Below the pieces are notes generated by a model. The model saw only the letters and a program-made list of their open reading frames with translations, ran no database searches and was not told the DNA's origin. A stretch of DNA of 64,000 nt from Capitulum mitella (lineage: Eukaryota; Arthropoda; Thecostraca; Pollicipedomorpha; Pollicipedidae): the NCBI GenBank assembly GCA_030062745.1, contig CP099839.1, positions 315,001 to 379,000 on the forward strand, read 5' to 3'. Positions 1 through 64,000 of the stretch are shown here, in pieces (the first letter of the stretch is position 1; each line of letters begins with the position of its first letter). Both the position numbers and the translations under genes were made by a program.

Positions 1-520
1 TCAATGCATAGAATGGAGTGCCCAGGACTGCCCAAGGCTTTCCTTCCGTGCATCGTTCCAGCGAGGACTGACTACTAGTGCCAGAGAAACAATGCAACGA
101 GGCTGCCGTGGTGATTCTGAAACTGAGAAAATGACAAACTGGTGGCATTCGGTGCTCACTTTCCGGTCAACTGGACCCTAAGGGCAATTAAAACGCCAAA
201 GGAAGTGCAGAGACCACGAGAATCACGCAATGAACACTATGAACACGATGCCAGTGGCAGCAAAAAACGTTCTGAAGCAGTAAAACAGTCATATATATCA
301 TGTTTTAAGACGAGACTATACACCGTACAAAAACGAAAGAAACCTGAGAAGTTTAAATGGACTCCCGATAAAATGAGTGAAGCAGCATGTGAATACATAA
401 CTGGCAGCCTGAACGTTGATAAAATTCGCGATAAAACCAGCTCAACAAAAACTGAAATGAACTACCCGATGTCGATGCTTCCAAACGACAGAAAGCCAGC
501 CATTTCGATAATTTTCTCAC

Positions 521-3500
521 CTCTGCCTCGAGAGCTCATCATGCTCTCGCCTCGCATCTTGGCGCCCTCCTTCATGAACGGCGGGACGTATTTGCCGCCG
601 GTGGACGTGCTGCTCATCTTGCTGGCCGCCTCCTCCTCCTGCTTCACCTGTAGCACACAGAATTGTGAAATGGTTGGTGATGCAACTCTACCTGGTGACA
701 GTGACATTTTTTGGTATCATATTTTTGCATACTTGTAATTCCCAGGGGCAGAGAATTCGGACCCTACATAAGGGACGGCCAAGCAGATAAACTGCAATGA
801 GCAACCGGAATTTCGTTGATCACCGACACGTATACATTTGCTATATATAAAATAAAATTCCTGCAATGCAGACACATTACCTCGTCCAGGACACCGATTT
901 CCTTGTAGGGACACTGTGTGGTCCAATGGTCACCCTTGCAGTACCGGCACTTGATCTGTCCCTTGTTCTGCTCCTTCAGCTTGGCCCGCACGTCGTCCGA
1001 CTCATCCTTCTCCTCCTCGTTCGCCGTGATGAACTGCATGTTGACCTCCTCGGCCATGATGGTGGTGGCAGTGTTCGGACCGGGCTTATCGTTTTTTGAC
1101 AGCCCAAACTTGGACCAAACTTTCCGCTTGGCCACGTCCTTTGAAACTTTTCTGCTCTCAACCTTTATGGTTGTAACAATCTACAAGAACAAAGATGAAA
1201 ATAATAAAAATGCAGAAGAAGGTTTACATGAAGGAACCTGACAGGTGAAATTTAACATTAAAGATGGGATACATATCAAAAACTCAGATATCACAATATC
1301 AAAATCCTTTTTCAAAAATCAGATGATTTTCTGTTAAGAAAACAACATCCTTTGAAAAGACAATTTTATATTTCCTGTGAATGTCAATGGAGAACATAAG
1401 TTGCAACTTTACCTTTTCCTTCTTCCCATCATCATTGATTCTGTACTCTGTTACAATTTTGGTACCATTTGGAAGGAGCTTCTCTTCAGTTGGTGGCAGA
1501 GCTGGCTCTGAAACAAATTGTGCAACACAGTTGGTTGTTTCTAAACCAATGTATGGACCAAATTGCCTTGGCCACAGTTCCAACAAAAACTGTACACACA
1601 GGCATTCGTTCACAGAGAAAAGTAAAGTAATATCATAATTAAAATATCTAAAGCTGGTATCATGCAAAACTAAATGACAATGCAGTTTCCATGGCTTAGT
1701 GAATCTGTACACATGCTGAATTCCATCTGCACTTACAGACTCTATACAACCTGCACAAAATTCTATAAGCTGTTACATTATTCCAAATGTCACACTACGC
1801 ATGAGAGAAACTACTGTACTCCTGGGGAAAAACATTTTGTTAGAGCAGCCATCATCTACTCCTTGATCTACATGGTTCAGTCTTACACAACTTAACTCAC
1901 CATCACTCTCTTCAACTTCATCAGCCCATGAGGTTGACCTGAGAACAAAATTAACACATTATATGTGCTCAATGATTACTGGGTTGTCTACTGATGCTGA
2001 CAGGTTTTTCCACATTAAAACCTACCACACAAACTGCAGAGGAGGAAGGCAAAATGTTGGTATGACATGGACAACAGAAACTGGACAAAGGCCAATGTGA
2101 AGATTAGTACACTGCATACACAACATGAAAAGCAAATTCTCATTGTGGTTTTGTGATGTCAAAAAACAATGCTGATATGTACTACTTACAATGTCAGCCA
2201 AGAGAATTTAGAGATATGTTACTTCTTCCTATAAAAATATGATACAAAGTAATCAAATGGCAAATTAGATGAATTTTACTATGACAACTTAATATTTGCA
2301 TACATGACATCATTTACCATTTTGATTATTTGAACTTAATATTTGCATACATGACATCATTTACCATTTTGATTATCTGATATGAAGGCAATGTATCATA
2401 TTTACATTCTCACGCACCACATTTGCTATACATAAATTGCAGAAGAGCACATAAGCTTTCCTATGACAAAATGAAATGGCAACATCACCAGTATGGCTTC
2501 TGAAGGAAATGGAGCTATATTTCTCCAGAAGCAATCATGGGACATAATGGTAAGCTGAAGACACAACCCTGTGCTGGAGGCATGGTATAGGATACTACAG
2601 GCCACAGGCTGATTAAGGGTGAAATCGGACTTGGCTCTGTCCAACAGACGTTAGGTCATGCATCTAAATCAGTCAGGTTAGGTTAGATGAAGTTAGGTTA
2701 GGTGTTAGGTTACTTATTTTGTTAATCTTGTTCATTATTCATGAAGTCTGGTTATACTAATGATGTCATAAGGCCCAAAATGCCTCAACCTTGAAAAATA
2801 CCCTTTTTGAATTCATTACCAGAGAATCCCAGCAGAAACCAAAAAGACAAGTGGCAGGATGACGGTCAGCGATGAATGGAGTGACAATATTATTTGGTAA
2901 TTTTTCACTTTTTCATCTTGCAATGATATTATGCAGCACTGAATCACAAGTATTTGCTTGAACACCATCTGCTGTATGATTTTTATTTCATTAATGTCAT
3001 TTTTCACTGAAAATAGGTGCTTGGTGAAAATGTGTTGCATGGCTGATGATGTAAACTTTGCAATAGTACAGTTTATTAAATATAGCATTTACATAACAAA
3101 TGAGAAATGATTAATTCAAGGCAAATTCATGGTGAAAATTTAGTAATTGTATATATGTGCAAATTTAACATTATTTACCATTTAAACAGTTGTGCAGCAT
3201 CTTTACAAATGAGCAGTGTTTAAATGAGATTAAAGCAGAAAGCACTTCATTTGTCTGCTGTGAAATGAGGTTACTCTTAGTAAGCTGGCCTGCATGGCAG
3301 TAGTGCATGGTATGTTCTTGCAATTTTATTATTACTTTATGAGAAATTAAGATATTTTTTGGTACCACAAGAAAGAGAATATGGTATCCTTACAGTGGTG
3401 GCCATTGTACAGAAGAATACCCTAAACCTGTGATGTAAAAATCTTCATTCTAGCCTTGGGTGATCACAAAGATGAATGCTGACAAATAACCAGCACGGGC

Positions 3501-3736
3501 TACAACTTGGTTGGCAAGATAACAGGATACTCCAAAGTACAAAATGTTATGCAAACAATATACAGCATTATTCAGCCTTCATCACTATCCTGACACAAAA
3601 CCACATAACAGTACAATATACCAAAGTTTACCAATGCACCTACATAAGATATTTTCTAGAAAACCGGTCATGAACTCACATTTTGAAGAGCATATGGATG
3701 AAACATTTCTACTTACTCGTTTTCCAGAGACGGCAT
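521..3736 (-). CDS. EIF3G: eIF3 subunit G, copy A, first five coding exons (3' exons off the window)
   Basis: This is eukaryotic translation initiation factor 3 subunit G, a cytoplasmic RNA-binding subunit of the eIF3 complex that supports scanning. Coding exons, 5' to 3', are 3717-3736, 1901-1938, 1413-1507, 881-1180 and 521-647, all with GT-AG borders and compatible phases. The first exon begins ATG CCG TCT and its donor is GTAAGT. The second encodes the conserved SWADEVEE block. The 881-1180 exon encodes the zinc knuckle CRYCKGDHWTTQC. The 521-647 exon encodes GGKYVPPFMKEG. The RRM exons would lie left of position 1, so the apparent truncation is a window edge, not a proven break. The coding sequence is identical to copy B, so this is either a very young duplicate or the other allele. 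Confidence 0.9.
2585..2712. repeat. Dispersed repeat with TTAGG-like tract (in an EIF3G intron)
   Basis: A segment beginning near GGATACTACAGGCCACAGG and ending in several TTAGG units recurs at about 23560-23690 (copy B) and, more diverged, at about 40035-40120 in the probable PSMD7 intron. The third copy keeps the order: GGCCACAGG, then a GGGTGA..GGACTTGGCT stretch, then an AGGTTAG-rich tail. This looks like an interspersed element of unknown class found in introns, with a tail that happens to resemble the arthropod telomere unit. The three copies are too few to define ends. Confidence 0.55.
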
Positions 3737-3794
3737 TTTGATGTTCGAGACTAAACCAGGGGAAAATGTCCAGTCTCTGACGGCGCAGGCGAGT

Positions 3795-6700
3795 CTGCAA
3801 GAATGATAGATATTTGCAATCGACACACTCCTTTAGCAGGACAGTTCGCACAAAACCGCGTCTCTCACTCCCGCAGACGAAGCTTCCCAGAGGCCCGGGC
3901 ACCTGCAACGTTGGGAAAGCGACGCAATGCCATGCGCCATAATGGGAAACCAGACTCAACCTTCGTTGACAGAAATGGCGCAGTTCTAGCACATGTAGCG
4001 TTGCTACCAAACCAAGGATTTCAAAATTGACTTTCGTTATGTTCTCCGGATCTAAAGAAGCTTCGTCCACTGATGGTATCGACATACCTGTAATAATCGT
4101 CCCAAAATATCTCTGGATCTTTACAATGACACCTAAAACAAAACAGTTTATGAAGGTCTCCTTTCTTGATCGATTCTCTGGAGTAAGATTTAAGAGGAGT
4201 TCTGTTGTAAGTCAAATAGGAAGCTGTATTGTCGCCACTCTGTTTTCACGTTTCGTGGATGGAGAACAATTCTGATTTTTAGGGGGGCTGAGTGGGTTTT
4301 CATATCACCTCTTTCCATTTTTCAAACATTGGCGCAATTCTAAATCAGCGAATTAGTGGGATGCCGCATTCCCTCAACATATATAAATAAGCAGGGGAGG
4401 GGGCGCTATTAACACACACCTGAGGATTACGCAATGATTATGCCTAAACTGGAGGACTTTCGTAATCATCATAATTCGGGGAACAGAAAGCTTATTTGAG
4501 CCGCACCCGACTGGCAGGCGGGAGGGTGTTTCTCGATCCGATCCGATCCGAGAAACACTGGGTCTCAGTAGGTCTGTGATTAATAAAGACTAAGTAAAGG
4601 TACCAACGGATAATGTAAGCGCATACCGATACACGTCACATTTCGCTGAGTTACGGAATATTTAAGCAGGAACGTCGAGTTAAAGATACAGCGATTTCCG
4701 TGCAACAGCGCTTGACGGGCACTAATTTTGGCATGCCCTTGTTTTGGTTGAGTAGTACCTCACCAACTTGTGCTGAAGTTCTCCGTGCACTGGAACTGCT
4801 TCTCGAAATTTGTCCAAGGTCGAAAAACGGGACGCGCGTCCTGGGTCTTGTCTCCTCTTTCACCCAACCCCATCCCTTCTCCCCATTCGCTGCATATGCA
4901 CCGTACTCGATCTGTGTTCAGTGAGGTATGAGATGGCGGTGCGAATAGAGCCAAGATCAGACTGTGTCTCTTGGAGCTGCACGGAAGGAGTACGGACCAT
5001 AAAATCGTTGCTATGGGCCCTGTGCCTCTACGGTGATGGATCGATATTGGACATTAGACCATTAATGTGCTTGTTAACTTCCAGTTTATGTGACGTAGGC
5101 ACCCAGTTAACGCACTCTAAGCATCCAGCTAAGCATTCAGTCACCGCGCTCTTGGGAACTGTTCGTATAGGCGTCCCCTTGCAAAACTGTAAACATTGAA
5201 CTCGGTGCAATACAAAACAAAACAGAGTATGGAAAGTGCAATTCCCGCATCCAGCTAAGATTTTTGCAGCTGCTCCAGGACGACTGCTTTGTTCACTCTG
5301 AAACTTTGCATAGTTGAGTATGGAGTCTTTTTACACGTTGTCTGAAAATTTGAGGTCAGTATCTTGGCGGGCCACTAACTTATGACATATTTCTCCAGGG
5401 CACGTCATGAACGTATTACGTTATGATGACGGTTCTCATCGAATAACGCCTGTTTTAAGCATTTTGCGTATTCAGTCGTACTCAGTCTTAAACGTGCGTA
5501 ATCCATGCTATCGGTGACCTCTGCACTGTGTTATCTGGCCAAGGTTATCTCAGGTCAAAATCATGAATAGAGGTTGTTGACCTTTCTCACCTTTTGTCGA
5601 CCTTGAAGGGGCCTGGATGTAATCGGAAACAGTGAGTTGTATACCAATAGTAGTTTGAGTCTTTATTTGTTTTGCAAAGTCGTTTTGGGCTCATTAAAAG
5701 CGCTCTTGGTGTTACGTCTCATAGGATCCAAAGAAAACCAGGATCAAACGCCATGACCTCTTTGGACGTCGCCAGTAAGGTTACTGCGTGACCTCAAAGA
5801 GTCAAACTGTGTTCTATCGTGTACCTACAAGACCACTCTATACGTTCGTTTTTGTCTTGTTGCTCTGTCGAGCCAGGTTTGGAAATGCATGGGGATTCGC
5901 ACTAGTCTCTCCCCCCCCCCACAATGCCGAAGGGCAAACAGCGAAACTGGGAGGGCTAAGGCCTCGGACACGATTAATAGCACAAGAATGAACTCCGTGA
6001 CAGTTCTGTCCAAGTGGCAAGGAGAAGTCCCGAATCCGTTTAAAACAACACCATTTTCTTTTTAACTCGCTTTTAATGTATCAAACAGTAATCTTGCGCA
6101 GTTAGGGGACGTAAAATCGTAAGATACGAGTATTTGGAGCACATGTCCAAATGACGCTCACTGAAACGCAATTCAAGATGTTTATCATCTGCTTGATGTT
6201 ACTGATGGTCAGTCTTGTCAGCGAGCGAGGTGCGTTTTTTTGCGTCCTAATAACTGTAAAAGACTGTTAAAAAAAACGTAACTGGGAAAGCATGCGCTTG
6301 ATATGAATTCACGGGGCCATTTGACAGCGAAACGTACAATGTTACATCAAGCATGTCTTCCCGAAACGATTTGGAATCCTTTGAAATGTACTTACAATGT
6401 CACAGCGCACACTCCACGCTGCAGAAAAGAACGACGTGCCAGGTGAAGTCATTCAGCTAATCTGGATGTGCTTTTAGCGATATCCAGAGTTATCTTCCTT
6501 ATGTCTGTGCGTTATGAGGTGCCGTGCGTCAATAGGGTTCTTTCCCCTATCTACCTCTGCGCATAGTTATATCTGTTAATTTGTGTTTCAATACATGGAC
6601 TGCGGAAGTGGGATGTTAGGACGGGACAGGGAGGGGGGAGGCAACGCGACAGCTGTCCCTTATAATATAGGTAATTTAATATTAAGCCATACGTAGTACG

Positions 6701-7000
6701 AAAATAACCTACTTTTAAAGGCTGGCTTTGCCCTTGCAACCCTGAAAACATCTTGCCGCCACTGATTAAAAAAAAACAAACGCATAGGCATTTAATCCGT
6801 GAGCGAATGCTGAAAATCTACAGGCTCAGCGCCAGCCATGATTTGCTAGGCCCCACTGCACTGGTCGTTTGGCTTGTCGCGTGAAGGTGGGATGGATCGC
6901 CCGTCCCAGAGAACGCGATTTTTTAAACACATTATCACTGCAGCTAGCAGATGGTCTTCAGGTCTCAGGCACAGCGGTTTCGGCGCTCACCGCCGTGTTA
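3795..7000. other. Upstream region of EIF3G copy A, no gene recognised
   Basis: CpG content rises sharply here compared with the EIF3G introns. The EIF3G leader exon has its acceptor at 3795, and a probable non-coding first exon lies within 3860-4085. The rest shows only short features: a GATCC tandem at 4535-4552, several AGGTCA-like half sites around 5530-5590, a C-run at 5911-5920, and a G-rich stretch at 6630-6650 followed by a CAGTGGCGGC-type terminus on the minus strand ending at 6764. I see no conserved reading frame. Confidence 0.6.
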
Positions 7001-7049
7001 AACTGTCACGAGCTCTCTCAGACCGTCTGCCTCGGCACACGGGCGTTTC

Positions 7050-7470
7050 GGACACGCTCGGCTCACGAGGGGGGGGGGGCGGCCCGGAAGCCGGCGGCAA
7101 TTCGGCGCCGAGCGCTGACAGCCGAGCGCCGACAGCGGCGCCGGACCGCCCCGGTGCCGGCCGGATCGCGGCGAAATGTGGCGGCCGCCTCGTCCGCGGC
7201 GCCCCAATCGGCGGCGGCAGACGCCAGCTCCGCCATCAGCCGCCGAATTTTGTGGCCGATGGGGCGTCGGCCGCGGCGAACTCATCAGACGGGGACACAG
7301 AGGCATGCGATTTGCCGCGGAGGGGCCGCACATAAATTTTGGCGACGTCACCTCATCAGGCCAGAGAATCAGGTTGCTGGTCCCAGATACGCTCATCAGG
7401 ACCCTGAAACTGCAGAGTGGCATCCGGAGGCGCGCAGAAACCCGGAGGGAGCCGACTGAGAGACCTTTGG
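7050..7470. other. GC-rich island (copy B at about 30660-31080)
   Basis: A stretch of very high G+C and CpG density, open in several frames on both strands, which is what GC-rich non-coding DNA gives. Its downstream half carries the octamer CTCATCAG or TCATCAG four times (about 7280, 7350, 7390 and 7508). It could be a CpG-island regulatory element. No protein family is recognisable in any frame. Confidence 0.5.
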
Positions 7471-7874
7471 GATCGAGCATACGCTGTACGACGAAACAAT
7501 AAGCCTGTTCATCAGCGTATGCTTTACATATGTCCTGCACGGGTGTCGATTTGCGTGTTGTTGTTGGAGCTCAGACTTACAATGTTTTGAGATTCTGATA
7601 TTGTGCCATTCTGCATTAATCGAAAACTAAGGGCGAAAACCTTTCATACTGACTCCATCAGTAGTTCTGAGAAGGCGAAACTCGTACGTCTCCGCCTTGG
7701 TCGCGGTACCGTACTACATCTTCCTGTCCGACAAATGCGTGTTCCGTGTAGACGCTGACGATGATGGCTCCGTTAATGAGTAACCCGGATTCTCTGCCGG
7801 CGGCGGAGGAAATGGGATAGTGACCGTGCGCTGGCATTGATTCGCGCCGGCCCCCGGCCCGCGGGCAGAATGCT

Positions 7875-7995
7875 GATTGGTTCGCCGCGGAAGGCGAGAC
7901 TGCACGCGGATAATAACGCCTCGCCTCAGGCCAAATCTGCGCTCCCCTGTCAATCAGGCACTATAAATAAACTGTTAGGTTTAATGTTACACTAT
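7875..7995 (+). promoter_or_regulatory. Candidate core promoter with inverted CCAAT, TATA box and initiator
   Basis: GATTGG (a CCAAT box on the other strand) is at 7875-7880, after a GC-box-like stretch. TATAAATAA is at 7962-7970. TTACACT, a match to the YYANWYY initiator, has its A at 7989, 27 bp after the first T of the TATA box. Order and spacing fit a focused RNA polymerase II promoter reading to the right. The same block is unchanged in copy B. No gene is recognisable downstream, so the transcript is unknown and the call rests on motif layout only. Confidence 0.3.
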
Positions 7996-8907
7996 ACCGT
8001 GCAGTGATTTTAAATGCACTTGTACCTTCATATTCCAGTAGTAATCTACCAGCACGGGGCTCTGGCACCCTGACGTCCCAGCTCGCAGTCAGTCGGACAC
8101 TAAATCAGAAACATTGCTGATGGATGTTGGATGTACTGGTATTGCATTCATCGTTTCACGCGAGCAAGAGAAGTGTCTTATGCGACTGCCACATCCGACA
8201 TGCGTAATGAAAATGAAAGACCCCGTCAATTAAAATGAAAACTAAGATGTTTCTCAAACGAAAAATCCGGCGTCACACGACACTCGTAGATTACCCGACG
8301 GACGAAAGATACCATATTTTTGAAACACGCGCTTCGTTTCGAACGGCAATCTGATTTATAATGCTCGTTTCGCAACATTTATTAGCATAGTTTTTTTAAA
8401 CCCTCTAGAAGCTTTATTTGGCATTTGTGGCAAATGACGGAATGCTCGTCTGAAAGAAGATTATTTGGGGTTTCTGAAAATATTTGAATGGCATGGCTAA
8501 GGCAATCTAGTCGAAAGATATTGTACACCAAACAAAGTGACGACACTCCTTTAAATCACCCTGAAGAGGCTGGCGTTTCATTTTCTTGAGAAAACCGAGG
8601 CAACATCCACCGCACTGGAGAGACTCGACACTGGGGTCTTGCTCGACACGACAAGATGGTACGAAGCGGAATTATTTCCATATCGTTTCCGAAAAGCAAA
8701 ATCCTGTTACAGTTTAGCAATGTCCTTGGGTTTATGTGAAGCACGATTTCAACAAGCATGAAACATAACACTAGCTATTTCTTTTTTGTTAATATTGGAA
8801 GGCTGAAAATCCTGCATTTTAGAACAGATGTTAGTGAAGGGAGGGGATATTTGGTAAGACCGGAGGAAATTTTACCGAGTGATGGGGCATTCCTTCCACA
8901 CTGAACA
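7996..8907. other. Intergenic, nothing recognised
   Basis: Ordinary mixed-composition sequence shared with copy B (about 31604-32514). I see no reading frame, RNA gene or internal repeat worth naming. Confidence 0.6.
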
Positions 8908-9577
8908 TTAGGGCGGCACTTAATCTAGGGGTTAATTTTCAACTTTCGAATTTCGAACTGCTCATTGGCCGGGTAGTTCCAATAGATAAGAAAACTCTAA
9001 ATATACAATTTCAACCTGATCTGATAAAAATTAGACCCTCCGCCACAGTTCGGAAGATGTAGCTGTGGTGATCTTTGCCTTGTTTATTTAGTTGCGCGTT
9101 TGTTTTGTTTTGTTCAATGACCGCAGGTCTGGTATCGGTTGTCGTATGCTTTTGCTATATCTAGTTTCGTCATTACCGCGGATCCTATCATGTATCGGTT
9201 GTCGAATGCTTTTGCCATGTCTAGTTTTGTCATTACTTTCAGTTGCTTCTCTACCTCAGTCGTTTTGCTCGGTCGGCTCGGGTGAGCATTGTTAATGTAG
9301 TTGAATACTGGCTTGCCTTCCCTTGCCCTTCATCGCTGCTTGAGAGCCTCCGCACTTCCTGGGTGAGTCGATTTAAATTGACATTTGTTATTTCTTACTT
9401 TGTTCTTTCATGGAGTCAGTGTCTTTCCGCATTATTTTCTTTTGCTAAAATAAATCAACGGTGCGGAATTCCTCTTTCATAACCACCCTCAACCTCCACA
9501 TAGCTACTTCATGGTGCAGCCAAGTTATGTAGTTTCCAAAAAAATGTTTCTTTTCAGGTACGTAGTGTGAGTCAACA

Positions 9578-10348
9578 ATGACGACGAGATCTTCGACGAA
9601 GATATGGCTGATTGGACATACCATACCAAAGATTACAGGCGGACAGCTGCCATCAAATGGAGATGTCCTTCGTGTTTTCTTCCATATCCACCGGACCGTG
9701 AAGAACACTGCGGCTGTTGCGGCCTCCGTGACGAAGGAGATCCTCCCCTTCTGGGAGCGAGCCAGGATCCCAACTCAGCTCCCCAAGAACGTCACGCGGA
9801 AGGTCCTTGGCCTTCATGGCAAATGGCACGCACTTGGGAAAAATCGCTCCAGGAACAGGCCCGCTGATCAGGCCGCTCAGCAAGCCTTCCAGGAAGAACT
9901 TGGGGACCTCTTCGATTGTGCAGCATCTGATGCCATTGCCAAGATCGTCATCGAAGAGGATCGCCAGTTCCTCTTCGCTCAGCGAGAGAAGGGCCGTCGA
10001 GGACTCATGGCTGGTGTCGACATGAAGCTTGCCGAAATGGAGGCGCGGAAGGCCGCCTCGTCCAAGGCCCAGGCCGATCGAAAGGAAAAGGCCACGCAGT
10101 ACGCCACCGAGGCCACGGCCACGCTGGAGCTCGAAGACTCTGACGACACTCATTCTTCGTGCAGCAGCTCCTCTTTCCCCTTCATGGGCGTGGCACTGCC
10201 GCCCCCCGGCACTGACGCCGCTGGAGCCTCCACTTCCAGCGCCCCACCCCTCGGAAGAGACGGGCCACTCGAGGGGTTGTTAGCGCTCAGCTCGCATCAG
10301 CTCTCGACAGGACCAAAGTCGCCAATCGGGCTGCTGTTCACGTCTTAA
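9578..10348 (+). CDS. hAT-like transposase, N-terminal reading frame
   Basis: This frame opens with ATG at 9578 and encodes a domain typical of transposase-like proteins common in crustaceans, other arthropods and cnidarians. It contains a block like VLRVFFHIHRTVKN followed by ILPFWERARIPTQ, then LGDLFDCAASDA, EEDRQFLFAQREKGR and GVDMKLAEMEARKA. The later part is charged and then Ser/Pro rich. The frame closes at 10348. The continuation of the protein, reading RTKVANRAAVHVL, is already in the next frame upstream of 10348, so a frame change is needed around 10200-10260. This is either a decayed copy or a short intron that I cannot define. Family recognition is from memory of motif order, not a search. 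Confidence 0.6.
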   Translation: MTTRSSTKIWLIGHTIPKITGGQLPSNGDVLRVFFHIHRTVKNTAAVAASVTKEILPFWERARIPTQLPKNVTRKVLGLHGKWHALGKNRSRNRPADQAAQQAFQEELGDLFDCAASDAIAKIVIEEDRQFLFAQREKGRRGLMAGVDMKLAEMEARKAASSKAQADRKEKATQYATEATATLELEDSDDTHSSCSSSSFPFMGVALPPPGTDAAGASTSSAPPLGRDGPLEGLLALSSHQLSTGPKSPIGLLFTS

Positions 10349-10365
10349 GCGCCACTGCGGCTAGC

Positions 10366-11233
10366 TTGGGCCACAATCCTGGAGAACTGGTACTTAACCG
10401 GGAGTCTATTCGGCGGGCTCGTCTCAAGGTCCGAAAGGAGATGGCGGAGGAGATTCGAATGAAGTTCTCGCCTTCTGTCCCGTTAGTAGTCCACTGGGAC
10501 GGCAAGATTGTGAAGGACCAAGGCGGGGACAAAGTGGACCGGATCGCTATCATCGTCTCAGGAGAAGGAGTGGACAAGCTTCTTGCTGTCCCAAGGCTGG
10601 ATACAGGAACTGGCCGTGCTCAGGCGGACGCCGTCCTTGACACCCTCCGAGACTGGGACCTGGTCGACAGAGTGATCGGTCTGTCGTTCGACACGACGGC
10701 AGCCAACTCGGGCCAGCACAATGGTGCCTGCGTGCTGATTGAAGATGCTCTTGGGAGACAACTTCTCAACCTGGCCTGCCGTCATCATATGCTCGAGCTG
10801 GTGGCGGATAAGGCGTTCACCGAGGCGATGGGGCCATCTAATGAACCGGACATTGCCATCTTCCAGCGCTTCCAGAAACGGTGGAAACTCATTGACACTG
10901 CAAACTTCAAGCCCTTCACGACCGATGATGCCCCAAGAGAGCTGCTTGATGCCCGGGATGAGCTGATCCTCGGCTTCAAGAGGCAGCTCAACCAAAGACA
11001 GCCCCGTGACGACTACCGGGAACTCCTGGAACTCAGCATCATCTGCCTTGGTGGGGTTCCTCCACGAGGAATTCGGTTCCTCAAACCTGGAGCCCTGCAT
11101 CGAGCGCGCTGGATGGCGCGAGTTATCTACTCGCTGAAGATACATCTCTTTCGCGAGCAGTTCCACGCCACGAACCGTGACAAGCGTGGGATTGAGCGCT
11201 TTGTTCTTTCGCACTGCAGCTCTACGTCCCGGC
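10366..11233 (+). CDS. hAT-like transposase, catalytic-region reading frame, cut by the gap
   Basis: The frame is open from upstream of 10366 to the gap at 11233. Key blocks are LVVHWDGKIVKDQGGDKVDR, then LPRLDTGTGRAQADAV-like sequence, then GLSFDTTAANSGQHNGACVL, whose Asp fits the first catalytic acid, and LLNLACRHHMLELVADKAF, which fits the hAT CxxH motif. The rest of the catalytic core and the C-terminal dimerisation part would fall in the N run. The rightward strand agrees with the left terminus at 8908. Codon use is more GC-rich than the flanks, as expected for a recent arrival. Confidence 0.65.
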
Positions 11234-11733
11234 NNNNNNNNNNNNNNNNNNNNNNNNNNNNNNNNNNNNNNNNNNNNNNNNNNNNNNNNNNNNNNNNNNN
11301 NNNNNNNNNNNNNNNNNNNNNNNNNNNNNNNNNNNNNNNNNNNNNNNNNNNNNNNNNNNNNNNNNNNNNNNNNNNNNNNNNNNNNNNNNNNNNNNNNNNN
11401 NNNNNNNNNNNNNNNNNNNNNNNNNNNNNNNNNNNNNNNNNNNNNNNNNNNNNNNNNNNNNNNNNNNNNNNNNNNNNNNNNNNNNNNNNNNNNNNNNNNN
11501 NNNNNNNNNNNNNNNNNNNNNNNNNNNNNNNNNNNNNNNNNNNNNNNNNNNNNNNNNNNNNNNNNNNNNNNNNNNNNNNNNNNNNNNNNNNNNNNNNNNN
11601 NNNNNNNNNNNNNNNNNNNNNNNNNNNNNNNNNNNNNNNNNNNNNNNNNNNNNNNNNNNNNNNNNNNNNNNNNNNNNNNNNNNNNNNNNNNNNNNNNNNN
11701 NNNNNNNNNNNNNNNNNNNNNNNNNNNNNNNNN
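11234..11733. other. Assembly gap of exactly 500 N
   Basis: A run of 500 undetermined bases, a round number that suggests an arbitrary-length scaffold gap. Any reading frame drawn across it is meaningless. Confidence 1.
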
Positions 11734-11814
11734 GAGAAGAGGAGAGATAGGATCACCCAGAAGTCCCCTGGCAAAACCTTGTAACTGCACAGTCCCCTGG
11801 ACGGAACATGAGTC

Positions 11815-12264
11815 AGGGTGACGTCGGCTGGCGGCAAACGCAGCGGCGACCTCTTCGCCGAGCCCGGCGATACTTGCCGCCTCTCGCGCTCCCGGCTCCC
11901 GGCGGCCCGTTACCGACACCAGACATCACGGAAACCGGCCTTCCCGTGTCGGGGACGGCTCCCGGCTGGCCGCGGGCACAGAGGAGGGAGGCCGCCGGCC
12001 GCCGCCGCCAGCGGCGCTGGGGACCGCAGCCGCCGAGCGCGGCCGGCCAGATGGCCGCGGTCACCACCGGCGCCGGGCTGGCGGCCGCCGCCAGGCCAGC
12101 GACCTCCGCACTCCGACCCGGCGCGGCTCGCCGCCGCCCGGGCCGTGGACACCGCGACCATGGCGCGGCGCCGGCCGGCTAATTGGAGCGGAGGCGGAAC
12201 ACAGCGGCCACCGCCGCGACTGGCTGCTGCTGCGAGCGCGATGAGCAGATTCGTTTTGCAGTAA
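11815..12264. other. GC-rich island with a possible first coding exon at its right edge
   Basis: About 430 bp of extremely GC-rich, CpG-dense sequence, open in several frames. At the edge, ATG AGC AGA TTC GTT TTG CA (12241-12260) is followed directly by the strong donor GTAAGAAG, which would be a short first coding exon ending in phase 2. Its phase does not fit the exon at 16335 directly, so a link to that gene would need another exon. The island is a plausible CpG-island promoter; the exon itself is only a suggestion. Confidence 0.3.
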
Positions 12265-13483
12265 GAAGCTTACGACATGAGTACGTCAAATGAAAGTTGC
12301 TTTATGACTAGCGCACGTTCCAGTGAAGTATTCTGATCATTGCCTATGTTACTTCGTTCAACATTATAATTATGCAAGCAAAGTTGGAGTGGTAAACGAA
12401 GGATAAACAGAGAGAACTGGACGACGGCCACGAGAAGCTCTCCCGGGTTTTAAAGGACCAACGGACAGCTGCACGGTGATCTAGAGACTAGTTACCAAAT
12501 CCGACTCTCCCCTTTCTCAAATCCCGGACATGCACCAGAGGAGTCGTGACAGCTCATAATGGCCCTGACCTTTTTTAATGTCGCTAATCCTACATATTTC
12601 GAAATAGCGATCCGATGCAAAATGTTTGTGATATATGGTCTTGCTGGTCGCCTGATCGGGTTCAGAGCAAAAACACCTGTGCTGCTTCTTACGCTAGACA
12701 GACAAACAGAGCTCGACTGTTGTCACAGGTAAACCGCCGTTGCCGAGCACGTTTAGCTCGAGGAATGTCCCCGCTAGCCATCTGCCTTATTTGTCTCCGC
12801 CAGTACCGCTGCCTGTGTCCAGACATCTGCGTTCGCTGTATGTCGCTGAGAACTGTGATGTTATCGCGGCCAAATCCACTGACTGACCCGTTCGCTTCCA
12901 GGGAAGCTGGCAGGCGCCTGGCTGCTGCTGGCCTTGGTAAGTTGTCTGCTCCGAGAGTTGCAGTACTGGCTTGAAATGCATAAAAACCTGTCCGGCAGAC
13001 CACAGTGGAGGCCGCGGCACGGTGCCCCAAAGACCAGCAAGAGCTCCCTGAATGGCATCAAGTCCAGCCGGTCCGACTTCTAGTAATAAACTGGCCCAGA
13101 ACAAAACTGAAACGTTCTCGCTTATATTTCTTGCGACGCAGTAATCGGGTATTTCCCGTTGCTGACCAAAGAAAACCACAGCATGACAAAATGGCGTTGT
13201 TGACAACAAAAGTCTGCATATCAGTCATTGTTTGCAGTTGCCGGAAACGCTAGCACCTCGCCTGAGTCTCAACGGTGACCCTGGCCATGCAATGGTAGGC
13301 AATGACGGCAAACCAATGAACGTCAAACATGCAATTATCTGTCCACCTCCGGCGCCGGCTGAGTGTCGTTTGGTTCCTACCATTTTTGCCACTAGATTCC
13401 ACACACCACAAGCTTCGAGTATGGACTATGGCCGTGTGGTATTGATCCCAAGCCAACCACACCATGATTGGCACTATCTGTGG
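12265..13483. other. Intergenic, nothing recognised
   Basis: Mixed-composition DNA without a recognisable reading frame, RNA gene or clear repeat. It ends at the hAT-type terminus at 13484. Confidence 0.6.
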
Positions 13484-15429
13484 CAGTGGCGTAGCCAAGG
13501 GAAGGGGCCAAAGGGGCCATGGCCCCCCCCCCCCCTGGAGGCTAAGCGGGGCCCCCTGGCGGCCGAGCGGACCCCCTGGGGCCGAAGGCCCCGGTTAGCG
13601 TGAGGCGCCCGCAGGGCGTCTTACACTGTCCGAAAGAGACAATCAAAGCAAAACAAGAATATTTTAAACATTAAAGAAGGCTTACGAATCTAAAGAAAAA
13701 ATACTCCGAATATACAAGGCTTTGTGTGCTGTGAAGAGAGGCCCGTGATCTGAATGAGCGTTTAGGGGCCGCTGCTACCTTGTAGGAAGGTTCACTGCCT
13801 GTCTGGGGAGGGCCCCCTGTCGGCCAGTAAAGGGCCCCTGTCAGCCTCTGAAGGGATCTCCTTTCGGTCTGGAAGAAGGCCCCTGCCCATGCCTCCAGAG
13901 GTCGACAGGGGCCCTTTACAAGCGGATAGGGTGCCCTCTGCAGACAGGCGGTGACTCCCTGGCCAACAGGGACCTCTAAATGGTCATTCAGGGGCCCCTG
14001 CTTTCCTGTACAGATGTCCCTGCCGACCTGTAAGAGGCACCTGCGAGGTCGGCAGGAACGTCTTTACAAGCGAGTATGGCCCCCTTTACATTTCAGCTGG
14101 GCTCCTTTACAAACCGACGGTAATTTGAATCACATGGGGCCCCGCCAATTACGAGGGCCAGGCTCGGATCCAAAGGGGAGCAATTAGGGCGATCACCCCT
14201 CCCCCTGAGGCCTGAGAAGGGGCCCCTTTCAGACTTAAAAGGAGCCTCGAAAGGGTCCCGTATGAGTTTCACGGATGGGCTGCATTCAGGGAGGCCTCCT
14301 GGAGGGTTAGGTGACCTCTGAGACGCATAGGTGGCCCCTGAAGCTCCCAAAGGGCCCCTGAGATCACGAGAGGGTCCCAATACGGCAGAGTGTCCCTGAG
14401 ACCGCCCCTGAGACGGCCAAGAAGAGGACTGAGTCCCTAGGGGACCCGTGTGAGTGAAAAGCTGAATGTCTTGTTCTTGATGTAGCCAGAGTGCCTCCGA
14501 GAGCGTTAATAAGACACGGCAAGATGGCCCCTAAGATGGAAAGAAGGGCCCTGGACACTCTTCAAGGGGCCCTTGGACCACAAGGAATCCCAACACGGCA
14601 AAACATCCATGAGACCGCTAAAACTACCAGAGAGACGCCTGAGACGGAAAGAACTTAAGGGGTGCCTTGCACGGCATAAGAAGACCCTTATGCCGTGCCA
14701 GAGGGATCCCCTGAACGGGGATTCGTCGGTGACCTTCTCAACCTCGAGAGGAGCCACAAATGGGCTACATTGGCCTTTCTGAAACCTTGAGGCGTTCTTG
14801 ATGCTGTCAGGGGCCCCGGGAAGGTGAGGTGGTCGCGGGAACCCTGCGAGGCAAAGACGACAAGAGGGCCTCTGAGACGGTATTCGGGTTTTGTGGGGGG
14901 CGCTGGACGGCCAGAGGGTCCCCGAATGTAACAAGCGGACTCCTGGTATGGGCAAGGCCACGCCCTTAGGCTGCCCGTGAGGCCCTTGAAGCGCCAACAA
15001 AAGCCCCTTGTTACGGCTAGACGTTGGACCAGATACAGACACGACATTTCAAATGGAAGGGGAGGGGATGGAACCGCCTAAAATATTGTTATAAATATTA
15101 TTATTATTAAATATTACGTTGAATATCGCAGTTTTTGTCATATTGCGGCCACTTTGTGCGGGAACAAAACGCAGAATGTTCTCAGATAATGTGACGCGTT
15201 TGAATTATTTTCGGTTATTTTAACGGTAAAAAAAGCAGAATCACATAATTTTCTATATCTGAAGGAAAAAATGGGGGCCCGCGCTGACCATTGGCCTCTA
15301 CCCCCCCCCCCTGCCTTGGCGAAATCTTGATTCCGCCCTTGGCGAGGGCTCCCATTGATTTCGAAGGCCCCCTTGACCCCTTGATGATTTGCCCCCCCCC
15401 CCCCGGGCGGAATCCTGGCTACGTCCCTG
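13484..15429. mobile_element. Non-autonomous hAT-type element (outer of a nested pair)
   Basis: The left end reads CAGTGGCGTAGCCAAGG. The right end, read on the other strand, is CAGGGACGTAGCCAGGATT, so the two are imperfect inverted copies. The flanking 8-mers are ATCTGTGG (13476-13483) and ATCCGTGG (15430-15437), a 7/8 match expected for a hAT target duplication. The interior has no coding potential and is largely G/C-rich decayed short repeats of the type GGCCCCTG..., with long C-runs near both ends. A second element (14159-15341) sits inside it. Confidence 0.75.
14159..15341. mobile_element. Non-autonomous hAT-type element nested in 13484-15429
   Basis: The left end is CAGGCTCGGATCCAAAGG; the right end on the other strand is CAAGGGCGGAATCAAGATTTC. 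Flanks are ACGAGGGC (14151-14158) and GCGAGGGC (15342-15349), a 7/8 target duplication. It belongs to the same family as 50262-54704: its left 800 bp resembles about 50290-51020 (both contain GTATGAGTTTCACGG and many GAGACGGC-type units) and its right 320 bp resembles about 54358-54704 (GACACGAYATTTCAAAT, GCCACTYTGYGCG). Confidence 0.75.
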
Positions 15430-16068
15430 ATCCGTGGGTTATAAATTGTCTGTCCTTGGCCACTTTGGGGAAGAAAAATGGCTGACATTGGGTTTACCAA
15501 AAGCCAAGGTAGCGAGCACACTCAGCTACAAACAAAAGACTGTTTAACCGCTGCGACATGCGGTAGGTACGCTCATTTCTAGCACGAAAACTATTCCAAT
15601 GAACAGATTGCGCTGGCGCATGTACTCACATTGCCAAGGAACAACCGCAAAACAGAAGACACACCGGCCAATTCTGCTCCGTGCTGGGAAAGCTCGATGC
15701 CGACGCCCCTCCAGTTTCTGCAGAGCCTGCCGCCTTAGACGCGTTACTCGGACCGCTGCACCGTTCCCGCACCACCTCCGGGATCTTCCCAGGCCCGCGC
15801 TGACACCCACCACTCACTCGCCCTGTAACCCGCACCGCAGCGGCGGCCGAGTCTGACCTGTGGCGGGGTCCGAAGGCCAGCGACGGGATCTGTGCTCTGT
15901 AACTCTGCGACGTCACCTTCACGACGGTCATACTACCTATGGTTCGGCCAAAGGTTCCTGGAGTGATGTAAACTGTGGCGTCACTCACCACAGGTCCCTC
16001 ATTGCTCTCGGGACAAGGACCACATCATTTCCTGCGGAGTGGCTAGTGGGGACGCCATGAGTTATGAC
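15430..16068. other. Intergenic with a small GC-rich island
   Basis: About 15690-15880 is GC- and CpG-rich, like the other islands in this window. The remainder is unremarkable. No gene recognised. Confidence 0.5.
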
Positions 16069-16222
16069 CAGAGGCGCAGCCAGGATTTTCTCAAGGAGCC
16101 TAAAGTTCAGTGTGAACTGAAATCATGCGAAAACCGCCTGCCGGAGACAATGTACAATGGATTCCGCAAAACTGCGAGCCTGTGGGGGGCGCCCCTCCCC
16201 CCAGCACCCGTCTGCGCCTGTG
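16069..16222. mobile_element. 154-bp hAT-type MITE
   Basis: The left end is CAGAGGCGCAGCCAGG and the right end on the other strand is CACAGGCGCAGACGGG, matching at 10 of the first 11 bases. Flanks GTTATGAC (16061-16068) and GTTACAAC (16223-16230) agree at 6 of 8 with only transitions different. It lies just upstream of the exon at 16335. Confidence 0.5.
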
Positions 16223-16334
16223 GTTACAACGTTAACTACATCAAGGTGGCGAGAATTTGCGTCATGCCCCGCTATGATGTTTTAAATGTGGTGTCCCCGC
16301 GCGGAGGACGACCTGACTATCTCCCTGCCTACAG

Positions 16335-18946
16335 GCCGGCTGCTGCCTGGCTGGTGACATGATGCGCAAGTCGATCGTGTACAACCCGAAGACGCCGGAC
16401 GTGTTCTACTGCCCGCTGTACAAGCCCAAGTCGTTCGACGACATGTTGGTGAAGGCGCGGCCACTCTCCAAGCTGTGCGAGTTCAAGGGCCGTCCCCTGC
16501 CGGCCGACTACCGCTCCGACTGCTACGGCGACGTCGACGAGACCGAGTTCGCCTGCTCCGAGAAGCACCGCATCCTGGTGAGTGCCCGCGGAGGCGTCAC
16601 GCGGGCGGGGAGGCTCCGTCGGCGAGGGGTAAGTCCGTTCTGGAGGCTGACTGAAGCTGGGCGGACTGTGCGGCCGGGCTCCCCGCGCGTCTGTTTGGAC
16701 GTCTGTCGAGGCTCTGCTGGTGGGGGGTCGCCAGTCAGTCACCAGCCAGCCAGTCAGCCAGCCAGTCACCAGTGTCGCCGGATTGGCCCAGAGCACCGCG
16801 CAACAGAAACGCTGAGAACTCAAAGTCGAAATCGAGGGAGCTGCAATACGAGCAGTGTTCGTCATGGAGGGATGGGCTTCTATGGCGGCGAATAACCTAG
16901 GGGAGAGAAAGAGACCCACTAATGCATAACACAGCGGCACTCGCGAAGGCGCATATCGGTGTGACTGATTTCGCTGTGAATTGGGCTAGTGGCCGGCTGC
17001 CGTGTAACAAGTCTGGCGGCCGGCCGGCTCCGTGTGTCTCACCCGCTGGTCAACATTGCAGCAGCGACTGCGGTCCGAGGAGGAGGCGCTCAACGGCATC
17101 TGGGACGGCCACTAACCGGTAACTAACGCCCACGCCGGACCGTTGCAGGCGCGACAGGCGGGCCCCGGCCGGCGGCCTCTGACGGGACACTGACGACCGA
17201 CCGTCTTACAGCGGACAGACCGACCGAACGCCGGCGGCCGAGACTGTAACCCAGACCGACCGGCCCTCTTACAGGACAGGCCCTCTTGTACCGTCGGCCA
17301 GGACTGTGACCGGCGCCCGCCGACCCCGTTACGGACGTGACCATTTCAGACGTGGGTGTCATCGACCCGAATGTTGCATGCAGCCCTGACGGAGCGACGG
17401 CGGGCCGCCCGGGACTGAACGATGACGTACGACAATCAGCTGATCTGCTGACGAAGGCTTGGATGACGGGACCTTCCATAGGCAAAAGCCCGAAGTAAAT
17501 CAGAAATCGCGCAGAATCCACTCTTTTTAAGACGTGATTCACGCACGTACCATGATTCTTAAAAAAAGGCATCGCACTGCTGCAACTGCAATACACCATG
17601 CGGTCTGCACAGCGATTAAGTTCGACCCAACGCGTGGTTGCTGGCAATCGCGTTTCAGAGTCTTGACAATTTTCCAGTAACGTTTTACAGTGAAAACACT
17701 GCAACAGACGCCCATCCACTGGTGTGGGAATTCAGAGACGCAAGATACGCATTCCCTTCAAAGCGTCGGCAACTGAGCTAGCGTGACCGCTCGGCCACTC
17801 TGAGCGCCTGGCTGCGCACGACACTAATCCAGCCGAGCAATCGGGACGGATCCATCCGACAGACATCCGAGCCGTCGGTGTTTACCCACCGACACTGGTC
17901 TGGGTACTGGCATGACGGCACTAACACTTCGCCAACGAGGTTAGACATACTCTGCCAGGGAGAACGTGACGTTGCCACCTAGGGGCCCCAGCGCGGACGG
18001 AGGGAGTCGACGCCAGACGTAGTCCAGACATTGAGAGCCGAGACTTGGACGCATGAGGCTTGGAAGCGGGGATCAGACCAACCATGACCACGGACGTCAT
18101 ATGGAACATGAATATTAATATAGCGCAGGTGACCCAGTAACACATGCTCAGCGCTGTCGATAACCCGATAAACAAAGCGGTGTTGTTGCCGATGCTCACT
18201 AACATAATCATAGAGATGGTCCTCTCACTGAAGTCACAATTCAGTGATAACATCTAGTTTTGTCAACACGTAAGAAAGAGCATTTAATTAATAAGCACTA
18301 TCCACTCACATGAATAACTAAATGTTTTCAAGGTCTGCTCTGTATGGAAAACTGCTTCTCTATAAAGAATTGCTCAACTGCTCAATATGGAACTGCTCAA
18401 TACAGAACTTTGTAAAGGCAATGGGATAATATTCAGAGAGCATGCCTAATTCCCGACCGAGTAATTACGCATTTTCTTAAGAAAAACACTATCCTTCTGC
18501 ATTGCTCTCGGATGTACACACGACATAGCTTACCTGCGTACGATAAAACAGAATAGCCATTTTCTCTCCTAATTCCCATGAGTGCTCTTTCCAATGCCAT
18601 ACAGAAGTTTTGCCTTCTCGAACAAAGTTCTTGGAAGTGCAAATGTAGCTAATCAAAAAACTGCTTATCACTTCCACACCATAAAGAACTTCAAAGAGAA
18701 CGTTGCCTTTTCTGTCCAAGCCGTCCAAGGTGGTTCGCGCTCCCCCATTTACAGATTTGCAGAGGTAAAATTTCGGCATCTACCAGCTTCCACCGGGTAT
18801 TCCACTGAGCGCACCCTGGCGCAGTCGTCGGTGGCCGTGTTTGACTCTGCCCGGCCGCGCCGCAGATGCGACTGAACCCGCCGGGCGCGGAGAACGCCAT
18901 CGACGTGGAGGACGACTTCGTCTACAAGTACTACGGCGACTACTGA
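16335..18946 (+). CDS. Unidentified small protein, two exons (about 99 residues as seen)
   Basis: Exon 16335-16577 begins after the acceptor CTACAG and ends at the donor GTGAGT; exon 18866-18946 begins after CGCAG and ends with TGA. Both are phase 0. From the ATG pair at 16359 the product is 73 + 26 residues. It has four cysteines (in FYCPL, KLCEF, SDCYG and FACSE), basic and proline-rich segments such as YKPKSFDDML, and an acidic, aromatic C-terminus ending VEDDFVYKYYGDY. Codon choice is strongly GC-ending, unlike the introns, which supports real coding. I do not recognise the family. The acceptor before the ATG leaves open that coding exons exist upstream, in which case this is only the C-terminus. 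The 2.3-kb intron holds no other recognisable gene. It is tail-to-tail with EIF3G. Confidence 0.6.
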
Positions 18947-19220
18947 CGCGCCGCCGGGTCCGAACACTGAGCGACGCGCCGCCGGCGACACCTGCCGGGC
19001 GCCGCGCAGTGTTCGACCGCCGCGCCGCGCCTCGGCCCCGGAGACGCTCGCGCGGCGGGAACTGATGGTAGATAGCTGTTGTAGCCTAAATCGGTGTTGC
19101 CGCTGGAGTCTAACTGATCATCAGTATTGGGAGACGTCTAGGAGACGGTGTACTGTTCGATGTAACGATACGGTCTGTGATCGCTATTTGCAGTTTTCGA
19201 TTCTTTACCATAACTCATAA

Positions 19221-19226
19221 TTTATT
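19221..19226 (-). terminator. Polyadenylation signal AATAAA of EIF3G
   Basis: AATAAA on the minus strand, 140 bp past the EIF3G stop codon in the terminal micro-exon. It is the nearest such hexamer downstream and fits a short 3' UTR. Confidence 0.55.
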
Positions 19227-19365
19227 AATGCATAATATCTCTCTTGACGCGTCGCCAAGCCGTGAAAGAGAAACGAGCAAAAATACATTTCACCGAAGCC
19301 TGTATTGTTTCCGTTTCCAACGCCATACGCGAACCATAAAAAGCGAAGCGGCCCCCCGGATGCTC

Positions 19366-20171
19366 CTATTTCTCCGACGGCCTGAAAATGGAAATCCCAG
19401 ATCAGAATCAACTCAATCACCGAGGAACGCGAACACGAAAAACACCACTCAGAATGAAGCATAATCACAACGAGGATTAAATGAACATGGGTAAAGCACG
19501 AGCCAAATGCTAAACGATCGATCACCAACACCACGCACGTCCAAAGAATGACATCGTCGACGGCCCAGGCGCACGGCAGCGTGAGACCAGCGGGCCGCAT
19601 TCCGACCATTCGGTCCGATACTTACTTAGACCACTCAACCTTGAGGATCAGGTGATCGTAACCGAAGCCGTTCAGTCGCCGGATGGCCTCCTCGGCGGCC
19701 TCCTGCCGGTGGAAGCTGATGAAGGCGAACCCCTTGGAGAGGCCAGTCATCTTGTCCTTGGCCAGGAAGGTGCGCGACAGTGAGCCGAACGGCCGGAACA
19801 GCTCCTCCAGGTCGGACTCGCGCGTGCTCTCCGACAAGTTTGTCACGCGCACCGTGGCGTAGTCGTCTGGCGGACACAGCGCGACAAGACAGAGGTCACA
19901 GGCGAGGTACGACAGAGACAGCGGTCACATAAAGGGAGCGACACAGACAGCGGCCGTGTTGTTCCCAGGTAAGGCAGACACCAACACGCAGTGAGCGCCA
20001 TGAATAATGCGACTGGAAACATATAGGTCAAAGGCAAGATGGTCGCAGCTAGCAAGGACTTGCAATGTATAGCGGAAGTGAAGCACAAAGGGATGGCAAC
20101 AGTGCACATGATTTCTTTTAACGCATCACGAGAATTATACCTATTTTGCAGAATCCGTGAGAATATACAAA

Positions 20172-20258
<87 letters not shown>

Positions 20259-23200
20259 TAACAATAACAACAATACCAATAATAATAAGAAGAAAAAGAA
20301 GAAAAATAACATTAAAATGCCCCTTTTCCATGTGTTTACAGTTGCTTTTTGACCTAAAAACAGCTATTCTATTCATCCGACAATACATTCAAACGTCTAT
20401 TCACGTGGGTCAGAAACTAGGAATGAACCAACACTGCATAAATCAAACTGAGACCACTTTCCATCCTTGGCAATCACAGACGACGCTTAAGGCCAAAGTG
20501 CTGTTGATGACGTAACTTACAGACAGCAAAGCATACGGTCAGCGTGCCAGCCAGAACACCATGTGGAAGGACTCAAGGAGGTTGCATCTTTATCACACCG
20601 GTCCATTCTGCGTCAACGGTTTTCTGGTGCAGGGCACAGAGCACTTCGGCTGGCAGCTATTCAACACACGAACAATTTTCCAAGGAAATTCGTGAAGAAA
20701 AACGCATTCAACTGCAAAGCAGTGAAACTTTCAGGACCGACATATTTTCTATACTACATTAGCATATACTGTATTGCGTCCCATCCATCCGGGGATGGGG
20801 ACGCAAGACGAGGACGGGCTGCCCGAAAGGGGACGAGACGCACTACCGCACGGGCTGCCCGAACGCTTTGTATATATTTTTTTGTAATTTCCTATCTTTC
20901 AATGCATAGAATGGAGTGCCCAGGACTGCCCAAGGCTTTCCTTCCGTGCATCGTTCCAGCGAGGACTGACTACTAGTGCCAGAGAAACAATGCAACGAGG
21001 CTGCCGTGGTGATTCTGAAACTGAGAAAATGACAAACTGGTGGCATTCGGTGCTCACTTTCCGGTCAACTGGACCCTAAGGGCAATTAAAACGCCAAAGG
21101 AAGTGCAGAGACCACGAGAATCACGCAATGAACACTATGAACACGATGCCAGTGGCAGCAAAAAACGTTCTGAAGCAGTAAAACAGTCATGTATATCATG
21201 TTTTAAGACGAGACTATACACCGTACAAAAACGAAAGAAACCTGAGAAGTTTAAATGGACTCCCGATAAAATGAGTGAAGCAGCATGTGAATACATAACT
21301 GGCAGCCTGAACGTTGATAAAATTCGTGATAAAACCAGCTCAACAAAAACTGAAATGAACTACCCGATGTCGATGCTTCCAAACGACAGAAAGCCAGCCA
21401 TTTCGATAATTTTCTCACCTCTGCCTCGAGAGCTCATCATGCTCTCGCCTCGCATCTTGGCGCCCTCCTTCATGAACGGCGGGACGTATTTGCCGCCGGT
21501 GGACGTGCTGCTCATCTTGCTGGCCGCCTCCTCCTCCTGCTTCACCTGTAGCACACAGAATTGTGAAATGGTTGGTGACGCAACTCTACCTGGTGACAGT
21601 GACATTTTTTGGTATCATATTTTTGCATACTTGTAATTCCCAGGGGCAGAGAATTCGGACCCTACATAAGGGACGGCCAAGCAGATAAACTGCAATGAGC
21701 AACCGGAATTTCGTTGATCACCGACACGTATACATTTGCTATATATAAAATAAAATTCCTGCAATGCAGACACATTACCTCGTCCAGGACACCGATTTCC
21801 TTGTAGGGACACTGTGTGGTCCAATGGTCACCCTTGCAGTACCGGCACTTGATCTGTCCCTTGTTCTGCTCCTTCAGCTTGGCCCGCACGTCGTCCGACT
21901 CATCCTTCTCCTCCTCGTTCGCCGTGATGAACTGCATGTTGACCTCCTCGGCCATGATGGTGGTGGCAGTGTTCGGACCGGGCTTATCGTTTTTTGACAG
22001 CCCAAACTTGGACCAAACTTTCCGCTTGGCCACGTCCTTTGAAACTTTTCTGCTCTCAACCTTTATGGTTGTAACAATCTACAAGAACAAAGATGAAAAT
22101 AATAAAAATGCAGAAGAAGGTTTACATGAAGGAACCTGACAGGTGAAATTTAACATTAAAGATGGGATACATATCAAAAACTCAGATATCACAATATCAA
22201 AATCCTTTTTCAAAAATCAGATGATTTTCTGTTAAGAAAACAACATCCTTTGAAAAGACAATTTTATATTTCCTGTGAATGTCAATGGAGAACATTAGTT
22301 GCAACTTTACCTTTTCCTTCTTCCCATCATCATTGATTCTGTACTCTGTTACAATTTTGGTACCATTTGGAAGGAGCTTCTCTTCAGTTGGTGGCAGAGC
22401 TGGCTCTGAAACAAATTGTGCAACACATTTGGTTGTTTCTAAACCAATGTATAGACCAAATTGCCTTGGCCACAGTTCCAACAAAAACTGTACACACAGG
22501 CATTTGTTCACAGAGAAAAGTAAAGTAATATCATAATTAAAATATCTAAAGCTGGTATCATGCAAAACTAAATGACAATGCAGTTTCCATGGCTTAGTGA
22601 ATCTGTACACATGCTGAATTCCATCTGCACTTACAGATGGAAGTTTGAAGTTTGAAGAATGCAGTTTCCATGGCTTTGTATCTGTACACATGCTGAATTC
22701 CATCTGCACTTACAGACTCTATACAACCTGCACAAAATTCTATAAGCTGTTACATTATTCCAAATGTCACACTAGGCATGAGAGAAACTACTGTACTCCT
22801 GGGGAAAAACATTTTGTTAGAGCAGCCATCATCTACTCCTTGATCTACATGGTTCAGTCTTACACAACTTAACTCACCATCACTCTCTTCAACTTCATCA
22901 GCCCATGAGGTTGACCTGAGAACAAAATTAACACATTATATGTGCTCAACGATTACTGGGTTGTCTACTGATGCTGACAGGTTTTTCCACATTAAAACCT
23001 ACCACACAAACTGCAGAGGAGGAAGGCAAAATGTTGGTATGACATGGACAACAGAAACTGGACAAAGGCCAATGTGAAGATTAGTACACTGCATACACAA
23101 CATGAAAAGCAAATTCTCATTGTGGTTTTGTGATGTCAAAAAACAATGCTGATATGTACTACTTACAATGTCAGCCAAGAGAATTTAGAGATATGTTACT

Positions 23201-24758
23201 TCTTCCTATAAAAATATGATACAAAGTAATCAAATGGCAAATTAGATGAATTTTACTATGACAACTTAATATTTGCATACATGACATCATTTACCATTTT
23301 GATTATTTGAACTTAATATTTGCATACATGACATCATTTACCATTTTGATTATCTGATATGAAGGCAATGTATCATATTTACATTCTCACGGACCACATT
23401 TGCTATACATAAATTGCAGAAGAGCACATAAGCTTTCCTATGACAAAATGAAATGGCAACATCACCAGTATGGCTTCTGAAGGAAATGGAGCTATATTTC
23501 TCCAGAAGCAATCATGGGACATAATGGTAAGCTGAAGACACAACCCGGTGCTGGAGGCATGGTATAGGATACTACAGGCCACAGGCTGATTAAGGGTGAA
23601 ATCGGACTTGGCTCTGTCCAACAGACATTAGGTCATGCATCTAAATCAGTCAGGTTAGGTTAGATGAAGTTAGGTTAGATGTTAGGTTACTTATTTTGTT
23701 AATCTTGTTCATTATTCATGAAGTCTGGTTATACTAATGATGTCATAAGGCCCAAAATGCCTCAACCTTGAAAATTACCAAATTTGAATTTGAAATATTA
23801 TTATTATTGAATTAATAAATTACCCTTTTTGAATTCATTACCAGAGAATCCCAGCAGAAACCAAAAAGACAAGTGGCAGGATGACAGTCAGCGATGAATG
23901 GAGTGACAATATTATTTGGTAATTTTTCACTTTTTCATCTTGCAATGATATTATGCAGCACTGAATCACAAGTATTTGCTTGAACACCATCTGCTGTATG
24001 ATTTTTATTTCATTAATGTCATTTTTCACTGAAAATAGGTGCTTGGTGAAAATGTGTTGCATGGCTGATGATGTAAACTTTGTAATAGTACAGTTTATTA
24101 AATATAGCGTTTACATAACAAATGAGAAATGATTAATTCAAGGCAAATTCATGGTGAAAATTTAGTAATTGTATATATGTGCAAATATAACATTATTTAC
24201 CATTTAAACAGTTGTGCAGCATCTTTACAAATGAGCAGTGTTTAAATGAGATTAAAGCAGAAAGCACTTCATTTGTCTGCTGTAAAATGAGGTTACCCTT
24301 AGTAAGCTGGCCTGCATGGCAGTAGTGCATGGTATGTTCTTGCAATTTTATTATTACTTTATGAGAAATTAAGATATTTTTTGGTACCACAAGAAAGAGA
24401 ATATGGTATCCTTACAGTGGTGGCCATTGTACAGAAGAATACCCTAAACCTGTGATGTAAAAATCTTCATTCTAGCCTTGGGTGATCACAAAGATGAATG
24501 CTGACAAATAACCAGCACGGGCTACAACTTGGTTGGCAAGATAACAGGATGCTCCAAAGTACAAAATGTTATGCAAACAATATAAAGCATTATTCAGCCT
24601 TCATCACTATCCTGACACAAAACCACATAACAGTACAATATACCAAAGTTTACCAATGCACCTACATAAGATATTTTCTAGAAAACCGGTCATGAACTCA
24701 CATTTTGAAGAGCATATGGATGAAACATTTCTACTTACTCGTTTTCCAGAGACGGCAT
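19366..24758 (-). CDS. EIF3G: eIF3 subunit G, copy B, complete
   Basis: Seven coding exons: 24739-24758, 22878-22915, 22311-22405, 21779-22078, 21419-21545, 19626-19866 and 19366-19381 (837 nt, 278 residues), close to the usual 270-320 of the family. Order of parts: N-terminal eIF3i-binding region with SWADEVEE; TEYRINDDGKKEK; IVTTIKVESRKVSKD; zinc knuckle CRYCKGDHWTTQC near residue 140; GGKYVPP linker; C-terminal RRM with RNP2 VRVTNL and RNP1 KGFAFISF, ending DHLILKVEWSKPSEK. The last four residues and stop come from a 16-nt micro-exon. Without that splice an in-frame TAA overlapping the donor ends the protein at EWSK. The leader exon extends to 24816, after a CTTGCAG acceptor. For the 21779-22078 exon I chose the acceptor at 22079 over one 18 nt further in because it keeps IVTTIK, which aligns with IVRTFR in the human protein. 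Confidence 0.93.
20174..20290. repeat. (AAT)n microsatellite in an EIF3G intron
   Basis: Pure AAT units from about 20174 to 20254, then an imperfect tail of AAC/AAT and AAG units to 20290. It lies between the RRM exon and the GGKYVPP exon. It gives long Ile/Leu-only frames that are not genes. Confidence 0.95.
22581..22715. repeat. Local tandem duplication in an EIF3G intron (copy B only)
   Basis: A segment from AGTTTCCATGGCTT to CTGCACTTACAGA occurs twice, separated by a short TGGAAGTTTGAAGTTTG linker. Copy A has it once. The second unit differs by a short deletion. Confidence 0.85.
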
Positions 24759-24816
24759 TTTGATGTTCGAGACTAAACCAGGGGAAAATGTCCAGTCTCT
24801 GACGGCGCAGGCGAGT

Positions 24817-25110
24817 CTGCAAGAATGATAGATATTTGCAATCGACACACTCCTTTAGCAGGACAGTTCGCACAAAACCGCGTCTCTCACTCCCGCAGAC
24901 GAAGCTTCCCAGAGGCCCGGGCACCTGCAACGTTGGGAAAGCGACGCAATGCCATGCGCCATAATGGGAAACCAGACTCAACCTTCGTTGACAGAAATGG
25001 CGCAGTTCTAGCACATGTAGCGTTGCTACCAAACCAAGGATTTCAAAATTGACTTTCGTTATATTCTCCGGATCTAAAGAAGCTTCGTCCACTGATGGCA
25101 TCGACATACC
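24817..25110 (-). promoter_or_regulatory. Probable EIF3G non-coding first exon and promoter region (copy A at 3795-4088)
   Basis: The leader exon (24739-24816) opens after a good acceptor, so transcription must start further upstream. A donor-like GTGAGAGACG lies about 75 bp before that acceptor, preceded by CpG-rich sequence containing CCATTATGGCGCATGGC. A short leader intron is the simplest reading. No TATA box is seen, as is usual for housekeeping genes. Confidence 0.35.
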
Positions 25111-27989
25111 TGTAATAATCGTCCCAAAATATCTCTGGATCTTTACAATGACACCTAAAACAAAACAGTTTATGAAGGTCTCCTTTCTTGATCGATTCTC
25201 TGGAGTAAGATTTAAGAGGAGTTCTGTTGTAAGTCAAATAGGAAGCTGTATTGTCGCCACTCTGTTTTCACGTTTCGTGGATGGAGAACAATTCTGATTT
25301 TTAGGGGGGGCTGAGTGGGTTTTCATATCACCTCTTTCCATTTTTCAAACATTGGCGCAATTCTAAATCAGCGAATTAGTGGGATGCCGCATTCCCTCAA
25401 CATATAAAAATAAGCAGGGGAGGGGGCGCTATTAACACACACCTGAGGATTACGCAATGATTATGCCTAAACTGGAGGACTTTCGTAATCATCATAATTC
25501 GGGGAACAGAAAGCTTATTTGAGCCGCACCCGACTGGCAGGCGGGGAGGGTGTTTCTCGATCCGATCCGATCCGAGAAACACTGGGTCTCAGTAGGTCTG
25601 TGATTAATAAAGACTAAGTAAAGGTACCAACGGATAATGTAAGCGCATACCGATACACGTCACATTTCGCTGAGTTACGGAATATTTAAGCAGGAACGTC
25701 GAGTTAAAGATACAGCGATTTCCGTGCAACAGCGCTTGACGGGCACTAATTTTGGCATGCCCTTGTTTTGGTTGAGTAGTACCTCACCAACTTGTGCTGA
25801 AGTTCTCCGTGCACTGGAACTGCTTCTCGAAATTTGTCCAAGGTCGAAAAACGGGACGCGCGTCCTGGGTCTTGTCTCCTCTTTCACCCAACCCCATCCC
25901 TTCTCCCCATTCGCTGCATATGCACCGTACTCGATCTGTGTTCAGTGAGGTATGAGATGGCGGTGCGGATAGAGCCAAGATCAGACTGTGTCTCTTGGAG
26001 CTGCACGGAAGGAGTACGGACCATAAAATCGTTGCTATGGGCCCTGTGCCTCTACGGTGATGGATCGATATTGGACATTAGACCATTAATGTGCTTGTTA
26101 ACTTCCAGTTTATGTGACGTAGGCACCCAGTTAACGCACTCTAAGCATCCAGCTAAGCATTCAGTCACCGCGCTCTTGGGAACTGTTCGTATAGGCGTCC
26201 CCTTGCAAAACTGTAAACATTGAACTCGGTGCAATACAAAACAAAACAGAGTATGGAAAGTGCAATTCCCGCATCCAGCTAAGATTTTTGCAGCTGCTCC
26301 AGGACGACTGCTTTGTTCACTCTGAAACTTTGCATAGTTGAGTATGGAGTCTTTTTACACGTTGTCTGAAAATTTGAGGTCAGTATCTTGGCGGGCCACT
26401 GACTTATGACATATTTCTCCAGGGCACGTCATGAACGTATTACGTTATGATGACGGTTCTCATCGAATAACGCCTGTTTTAAGCATTTTGCGTATTCAGT
26501 CGTACTCAGTCTTAAACGTGCGTAATCCATGCTATCGGTGACCTCTGCACTGTGTTATCTGGCCAAGGTTATCTCAGGTCAAAATCATGAATAGAGGTTG
26601 TTGACCTTTCTCACCTTTTGTCGACCTTGAAGGGGCCTGGATGTAATCGGAAACAGTGAGTTGTATACCAATAGTAGTTTGAGTCTTTATTTGTTTTGCA
26701 AAGTCGTTTTGGGCTCATTAAAAGCGCTCTTGGTGTTACGTCTCATAGGATCCAAAGAAAACCAGGATCAAACGCCATGACCTCTTTGGACGTCGCCAGT
26801 AAGGTTACTGCGTGACCTCAAAGAGTCAAACTGTGTTCTATCGTGTACCTACAAGACCACTCTATACGTTCGTTTTTGTCTCGTTGCTCTGTCGAGCCAG
26901 GTTTGGAAATGCATGGGGATTCGCACTAGTCTCTCCCCCCCCCACAATGCCGAAGGGCAAACAGCGAAACTGGGAGGGCTAAGGCCTCGGACACGATTAA
27001 TAGCACAAGAATGAACTCCGTGACAGTTCTGTCCAAGTGGCAAGGAGAACTCCCGAATCCGTTTAAAACAACACCATTTACTTTTTAACTCGCTTTTAAT
27101 GTATCAAACAGTAATCTTGCGCAGTTAGGGGACGTAAGATCGTAAGATACGAGTATTTGGAGCACATGTCCAAATGACGCTCACTGAAACGCAATTCAAG
27201 ATGTTTATCATCTGCTTGATGTTACTGATGGTCAGTCTTGTCAGCGAGCGAGGTGCGTCTTTTTTGCGTCCTAATAACTGTAAAAGACTGTTAAAAAAAA
27301 CGTAACTGGGAAAGCATGCGCTTGACATGAATTCACGGGGCCATTTGACAGCGAAACGTACAATGTTACATCAAGCATGTCTTCCCGAAGCGATTTGGAA
27401 TCCTTTGAAATGTACTTACAATGTCACAGCGCACACTCCACGCTGCAGAAAAGAACGACGTGCCAGGTGAAGTCATTCAGCTAATCTGGATGTGCTTTTA
27501 GCGATATCCAGAGTTATCTTCCTTATGTCTGTGCGTTATGAGGTGCCGTGCGTCAATAGGGTTCTTTCCCCTATCTACCTCTGCGCATAGTTATATCTAT
27601 TAATTTGCGTTTCAATACATGGACTGCGGAAGTGGGATGTTAGGACGGGACAGGGAGGGGGGGGGAGGCAACGCGACAGCTGTCCCTTATAATATAGGTA
27701 ATTTAATATTAAGCCATACGTAGTACGAAAATAACCTACTTTTAAAGGCTGGCTTTGCCCTTGCAACCCTGAAAACATCTTGCCGCCACCGATCAAAAAA
27801 AAAAAAAAAAAAAAAACGCATAGGCATTTAATCCGTGAGCGAATGCTGAAAATCTACAGGCTCAGCGCCAGCCATGATTTGCTAGGCCCCACTGCACTGG
27901 TCGTTTGGCTTGTCGCGTGAAGGTGGGACGGATCGCCCGTCCCAGAGAACGCGATTTTTTAAACACATTATCACTGCAGCTAGCAGATG
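25111..27989. other. Upstream region of EIF3G copy B, no gene recognised
   Basis: Counterpart of 4089-6960 with only point differences and homopolymer length changes (C-run near 26937, G-run near 27658, a longer A-run at 27797-27816). No conserved reading frame. Confidence 0.6.
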
Positions 27990-28305
27990 GTCTTCAGTAG
28001 GGTGGATCGAAAAAAATAAATCAACTTCTTAGGGGTCAAAACGCGTGCGCGTGAATGTGAAAAAAAGAAAAATGAGGACAAAAAAATATTTAAGATATTT
28101 TAGATAGGGCGCACTAAGCATTTTTGGGACCAGAAACACGCCTTCTAAGCGTTGAAGTCTCCATTGCTTTAAACACTTTGCACAAGAAGGTAACCCTTCA
28201 GAAGTCTATGTGAATCCTGTGAGTGATAATTTTCGGCGTTTAGCGCATGCGCCGAACAAACGCTGTTTGCGTCATGTCGGCAACCATCGAAACATATCAT
28301 AATTG

Positions 28306-28316
28306 TCATCGTCATC

Positions 28317-28347
<31 letters not shown>

Positions 28348-28362
28348 TCATCATTATTATCT
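28306..28362. repeat. (CAT)n microsatellite inside the hAT-like element
   Basis: CAT/CGT/ATT triplets, imperfect. It lies between the truncated transposase and the left terminal repeat, where the missing C-terminal coding region would be expected. Confidence 0.9.
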
Positions 28363-28531
28363 TCACCATTCATCAAACGCCATCCCAGACACAACGTTAA
28401 ACCAGAACTATTTATTTGTGATGAATAACATTCCGCAACAAACTCCGCTGCCACTAATAAACCAGCCTCAGCGGTCACTTGTCGCTCGAAGCCAGTCGTA
28501 GAAGTCCCTCCTCGTGCCCATCACTGGCAGA

Positions 28532-29278
28532 TCAGTGCTGGACCGGGCTTTTGCCAGTATCAGTGCATGACGTCCACTGTGTCCCGCCTTCTTCTCTGCT
28601 GTTTGTGTGACTTCTTTCACCCATCTGATCCAAGGATGCTGTGCCGTCTGATCCAAGCACCACTGGATGCGCATCGTTGTCCCGTATCACGTCCAGCAAC
28701 TCCTTCGCGATATCTGCAGCACTTCCGCTATTTGGAGACACGCGATCGACATACCGATGGCCGAGCTCGGTAACCACTACCTCGTGAAGTTCTTTGGTAA
28801 ACGTCAATTTCTTTCCAACTTTCTGCAGCGTCTTGTCCTCCCTACCGTCGTAATAGTATCCTGCTAAGCGGTCACGTCGGTTTTGCAATGAGCTTTCAGC
28901 CACCTCTTCTTTACCGCATTTGTCTCTTTGTCGCCGGATTTTGCTGCGGTCTGTCAGCTCAGCCTTGTTGTGCTCTGTGATTATCCCATAATCAACCAAA
29001 GCTGCGTTCAGCAAGCCAGCAGCGAAGCGATCAGAGATAACGCACCGATGACACATCCGCGAAAAATTCGGAAGTTGATGGCGGTTCTGTCCGGCGACAT
29101 CGTCCGCGTCATCATCGGAACTAGGCGAATAAGAGCGGCTTGCATCAGCTGCTTCCGTATCACCCGTCTGACACTTTTCACTGCTATCATCGTCGTCATC
29201 TGCATCCCCTTCGGTCAGTTGCCTTTCCTCAGGATCGTGCTGCCTGTCCCTCTTCTGTCTCTTTTCCGCTAGTTTCAT
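28532..29278 (-). pseudogene. hAT-like transposase fragment, middle part
   Basis: Opens with ATG AAA CTA GCG (KLAEKRQKRDR). An acidic Asp/Ser stretch follows, then RFAAGLLNAALVDYGI, then LAGYYYDGREDKTLQK, LHEVVVTELGHRYVDRVSP and HPVVLGSDGTAS. The last block matches the first catalytic Asp region (SDGTxxN) of a transposase-like family common in arthropods and Hydra. Right after it the homology stops and unrelated residues run to the stop: the rest of the catalytic core is deleted. The frame is separated from the upstream part by a TAA codon after GGVDRKTTE. Confidence 0.65.
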
Positions 29279-29311
29279 ACTTTTCCCCCTTCTCTTCTGC
29301 CTTCAGACATT

Positions 29312-29861
29312 TTACTCAGTTGTCTTCCGGTCAACGCCGCCTATGTGGAGCTTTCTCTCTCCTCGCTGGCCTCTGAGGAAAGCTACTTCTTGAGCTGGCA
29401 CCCTTGTAGAAGCTGGATACGTGCCGCAGGGGACATCAGCAAGATCGCATCGGCACCACATGATGTCAAATAAGCCATCGTACTCTCGCTGCATACTCAC
29501 GAACTTTCGACCCTTGGGCCAGTCTTTCTACGTTCTGAATTATTCTGTTCTCCGAAATAACATTTGACATCTCTCTCTCGGTCGTACCCGACGTGCCACT
29601 CATTTGAGACGTCTCTCCGTCGTCCACTGTAATAAGATTGGCTCTGTCCCAGATGGCTACTATGGCATCCTTGACTGCTTTTGCTATTTCTCGTTTTGTC
29701 GGCTTCTTTCCAGAAGGAGTTATCCTTTCATTCCGTGTCTTCACGTAAAAGGCATACACTTCTCTTTTCCACGGTAGCTGGTTTATGGGAAGAGCGTCCG
29801 GGCATGTTTGCAGCAAAGGGTGTTTCGTTCTCTGTCTTGTTGATGGTCCTGGATTACTCAT
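29312..29861 (-). pseudogene. hAT-like transposase fragment, N-terminal part
   Basis: 29861-29466 opens with ATG (MSNPGPSTRQRTKH) and has WKREVYAFYVKTRNERITPS and AIVAIWDRANLITV, equivalent to the FFHIHRTVKN...FWERARIPTQ blocks of the element at 9578. Translation then continues in another frame as REYDGLFDIMWCRCDLADVPC to GGVDRKTTE (about 29500-29312), so one frame change is present around 29470-29500. Together with 28532-29278 it follows the usual order of the family. Confidence 0.6.
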
Positions 29862-30584
29862 TTTAGTTCAGTTCAGAATGTCACTGTGTCACAGAATGTC
29901 ACAGAATGTCATCCCCTGCGGTCCGAATGTTGACGGAACACACCCGAGTACTAAATCTCTGGTCACCACGCCACAGCCCAGGGACCAGCGCGCTACTCCT
30001 CTGACGGGTCTGTCTGATTCGACCGCTCTCCGATGACAACAAAGCGCTTCGCTGCGAGGTATCGTTTACCGGCACCGATCAAGGTTTTCAAGAGCGTCTT
30101 CAGAGATGAGCAGCGTGGGCAGCGATGTGTGGGAAGCCCACGAATTCGACTCGGACTCTATAGTCCGCAGCTCTTGCAGGTCGTGAGGCTCACTGGTGCG
30201 CGGTCTTAGCTCGTAAGGGCTACTGTCTGTCTACCACTTTATTCTACCTGGCAGTCTCCTGTTATTTGCTCAAATCCATGCTCATCACCTATCCGTGAAC
30301 TAGACACTAAAAGGTCCACAAAGCTACGCACAGCTGCGGTGGATGGTGACCGAGGTGTTATTTTGCTATGCGTTATGCTAAACCAATGGAGACTTGAACG
30401 CTCGGCAACGGCGAAACTCACTTCAAAGACGCTTCGTGCGCCCTTTCTAGAATATTTCCAATGCCTTTTTACCCCTTATTTTCCGTGTTTTCAGATCCAC
30501 GCGCACGCGTTTTGACCCCTAAGAAGTTGTTTTGCGACAAAAAATATATTTTCGATCCACCCTAGTCTTCAGGTCTCAGGCACA

Positions 30585-31480
30585 GCGGTTTCGGCACTCA
30601 CCGCCGTGCTAAACTGTCACGAGCTCTCTCAGACCGTCTGCCTCGGCACACGGGCGTTTCGGACACGCTCGGCTCACGAGGGCGGGGCGGCCCGGAAGCC
30701 GGCGGCAATTCGGCGCCGAGCGCTGACAGCCGAGCGCCGACAGCGGCGCCGGACCGCCCCGGTGCCGGCCGGATCGCGGCGAAATGTGGCGGCCGCCTCG
30801 TCCGCGGCGCCCCAATCGGCGGCGGCAGACGCCAGCTCCGCCATCAGCCGCCGAATTTTGTGGCCGATGGGGCGTCGGCCGCGGCGAACTCATCAGACGG
30901 GGACACAGAGGCATGCGATTTGCCGCGGAGGGGCCGCACATAAATTTTGGCGACGTCACCTCATCAGGCCAGAGAATCAGGTTGCTGGTCCCAGATACGC
31001 TCATCAGGACCCTGAAACTGCAGAGTGGCACCCGGAGGCGCGCAGAAACCCGGAGGGAGCCGACTGAGAGACCTTTGGGATTGGGCATACGCTGTACGAC
31101 GAAACAATAAGCCTGTTCATCAGCGTGTGCTTTACATCTATCCTGCACGGGTGTCGATTTGCGTGTTGTTGTTGGAGCTCAGACTTACAATGTTTTGAGA
31201 TTCTGATATAGTGCCATTCTGCATTAATCGAAAACTAAGGGCGAAAACCTTTCATACTGACTCCATCGGTAGTTCTGAGAAGGCGAAACTCGTACGTCTC
31301 CGCCTTGGTCGCGGTACCGTACTACATCTTCCTGTCCGACAAATGCGTGTCCCGTGTAGACGCTGACGATGATGGCTCCGTTAATGAGTAACCCGGATTC
31401 TCTGCCGGCGGCGGAGGAAATGGGATAGTGACCGTGCGCTGGCATTGATTCGCGCCGGCCCCCGGCCCGCGGGCAGAATG
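30585..31480. other. GC-rich island and flank, copy B
   Basis: Counterpart of 6975-7870. The island is at about 30660-31080, with the same repeated CTCATCAG motif. The G-run that is nine long in copy A is interrupted here (GGGCGGGG). Confidence 0.6.
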
Positions 31481-31482
31481 CT

Positions 31483-31603
31483 GATTGGTTCGCCGCGGAA
31501 GGCGAGACTGCACGCGGATAATAACGCCTCGCCTCAGGCCAAATCTGCGCTCCCCTGTCAATCAGGCACTATAAATAAACTGTTAGGTTTAATGTTACAC
31601 TAT
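31483..31603 (+). promoter_or_regulatory. Candidate core promoter, copy B
   Basis: Same inverted CCAAT, TATAAATAA and TTACACT layout as at 7875-7995, unchanged in sequence. Confidence 0.3.
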
Positions 31604-32514
31604 ACCGTGCAGTGATTTTAAATGCACTTGTACCTTCATATCCCAGTAGTAATCTACTAGCACGGGGTTCTGGCACCCTGACGTCCCAGCTCGCAATCAG
31701 TCGGACACTAAATCAGAAACATTGCTGATGGATGTTGGATGTACTGGTATTGCATTCATCGTTTCACGCGAGCAAGAGAAGTGTCTTATGCGACTGCCAC
31801 ATCCGACATGCGTAACGAAAATGAAAGACCCCGTCAATTAAAATGAAAACTAAGATGTTTCTCAAACGAAAAATCCGGCGTCACACGACACTCGTAGATT
31901 ACCCGACGGACGAAAGATACCATATTTTTTAAACACGCGCTTCGTTTCGAACGGCAATCTGATTTATAATGCTCGTTTCACAACATTTATTAGCATAGTT
32001 TTTTAAACCCTCTAGAAGCTTTATTTGGTATTTGTGGCAAATGACGGAATGCTCGTCTGAAAGAAGATTATTTGGGGTTTCTGAAAATATTTGAATGGCA
32101 TGGCTAAGGCAATCTAGTCGAAAGATATTGTACACCAAACAAAGTGACGACACTCCTTTAAATCACCCTGAAGAGGCTGGCGTTTCATTTTCTTGAGAAA
32201 ACCGAGGCAACATCCACCGCACTGGAGAGACTCGACACTAGGGTGTTGCTCGACACGACAAGATGGTACGAAGTGGAATTATTTCCATATCGTTTCCGAA
32301 AAGCAAAATCCTGTTACAGTTTAGCAATGTCCTTGGGTTTATGTGAAGCACGATTTCAACAAGCATGAAACATAACACTAGCTATTTCTTTTTTGTTAAT
32401 ATTGGAAGGCTGAAAATCCTGCATTTTAGAACAGATGTTAGTGAAGGGAGGGGATATTTGGTAAGCGCGGAGGAAATTTTACCGAGTGATGGGGCATTCC
32501 TTCCACACTGAACA

Positions 32515-34190
32515 TGTTAGAATAGGCCCTGAAGTCAGGTCAAACCCCGTGACCGGCTACAAGAGCATAGAATCTAGGGCAGTCTGTCGGCCATGAAATG
32601 AACATGAATGAGGCGAAATGGTGTAAAATGGATATTGAATTTAAAATCAGCGCCTCAGAATATCCCAAAAACTACCCGAGGTTATACAAGGTCATCCGAG
32701 ATCACCCGAGGACCAAATAAGTCAGTGGTCTCACATGGCCTTGGAAAGTTCAGACATTTATGTCAATACCTCAGTTTGACCATCAAGCGCCCTAAACCAT
32801 TACCGTCCATTTAGGGCTATCGTGTCACGTAAAACTGCACGAACCCACGATTTCATCGCGAAATGGTCGGAAATGTTCCCTTGATGGCGTCATAATTGCG
32901 TGACCTGACATTTCTCCGAATTCATTTTGTCATGAACAGCCGCAAAATTGGTACCCAAGAGCGTACTAAAAATAAATTTCGAAAAATCCCGGTCAGCCAT
33001 ACAGAAGTTATCCCTGAAAAACACAGGCAGGGGGCGGATTGACCACCTTGCTCGGGCGTCGTTAAAAGGTCTTGTCAGACCTTTTTTGTTATGTCATGTC
33101 ACGTTAGGATCGTACCGGGCCACTGAAATTTATTTGTACTGCTGACGGATTAACTTGGCCTTTGGCCTCGCTAGTACCAACTGAAAAATATCCTTTCCCG
33201 TAACAGAAAGCAACTGATACATTTCAAAACACGTACATCATCATAACCCGTTTACTATTACAAGTCCTGCGCTTTCGTGGCTTTCTGATACAGATGACAG
33301 TTTAATTGGTGTCTTTCATGTCGTTTGCAAAAATTTTGCATGTGGCGACCACAAAATGTGCCCCTTACGCGTTGATGGCAGTCTACGATAGGTAACTGGC
33401 CGAAGATGTTCCCCCTATGGGTCCTTCGGACAGATGGACGTTTGGACCGGTGCAGGGCAATGGGGGGAAGTTCCCCAAATTATCTGACTTTGAATATTAA
33501 GCCTATGACGTTGCATGGAAAGAAATGCCTAAGGATCTCCCATTACTCCCCTCTCCAAAGTACACATACACGCTCAGTTCTCCCGCGTCATTATACTGGT
33601 CATGACATCATTACATTACATTACATCGTTACGTCATTACATGGGTCTAATATACTAGCCCTTAGCGAAGTACCATTCTTGACGTCTCTGGTTGTTCAAA
33701 AGCCTTTTCATTGTTGGATCTAAGATTTTCCAAAGGGAGTGGCCGAGCACGGAGCAAACATCCCACCCACAAAAAAACTCCGGATTTCCGTCACTTTATT
33801 TTGAGGCCGGGCAATCGCTTTTCTCTCGTAAAAATTGAAAAGGTATGCATCACATGGAGAAAGTTTCTAATTATAAAGTGAAAAGATGTATGATTTACCG
33901 GACAGAGACGGCAAACCTATGTTCGTTTATGGAAAATCATAAACCTTCGTCATAATACGGCATCACCTTACAAACTTAAACCACCCAAAAAGCTAATATT
34001 TTAGCTATTTTTCTGAACCCGTTTTCACCCTACTTTGCCGAAAAAAAAACGAAAAACAAGTACCAAAACCGCTTAAGGAGAAGCCCTGCCTTGTACCTTC
34101 CCCTTTGGTGCGCCTGTGAGTCCCATATATTTGAAGTGGACCAAGCGAATTTCACTTGGGTTATAATGCAGTGGAATCATTCAACCAATT
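32515..34190. other. Intergenic, no gene recognised
   Basis: Unique sequence after the duplicated block. A short ATTAC tandem lies at about 33610-33640. A G-rich stretch at 33455-33490 followed by GAATATTAAGCC resembles pieces near 6640-6700 and 37340-37490, so transposon-derived material is likely. No reading frame of note. Confidence 0.5.
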
Positions 34191-34201
34191 CCTGACAAGT
34201 C

Positions 34202-34264
34202 TGGGCGCCGAATGACCCTGCATTCGGTGCGCTCCTAAGCCCCAATAACCAACCAACCAACCAA
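34202..34264 (+). mobile_element. 5'-truncated LINE 3' end with (AACC)n tail
   Basis: Only 63 bp are inserted, flanked by an exact 11-bp duplication CCTGACAAGTC (34191-34201 and 34265-34275). The body begins TGGGCGCCGAATGACCC, forms a hairpin (CGAATG ... CATTCG, extended by GCGC on both sides with a small bulge), and ends in four AACC units. A 3'-terminal stem-loop plus a microsatellite tail and variable-length target duplications is the signature of a non-LTR retrotransposon that requires its own 3' end for priming. The clade is not determined. Confidence 0.7.
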
Positions 34265-34275
34265 CCTGACAAGTC

Positions 34276-35627
34276 ATCCATATAGTGCTTTATTTTGCCG
34301 GAGCTCAAAACGACCAGATGGCCACGAAACAATTTCAGCGCTGTCATGCAAGTCGAAAGCTGTTGTCTACGGCAGGTAGAACACTGTAGGTGGACCACGG
34401 CTTACCCAAGCACACAGCTGCGTGCTGATCAAAACCGACCTCATAATGAGCAACTGTCACCTGTACTGTCTCGATGACAACAAGACCTACTTTGAACTGA
34501 ACAGATTGAATTTGAACTACGTATTCCAGCTAGACACCGGAGAAATAACTGGAACCACTTGACTTTGTTGCCAGAATCTTTCGGGGTTTCACACCAACTC
34601 GGCTGGGGCTTTTTCCTTTTCCTTTTCGACGGAAAAGTGAAAACGTGCAGCTGCCGATTGTCACTCTGTGAATCTCCCCTAAGTGCTCTTCTTGAAGCGG
34701 TGTGCATGATACTTTTTCCACGATGCGGGGGCGGCATTTCGATGAAGATATCTAGTTTTTCATGGGTTTCAGCGATGGGATTTCCGAAGAGTCTTGCACG
34801 GAAAAGTTTCCGTCAATGGGCCATCACTCAAAGGCCTCTTCCATCCGGCAGAATAAGCACCAGGTTCCATGTGAGGGATCTTCAACAAACGTATGGAATG
34901 CAGTAAACCCAAGGATGGCGGAGGTGGGGACAGACTGGCAGTGGGGCAGCAGTCCCATTCATTTAGTCATTCATTTCGAGCGAGGCCGATGGGGAGTTAG
35001 TCTTACTTCAACTAGCAGAGAAAGTCAAATTGAGTGGCCCGGCCCCGTACGGCCCGGTCATGACGACTTCCCGAGGGCAATAACTTTGCAATCATTGGGC
35101 ACCAAATCATGAAGCTTTCACCAAAAGACAGGCCAGTTCTCCGAATCTTATGTTAATGCTCTTGGAATGCTTCAACCTGCAAATTCTTCCTCCAGCATAA
35201 CCATATTCTAGACTAGGCAATATTTTCATTCCTACGCCTTTTTTCCACGCGTGTTTTTGAACAGCCGAGTAACGACAGCTGCACAATATCAAGGGTGTGC
35301 ATGGCGCTTAAACTTGCAATTCTGCGGATGCAAAATGCTAAAATCCGTCGTTATATGAATACAGATACAAAAGGATACCTATACCCTTTTGCACTGCGAA
35401 ATGCGGAATGGGAGAGTAATGATGCAAACAGCAATGACGTATGTAGGTCTCGCTCATCATGCCCCTTACTACGAGACGTCTTACTAGTTTATTTCGTTTG
35501 CCGTTTGCAATACACAGTTCTCAGGTTATGAGCCAAGTACGGTGCGAATATATAAATATCGAGCACAGTGCATTTCGAATACAAAAAACATCTGAGCAAA
35601 TACAAAATAAATCGCGAAATGTGCTAT
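34276..35627. other. Intergenic, nothing recognised
   Basis: Mixed composition. No conserved frame, RNA gene or clear repeat found. Confidence 0.55.
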
Positions 35628-35635
35628 AATGTAAC

Positions 35636-37053
35636 TAGTGGCCAGGGCTCTCTAGTAGGGCGGGGATGATTCCGGTTCAGCGCAGGTCACCCGGACTTAT
35701 TCTGCGGTCCCCCTAAAATTTCAATATCCACCAGTCTCCAGGTCACTTCTGAGTAAGACTGGCAAGAGGCCCTCTTAAGGACGGGAGCTGGGACACCCTC
35801 CAAGATCTGGATCTTGCTTCAGCGCAGGCAACATAAGTCCATGCTGTGACGTCCTCTAAAAACTGTCAGTTCCTAGTCTCTGGGCCACTTCTGAGCATAA
35901 TCGACAAGAGACCCTCTCTGGGATGGAAGCCGGGGGGCCCCTAACATGGTCCGAACTCTGTAAAAGGCCCACCGGGTCCACTTCGCTAGGCCCCTTAAAA
36001 GCTGTAAGTTCCCGGTCTCTGGGTCACTTTTGAGCGTAATTCGCGGAAGGCCGTCTTACGGACGGATGCTGGGGCGCCCCCAAGACCCGGACTGCTTTAG
36101 CGAAGGCCTTCCTGGGTCCATTCTATGAGGCCTCTCGAAAAACTGTAGGTTCCCGGACCCTGTTTTGCTTTTAGTAATAACCGATACGAGGTTCTCTTTT
36201 GGATCTGAGCCGGGACCCCCTAGCAGGGTTTGAACCCCGGTTTAGAGGAGGCCACCCCGGTTCATTAATTTTGTGAGGCCTCCTGAAAATTGCGTGGCCC
36301 TGGTCGCTGGACCACCTTTGAATGTAATCAGTGCGAGGCCTCATTCGGACCTAAGCTGGGGCCCCCTAGCAGGGTTCGAACCCTGGTTCAGTGCTGGCCA
36401 GCCCCATCGATGAATCGTCACAGGCCAACCCTGTGAGGCCTCCCTGAAAACTGTGGGGTCCTGGTCGCTGGACCATCTTTGAGTGTGATCGGTAAGAGGC
36501 CTTCTCTCGTATCTAAGCCGGGCCCCTTAACAGGGTTTGAACCCCGGTTCAGCCCAGGCCATCCCAGTCCATTAATTTTAGGGCCCCTGAAGATTATGAG
36601 TCCTGGCCGCTGGACCACCTTTGCGTGTAATCAACACAAGGCCCTCTAATGGATGGAAGCCGGACCCCCTGGCAGGGTCCGAAAAGTGTGTCGGGGTAGA
36701 CCAGCCGGATCCATTCCTCGAGGCCCCTTAAAAATTGTCAGTTCGCGGTCTCTGGTCAGTTTTGGGTCCAACCTGTTCGAGGCCCCTACCGGAAGAAAGC
36801 TGAGGCCCCTAACAAAGTAAGATTTGAAAGAACACATGCGCCATGTGTCTAGCCCCTTGCCTGCATAGTTGCATTTTCCTTTTTTGGTTTTCAGCGTGTT
36901 CGTCGCTTTTACCCCATTTTCTTTTCCGTTCAATTTCTTACGAGGCCCCCCAAGATCATAAACGGGGGGCAGAAACATAGTCTTGCACCAGACCCATCGC
37001 AAGTGGGGGGGGGGGGGCAGCTGTCCCCCTGCCTCCCACTTCCGCCACCCTTG
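35636..37053. mobile_element. Non-autonomous hAT-type element made of about 140-bp decayed tandem units
   Basis: It is flanked by a perfect 8-bp duplication AATGTAAC (35628-35635 and 37054-37061). The left end is TAGTGGCCAGGGCTC; the right end on the other strand is CAAGGGTGGCGGAAGTGG; both fit YARNG. The interior from about 35660 to 36820 is roughly eight diverged units whose GGTTCAGC-type anchor recurs near 35673, 35817, 35955, 36092, 36238, 36382, 36545 and 36681. Each unit has the order GGTTCAG..GGCC, GAGGCC, AAAACTGT, GGTC(G/T)CTGG, GAGTGTAAT and AAGCCGGG..CCCC. No coding capacity. A C-rich run lies close to the right end. Confidence 0.75.
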
Positions 37054-37061
37054 AATGTAAC

Positions 37062-38690
37062 AAATATCCAACGTCCACGTATTTACCTCAAACGCAGGCA
37101 CATTTCTGCCGGCAGTCTGCGGGAAATTTTTAAAAGGCCAGTCAGCGTTGCGAAGCAATGGCGAACTGCGGACATAAACTATCCTAGAAAGGCCAAATGA
37201 CAATATAAAGTAATTCCCGTAATCTTGGCGTAGTCGTATGGCCGTATTGGTGCGTTCCCAAGACGAACTTGAGAAAGTTCCAAAGAAAATTTCTGTGCCG
37301 TGCTGATACTGCCGTGCTAATACTAAAATTCCATATCTTGAAATAGCTTGATATTAGGTTTATGACTTTACATGGCAAGAAAGACACTCAAAGACGTTTT
37401 GCTCTTTCATATTTCGAGCACGTTCCTCCGCCGGTTTCTCAGTACAAGCGCGCGGGATGCGGGAGAGGGGGGGGGGCAGGGGGCAGAAGTACCCCAATTC
37501 TTGAAACTTGACCTTGACCCTGTGGGCGTTGATTGGAAAGAATTGACCAAAAATGCTTCTTTGCCCCCCTCCCCCTCCGCCTGTGCAGAAGTTCCCGCGC
37601 CCTTGTCTCAGTAGAACAGCCATCTGCAAATAGTTTGACAATGACGGACGCGAACCTGAGGATACATTTACATTCTTTTACGCCACATTTGTACGGTACG
37701 AGAAGGCATGGGTGGTGCTCCTCCAGAAATGACGGTGGAGCCAAAGCCGGATTTTTGTCGAAGATAAAATGTCATTCCACTCACCCTTGATCTCAATATT
37801 CTGTTGGACCCCAACTACGGATGCATTGCTTGTTCCATGTTAGCCTATTATGACACGCGAACAACTGTTGATCAAAGAAGAATCTGTGATACACACTATA
37901 GCCTATTGAGGCCAACTTTTTTAGCAAGACCAACATGTTTTTGTTTAAGTACTGTTGGTTTTCAAGTGAAACAAGCATTTGCACCAGGAAGACGTAACCA
38001 AGTCCTCAAATTACATTTATGTTTTCCATAATGTTGGATATAATCCATAAAAGTGGCCGATTCGTGTATTTGTAATTAGTAGGACAAATTAAGCGTAGCC
38101 AAAGTCGGTCGGGCCACAGCTTAAGTTGGTAAGTCCGTGACCCATCAAAAATATAGGAAACTTTGCCCCTGTGCAAATGTAGCGAAGAAATTAGGAGATG
38201 AACTGAAGTTTTTCAGAAAAAGAAGAAAAAAATCCCTTTGGGAAAAATTTCCGTTGTCTGCGCATACCAGATATCAAGTATTCACAAAAATGCGCGACTG
38301 TTCCTGGTCTTGTTCCCGTGTAATAGGGTCATGCGATCCAGCTGGTATGAATCATAAAAATCCAGGCACTGGAAAGGAAAAATGGAATGACGCAAGATCC
38401 AATGACGTCACAAAGGTCCCGTTTGCACGTTTGTGACGACGCTGTCAACTTGCACTTAATATCCACAACGCCTCTATGCACTGGGAACGAAAACAAGAAC
38501 GCTTTGTAAAGTAAACTTGATTTATATTTCATAAACCAGATGTAGACACAAAATGCTTTTTCATAAATTCTAAATTCATGAAGCTTGAAAAATCTTAAAC
38601 TCTTCAACTCCTCTATCAAATCATGATTCGAAGCAGATACAAAAGTTGCGCATACTACACCAACTTTAAGCGGACGTTGCGGTGGATAAG
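37062..38690. other. Intergenic with G-run-rich transposon remnants
   Basis: A G-run near 37470, GGGGCAGGGGGCAGAAG and the stretch TTGATATTAGGTTTATGAC (about 37348) resemble parts near 6650 and 33460, pointing to a further interspersed family. No gene recognised up to the probable PSMD7 leader. Confidence 0.45.
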
Positions 38691-38699
38691 CGTTTTATG

Positions 38700-38799
38700 T
38701 TGATCGCCGGTTCCTGTTTTTAGCTCGGTGAGCTTGCACGATTTTCGTGTTCAGGTTTTCGGTGTGAAGAGCATCAGGGCGACGACTGGTGCCAGGGAG
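38700..38799 (+). promoter_or_regulatory. Probable non-coding first exon of PSMD7
   Basis: A CpG-rich stretch directly before a strongly CpG-depleted block. Two donors are possible: TCG|GTGAGC with GT at 38728 (stronger) or GAG|GTATGC with GT at 38800. The matching acceptor would be CCACCGCCAG at 42399, which has a long pyrimidine tract before it. Position and composition support a leader exon. No transcript evidence is available. Confidence 0.35.
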
Positions 38800-38959
38800 G
38801 TATGCCCGCTGCATGTGGTGAACGTTCTGTGCTCTTCTCGTTACGTTGGCTAGATTGCCATTCCAAACAGGATCCTTACAACATGTATTTTACTAGATAA
38901 TTATCGTGATCTTTACCATCGCTGCGCGGCTTTTCTGCATTGAATGATCGCATTTGCCA

Positions 38960-41860
38960 ATATTCTTGCTTGTTTTAAATCCACACAGAATGTTATATCA
39001 CATCGTTGCTTGTAATTACATGTACACTTATAGTAGTTCAGGATGTGAGACTGATATTGACAGGCATTCACCATGTTGCTTCATTCTCTATGTTAAGCTG
39101 TTGATCCATTGTGTTTTACAATGGGGAAAATGGCAGCATTTTCCCAGCCTAGGTACATAGTGCATATCCTGCAGTGATCCAACAACAAACACCACAACAA
39201 TTACTGCAAAACAGAAGTTTATTCTTATTCACATGCATTCATTGTATTATAGATGTTTGAAAATTCCTCAAAGCATGTCTGCATAAACCTGAAAAGAAAT
39301 AGTCATGACTTTCTAAGCTTTCATGCCATTTGGCCATGTGGCAAAGCATGGCAGTGGGATCAGTGGAATATGCCTGGCACAGAGAAATGTGTTGCTAGAG
39401 ATGATCATGTATGCACTTGAGTGGTCACAAAAGGGTGGCATGTGCACAATGTCTTTAAAACTATGTCACAGATTATAGAACTTTTTATTATATAAATACA
39501 TATATAATATAAATAATATAAAAATATAAATTATAGAAGGATTATAGGTAATGGTTAAGCAGACCTCCCATTTCTCATAACTCTAGAAATCCATGCAGTT
39601 GCCTGGCCATATTAGTACCAAAAGAAGTGCAATGAAAAAATAGCCTATTTAAAAGTATTTGACACTCATCAGTAACCTGACTTCCTCAAAATAACCCTTG
39701 GAAGTAACCCCTTTACCCACAACCTCCACAACTAGCATGAGTACATAACATGGAGCATCCTCCTCAAAGCAGATGGATGCTAACTGACAAGATCTGGCAA
39801 TTCACAAAGGTTGTGAAATATGATGCCACTGAGACACCCACTAAAATGGTGGTCTAGAAATTCAAAATAAGAGACAGCAACACTGCAGTCAGACAAGGAG
39901 ATGAACTGCAGCTCAGCAACAAAAAGCCAAGGGTTTGTATGGGGAAAAGGTTTATAGTCAGAAAAGGCTTGTGTCAAAGAAAGGTTTCTATCAGAAATGT
40001 TTGTTCCAGATTTATCCAGAAGTGTAACTCCAAGTATGGGATACTAGAGGCCACAGGCCATTATAGGGTGAGATTGGACTTGGCTGATCCAAGAAAGAGG
40101 CTAGGTTAGTTTAGGCTAAGTTACTTTTCTAGGTCTGTTCCTTTTCTGATATGAACCTTTCCAGATATGAAACCCAAGTTCATGAACATTTGGTTATGAA
40201 TCTTTTTCTTACAAATGTTTTCTCCTACAAAACTTTCCATAGAAACATTTTCCATATCATCCTTTTGCAGTGCGCACCTTTCCCATAGTGAACCTTCCTG
40301 AGATGAGCACTTTCTGATACAAACCTATTACCTTTTCCTATATGAACCCTTTCCCATGCAAACCCTTGACTTATGAGCCCTGGTCCCCAGACTCCATACC
40401 TGTTCATGCCTGGCCCATTACTGTGATCTCTATCCCTATCCTGTCCAGGTCCCCCTTCATATCCCAGTATTATCTCATGTCCCATTGATCAGCACAGGTA
40501 CAGCATGACAGCACAGGTCAGGGGACAGATGTTGTTTATCTGAATATTGTGGTTGTGAGCACTTTTGATTCACTCAAGTTTTAGCATTTGACCAGGGACA
40601 TGCTTGAGGGAAATTCAGGCAAAGTTTGTCATAAGGGATGATGCTGGCAATCTGCATGTTAGCAGGTGCATGTATGGACAGTGCCATGTGCATGCCTCAT
40701 TTGTTATTTTTTTTCAGAAAGTTCTTCAGTTTGCAGGCAGTTTTGAGTTCCATGGTTATGTGATCTTTTTTTATTGTACTCTGTCTTCTGAATATCCAGG
40801 ATCTGCCCCTGCTTAGGGCATACACCTTGTTTTGTTAATCCGAGGCTAATGGCAAAACCATTGAGATTGGCTTTCAGCATTGCAGCTCCTGTCCATCTGT
40901 CCATACAGGGTGTATTTCCTTTCATTTCATTCTGATGCCCATGACCCTGCATCATTCATCACATCTTCACAGCTATTCATATCTGTCAGGAGCTTTTCTA
41001 TTGTTCTGAGCATTTCTCCATCTTCAACAGTTTCTGTAGCATGTTGCTCTTGGTATAACACACCACCCTTCTCATTCAGCAGCACTGATAGGAATGATCT
41101 GGTGCACGGCCAGATGGTAGTGGGCAGAGCCTGGTGCTGAATGGATGATGTCATACCCATATATCTTCTATCCAGGGTGTTAAGTTTCTATGAGTTTTTG
41201 TATTGAGTGTTCATAGAAGTACCCTTATTCACTGTCTGATTTTGACCAGACATTTTCAGAAGCCTTGTTTCTCAGTAAAATGGCCATGTTTTGTCAGGTT
41301 TCAGTTGTAGTTGTAGAAATTATTCTCAGAAACAAGAAAATAAAGGGTTTGGTTACAACATAAGTTGCACTTTCAAGGCAAACCCAAACCCTGTTTCAGA
41401 TCAGGCTTTCTTTTAACATTATATGGGCAGAATGAGCAAGTGGAGGGAAAGAGTTCATATTTGATCAAAACCATGAATTTCCTTCACTGGTCAGTTGCTG
41501 TAATTCGTACATGTGTCTCAAACTGTGCAGCAGCTGTTGGTCTGGCCTGGTAATTTGGCTGGTAGAGAAGTGAGGTGTCACAGAATGCAAATTGGGCTAA
41601 ATTTGGGGCTGGCATTTAGATTGTTTATTTTATGGAACTTGCACCACATCTGAGAAGTTAATTGATTCATGATGAATGACCAGGCATATATCATGAGAGC
41701 ACCGACATCTGGCTGTAGTGTGTTTCATGCCATTCATAACTCACCTAGATTAATCTGCAGTTGTTTTGTGTTAAATTGTTTTGCATGTAACTGACAGAAG
41801 CTTGCACAGCATACTCTTGTTCCAGTTATTATTTTTTGCAATTTCTTGGAACATGGCAAG
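38960..41860. other. CpG-depleted block, probable PSMD7 intron 1
   Basis: Over 2.9 kb I find only a handful of CG dinucleotides, while TG and CA are frequent; the sequence on both sides is CpG-rich. The EIF3G introns (about 1200-3700 and copy B) show the same depletion. Germline methylation of transcribed gene bodies would produce this. It also holds a repeat shared with EIF3G introns (40035-40120). No other gene recognised. Confidence 0.5.
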
Positions 41861-42455
41861 TGAACATGGTTCGAAACTGAGCGCATGCTGAGTAAATGAT
41901 TTTCAGACCGTGATCGCTCAGTTGCTCAGTTGTTCAGACCAGAGTTGTTACATTTTTGGTACGTCGGCTGAAACCGTGAGTCCCATGCCAGGTTTTATCA
42001 TACAGTGTAATTCCTTTTGTTTGATGTACCTATACATTGAACGCCGTGGACCGCATGAGGGCACATGTATGGTGGGTGTGCTCCGTGAATGTTTGGGCCG
42101 TGTTTTGTGCGTCGATCATGTTTCAGCACAAATTCGTGTGAATGACTGTCTCCGATATGTATGCTCTGTTGTGCAGATTTACTCATGTTGAACTCCATGT
42201 CGTCAACATAACGTGTTTCCCGGTGCTTCACTTTTCGGGAGCCAGCCAAAGTTTGTACCTGCATCCTAAAAATGGCTCACTTTCAAGCATCATGTGTTCA
42301 ACGTTACCAACGCTGCCATTTTCGTTGCCAACACTGCCACTGCCATTTTCAACACAGCTGTTTTCTTTTTCTTACCTGTACCCCATTTTCCACCGCCAGG
42401 AGCGAGGTTTCGGAGCCCTGTGACGTCTGGCCGCTGATCGTCATCAGTCATCAAG

Positions 42456-43500
42456 ATGGCTACAGCGGCGGTATCCTCCGAAGTCAGAGGAGCTGAAGGT
42501 CTCCATCGGGCCGAAGGACCTTGAGCTGAATGTGAAGAAGATCATCGTCCACCCGCTTGTGCTTCTGAGCGTCGTGGACCACTTTAACCGCATGAGCAAG
42601 ATCGGGAACCAGAAGCGCGTGGTCGGCGCCCTTCTGGGCAGCTGGCAGAAGAAGGGCGTGCTGGACGTCTCCAACAGCTTCGCCGTGCCGTTCGACGAGG
42701 ACGACAAGGACAAGTCAGTGTGGTTCTTGGACCACGACTACCTGGAGAGCATGTACGGCATGTTCAAGAAGGTGAACGCGCGCGAGAAGATCGTCGGCTG
42801 GTACCACACCGGCCCGAAGCTGCACCAGAACGACGTGGCGATCAACGAGCTGATCCGCAAGTACTGCGCCGACTCGGTGCTCATCATCATCGACGCCAAG
42901 CCCAAGTCGATCGGCCTGCCGACGGAGGCGTACGTTGCCTTTGAGGAGGTGCACGACGACGGCACGCCCACCACCAAGACGTTCGAGCACGTGCCGACCG
43001 AGATCGGCGCTGAGGAGGCCGAGGAGGTGGGCGTGGAACACCTGCTGCGCGACGTCAAGGACACCACCGTCGGCACGCTGTCGCAGCGTATCACCAACCA
43101 GCTGGTCGGCCTCAAGGGTCTGCTGGGTCAAATCCGCGGCATCCGCAACTACGTGCAGCAGGTGGTGGACGGCAAGCTGCCCGTCAACCACCAGATCATA
43201 TACGCATTGCAGGACATCTTCAACCTGCTGCCCAACATCACGCACGGCGACCTCGTCAAGTCGCTGTACGTCAAGACCAACGACCAGATGCTGGTCGTGT
43301 ACCTGGCCTCGATGATCCGCTCTGTGATCGCACTTCACAATCTCATCGACAACAAAATCACCAACCAGGACGTGGAGAAGAAGGAGTCGCAAGGGAACAA
43401 GAAGGACAAGCAGGGCGACAAGGACAAAGACAAGGACAAGGATAAAGACAAGAGTGATGACAAAAAGGACGAGAAAGAGAAGAAGGAAGCGAAGAAGTGA
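42456..43500 (+). CDS. PSMD7: 26S proteasome non-ATPase regulatory subunit 7 (Rpn8)
   Basis: A lid subunit of the 26S proteasome that pairs with Rpn11. From about 42481 the frame reads [18 protein letters not shown] and then the conserved protein: [114 protein letters not shown] and [20 protein letters not shown], ending in a Lys/Asp-rich tail before TGA at 43498. The MPN domain is of the non-catalytic type, as is normal for Rpn8. The good start ATG (42456, context CAAGATGG) is one frame off: it reads [11 protein letters not shown] and then a stop at 42522, while the main frame has no ATG between an in-frame stop at 42421 and the conserved region. One surplus base within AGAGGAG (about 42485-42491) would explain it. 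All coding sequence is in one exon; no poly-A tract suggests a retrocopy. Confidence 0.92.
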
Positions 43501-43885
43501 TAATATGTGTGAGTGTATTTTTTCCATCGTTTGAACTGACATGCTGGCGAGCTGTTTGAGTGACTTTAATATTCAAGTCTCATGCCCTTGCATCGCACCG
43601 TCAGTAATTTATCGAATAAGAAACATGACTGGTGCAAATTGTGTCACGAAACATGTTCAAGCGTAGCATGCCTCCTCAAGAGCTCTCAGTGTTGGGGTAT
43701 GTTATACAGCACACTGTCTGAAATTATTCCGTTTACAACATTTAACGTTATTCAGTTGCCACTAGAACTCTTCCTCGTCATGGTCTTGTCATGCATCCTT
43801 TTCTATGCGTTCTAAGGGCGTCTGTGCTGCGAAAGGTCTGCTCGACCGATACCTCATCTGGCGACCGGGGCGTGGGCGGACGTGC
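43501..43885 (+). other. Probable PSMD7 3' UTR and downstream flank
   Basis: AT-rich sequence after the stop. No perfect AATAAA is near; GAATAA near 43615 is the closest thing to a poly(A) signal. No other feature. Confidence 0.4.
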
Positions 43886-43894
43886 AAATACAGG

Positions 43895-44150
43895 CATGGT
43901 CGTTTGACGCTGGTGCCGAGCGGAGACGCGCCGCCGGATGTGCGCCGGCCGGCCGGCGGACGGCTGCGCCTGACGCCGCGTCGGCGGCGGCAAATGAGAC
44001 ATCGGCCGCGGCCGGACGCCGTCCGAGGAGCGCCGAGCCGTCGCCGCCAGGTGTGGACGGCCGGCCGAGGACGCCGCCGGACCGGTCCCGGCTCAGCAGC
44101 GCCGCCTGCGACCGAGGCCGCCGCGCCGTCGGCCGGGGGACCAGTCATTC
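43895..44150. other. GC-rich island
   Basis: About 250 bp rich in GCCGGC/CGGCGG motifs, open in several frames. Same character as the islands at 7050, 11815, 15690 and 46085. Possibly regulatory; no family recognised in translation. Confidence 0.45.
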
Positions 44151-44864
44151 GCCGTTGGCTGTTCCCACTTCACCGGGCTGGGAACTGAACGTGAAGTGAC
44201 TCATTGACTTGTGGCGTGTGCAGCGTGAGGCGAATTTACGGTCGTCGTGGAGTCTGGCTCAGATCCTTTCTGTGGTTCTCGCAAGAGAATTGCGCTTGAA
44301 CCCTGTTCTCGGCAGGGGGCTGAATGCACCGCCCCCGGCTTTTTTGCATATCAGTTCGATGGTTTTTGACGGGGCTTCACGAAATTTGACGACTTTTCCT
44401 AGGTATTCCTTCTATGTACTATAACGAAATTTCTTAATTCTGTTTTACTCGGGCGGAGCCAGGCCACGTTTTTGGGAGGAACCTCAGGCCATTTTTAGCC
44501 CTGTTGAGAGCAAGAGGAAAATGTCTACCAAAAAAAAAACCTTTTTAAGATAGAATTCTACGTTGATGTGTAGACGAATAGGTGCGCAACACACAGATAC
44601 AATTCTGTTCATCTGAGGGTCACTTCACAAAGTAAGGTCAAGGTCAAAAGTAGGAATTTGGTTTCATAGTAACAATTTTGGCATTTTTCAAATGCCAAAC
44701 CCGGGATATGTGTGGCGTAGAAGGGTGCCCCCTACTTGTGTACCAGGCTTCAACTTGATATCAGGTCAGGTCACTGGGCTATGACCTAAAATGTCAGTGC
44801 GTGTACCCTATATCACAACAGCCCTAAAATGGAGTTTTAGAAATTCCCTTTATAGATTCCTAGA
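44151..44864. other. Intergenic with nuclear-receptor-type half sites
   Basis: A terminus-like CTCGGGCGGAGCCAGG begins at 44448. AAGGTCAAGGTCAAAAG at about 44635 includes a TCAAGGTCA site, the extended half site bound by FTZ-F1/ERR-type receptors, and AGGTCAGGTCA is at about 44763. Similar AGGTCA runs occur near 59330, so these may belong to an interspersed repeat. No gene. Confidence 0.35.
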
Positions 44865-44979
44865 GTTCCCTTTATAACCGGCAGAAAATATTGGGTGAGC
44901 CCAAACCAACATTGGGTGGGTCCATATCAACACTGGGTGGGCCAGGGCTCACTCTGAAGAATACAAATCGGCACCCCTG
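44865..44979 (-). mobile_element. hAT-type MITE fragment of the GGTGGGCC family
   Basis: On the minus strand it starts CAGGGGTGCCGATTTGTATTC, then GAGCCCTGGCCCACCCA and repeated CAATGTTGG/TTGGGC blocks up to TATTTTCTGCCGG. The same order is found at 53165-53632, 57166-57495 and 61996-62213. I could not find a matching target duplication for this copy. Confidence 0.55.
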
Positions 44980-46080
44980 AAGGATGGTATCGGTGTTAAA
45001 CTTCTAGTATCTTTTCTTACACCATTTTGGTACAAATGTCGCATCAAGGCCATTTAAGTTCATTTCAGTTCGATCTGATTTCGATTCAATTCAATTCGAT
45101 TCAATTCAGTTCAATATTCAATTCTGACTGCGCTAGTGTGGAGGGGCAAGTCTTCAACTTTACAACATAACATACACCGAAATGCTGGTTATTTCCTGGA
45201 TTGCTTATTATTGTTCCTGTTTATTATTGCTATATGTACATTTATTTGATTATTATTATCCCTGGATTATTATTTCTTGATTGTTTCCTGGATGACTCTC
45301 ACTTTTCGTACGTTTTGAAAGTTAACATTTTTGACGTGAAATGATTTAATTGGCTCTTGGACTTCCGGTCTGATTATGGAAAAATAACCATTGTGTTAAG
45401 ACAGGCTAGGCTTGGCCATGTAAGATGTACATGTTAATAATTGGATTCAACGTTTCGGGCATAGGCCATCTTCCTAAAAACATCTTCGTCTATTTTTTAC
45501 AAAAAGGAGCCATAGTTCCATTGGCCCCTGCCTAGGTCCGCCACTGGTCCTGAAGAGGTCCCAGGGACATTCGACATCGATTGGCGGACTTCGCCGCAGG
45601 AAATGTAAATCTTTTGTGGACGACGCCAGCTCGATAGCATTTCGTCGCCCACAGGCCCCGGAGTGTGCTCGAGCCTTCAGCGCTGTGTTTGTCCAGAAGA
45701 CTGTATATTTGAGATCAAAGGCGTCGGCCCACACTGAAGTGCAGCTCAAAGGCGATGAGGGACCGAGCTATCCTCACGGTTGATCAATAGCGCAAGGTGT
45801 CCTGGAACATTGCCGGGCTTCAGAACAACGACCGCTATGCGGCGGCACGCGTTGGCGCTGTGAGAGTGAGCACTCTACCGGCTCGGAATATCTATCGCGA
45901 CGCCAGACGGGCGTGGTTAGGTCGTGTCACAGCACGGGAGCGTATCTGGCGACAGTGCTGCAACATTACCCGCGCTCGCCGCATCCTGCGGCCGTCTCCC
46001 GACATCCCCGGGAGCGATGTCGCTCAGGTCTCGGATGCGCCGTTTCATCTGGAAAAACACGCGGGACTTGCACCAGTTAA
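44980..46080. other. Intergenic, transposon remnants
   Basis: A terminus CAGTGGCGGACCTAGG on the minus strand ends at 45546 without a partner I can find. Short GATTCAATTC-type and TTATTATT-type simple sequence lies at 45070-45270. No gene recognised; the frame at 45797-46111 has no family match that I know. Confidence 0.4.
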
Positions 46081-46084
46081 TGGG

Positions 46085-46290
46085 CCTCATCAATCGTGGC
46101 GGCGATATTAGCGCGGAGCCGGCCCCGGTCGCGACCGGCGGACGCCAGCGGCGGGCTCCGAGGCGACAGCGGAGAGCGGCCGACGGCGGCCCGCTGCTGA
46201 TAACGCCGCCCGTAAACCAGTTCGGCCGGCGGCCAACACCGCGCCTGCCGGCGGGTTCGGGCAGGGACAGGGAGGGACCTCAGGGCAGGC
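46085..46290. other. GC-rich island
   Basis: About 200 bp of GCCGGC-rich sequence ending in CTGATAACGCCGCC. The ATAACGCC core recurs beside the island at 7913. Non-coding by appearance. Confidence 0.45.
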
Positions 46291-46989
46291 ACCTCAGTGA
46301 AGCTGCCGTCTCTGCCACTGCAGAACGCTGGGAGCCATTAATTGACGAATGAAACATCATTATTAGCAAAGTAAGGGTTTTTGTCGAAAAGAAGTGTCAG
46401 GTCTATCTGAAATTCCGACCGCGAGATGATCCCAATTTTTTTGTGAGTCATCTCTACTGACTCGTATGAAAGCCATTGCTGTGGAGACTGTCATCTACAG
46501 GAATGTTCTGAGCGAGTCGACACCAAACCTAAATAACGTTTGAAACCAGTACAGCGGAGTCGACAGGTTTTGGTCGGCTGGGACTGCGACTCCAACCCCG
46601 CAATAGCAGTGGCGGCTCGTGGTCTCACAAACACCTGAAGCACAGCACAAGTGTAGTCCCTAACTGCTCTGTGTACGGTTGTCTTCAGTACATACGTTGT
46701 CTATCAAATTTTAACAAGTCAAGCTTAGGCCGTGATCTGCAGCCGAATTTTCAACTGAAAGCAACATTTGTTTCGAACAGCTCAAGGACGGCGGATAAGG
46801 GGGCAGGCCCCAGGGACCTATATAACGAGATGCAATCAGGTCATGGCATCCCTCTTCGGCGCCGAAAGCGCCCCTGTCGGACATACCGGCCTGGAATTAT
46901 GCCCTCCAGGCCTCGAAGGGCGATTCATGAGGACTAAAAATATCCCAAGGATATGAAGGGAATCAACAACTCAACTCAAGTTAATGGTC
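46291..46989. other. Intergenic with a hAT-type terminus at 46607
   Basis: CAGTGGCGGCTCGTGG at 46607 is a left terminus of the same type as at 13484; its partner was not found. Otherwise unremarkable. Confidence 0.4.
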
Positions 46990-47960
46990 ATGAAGCCCCA
47001 ACAACACCCCAAATTCCAGTGAAGCCCCTAACCCCTCCCCCCGAGAGATCAAACGGTGCCCCTGAGATCGGAAAACATCCCGATGGTTAAAAGGATGCCC
47101 TGAAGAATAAAAGGGCGCCCAAAACCATGGAGGGGCGTCTCCGAGGGCTCAAAGGGCGCCTCTATGGCCTGAAAATATGCCTCGAGGTCTAGAATGATGC
47201 CCTGAAAGACAAAAGCGCTACCAACTCCTCTTAACTCAACTGTCCAACCAGAAGGGCGCCCCCCCCCCCCTCCCTCCCCGAGAACTCATTCGGACACCCG
47301 TGTAGTCCATGCCCCAAAGACTACAAGAGCGTCCTTAATAATAAAAGGACACCCAACCACTGGAGGGGCGCCCCCAGTGACTCAAAGGCTCCAAAAGGCG
47401 CACTGAGGAACGAAGATGCGTCCCGAAGGCTAGAAGGATGCTCTAAAAAAAAAAAAACAAAAGAGCGCCCCAAACCCGGAGGCGGCGCCCCCGAGGGCTC
47501 GGAGGGCATCCCTGTCGTCTAAAAATATGTCCCGAGATCTAAAAGAACGCCATGAAGAATAAAAGGGCGTTTAAACCATGGAGGGACGCACCTGAACACT
47601 CAAAACACGTCCCTGTGGTCCGAAAATAATATGTTTCGGGGGATAAGAGGACGCCCAAAAAAGCCTGGGCGCCCCAAATCCTGGAGGGGCACCTCCGAGG
47701 GCTCAAAGGGCATCCCTGTGGCCCGAAAATATTCCCGAGGTATAGGAAAAGCGCCTTAAAGAACAGGAGGGCGCCAAAGCCCAAGAGGGGCATCCCTGAG
47801 ATCCGAAAATGTCCCAAAGGTTAGAAGACCCTTAAAATAAAGGGATGCACCGAAGTCCGGAGAGATGCTCCCACGGAACTCAAAGGGCGTTCCTGCGGTC
47901 TGAAAACGTCCCGAGGGCTATAGGGACGTCATAAAGAATAACAGGACATCCTAAGGGCCA
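46990..47960. repeat. Decayed tandem array, period about 105-110 bp
   Basis: Units follow the order AATAAAAGGGCGCCC, CATGGAGGGGCG, GAGGGCTCAAAGGGC, CCTGTGGTC, GAAAATAT, CCGAGG and AGAAGG, with anchors near 47106, 47449, 47558, 47663, 47760 and 47937. Units are diverged and some are truncated. No coding potential. Composition and style match the interiors of the hAT-type elements described elsewhere, but ends are not identified. Confidence 0.65.
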
Positions 47961-48739
47961 TACAGGGCCTTTGGGCTCCCTTGGGGTTTTGAAATGGCGC
48001 CCATGGTGTTTGGAAAACACACACCCTGCCTTAAATGACATTCAAGTTTCAAAAGCACCCGTGCGGAATGCTGAAGGGCGACTGCAACTTTCCTTAACGA
48101 TTCATTCTTCGGAAGTAAAGATTTTCGCTTGATATTTTTTGTGGCAGCACTGTTAATCAAGTGTAATGATGTAACTGGATCACCAATGATTAATGATTAC
48201 CGCGAACCGCTTAAATCTATTTCAAACATGGAGGGTAAAATGTGTAGACTTAGGAAACCTGTAGCGCCTAGTATGGCAAAGGAAATCAAATTCATAGAAT
48301 GCTGAAAGTATACGATGATTTTTTCCTGTGTGTCACGCTCAGTCCGGCATTCCAGTAGTTCGGTGTGGAGATACTGTTCTGCTACCGCAATGTCGCGTGC
48401 TCTGGTCACTACAATGGCACCTAAGGCATAGCGTAATGGAAGAAAGTGCCCGGTTACCTGTCAGCCCAGGCGACGCAGGGCATTTCTTCTTCGCACATTC
48501 ACACGCCAAAATCCCCCCCCCCCCCAAAAAAAAGAAAAAGCATGATGACATTTTTTAGGACTTCAACTGCGTCCTTCACCATGCGTTTGCGCGTTCCTAA
48601 AACTGGTGGCGCTCCACACCCCGCCCCCAAAGCATAATGGCACTCCTTGGTCAATTTCTAAATACGCCCCTGGCCCTCTTTTGGAAAAGTTAGGTAGCAA
48701 ACATATAATTTTGCCCTCCCCAAAAAAAATCCTGCGCGG

Positions 48740-50190
48740 AGCACCGAGCTTGCGGAGGGATCCTCAAATGGGATAAAATATACGAGTCAGCGCACGTACT
48801 ACATAAATGAAGACTTAAAAATTGTGACCAAAAGCTTCCTGCCCCCCGCGCCCCAGAGATTCATGTATGTACATACCTCAGGGATTTCTGGGCCTGACGA
48901 CCAGTCCACGGACCCTTTATATATTCGGGATCCTCCAAAATGGGATAAAACAAACGCGTTAACGCACGTATGACGTAAATGAGACTTAAAATCTGTGACC
49001 TGGTTGGTCGCTGCTCCTCCCCCCAGAAACTCATGTACATACCTCGAGGATCTCTGAACCTGACCACCAAACCAAGGGCCCTTTATATATTCAAGGCCCT
49101 TAGAAAGTCAATGGCACCAACGACTTCACAGCAGTCACAAGACCTCCTGATTCCTAGTGGCCCCAGAATACATCAGGTCCCTTGGCCTGGCCGGAAGCGC
49201 TGACCTTTATAGGGCCCCCAAACAGGGGCGGCACGACCTGGAGGCAGTTTCCCCCTCCCCTGAAAAAATCGGAGGCCCCTTTACCTCAACTGAAAGTTTT
49301 GTGGGTGCACATATATCATCAAAATTAAGATCAAGGAGGCCTCCATTACTGAGTTACGTGGTCCTTAATCTGGTTCAGGAAGCCATTTTGCATCAAGTGT
49401 CCAGCCGCCCCTGTCCCCAGAGACCGAGAGCTTCTAGTCAAGACCAAGGATCCTCCAGATATGTAGAAGGCATTCCAAAGCGGGCCAAGGGCTGTCGGTG
49501 TGTCTGGAGGCCCTTTGAAATTCTTGGACTCCAATGGGCTTCAGTCATAGGACAGTCTGACTTCCAATGGGTCTCCAAATACACAGAGCACCCCTGATCT
49601 AGTCTGAAGGCCTATATCTGTAAAGGGAGTTCTGGAGAGGGCCAGGGGCCCTTGGTGTACCTGCGGACCCTTCAGAAGTCAGGGGCCCAATGGACCTTTA
49701 GCAGCCACAGGGACCCCGTCCTTCGAATAAGCAGTCAAATACACAAGGACCCCTGACCCTCTCCGGATTACCATGTACATAACTAGAATCTCCGGAGCTG
49801 ATCAGGACTGGGAACCCTTGGTGTGCCCAGGGACCTTTGAAAGTCAGTGACCCCAAGGGGCTCCTAATGAACAGGAAAGCTGAGATTCAGGACCTACAGA
49901 GGCTCCTGAATTTCAATAATAACCTAGATACATAGGGCCCCTTAACCTGGCCAAGTGGCCTAACTTCCTCCAAATCCACGAAGTACACCCAGAGCTCCTG
50001 GTCAAGTGCAAAGGCCCTCCAGACATACACAGGGCATTTGGTAGAGAACCAGGGGCCCTTGGTGTATCCAAGGGCCATTCGAAAACCAGGGGCCAGGGCT
50101 CCAATAGACCTTTAATCACATAATAAAAATCATAATAATGAAAATCAGCCACAGGGGCCCTTAACTTCCAACGGGCCTCCAGATACACTA
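48740..50190. repeat. Decayed tandem array, period about 165-170 bp at its left end
   Basis: GGATCCTC..AAATGGGATAAAA recurs at about 48759 and 48929; ATTCATGTATGTACATACC recurs, shortened, at about 48859 and 49029. Further right, GGTGTRYCTG..GGRCC..TTCAGAAGTC blocks recur at about 49497, 49658, 49812 and 50072. A similar block is found at about 55100. Non-coding. Confidence 0.55.
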
Positions 50191-50289
50191 GGTCCCTGCA
50201 TTGGCGTACCTAGGAATGCGTCCAGGAGGAGGCCAGATCGGGTCAAGAGGATCATTCCAGCCAAGGGCGGATCCAGGGAGGGGGATGGG

Positions 50290-51740
50290 GGCAATCGCAA
50301 CCCCCAGGCCAGAGAAGGAGCCCCGTATGAGTTTCACGGGGTCTCTGTGAAAACGTGACGAGTCGTGGTGCAGTCAGAGAGGCCTTTGGGAGGGTTAAGT
50401 GATCCCTGAGACGCACAGAAGGGCCCCTAAGGCTCCCAAAGGGCCCCTGAGACCACAACAAGGCCCAAACGTGGCAGATTCCCCTGAGATGGCCAGAAAG
50501 ATCACAGAACCCCTGAGACGGTCAAGATGAGGACTGAGTCCCCAGGTCGACATAGGGGCTCCTGGAATGTCATAGGGCCCCGAATTGATTTCACGGGCCT
50601 ATGTGAAACGCTGAACGTTTTTGATGCAGTCAGAGGGCCTCTGGGATGGTTAGTGAGACCCTGACATGGCAAGATGGCCCTTAAATGGATAGAAAGGCCC
50701 CTGAAACTCTACAAGGGTCCTTGGGAGTGCAAGAGGGGCCCCAACACGGCAAACGGTCCGTGAAACTGCTTAACGTGCAAGAGAGGCTCTTGAGACGGTA
50801 AGAACATAAGAAGGTACCTAGCACGGTATAAGGAGATCCTGGCCAGCCAGAAGGACCCCTAAACAGGGATTTACCAGTGGCCTCAACCTCGACTGTGGCT
50901 CCAAATGTGCTACGCTGTTTTTTTTCTGAAAACCTGGTAGGTTCTTCATACAGTCAGCGGACCCCGGGAAGGTCAAGTGCATCCTAAGACGTCAAGATGA
51001 GCCCCTACGCGGCAGATGACCCCAGAGACCGCCGAAAAGGTCGGAGGGCTCCTGCGAGCCAAAGGCGATGAGAGAACCTCTGAGACGCTTCGAGGGCCCT
51101 GGACGGGCAGAGAGCCCCGAGTGTGTAAGGCGGGCTCCTACCACGGAAAAGATCCTTCTGAGGCTGCCAGTGAGAACCTTGAAGAGCCAGAAAAGTCCCT
51201 GATAAGGCTAGAGGGACCTTAAGACTGCCAGATATACCCCTTGTAACAGAGAAAGACCCCTGATACAACAATGGATAACTCCGAAGACCAGCCGGGACGT
51301 TCAGAGGGCCCATGACACTGCACGGGCGCCCTAAAACCTCCAAAAGGTCTTTTGTAACTACTTGAGGGTCTCTGAGACGGCAAAAATGCTTCCCAGAGAC
51401 GACAAGGAGGGCCTCCTAGGACAACAGGAGGTCCACAGAGATTGTTACAGAGGGGCCTTTGAGACGGCTAACTAGTAGTCTCGAGTAATAGGGGCCGCTG
51501 AGACGACCGGAGGGGCCCCTGAAACCACTAAACCTTAAGACGTCCAGCTCCTGAAACGGCCCAAGGACCCAGAGCATTGTCAGAGGCGCCCCTGTCGGAA
51601 AGCACAGAGAGAGAGAGAGGCTTAAAGAAAGCCCTTGTTACTGTTTGAGGGCCTCCTTAGGCGCGGCGAAATTCCCTAGGGACGACATGAGGGAACCCAA
51701 GATGCCTTAAATCTTTCTGAAATTGCCAGATAGGTCCATG
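50290..51740. repeat. Decayed short-period array (GAGACGGC / GGGCCCCTGA units)
   Basis: Loose units of 25-40 bp such as GGGCCCCTGAGACC, AAGGCCCCTGAAAC and CAGAGGGCC recur throughout. The part to about 51020 matches 14230-15000. Non-coding. Confidence 0.6.
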
Positions 51741-51749
51741 AAACCGCCC

Positions 51750-52850
51750 CAGGTCAACGGCTTCAGCAACGAGTACCGATTTCAATGGAAGCTTTGCCAT
51801 AGGGTAACCCGACCGAATTATTCATGAACCTTAAGTCCGTTCTGGAATAGCTCAGACCGCCTCACCCCTAGAGGTCACACAAAAAAACGTGAAGTGAGCA
51901 ACAGTTCACCAACAGTCCACCAGCTGTCCATCAACTGTTGCTGTCCAACCAATAGCAACAGCAACGGCTCCAGCAACGAGCACTGATTTCAATGGAAGCT
52001 ATGTCGTAGGGTAACTTGGTCGAGTTATTCATGAATCCGAGGTCTGTTTTGGAATAGTTCAGACCATTTGGACTCTAGAGGCCACACAAAAAAAAACGTG
52101 AAAGAAGCAACAAGCACAGCAGACGGTTCTGGCGACGGGCATCGACTTCAGTGAAAGCTCCGCCATAAGATAAGATAGGATATAGGATAACCTGGCCTAA
52201 TTATTCACGAATCTGAAGATCGCCTTGGAACAGCTCGGTCCGTTTGACCTCCGGAGGTCACACGCAAAAAAACGCGAAGTTATCAACAGCCACAGCAGGC
52301 GGCTCCAACAACGAGCACCGACTTCAATGAAAGCTATGGAGAAGGATCATCTGGGCGAGTTTTAACGAATCTGAAGGTCCATTTTGGCATAGCTTTGCCC
52401 GTTGGACCTCCAGTGACAAGCATGCTATTGGATAATCTGACCGAGTTATTTTCGAATCTGAAGTTCATTTTGGAACAGCCCTGTTGGCCCCCAGAGACTG
52501 CTCAAAAAGTTGGTAAAGTTGGTCAAGTTGGTAAAGCCAACGTAAAATTGGCAGAAGCTACAGGAACAGCTCCAGCAACGAGCACCGATTTCAGTGATGT
52601 GCCATAGAGCCACAGAGCATCCTAGACTAGTAGTTTACAAATCCGAACACTGTTTTACAATAGCTTTAAACGTCTGATATTCAGGGGTCATGCAAAAAGC
52701 GTAAGGTTAACAACATTCACAACAGGTGGCTCCAGTAATGAGCACCGATTGCAAGGATATGTATACCATAGGTAATGGAAAACTCCGACCGTATGACCTT
52801 CCGTGGTGTCCAGTAAGTGGCCGTTCAGTCGCAGGGTCAATACAGGCCAT
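51750..52850. repeat. Decayed tandem array, period about 165-200 bp
   Basis: The anchor CTCCAGCAACGAGCACCGAT, with variants, recurs near 51765, 51970, 52130, 52302, 52570 and 52731. It is followed by TTTCAATGGAAGCTATG, GGGTAA..TGGNCGA(A/G)TTATTCATGAAT, GTCTGTTTTGGAATAG, GACC and CACACAAAAAAACGTGAAG. Six units, diverged; the fifth has lost its middle. Non-coding. Confidence 0.7.
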
Positions 52851-53164
52851 TAGCAACGTTGACGGAGATGATAGGGCACGGCATGATCAATGTGGTGAGT
52901 ACGAATGAATTCTTTTATACCGCGCTAGACTTCGCTTAGCGTGCTTAGAGCGCTAGCGTGCCGTGTGAGTGCTGGCAGCCAGTTCCGCTCGTTGGTGTGC
53001 GCTGGGCAAATAGACGGTGTGGTGACCAGGTGGGTTTCGTAGGGGTGCATTTGCAGTCTTTTGGGCTAATGCATTTTATGCTACCGATGAACACGTAGCA
53101 TGTTCCTTTGTTTGCATTCCACGTGTCAGCACTAAGAATGGTTGTCGCACACTTGAGTAGGAAA

Positions 53165-53365
53165 CATGGGAGTCAATTTCTGCAAATGATGGGGGGGGGG
53201 GGCAGCCGAGGGCCCGGCAACCTAATTTTCCCCAAATGTGGGTTTCTCAACGGATTTGGCCCACTTTATTTTGACCAACAGAAATTTATAAATTTTTTTA
53301 TTACTATATTTGTCAAATGGAGCATTGCATTTATCCACATGTATGCAGGTATTTACATAAATACA

Positions 53366-53424
<59 letters not shown>

Positions 53425-53632
53425 AAGACAGAAAGATAGATACATCGCCATAGACTTTATTATTTAATTTCGGCCTTTATCTTATCTGTTGCGTCGTATT
53501 TTTGGATATTATTACTCAGCGCCCTTTACAATTGACAGAAATATTGGGTGGGCCCAAACCAACATTTGGTGGGCCCAAATCAACATTGGGTGGGCCAGGG
53601 TCCTCTCAAAAGAATATAACTCGACATCCCTG
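53165..53632 (-). mobile_element. 468-bp hAT-type MITE, GGTGGGCC family
   Basis: Flanked by a perfect 8-bp duplication GTAGGAAA (53157-53164 and 53633-53640). Ends are CATGGGAGTCAATTTC and, on the other strand, CAGGGATGTCGAGTTATATTC. It contains the repeated CAACATTGGGTGGGCC block at 53545-53600, a long G-run at 53190-53201, and an AT microsatellite at 53365-53426. Confidence 0.75.
53365..53426. repeat. (AT)n microsatellite
   Basis: AT/GTAT dinucleotide run inside the MITE. The equivalent place in the copy at 61996 is where a pogo-like element has inserted. Confidence 0.9.
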
Positions 53633-54929
53633 GTAGGAAATGATTTTTGACCACATTAAAGCACATGACTTTTGATCACATTAAAGCGACGACTTGCCAT
53701 AGAACTGCAATGGCTTCTTGCGAAATCGCTATGAGTTCTCCGCCAGCAACCAGCAGAGTACAAAAATGATGCAGAGCAATCAACTTACGATCAACTCTCC
53801 AGTATTGTCACTGTGCAATGCAAAATGACGCTAACTGTACCCAGTGACAGGGCAAGATCAACAGACAGAATGTTGTTTATTTGAGAGTTAGGGCAGAGAG
53901 CCTCTTGGGCTCAGGTGTCCAGAATTTTGAGTCAAGTTTTGTGTCTGGCGTCAGCCAGCCATCTAAGACAGAGTCTTTGTCACTTTATCATCAACAATGC
54001 ATCGAGCGCAAACACCGCGCAAGCCCCGCTGCAAATACCTGCTGCATGGCAGCGCAGATTCTGGAAGGGACTGTCAGAACATAACTTTGGCCATGTTTCA
54101 TCCTGTTTTTTTTCTTATCAAATACGGGTCATGATGACAAGTAACTTTACGAAATTACTTATCTATAACAGTTTACTGACAAACATGAAGTTTTAAGGCT
54201 TAATCTTAAACTGATGTTGCTTCGGTTAACCGCGCATGGTATCTGGTATTACACCACAAGTTTAGAATATACTGTCGCTGGCAGAGCCATCTATTGAGAG
54301 TCTGACGAGCGATTTCGCTGTGGCTATTGCACAAAATGGACCACCATGGGCAAACTACGAGGGGGCAAAGGGGACTCTGGACCAAATATAGACACGATAT
54401 TTCAAATAGAGGGAGTGACCCAGCCGCCTAAAATTTCGCCTTTGTTATATTTCGGCCACTCTGCGCGAGCACAAAACGCTAAATTTTCTGAAATAAGGTG
54501 ATGCGCTTGCTTTTTCAGATGCTTTATATGGCAAAAAACGCAAAATTATATGAAATATTTCCTCCTGGACTCAAGGAGCTCAACATCTATTTTCCATATT
54601 TCAAGCGCAAAACAAGAAACTGGGGAGGCCCCGGCCTGGACTGGGCCCCGCGCTGACGATTTGCCCACCCCCCATTCCCCGCTGAAATCTTGGATCCGCC
54701 CCTGATCCCAACCAAGGTGGCCTCTCTTCATGGCTTAGGGGCCTTTCTTATTTTGGGTCCTTTTTAGGCTCTAGGTCCTATTTTGACGTCTGTCTCAGGA
54801 GGCCCTTTTTGACTTCTTTGGTGCCCAACGAGCGCCTTAAAGTGCCAAAAAGTAGTGAGCCCTTCGGCCCCAGAGGACCCCCACCACTCCCAGGACGGCA
54901 TGCCCCCCGGGTACGCCACTGGGTCCCTG

Positions 54930-56600
54930 TTCAAATTCAGAGACCTGCCGCATTTGTAAATGGCCCTCTGGAGAGGGCTAACAGTCATGAGTATATTCAG
55001 GAGTCGATTGAAAGTCAGGAGCCCTGAATTTCGATGGCGGTCTTCAGAAAACCCTGCGCACATCCAGCGTTTCTGGACCTGGCCAGGGGCGGTCGCCCTT
55101 GGTGTATCTGAGGGCCAATCAGAAGCCCAGGGCTTGGGGCCCGTTCTCAATCTAGTCAATTTCACAGACAAGGATAGTCCACGAGCGAATTTACGGCAAT
55201 CCCACCCCTGAATCCTTTCTGAACTGCAGGCCGGTTTATCGCTTATGGTCTAGAGCGAGAGTTATGCCTCTCTAAAGAACGACACGAACAAATCGTTGCA
55301 GACGGGGGGGGGGGGCATCACAATCACGGCGCCCCTGAAGGTGAAAAGGCATGGCGCAGCTGAAGAGCCCTGCAGGCGTGCGCAATGCACGCCTGTCCTT
55401 GCGCTCCCGGCAGACCATTTACATGGCAATGACGTCACGGCTCCCCCTGCCCCCGTCTCCGCCTGCTCCTGCACTGACGGTAGAACTTCTCGAAATCCGT
55501 GGCACCCGTCCAGTCAACTTTTCGGGGCCCGCAAGGCGTCTATGAGCGTTATCAGGCTGGTGGTTGATTCTGATCCGGATCTGATCCGAATTAAGAAGGG
55601 CGTGTTTTCCGTGTAAATCGCATTGTCCCAGATCAATTTTGAAAACGTAGTCGCGAGTCACATTTCATTCTGATCAAATCTGAAAAACAGCCGGGATTCA
55701 AATGCTGATCCGTATTCAATCATTGCAATCCCGATTTTAATTCAGATCAGCTGCACGGCCCATCTGATTCAATGAGATCAAATTACACATGCAAAGAAGG
55801 ATGATAAAATAAAACGGCAATATGCTCATGAAGGATACCTTCCAGGTAGTAATCCACCAAACCAAGGATGATAAACATTAAAGAGGATGCCAGGCGAGCC
55901 AAAAACCAATTCTTTTCCACAACCCCGCGAGGTTCAGACTTTCACAGTCAAGCTATCTGAATCATACGTGTCCAGTACCAAGCATATACCATTAAGGATC
56001 CACCATCAGAGGTTAAGATTAGAAGTGCTCATGAAATATATGATCCATCATTTTATAATCAACACTGAATCCTCTACGTACTTCTCCTGCTGTAAAATCC
56101 CCACTATCATGTATTGTGTGGATAGGTAGAAGGTTACTGCATCTTTTCCCGTTCCAATTCGGCGCGATCGCAAGCAGTTTAGAAACGATGCCTAAATTTA
56201 AGAAACTCCGCAACCAAATATGTGCAAGTGCACTCAAAGTCAACCCTGTCTCAACCACTTTCAGCACTATCGCCAATAAATTCGACCGTGGAGCAGAATA
56301 GACATATTTTCGACACTAGCGCGAGCTTTTTCGGCGACCTCAGTTCAGTTTAGAACAGCAAACAATTTTGGTGAAATTCAAGCGATGTCGGCGGCTAGTC
56401 TGCGATGTACCGAAGTTCGCAGTTTCCAGGATTTTCACCTGTGGGTCCCGAGAAGCCGATAGACCTGCTGCAGAATGTTGTTTTGATTGAAAGACAACAT
56501 AACCCTATATATATGTTCCACTGATTCAGTAATCTGACTCACCGCCCTGGCCGAGTACACTGCGCCAGGCGCCCTCAGATCAACCAGTAAGAAACAACAG
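54930..56600. other. Intergenic, transposon remnants, no gene recognised
   Basis: About 55070-55150 resembles units of the array at 49500-50100. A G-run lies at 55303-55315, and several GATCYGAAT/GATCCGGAT motifs lie between 55570 and 55770. None of the frames is recognisable. Confidence 0.45.
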
Positions 56601-56625
56601 TTATGAAAAGACGCCGCGTTGGATC

Positions 56626-57090
56626 ATGCCTACCGAGCACGCGACAGATCAAATGTCAGAGACACTGGCACACTGTACACCGCGCACTTCATTAATCATG
56701 CCGACTGAGCACGTGACAGATCAAATGTCAGAGACACTGGCACACTGTACACCGCGCACTTCATTAATCATGCCGACTGAGCACGTGACAGATCAAATGT
56801 CAGAGACACTGGCACACTGTACACCGCGCACTTCATTAATCATGCCGACTGAGCACGTGACAGATCAAATGTCAGAGACACCGGCACACTGTACACCGCG
56901 CACTTCATTGATCATGCCGACCGAGCACGTGACAGATCAAATGTCAGAGACACCGGCACACTGTACACCGCGCACTTCATTAATCATGCCGACTGAGCAC
57001 GTGACAGATCAAATGTCAGAGACACCGGCACACTGTACACCGCGCACTTCATTGATCATGCCGACCGAGCACGCGCGAGGTCCAATGTCG
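56626..57090. repeat. 72-bp minisatellite, about six and a half units, with repeated CACGTG
   Basis: The unit CATGCCGACTGAGCACGTGA plus 52 more bases repeats with exactly 72-bp steps; CACGTG occurs at 56710, 56782, 56854, 56926 and 56998, while the first and last units have CACGCG. Units differ by a few transitions only (CTGG/CCGG, TTAATC/TTGATC, ACTGAG/ACCGAG), so the array is young. Because 72 is divisible by three the array is open in frame as 24-residue repeats (TEHVTDQMSE...). I see no promoter, splice or homology support for a protein. Confidence 0.9.
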
Positions 57091-57165
57091 CTGACTCCGA
57101 CGCGCAGAACATTCAGGCGGCGGAATCGTTCGGACCGAAGGGGCTATATTAATATGCTTTTGACA

Positions 57166-57495
57166 CATGACGTCCATTTAGCATACTTAAGGGGGTTAAA
57201 TTGCGACCAACGGAAATCTGCAAGTTTTTTGTAATTATTGATCAAATAGAAAATTCTATGTACCCATCTTTATATGTATATATATGCAAGATGAAAAAAT
57301 GGATGGATCATTTGATGCTTTATTCTACGCTTTTTGCCTATTTCTCATCTATTTCCGCCGCTTTTCGTTATGATTGGTTATTTCTGTTTCGAACCAGCAG
57401 AAAATATTTGGCGGGGGAGAGGCAAACCAACACTGGGTAGTCAAGTTAACGTTGGGGGCCAGGGCCTCACAAAAGAATACAAATCTACGCCCCTG
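57166..57495 (-). mobile_element. 330-bp hAT-type MITE, GGTGGGCC family
   Basis: Ends are CATGACGTCCATTTAGC and, on the other strand, CAGGGGCGTAGATTTGTATTC, matching the ends at 53165 and 53632. Flanks TTTTGACA (57158-57165) and TTTTGATA (57496-57503) agree at 7 of 8. It holds a short version of the CAACATTGGG block. Confidence 0.65.
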
Positions 57496-57597
57496 TTTTG
57501 ATACCTGTTATACATGCCGCAATCAAATAAATAAACCCTAACTATTAGTTGACAAAATATCTCTGGTGTTTATCAGAGCAACAGAAAACCGGTAAAC

Positions 57598-58421
57598 CAG
57601 TGGTGAGCACTGCTAACCGAAAAGTTAGCTTCGATGGCCGCTAATCCACAAACTCTAAAGTTAACTTCGATGACGCCAAACCGATAAACCGCTAAAAAAT
57701 TGAGCGGAAGCTAACGATAGTTACTAAGCTGACTTGTACTATATGGATTTGGCTTCGGTTTGGTTTTATCGGCGAGCCGCCTAGCTCTGTCGGACGCAAG
57801 GCTTTGTATAACGTTTTTTTTTTTTTGTTAAAAAATTACAGTGAGGTTTCTGAGGCCTGAAGCTGCCCTGTTTGAAAAGTGCATGAAATGAGCTTTCCTG
57901 TTGATGTAAGTCTTTCCTCGTATATCTGGAAATGGCGGTAATGAACGATGAATATGACCGATTTGTACGCACTTACCGTTAGCCTGGGATTGTTGGTCCG
58001 GTGACGTCATGGATTCCAAGGCCCTCCCAAGAGTCCGCACCTGTCCATTTCATGGCTTTTAACTGAATTGCAGAATTACACAGTGCTGCTCAGCTGCTGC
58101 TGCGTCGATCATTCACGTCTCATGTTTACGCGAAGTCAGCCAACAGCGTGTGCTACTGACCGTTGCGACTGACCGTCGCTCACAACAGACAGTAACAAAC
58201 ATGCATGATTTGAATGTTTATAAACGTTTTTGACTGTAAAACTTTATTGACTTTACCGGTGAAAAAATGCTAGCGGACTTAAAGTTAAGGGAACTAAATT
58301 TAGCGGAAGCTAATTGGTCTGCTAACGGTTTCCAAAGTTAGGGGAAACGCTAATCCACTGACGAAAAAGTTGGATTCCTCTAATTTGCGGTTAGCGGATA
58401 ATGGAACCTTACTTACCACTG
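57598..58421. mobile_element. 824-bp non-autonomous hAT-like element
   Basis: The left end is CAGTGGTGAGCACTGCTAACCG; the right end on the other strand is CAGTGGTAAGTAAGGTTCC, then ATCCGCTAACCGCAAATTAG. Just inside both ends are many GTTAGC/GCTAAC motifs in both orientations (57620-57720 and 58265-58405), typical of sub-terminal binding repeats. The flanking 8-mers agree at only 5 of 8, so the target duplication is decayed or absent. No transposase frame. Confidence 0.55.
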
Positions 58422-61400
58422 TGCTTAACAGTATGGATAAGCCGCGAAACTGCCTGAACGTCGCCGAAATTGGTTGCTCTGTTTTTCCAACAGTTTTTGC
58501 TTACTTCTAAATTGCTCACGACTGCGTCGTAATAGTTTGCAACAGCAACATAGGTTAACAGAGTCTGTTTTGATGGAAACTGAGACATCATTTTGTGAAC
58601 AGTACACATTGGGGATAAAACGTCTCATAGCTGTGCCTTTTAATTATCTGTAGCGAAAAGTCATGGATTAAATCCCGCTCATTTCATAAAAGCTACTGTC
58701 TTTCACATTACTTGTATCTTGGCAAACCAAAGCCAAACCACGCCGAACTGACTGCTGACAGCTGGATCAAACCGATGTGAAAGGATTAGTCGCTGAAGCG
58801 GGGTAAATTGTGGGCTGACAGCTTGGGTGAAGTTGCACCTGTGCTTGGGAATCATTTTCAAAACCTTAGACATAGTCTAACATGTTAAATGATATGGATC
58901 ATGAGGTGACTACCACAGCTAGCCTAAACATAAAAAGTATAGCGAACTCGAACAGAAGAATATTGTCGCTTGCTTTGTAATGGTAAATTATACTTGCTTT
59001 TATTTTGCTTGATCCATTGGCAGCACGCAATCAATTTACTATTACTGTGATTGTTGGAAGTGCAAAAAGTCGGTTATTCAGTGTGGGAAGTGAAAGCAAT
59101 GTAATATGTCCAAGTTAAATGTCAAGTGTTAGTTGCGGGTTTTAATGTCCTTTCAGTAAGAAGTATAGACTGAATCCGATGAAGCACAAAAAATAGATGA
59201 ATAGGCACCCCCGCTATTTATTTATGGTAGCCCCTAATGGAGTTACCGCCACGATTCAAATATTAGTCGCTGGCTTCGTGCCCAAAGAATCCAACGGTAC
59301 TCCGGTCGGCTTCGTGAGGTCAGTGACTTTCTAGGTCAGGTCAGCCTTTGTATATCACAACTGTAAGTCAATTTTCCTGAGTTAAAAACGGCACATTTAG
59401 GGCAAAAACGGCTCAATGGGTCTAAAATCATCCCTTTCGTCATACTCTGAGTCAAAAATAGTACAGTAACGTTCTAAGGTCAAAAAGTCCGGGTCATTAA
59501 GTCATTGCCTCATCTTGGGTCATTGGCTTTGTTTAATCTTGAAACGGTCATTGGCGTATTTCCAATATCAGACTCAAGAAATTGTAATACAGACTGAAAT
59601 CTGTGACCCAGTAGCATTGATGCCGATCAGTCGTGGTTTATTTAAGAACCCATCAGAAAGGGTATGAATGTGGTAAGGGTGGTGGGCTTTGAATCGGCAA
59701 GTCCCTGGTTGAATGCCTGTTGCAGAAAAACCTTTACTGGCCTTCCGTCCATCCGTGCGTGGCACCATTTCGACTTCAGCAGCTATATACTTGAATAAAT
59801 AAACTACTGAATAATGTAGAATCCATCGGCATTCCATTCTGACCGCTGATCCTCACAACACGCAGGCATAGACGGTTATGTACCACAGGAAACATATTAA
59901 AGGCCATCACCTCAGTTATTGATTTAAACTAAGGACGAATAGCAAAACACTCCCTGACAGGTGACAAGACGAACATCTGGATGATGGAGAGACACTTTCT
60001 CAAGCGAACAGTGGTCAATTAGTCACGTAGCATGAAGCCCATTAAGTGTTTGTATGACCAATAATAAGGCTTTGATTTTTCCAGAGGACTGGAAACTCGC
60101 CAACTCACCCATAGTCGCACCACCAAAACTGCGTAAATCACAATGTCCAGCTTGAAACCATAGACAACCAATAAATTGTCTGCAATGGGTACTCGCTGGG
60201 ATTCTCGACTACGCCAAGTATAAAACTGAAATAATATCTCATGATAATAAATCTGCGCTGTCTGCTCTTTATCTGGCCAAAGTCCAGCCAGGTCAGGATT
60301 GAAAGCCATTTTCTTTTACCAGGAACAATTATTCCTCTTTGCTGCTGCTGTACTCTTCCACAGGCAATGTTTTTTCAGTTCGTTTTAACATCTACCCATG
60401 ACGAGACCTTACATGGCCTTACATTGCACTTGGTAAACCTTACTAAGAGGCGCATATAGATTTGATTGTCTGACTTGAACGATAGGAGTGGTCAGCGTCA
60501 ACCACTTCTATCACCCACCATGCAGATCAGTCCAATTGTCATCATGCATGTGGCCGAGCATGACCTCCAATGCTGACGTCTCACGACTGTATATCCTGTT
60601 GGGGACCTTGTCCTGTATACATCGAAAAAACGGCCCATGTTCGCGACGCCGTTCGAAGACGCAAAAACATGCGTGCAGGGATCCACTTACGACGTCATAT
60701 CTCCATGACCTGACCGAGCATGGGAATGATTCTGACGTTAAAATATGTGCAACTAATTAATGAATAGGTACTGAAAATGTAACTGGGTTAGCTCCAACGG
60801 TCGAGAAGTTATTCAGGAAAAGCCGGGGGATTGCCCTTTGCGACACCCGCTCGGGCGGTGCCAGGTTAAAGGGAATGTATCTACTCAAATCGTGCTTTTT
60901 AACCGTACACGTACAACTGAAGAGGACATTTTTATGAAGCGAAGCGTAGGTATCATTCATTCTTGCCAACTCGCTCTCGTTTGCTCATATTTTACTGGGG
61001 TAAGTATGCTGGCTGCCAGCTCAAGTTAAGTCCATTTACCCCATTTTCTTTTCAACATTAAAATCACCGATAAAACGTTAGCGCATCGTTAGTCTCAGCG
61101 ATGTCGAAACCGACAGCAGTTGACGAAGACCGAAATTATGGAGGCGGCCATCATGGATTCAGGCAAGTACCGCTGCAGTTCCACGAATTTCCCTCAAGTA
61201 TGTATTACTTTAATAGGTCGAAATACGTCAGTATAATTTGCCAAAACAATCGTCGCTGCCGTTTATAACTGCATCTGGCACAGCAAGGCAGAGTGTTGGA
61301 TAAGGATCGGGTAAGTCAAAGGTTTGCCTACGTATTTGCCACTGACTGATTGGCTCCTTTCTCTAGTACTGTTACTTTATTTCGCGTTCCGATAGCACTG

Positions 61401-61995
61401 TCGACGAATGTAATGACTAAAATGCGTGAAATATTGGTCCAAGTTGACCAAAATGCACCTTTTTCACATGATAGTTGATAACCAATCTTCATTACTCCCC
61501 GGAGTAATGAATTTTTCATTGTTTTGGGATACTGGAAAAAGAGTCATATTTTAAAGATATCTCTGCCGTAAAGCCATTCATGATTTATGTAACACATTTT
61601 TCTGGAATTTTCCCCCATGATACCTTTTTAAAATTCGTTTCTCTGAACTTTTGGCATAAACACCTGTTTCGACCCCCCCCCCCCCGATATGCAATGTCTG
61701 GATGTCCCCATATGCGTTTTGGGCACCCACAATCATTTTCCAAAAACCGCACCCATGTATGGAGGGTGATAAGGTGTCATCAGCTTGAGTTCGGGGTAAA
61801 TGTCTCTCGTTCGAGGTAGCTTAAGAGTCTTTTCTCTACAACTGAAGAGCATGAGATGTGGTGATAGTAAATGAAGAATAAAAGGGATTTTCAGTGCAGG
61901 TTCCACGCTATATAGCAATGAAATAGTGAAGGCATGTATATACACAGTAAATGTGATTACGCCGATATATAACTCACATTTTCAATCAATGGCTG
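58422..61995. other. Intergenic, no gene recognised
   Basis: 3.5 kb of moderately AT-rich sequence. A cluster of AGGTCA and GTCATT motifs lies at 59330-59550, a possible SINE at 59640-59818, and C-runs near 61673-61685. I found no frame with recognisable homology. Confidence 0.5.
59640..59818 (+). mobile_element. Possible tRNA-derived SINE
   Basis: TGGTAAGGGTGG (about 59671) resembles an A box and GGTTGAATGCC (59707-59717) a B box, spaced as in tRNA-derived SINEs. An A-rich AATAAATAAA tail follows about 90 bp later. No target duplication was found and the boxes are imperfect. Confidence 0.25.
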
Positions 61996-62213
61996 TAGGG
62001 ATGTCGATCTGTATTCTTTCGAGGGGGCCCTGGCCCACCCAATGTTGACTTGGGCCCCTCCAATGTTGGTTTGGGCCTCGCAATATTTGTTGGCAGTTTT
62101 AAGGGGAATTGGGGAAAAATAACGAAAGAAACGGCCCCGCAACACACAAAAGATAGGCAGAAACCATAGAATAAAGCATAAATTGATATATCTATCTTTC
62201 TATCTTCTATGTA
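61996..62213 (+). mobile_element. hAT-type MITE of the GGTGGGCC family, interrupted by a pogo-like element
   Basis: Starts TAGGGATGTCGATCTGTATTC, then GGCCCTGGCCCACCCAATG. It continues to TCTATCTTTCTATCTTC, the counterpart of sequence next to the AT microsatellite of the 53165 copy. There the pogo-like terminus begins after a TA. Confidence 0.55.
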
Positions 62214-64000
62214 GGGGAGAGTGGGGTAAAGCGCACACCTTAAGGAAAAACGGCAATATCATATGTGGTCGCAGTGCTGCAAAAGAATGAAGGGTATGGT
62301 AAGAAACTCTGATAAATTGGCTAACTGTTTTGAAATACCTGTTTTGAAGGAATGATTCTAAAATAGGTTAAAATCGTTTTTCCCAAAGCGGTTTAAAATG
62401 GCGCTTTACCCCCTATATGGGGTAAAGCGCCCGCTGGTGTGGGGCAAAACGCCCCCAACCAAAGTTCCGCCATAACCGCGAGATTCTGTACCTTACCCCG
62501 ATATTATTTCTTCAAAAGGGTAATTGAGCAGTCACCATCTGTGTTGTTATTCCAAGCAAACGTTTGCCAGCAAAACAAAGAAGTTATGAACCCGATGCGT
62601 AAGCAGTAGCACATCAGTAACTCTAGGCATCTGAAAACGGAAAGCTCATCTAACTTGGACCTCTTCGATATCGAAAGCCGGAGAATTTAGCTATGGTTTT
62701 ATTTTGACTGCAAAATTCACTGTTATCGACGCCGCGTTGGCAACACAAGAAAGACAAACTTGGTCTGTGTTGGCAAAATTGCATGCCTTTAAGTCATGCA
62801 AACGTAACAGTGTGTATTCTTTGACAAAAGGTCTATCAGCAGGCATTTCTTGCAAAGTAAACTTGCTAGAATACATACGTGCACGTAGAAACAAGACCTG
62901 TACCCTCCACCTGCAGAAACGGAACGCCCAAAGGCTCTTCGCTCGCTACAACCGGCGAGGACAAGAACTCAGTATCGCGTTCCTCAGAAATGTACCAACG
63001 TATCTACCAAACAGAATCGTGGCTTCCCACTGCCATCCGCCAGTCTACAATCGTATATCACCGAAGAAGGACTGTCATATAGAACGAAGAAATGTTAAGT
63101 TTTAAAACAAAATCGACCCTGCTGTTTGCACGAGTGACTTCCACTGGTGGTTACAGCTGTTTTTGCAGGTTTAACGGCAGAAGTCACAGACATATGACTT
63201 CTGCTTTTCGTCTGCATCTGTGCACGGCTCGCAAGCCCAGGAGCTGCATTCCGTGCATTGGATCCAGCGCTCACAAGAACGCCTAAAGAGCATGCCACAG
63301 ACGAAGCAAGTGATATCGTCACTCTTATCGCTGCGCAGTGTGCTTTTCTTGGCTTTCTTCTTCACTACTGACACTTTCTTCTTCTCCTCGAGACGCCTCT
63401 TGTATGATGAAGACGTGAGGAGTTCGGACTTCTCCGCCTTCCTCGTTCTCGTTCTGACCGCTGCTTTGACTGACGAAAAGATGTCAACTAAGCCTGAAGT
63501 TGAGGTGCTTGGCATAGCCGTTGACTCATAGAACCCCGGGGCCTGCTCACAGGTTCTCTTCTCTGCACTGCTCGTAGTCGCCGAGTCTTGCACGGCATGC
63601 GCTGTTGCCTCCGCTTGCTGTCCTAAGACGATAAAATTGGTGCTGTTGAAAGCGTCCTGCTCTGTCTGGACGGCAGAGGACGTCCTAGTTTGCTGCTCAC
63701 AGACACCCGTGGGACCATCTGGACAGGGGGGATCTTCCTCTTCAGTTAGCATGGACGGAGCGAAGTCTTCGTCGGTGAAGATGCTAGTGTCCAGGGGCCA
63801 CAAACCCGTACACCGGAACCCGTTGATAGTTTTCTCGATGGTGGCAGCTTTGCTGTAGGCAGCGCAGAAGATTTCCGCGACCTGGTAGTCCGTAATGCGC
63901 TTGCCAGGATGGCAGTGCATCCAACAGTCTGCAGCAGTGTCGTAGGCACTTTTCAGTGCCTTGTAGATACTTGCGTTCAATGGCTGCATGCGATGGGTGC
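62214..64000 (-). mobile_element. pogo-like (Tc1/mariner superfamily) transposon, 3' part
   Basis: The terminus GGGGAGAGTGGGGTAAAGCG follows a TA dinucleotide, the target of this superfamily. The motif GGGGTAAAGCGC is at 62223-62234, again inside a 13-bp palindrome (62400-62412 against 62419-62431), with a variant GGGGCAAAACGCCCC at 62441-62455. The transposase (63171-64000) is on the minus strand, pointing at this end. The other terminus lies beyond the window. Confidence 0.7.
63171..64000 (-). CDS. pogo-like transposase with C-terminal PHD-like finger (partial, 5' end off the window)
   Basis: The frame is open to the window edge and reads THRMQPLNASIYKALKSAYD, the end of a DDE_1 (pogo/jerky) catalytic domain, where THRxQPLD is a family hallmark. 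It continues with WMHCHPGKRITDYQVAEIF, AATIEKTINGFRCTGLWPLD and FTDEDFAPS. A low-complexity Thr/Ser/Glu-rich linker follows, then a basic stretch (KRRLEEKKKVSVVKKKAKK). The C-terminus is CFVCGMLFRRSCERWIQC, CSSWACEPC and YVCDFC, a PHD-like treble of CxxC pairs in which the usual His of WAH is Cys. Such finger tails are common in arthropod pogo-like transposases. No interruption is visible in the part seen, so it may be intact. Stop TAA at 63171-63173. Confidence 0.8.
   Translation of the reverse strand, partial: THRMQPLNASIYKALKSAYDTAADCWMHCHPGKRITDYQVAEIFCAAYSKAATIEKTINGFRCTGLWPLDTSIFTDEDFAPSMLTEEEDPPCPDGPTGVCEQQTRTSSAVQTEQDAFNSTNFIVLGQQAEATAHAVQDSATTSSAEKRTCEQAPGFYESTAMPSTSTSGLVDIFSSVKAAVRTRTRKAEKSELLTSSSYKRRLEEKKKVSVVKKKAKKSTLRSDKSDDITCFVCGMLFRRSCERWIQCTECSSWACEPCTDADEKQKSYVCDFCR

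Follow-up and report, generated by a model that had tools for sequence, protein, structure and literature searches.

Adjacent near-identical EIF3G blocks around a scaffolding gap in the Capitulum mitella assembly, best explained as retained haplotypes

Genes and features at the locus

The window, that is, the whole 64,000-nucleotide stretch of Capitulum mitella DNA that was analysed, corresponds to C1:315001-379000 of an assembly of 477,042,490 bases in 16 sequences, and was considered together with its flanks on both sides as a 294-kb region (C1:185001-479000). As read from the sequence, a 500-N gap (11234-11733), the sole one within these 294 kb, separates a left contig from a right contig, hereafter contigs A and B, which harbor two near-identical blocks (copies A and B), each with the gene EIF3G. 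Pfam analysis identified the eIF3g and RRM_1 domains in reading frames; in copy B, these matches together with sequence comparison placed the coding pieces on the minus strand at 19625-19867 (RRM), 21420-21545, 21797-22078, 22305-22415 and 22882-22908, the last encoding 9 residues. The comparison of the gene covers these five coding pieces, with the first coding exon not among them. The main exon region of copy A, located by comparison with copy B and by genome search, lies on the minus strand at 767-1180 and encodes the same protein. Over the five pieces the deduced proteins are identical, and the sole coding difference is a silent change in the RRM piece (C1:334655). The initial annotation had described the coding exons as identical, which holds for four of the five pieces and not for the RRM piece; the RRM exon of copy A lies outside the window, beyond the reach of a comparison confined to it. 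A whole-genome search with the main exon returned two places, C1:315767-316180 and C1:336665-337078, with 100% identity at each.

Elsewhere in the window, to the right of the region shared by the two contigs, an open frame of 358 residues at 42424-43497 contains JAB and MitMem_reg domains, and presumably encodes a PSMD7-like proteasome subunit. A 72-bp tandem unit present in 6.3 copies at 56623-57073 has one frame free of stops, which gives a repeated peptide of 24 residues.

Extent and divergence of the overlap between the contigs

Comparison of the 294-kb region with itself (thresholds of at least 93% identity and at least 400 bp) aligned C1:305970-323908 with C1:326773-347515 as near-identical pieces, and more sensitive comparisons pushed the match leftward to C1:305949 and C1:326748, so that the left contig pairs over C1:305949-323908 with the right contig over C1:326748-347515 (window 11748-32515), in direct orientation. 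Contig B begins at C1:326734 and is matched from its base 15 onward; at the other end, the overlap stops at C1:323908, the last base of contig A before the transposon in which this contig breaks off. The shared interval is hence delimited by contig ends on both sides. Under a haplotype reading, copy A (haplotype 1), of which the right part occupies window positions 1-8908 and the remainder extends left beyond the window to C1:305949, would be paired over its whole length with copy B (haplotype 2) at 11748-32515. Delimitation by contig ends was our own criterion for a false (heterotype) duplication, or retained haplotig, a type of error reportedly treated by Ko et al. in 2022, and it is what was found here, as is a gap (500 N, 11234-11733) between copies on the same scaffold.

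These borders differ in part from those initially proposed from the window alone. The match between 1-8908 and 20899-32515 was recovered, reaching one base farther than claimed, in blastn segments that are 98.5-99.6% identical. The proposed left border, 20899, did not stand: it is just the place opposite the window start, and the stretch 11734-20898, taken earlier for a separate segment, therefore belongs to copy B as its first part. The size of 23.6 kb given for a putative tandem unit is likewise an effect of the window edge. Within the 294 kb, the overlap is the sole direct repeat that exceeds 1 kb with at least 93% identity, and it straddles the gap; above 400 bp, the only other direct repeat is a tandem array of ~0.66 kb (C1:452204-452863), accompanied in the self-comparison by three inverted pieces from one transposon pair. 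No duplication junction, at which the end of one unit would meet the start of the next, was seen, and it would fall inside the gap.

The whole overlap contains 161 mismatches in 17,957 aligned columns. Forty-five of these, together with 5 small indels, are located within the opening 420 bp of contig B (11734-12153), which are noisy relative to copy A, with 18 in the first 34 bp alone; the first 14 bp do not align to copy A and the next 20 bp align weakly. This noisy start would reflect a poor contig-end consensus. Beyond the first 420 bases, 116 substitutions in ~17.5 kb (0.66%) were counted, namely 79 transitions and 37 transversions, along with 22 indels, five of them of at least 20 bp and the largest a transposon. 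The remaining long differences, all present in B only, are a 39-bp repeat-length difference (16735-16773), an extra ATA-type repeat of 51 bp (20212-20262), a local duplication of 79 bp (22601-22679, detected by blastn and alignment) and a 45-bp insertion (23772-23816). Within the window alone (1-8908 versus 20899-32515), 64 substitutions and 11 indels remain. The earlier figure of about seven mismatches in 1.7 kb was reproduced exactly (7 over the first 1739 bp), and the 79-bp and 45-bp differences, the homopolymer differences and the 500-N gap were all confirmed. As judged from the alignment, the copies appear to differ by changes of polymorphism type: substitutions, repeat-length changes and a transposon with a clean empty site. 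Counted per kb, the substitutions are unevenly spread over the overlap (chi-square of 38 with 16 d.f., p 0.0015); evenness and the transition ratio were considered as discriminators and set aside, both being compatible with alleles and with young paralogues alike.

The genome was searched at the DNA level with probes from both ends of the overlap and from one EIF3G exon region. For the right-end probe the best 40 of 1282 candidates were scored and for the left-end probe the best 40 of 3341, a procedure by which distant copies could be missed, near-identical ones hardly. Among these, the portion of the right probe lying within the overlap matched only copies A and B, and the near-identical matches of the left-end probe were likewise restricted to A and B, its other matches, mostly at 77-86% identity, belonging to a family of dispersed repeats. 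Genome-wide (with best-40 scoring for the end probes), the searches uncovered no third near-identical copy, whether for the overlap ends or for the EIF3G exon. A second copy was also not found for the A flank, C1:305001-305948 (best 40 of 3341 candidates), or for the B flank from C1:347516 to ~C1:350640 (window 32516-35640; best 40 of 1282 candidates), whose sole other match in that set was 63 bp on C13 and which beyond ~C1:350640 runs into a dispersed repeat. Some other scaffolding error, by which one block would have been brought in from another locus or individual, is conceivable to the extent that the gap makes the join depend on scaffolding; yet it is extremely improbable, given allele-like divergence and the fact that best-40 scoring showed neither the overlap ends nor the tested flanks in any further near-identical copy.

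Transposons in the two copies and the break of the left contig

The transposon present in B only (27998-30564) was delimited by alignment and has inverted ends TAGGGTGGATCG. On either side of it (27990-27997 and 30565-30572) lies an 8-bp target duplication, GTCTTCAG, of which copy A retains the single intact site; the extra 2575 bp in B correspond to the transposon plus one copy of GTCTTCAG. A second, inverted copy of this element, 91-94% identical in two pieces, was observed ~70 kb leftward at C1:269930-273455. In copy A, by comparison with family copies, 8909-11233 comprises the first 2325 bp of another DNA transposon of ~3525 bp, preceded at 8901-8908 by CTGAACAT, its presumed left target-site duplication in view of the 8-bp duplications in other family copies; the right partner presumably lies beyond the gap. 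The clean empty sites reported initially for both insertions were thus verified for the B insertion, and for the A insertion on one side only, because the gap cuts the element off. We take both elements to be hAT-like from their 8-bp duplications and TAGGG ends. They resemble hAT DNA transposons in these target duplications and in their short inverted ends, and differ from them in that their open frames lack a Pfam transposase domain: four open frames yielded no hAT transposase domain by Pfam, only a sub-threshold match to DKCLD, for which reason the elements are called hAT-like and not hAT members.

Contig A stops inside its element, of which ~1.2 kb at the far end are missing here. The terminal 934 bp of this contig were found over their full length in at least 20 places (itself included) at 99% identity or more, with 20 further weak matches, among the best 40 of 54 candidates. 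In eight of the nine other copies fetched, the far inverted end lies ~1.2 kb past the point at which contig A stops, and seven of the nine carry perfect 8-bp target duplications, the exceptions being L051, in which the duplication differs, and L054, the near end of which was not located by the search. The family is young and apparently very recently active, and its many near-identical copies (at least 20 places at 99% or more) would make it a natural breakpoint for the left contig. Two members of the family on C8, L052 (C8:4993523-4994457) and L051 (C8:5017196-5018130), lie on the same strand 23.7 kb apart with similar flanks, although the ~400 bp of flank compared is a minisatellite, which makes the similarity weak evidence; the pair is perhaps a second overlap of like type, or a local repeat.

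The start of contig B bears on whether the element could lie at the junction of a tandem duplication. Its first 35 bp were absent from the nine other element copies and from ~300 bp past their far end, and occurred nowhere else in C1:215001-479000 (264 kb), where pieces of 16 to 35 bp were sought allowing ~one error per nine bases. Contig B hence does not begin with the far end of the element, by which an arrangement of unit, transposon and unit is disfavoured. A real and recent tandem duplication that spans at least ~20-24 kb, includes EIF3G, has its junction in the gap and received its transposons later would account for copies that are direct, adjacent and ~99% identical, for an EIF3G that is intact in both (over the pieces compared), and for a contig layout equal to that expected of alleles. 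It is nonetheless distinctly unlikely: junction sequence was seen nowhere, the first 35 bp of contig B match neither the nine element copies nor any other place in the 264 kb, and the assembly break must happen to conceal the junction. Moreover, if the A element made the usual 8-bp duplication, as we infer, copy A continues past C1:323908, so that a unit would need to reach farther to the right, with a border that is never seen. The same objections apply to a tandem duplication carried by one of the two chromosomes only, i.e., a heterozygous copy-number variant. An allele-specific true tandem duplication is described once in the parts of PMC9516828 drawn on here, which lends this variant some precedent; that case lies within one contig, however, while here a gap intervenes, and the variant is very improbable.

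Origin of the two blocks and comparison with known systems

In agreement with the initial annotation, which had preferred two unmerged haplotypes, the best explanation, supported by contig-end borders, polymorphism-type differences and the breakpoint transposon and short of proof, is that the two blocks are probably haplotypes that were both retained, one on each side of the 500-N gap left by scaffolding (probability of roughly 0.88). According to this explanation, a region of ~18 kb in a heterozygous animal would have been assembled as two alleles on two contigs with overlapping ends. One haplotype would have the young 3.5-kb transposon, near-identical to many others, within which the assembler would halt, giving the left contig; the other, devoid of this transposon, would have yielded the beginning of the right contig. 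Scaffolding would then have placed the contigs as neighbours with a 500-N spacer and left the overlap unmerged. Since alleles and a tandem duplication broken by a gap predict the same contig layout, the sequence by itself cannot settle the choice between them. Nothing extra is required by the allele reading, whereas under a tandem duplication one gap must hide the junction, the remainder of the transposon and any additional stretch of the unit. Taken together, fixed or on one chromosome, a genuine and very young tandem duplication of EIF3G, with copies intact in the pieces compared and a recently active transposon near the hidden junction, is unlikely; were it real, a core translation factor that is otherwise single-copy would have been doubled recently.

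As retained haplotypes, the blocks would most likely make the apparent duplication an ordinary assembly artefact and not a real feature, and EIF3G would be single-copy once the artefact is removed. The gene count at this locus is unsafe without read data. Annotation of the assembly would count EIF3G twice, and the locus may serve as a worked case of a known type of error, false gene gains from unmerged haplotypes. If many contig ends overlap likewise, counts of gene families and of duplicated core genes for the species would be inflated.

A literature search on the heterozygosity of C. mitella found nothing relevant, and comparison is with other assemblies. According to the sections of PMC9516828 used here, gaps between copies on the same scaffold are a primary mark of false duplications, such marks were not found for true duplications, and the same-scaffold share of false duplications is only 7 to 24%. 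The present locus resembles the false duplications described there in having near-identical copies on one scaffold with a gap between them, and resembles in particular ZBTB11, a gene shown in a figure legend of that paper as falsely doubled beside itself, as EIF3G would be here; the definition given there adds half depth, 1-copy k-mers and discordant pairs, while the present case is known from the assembly sequence alone. In the Hi-C assembly AaegL5 of Aedes aegypti, as described in the portion of PMC6421076 considered, overlapping contigs arose from undercollapsed heterozygosity and displayed like long-range contacts, and contig gaps were fixed at 500 bp for statistics; in the portion of another study that was consulted, 500 Ns were inserted between contigs after 3D-DNA (PMC10421919). 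Overlapping contigs and 500-bp gaps are thus shared with AaegL5, in which the overlaps were merged, unlike here, where the overlap was left standing. Presumably closer to the present species, the barnacle Pollicipes pollicipes initially showed 21.1% duplicated core genes, reduced to 12.8% by haplotype filtering (PMC8917513, in the part drawn on); although a separate assembly, it offers a likeness in its retention of haplotypes from wild heterozygous animals.
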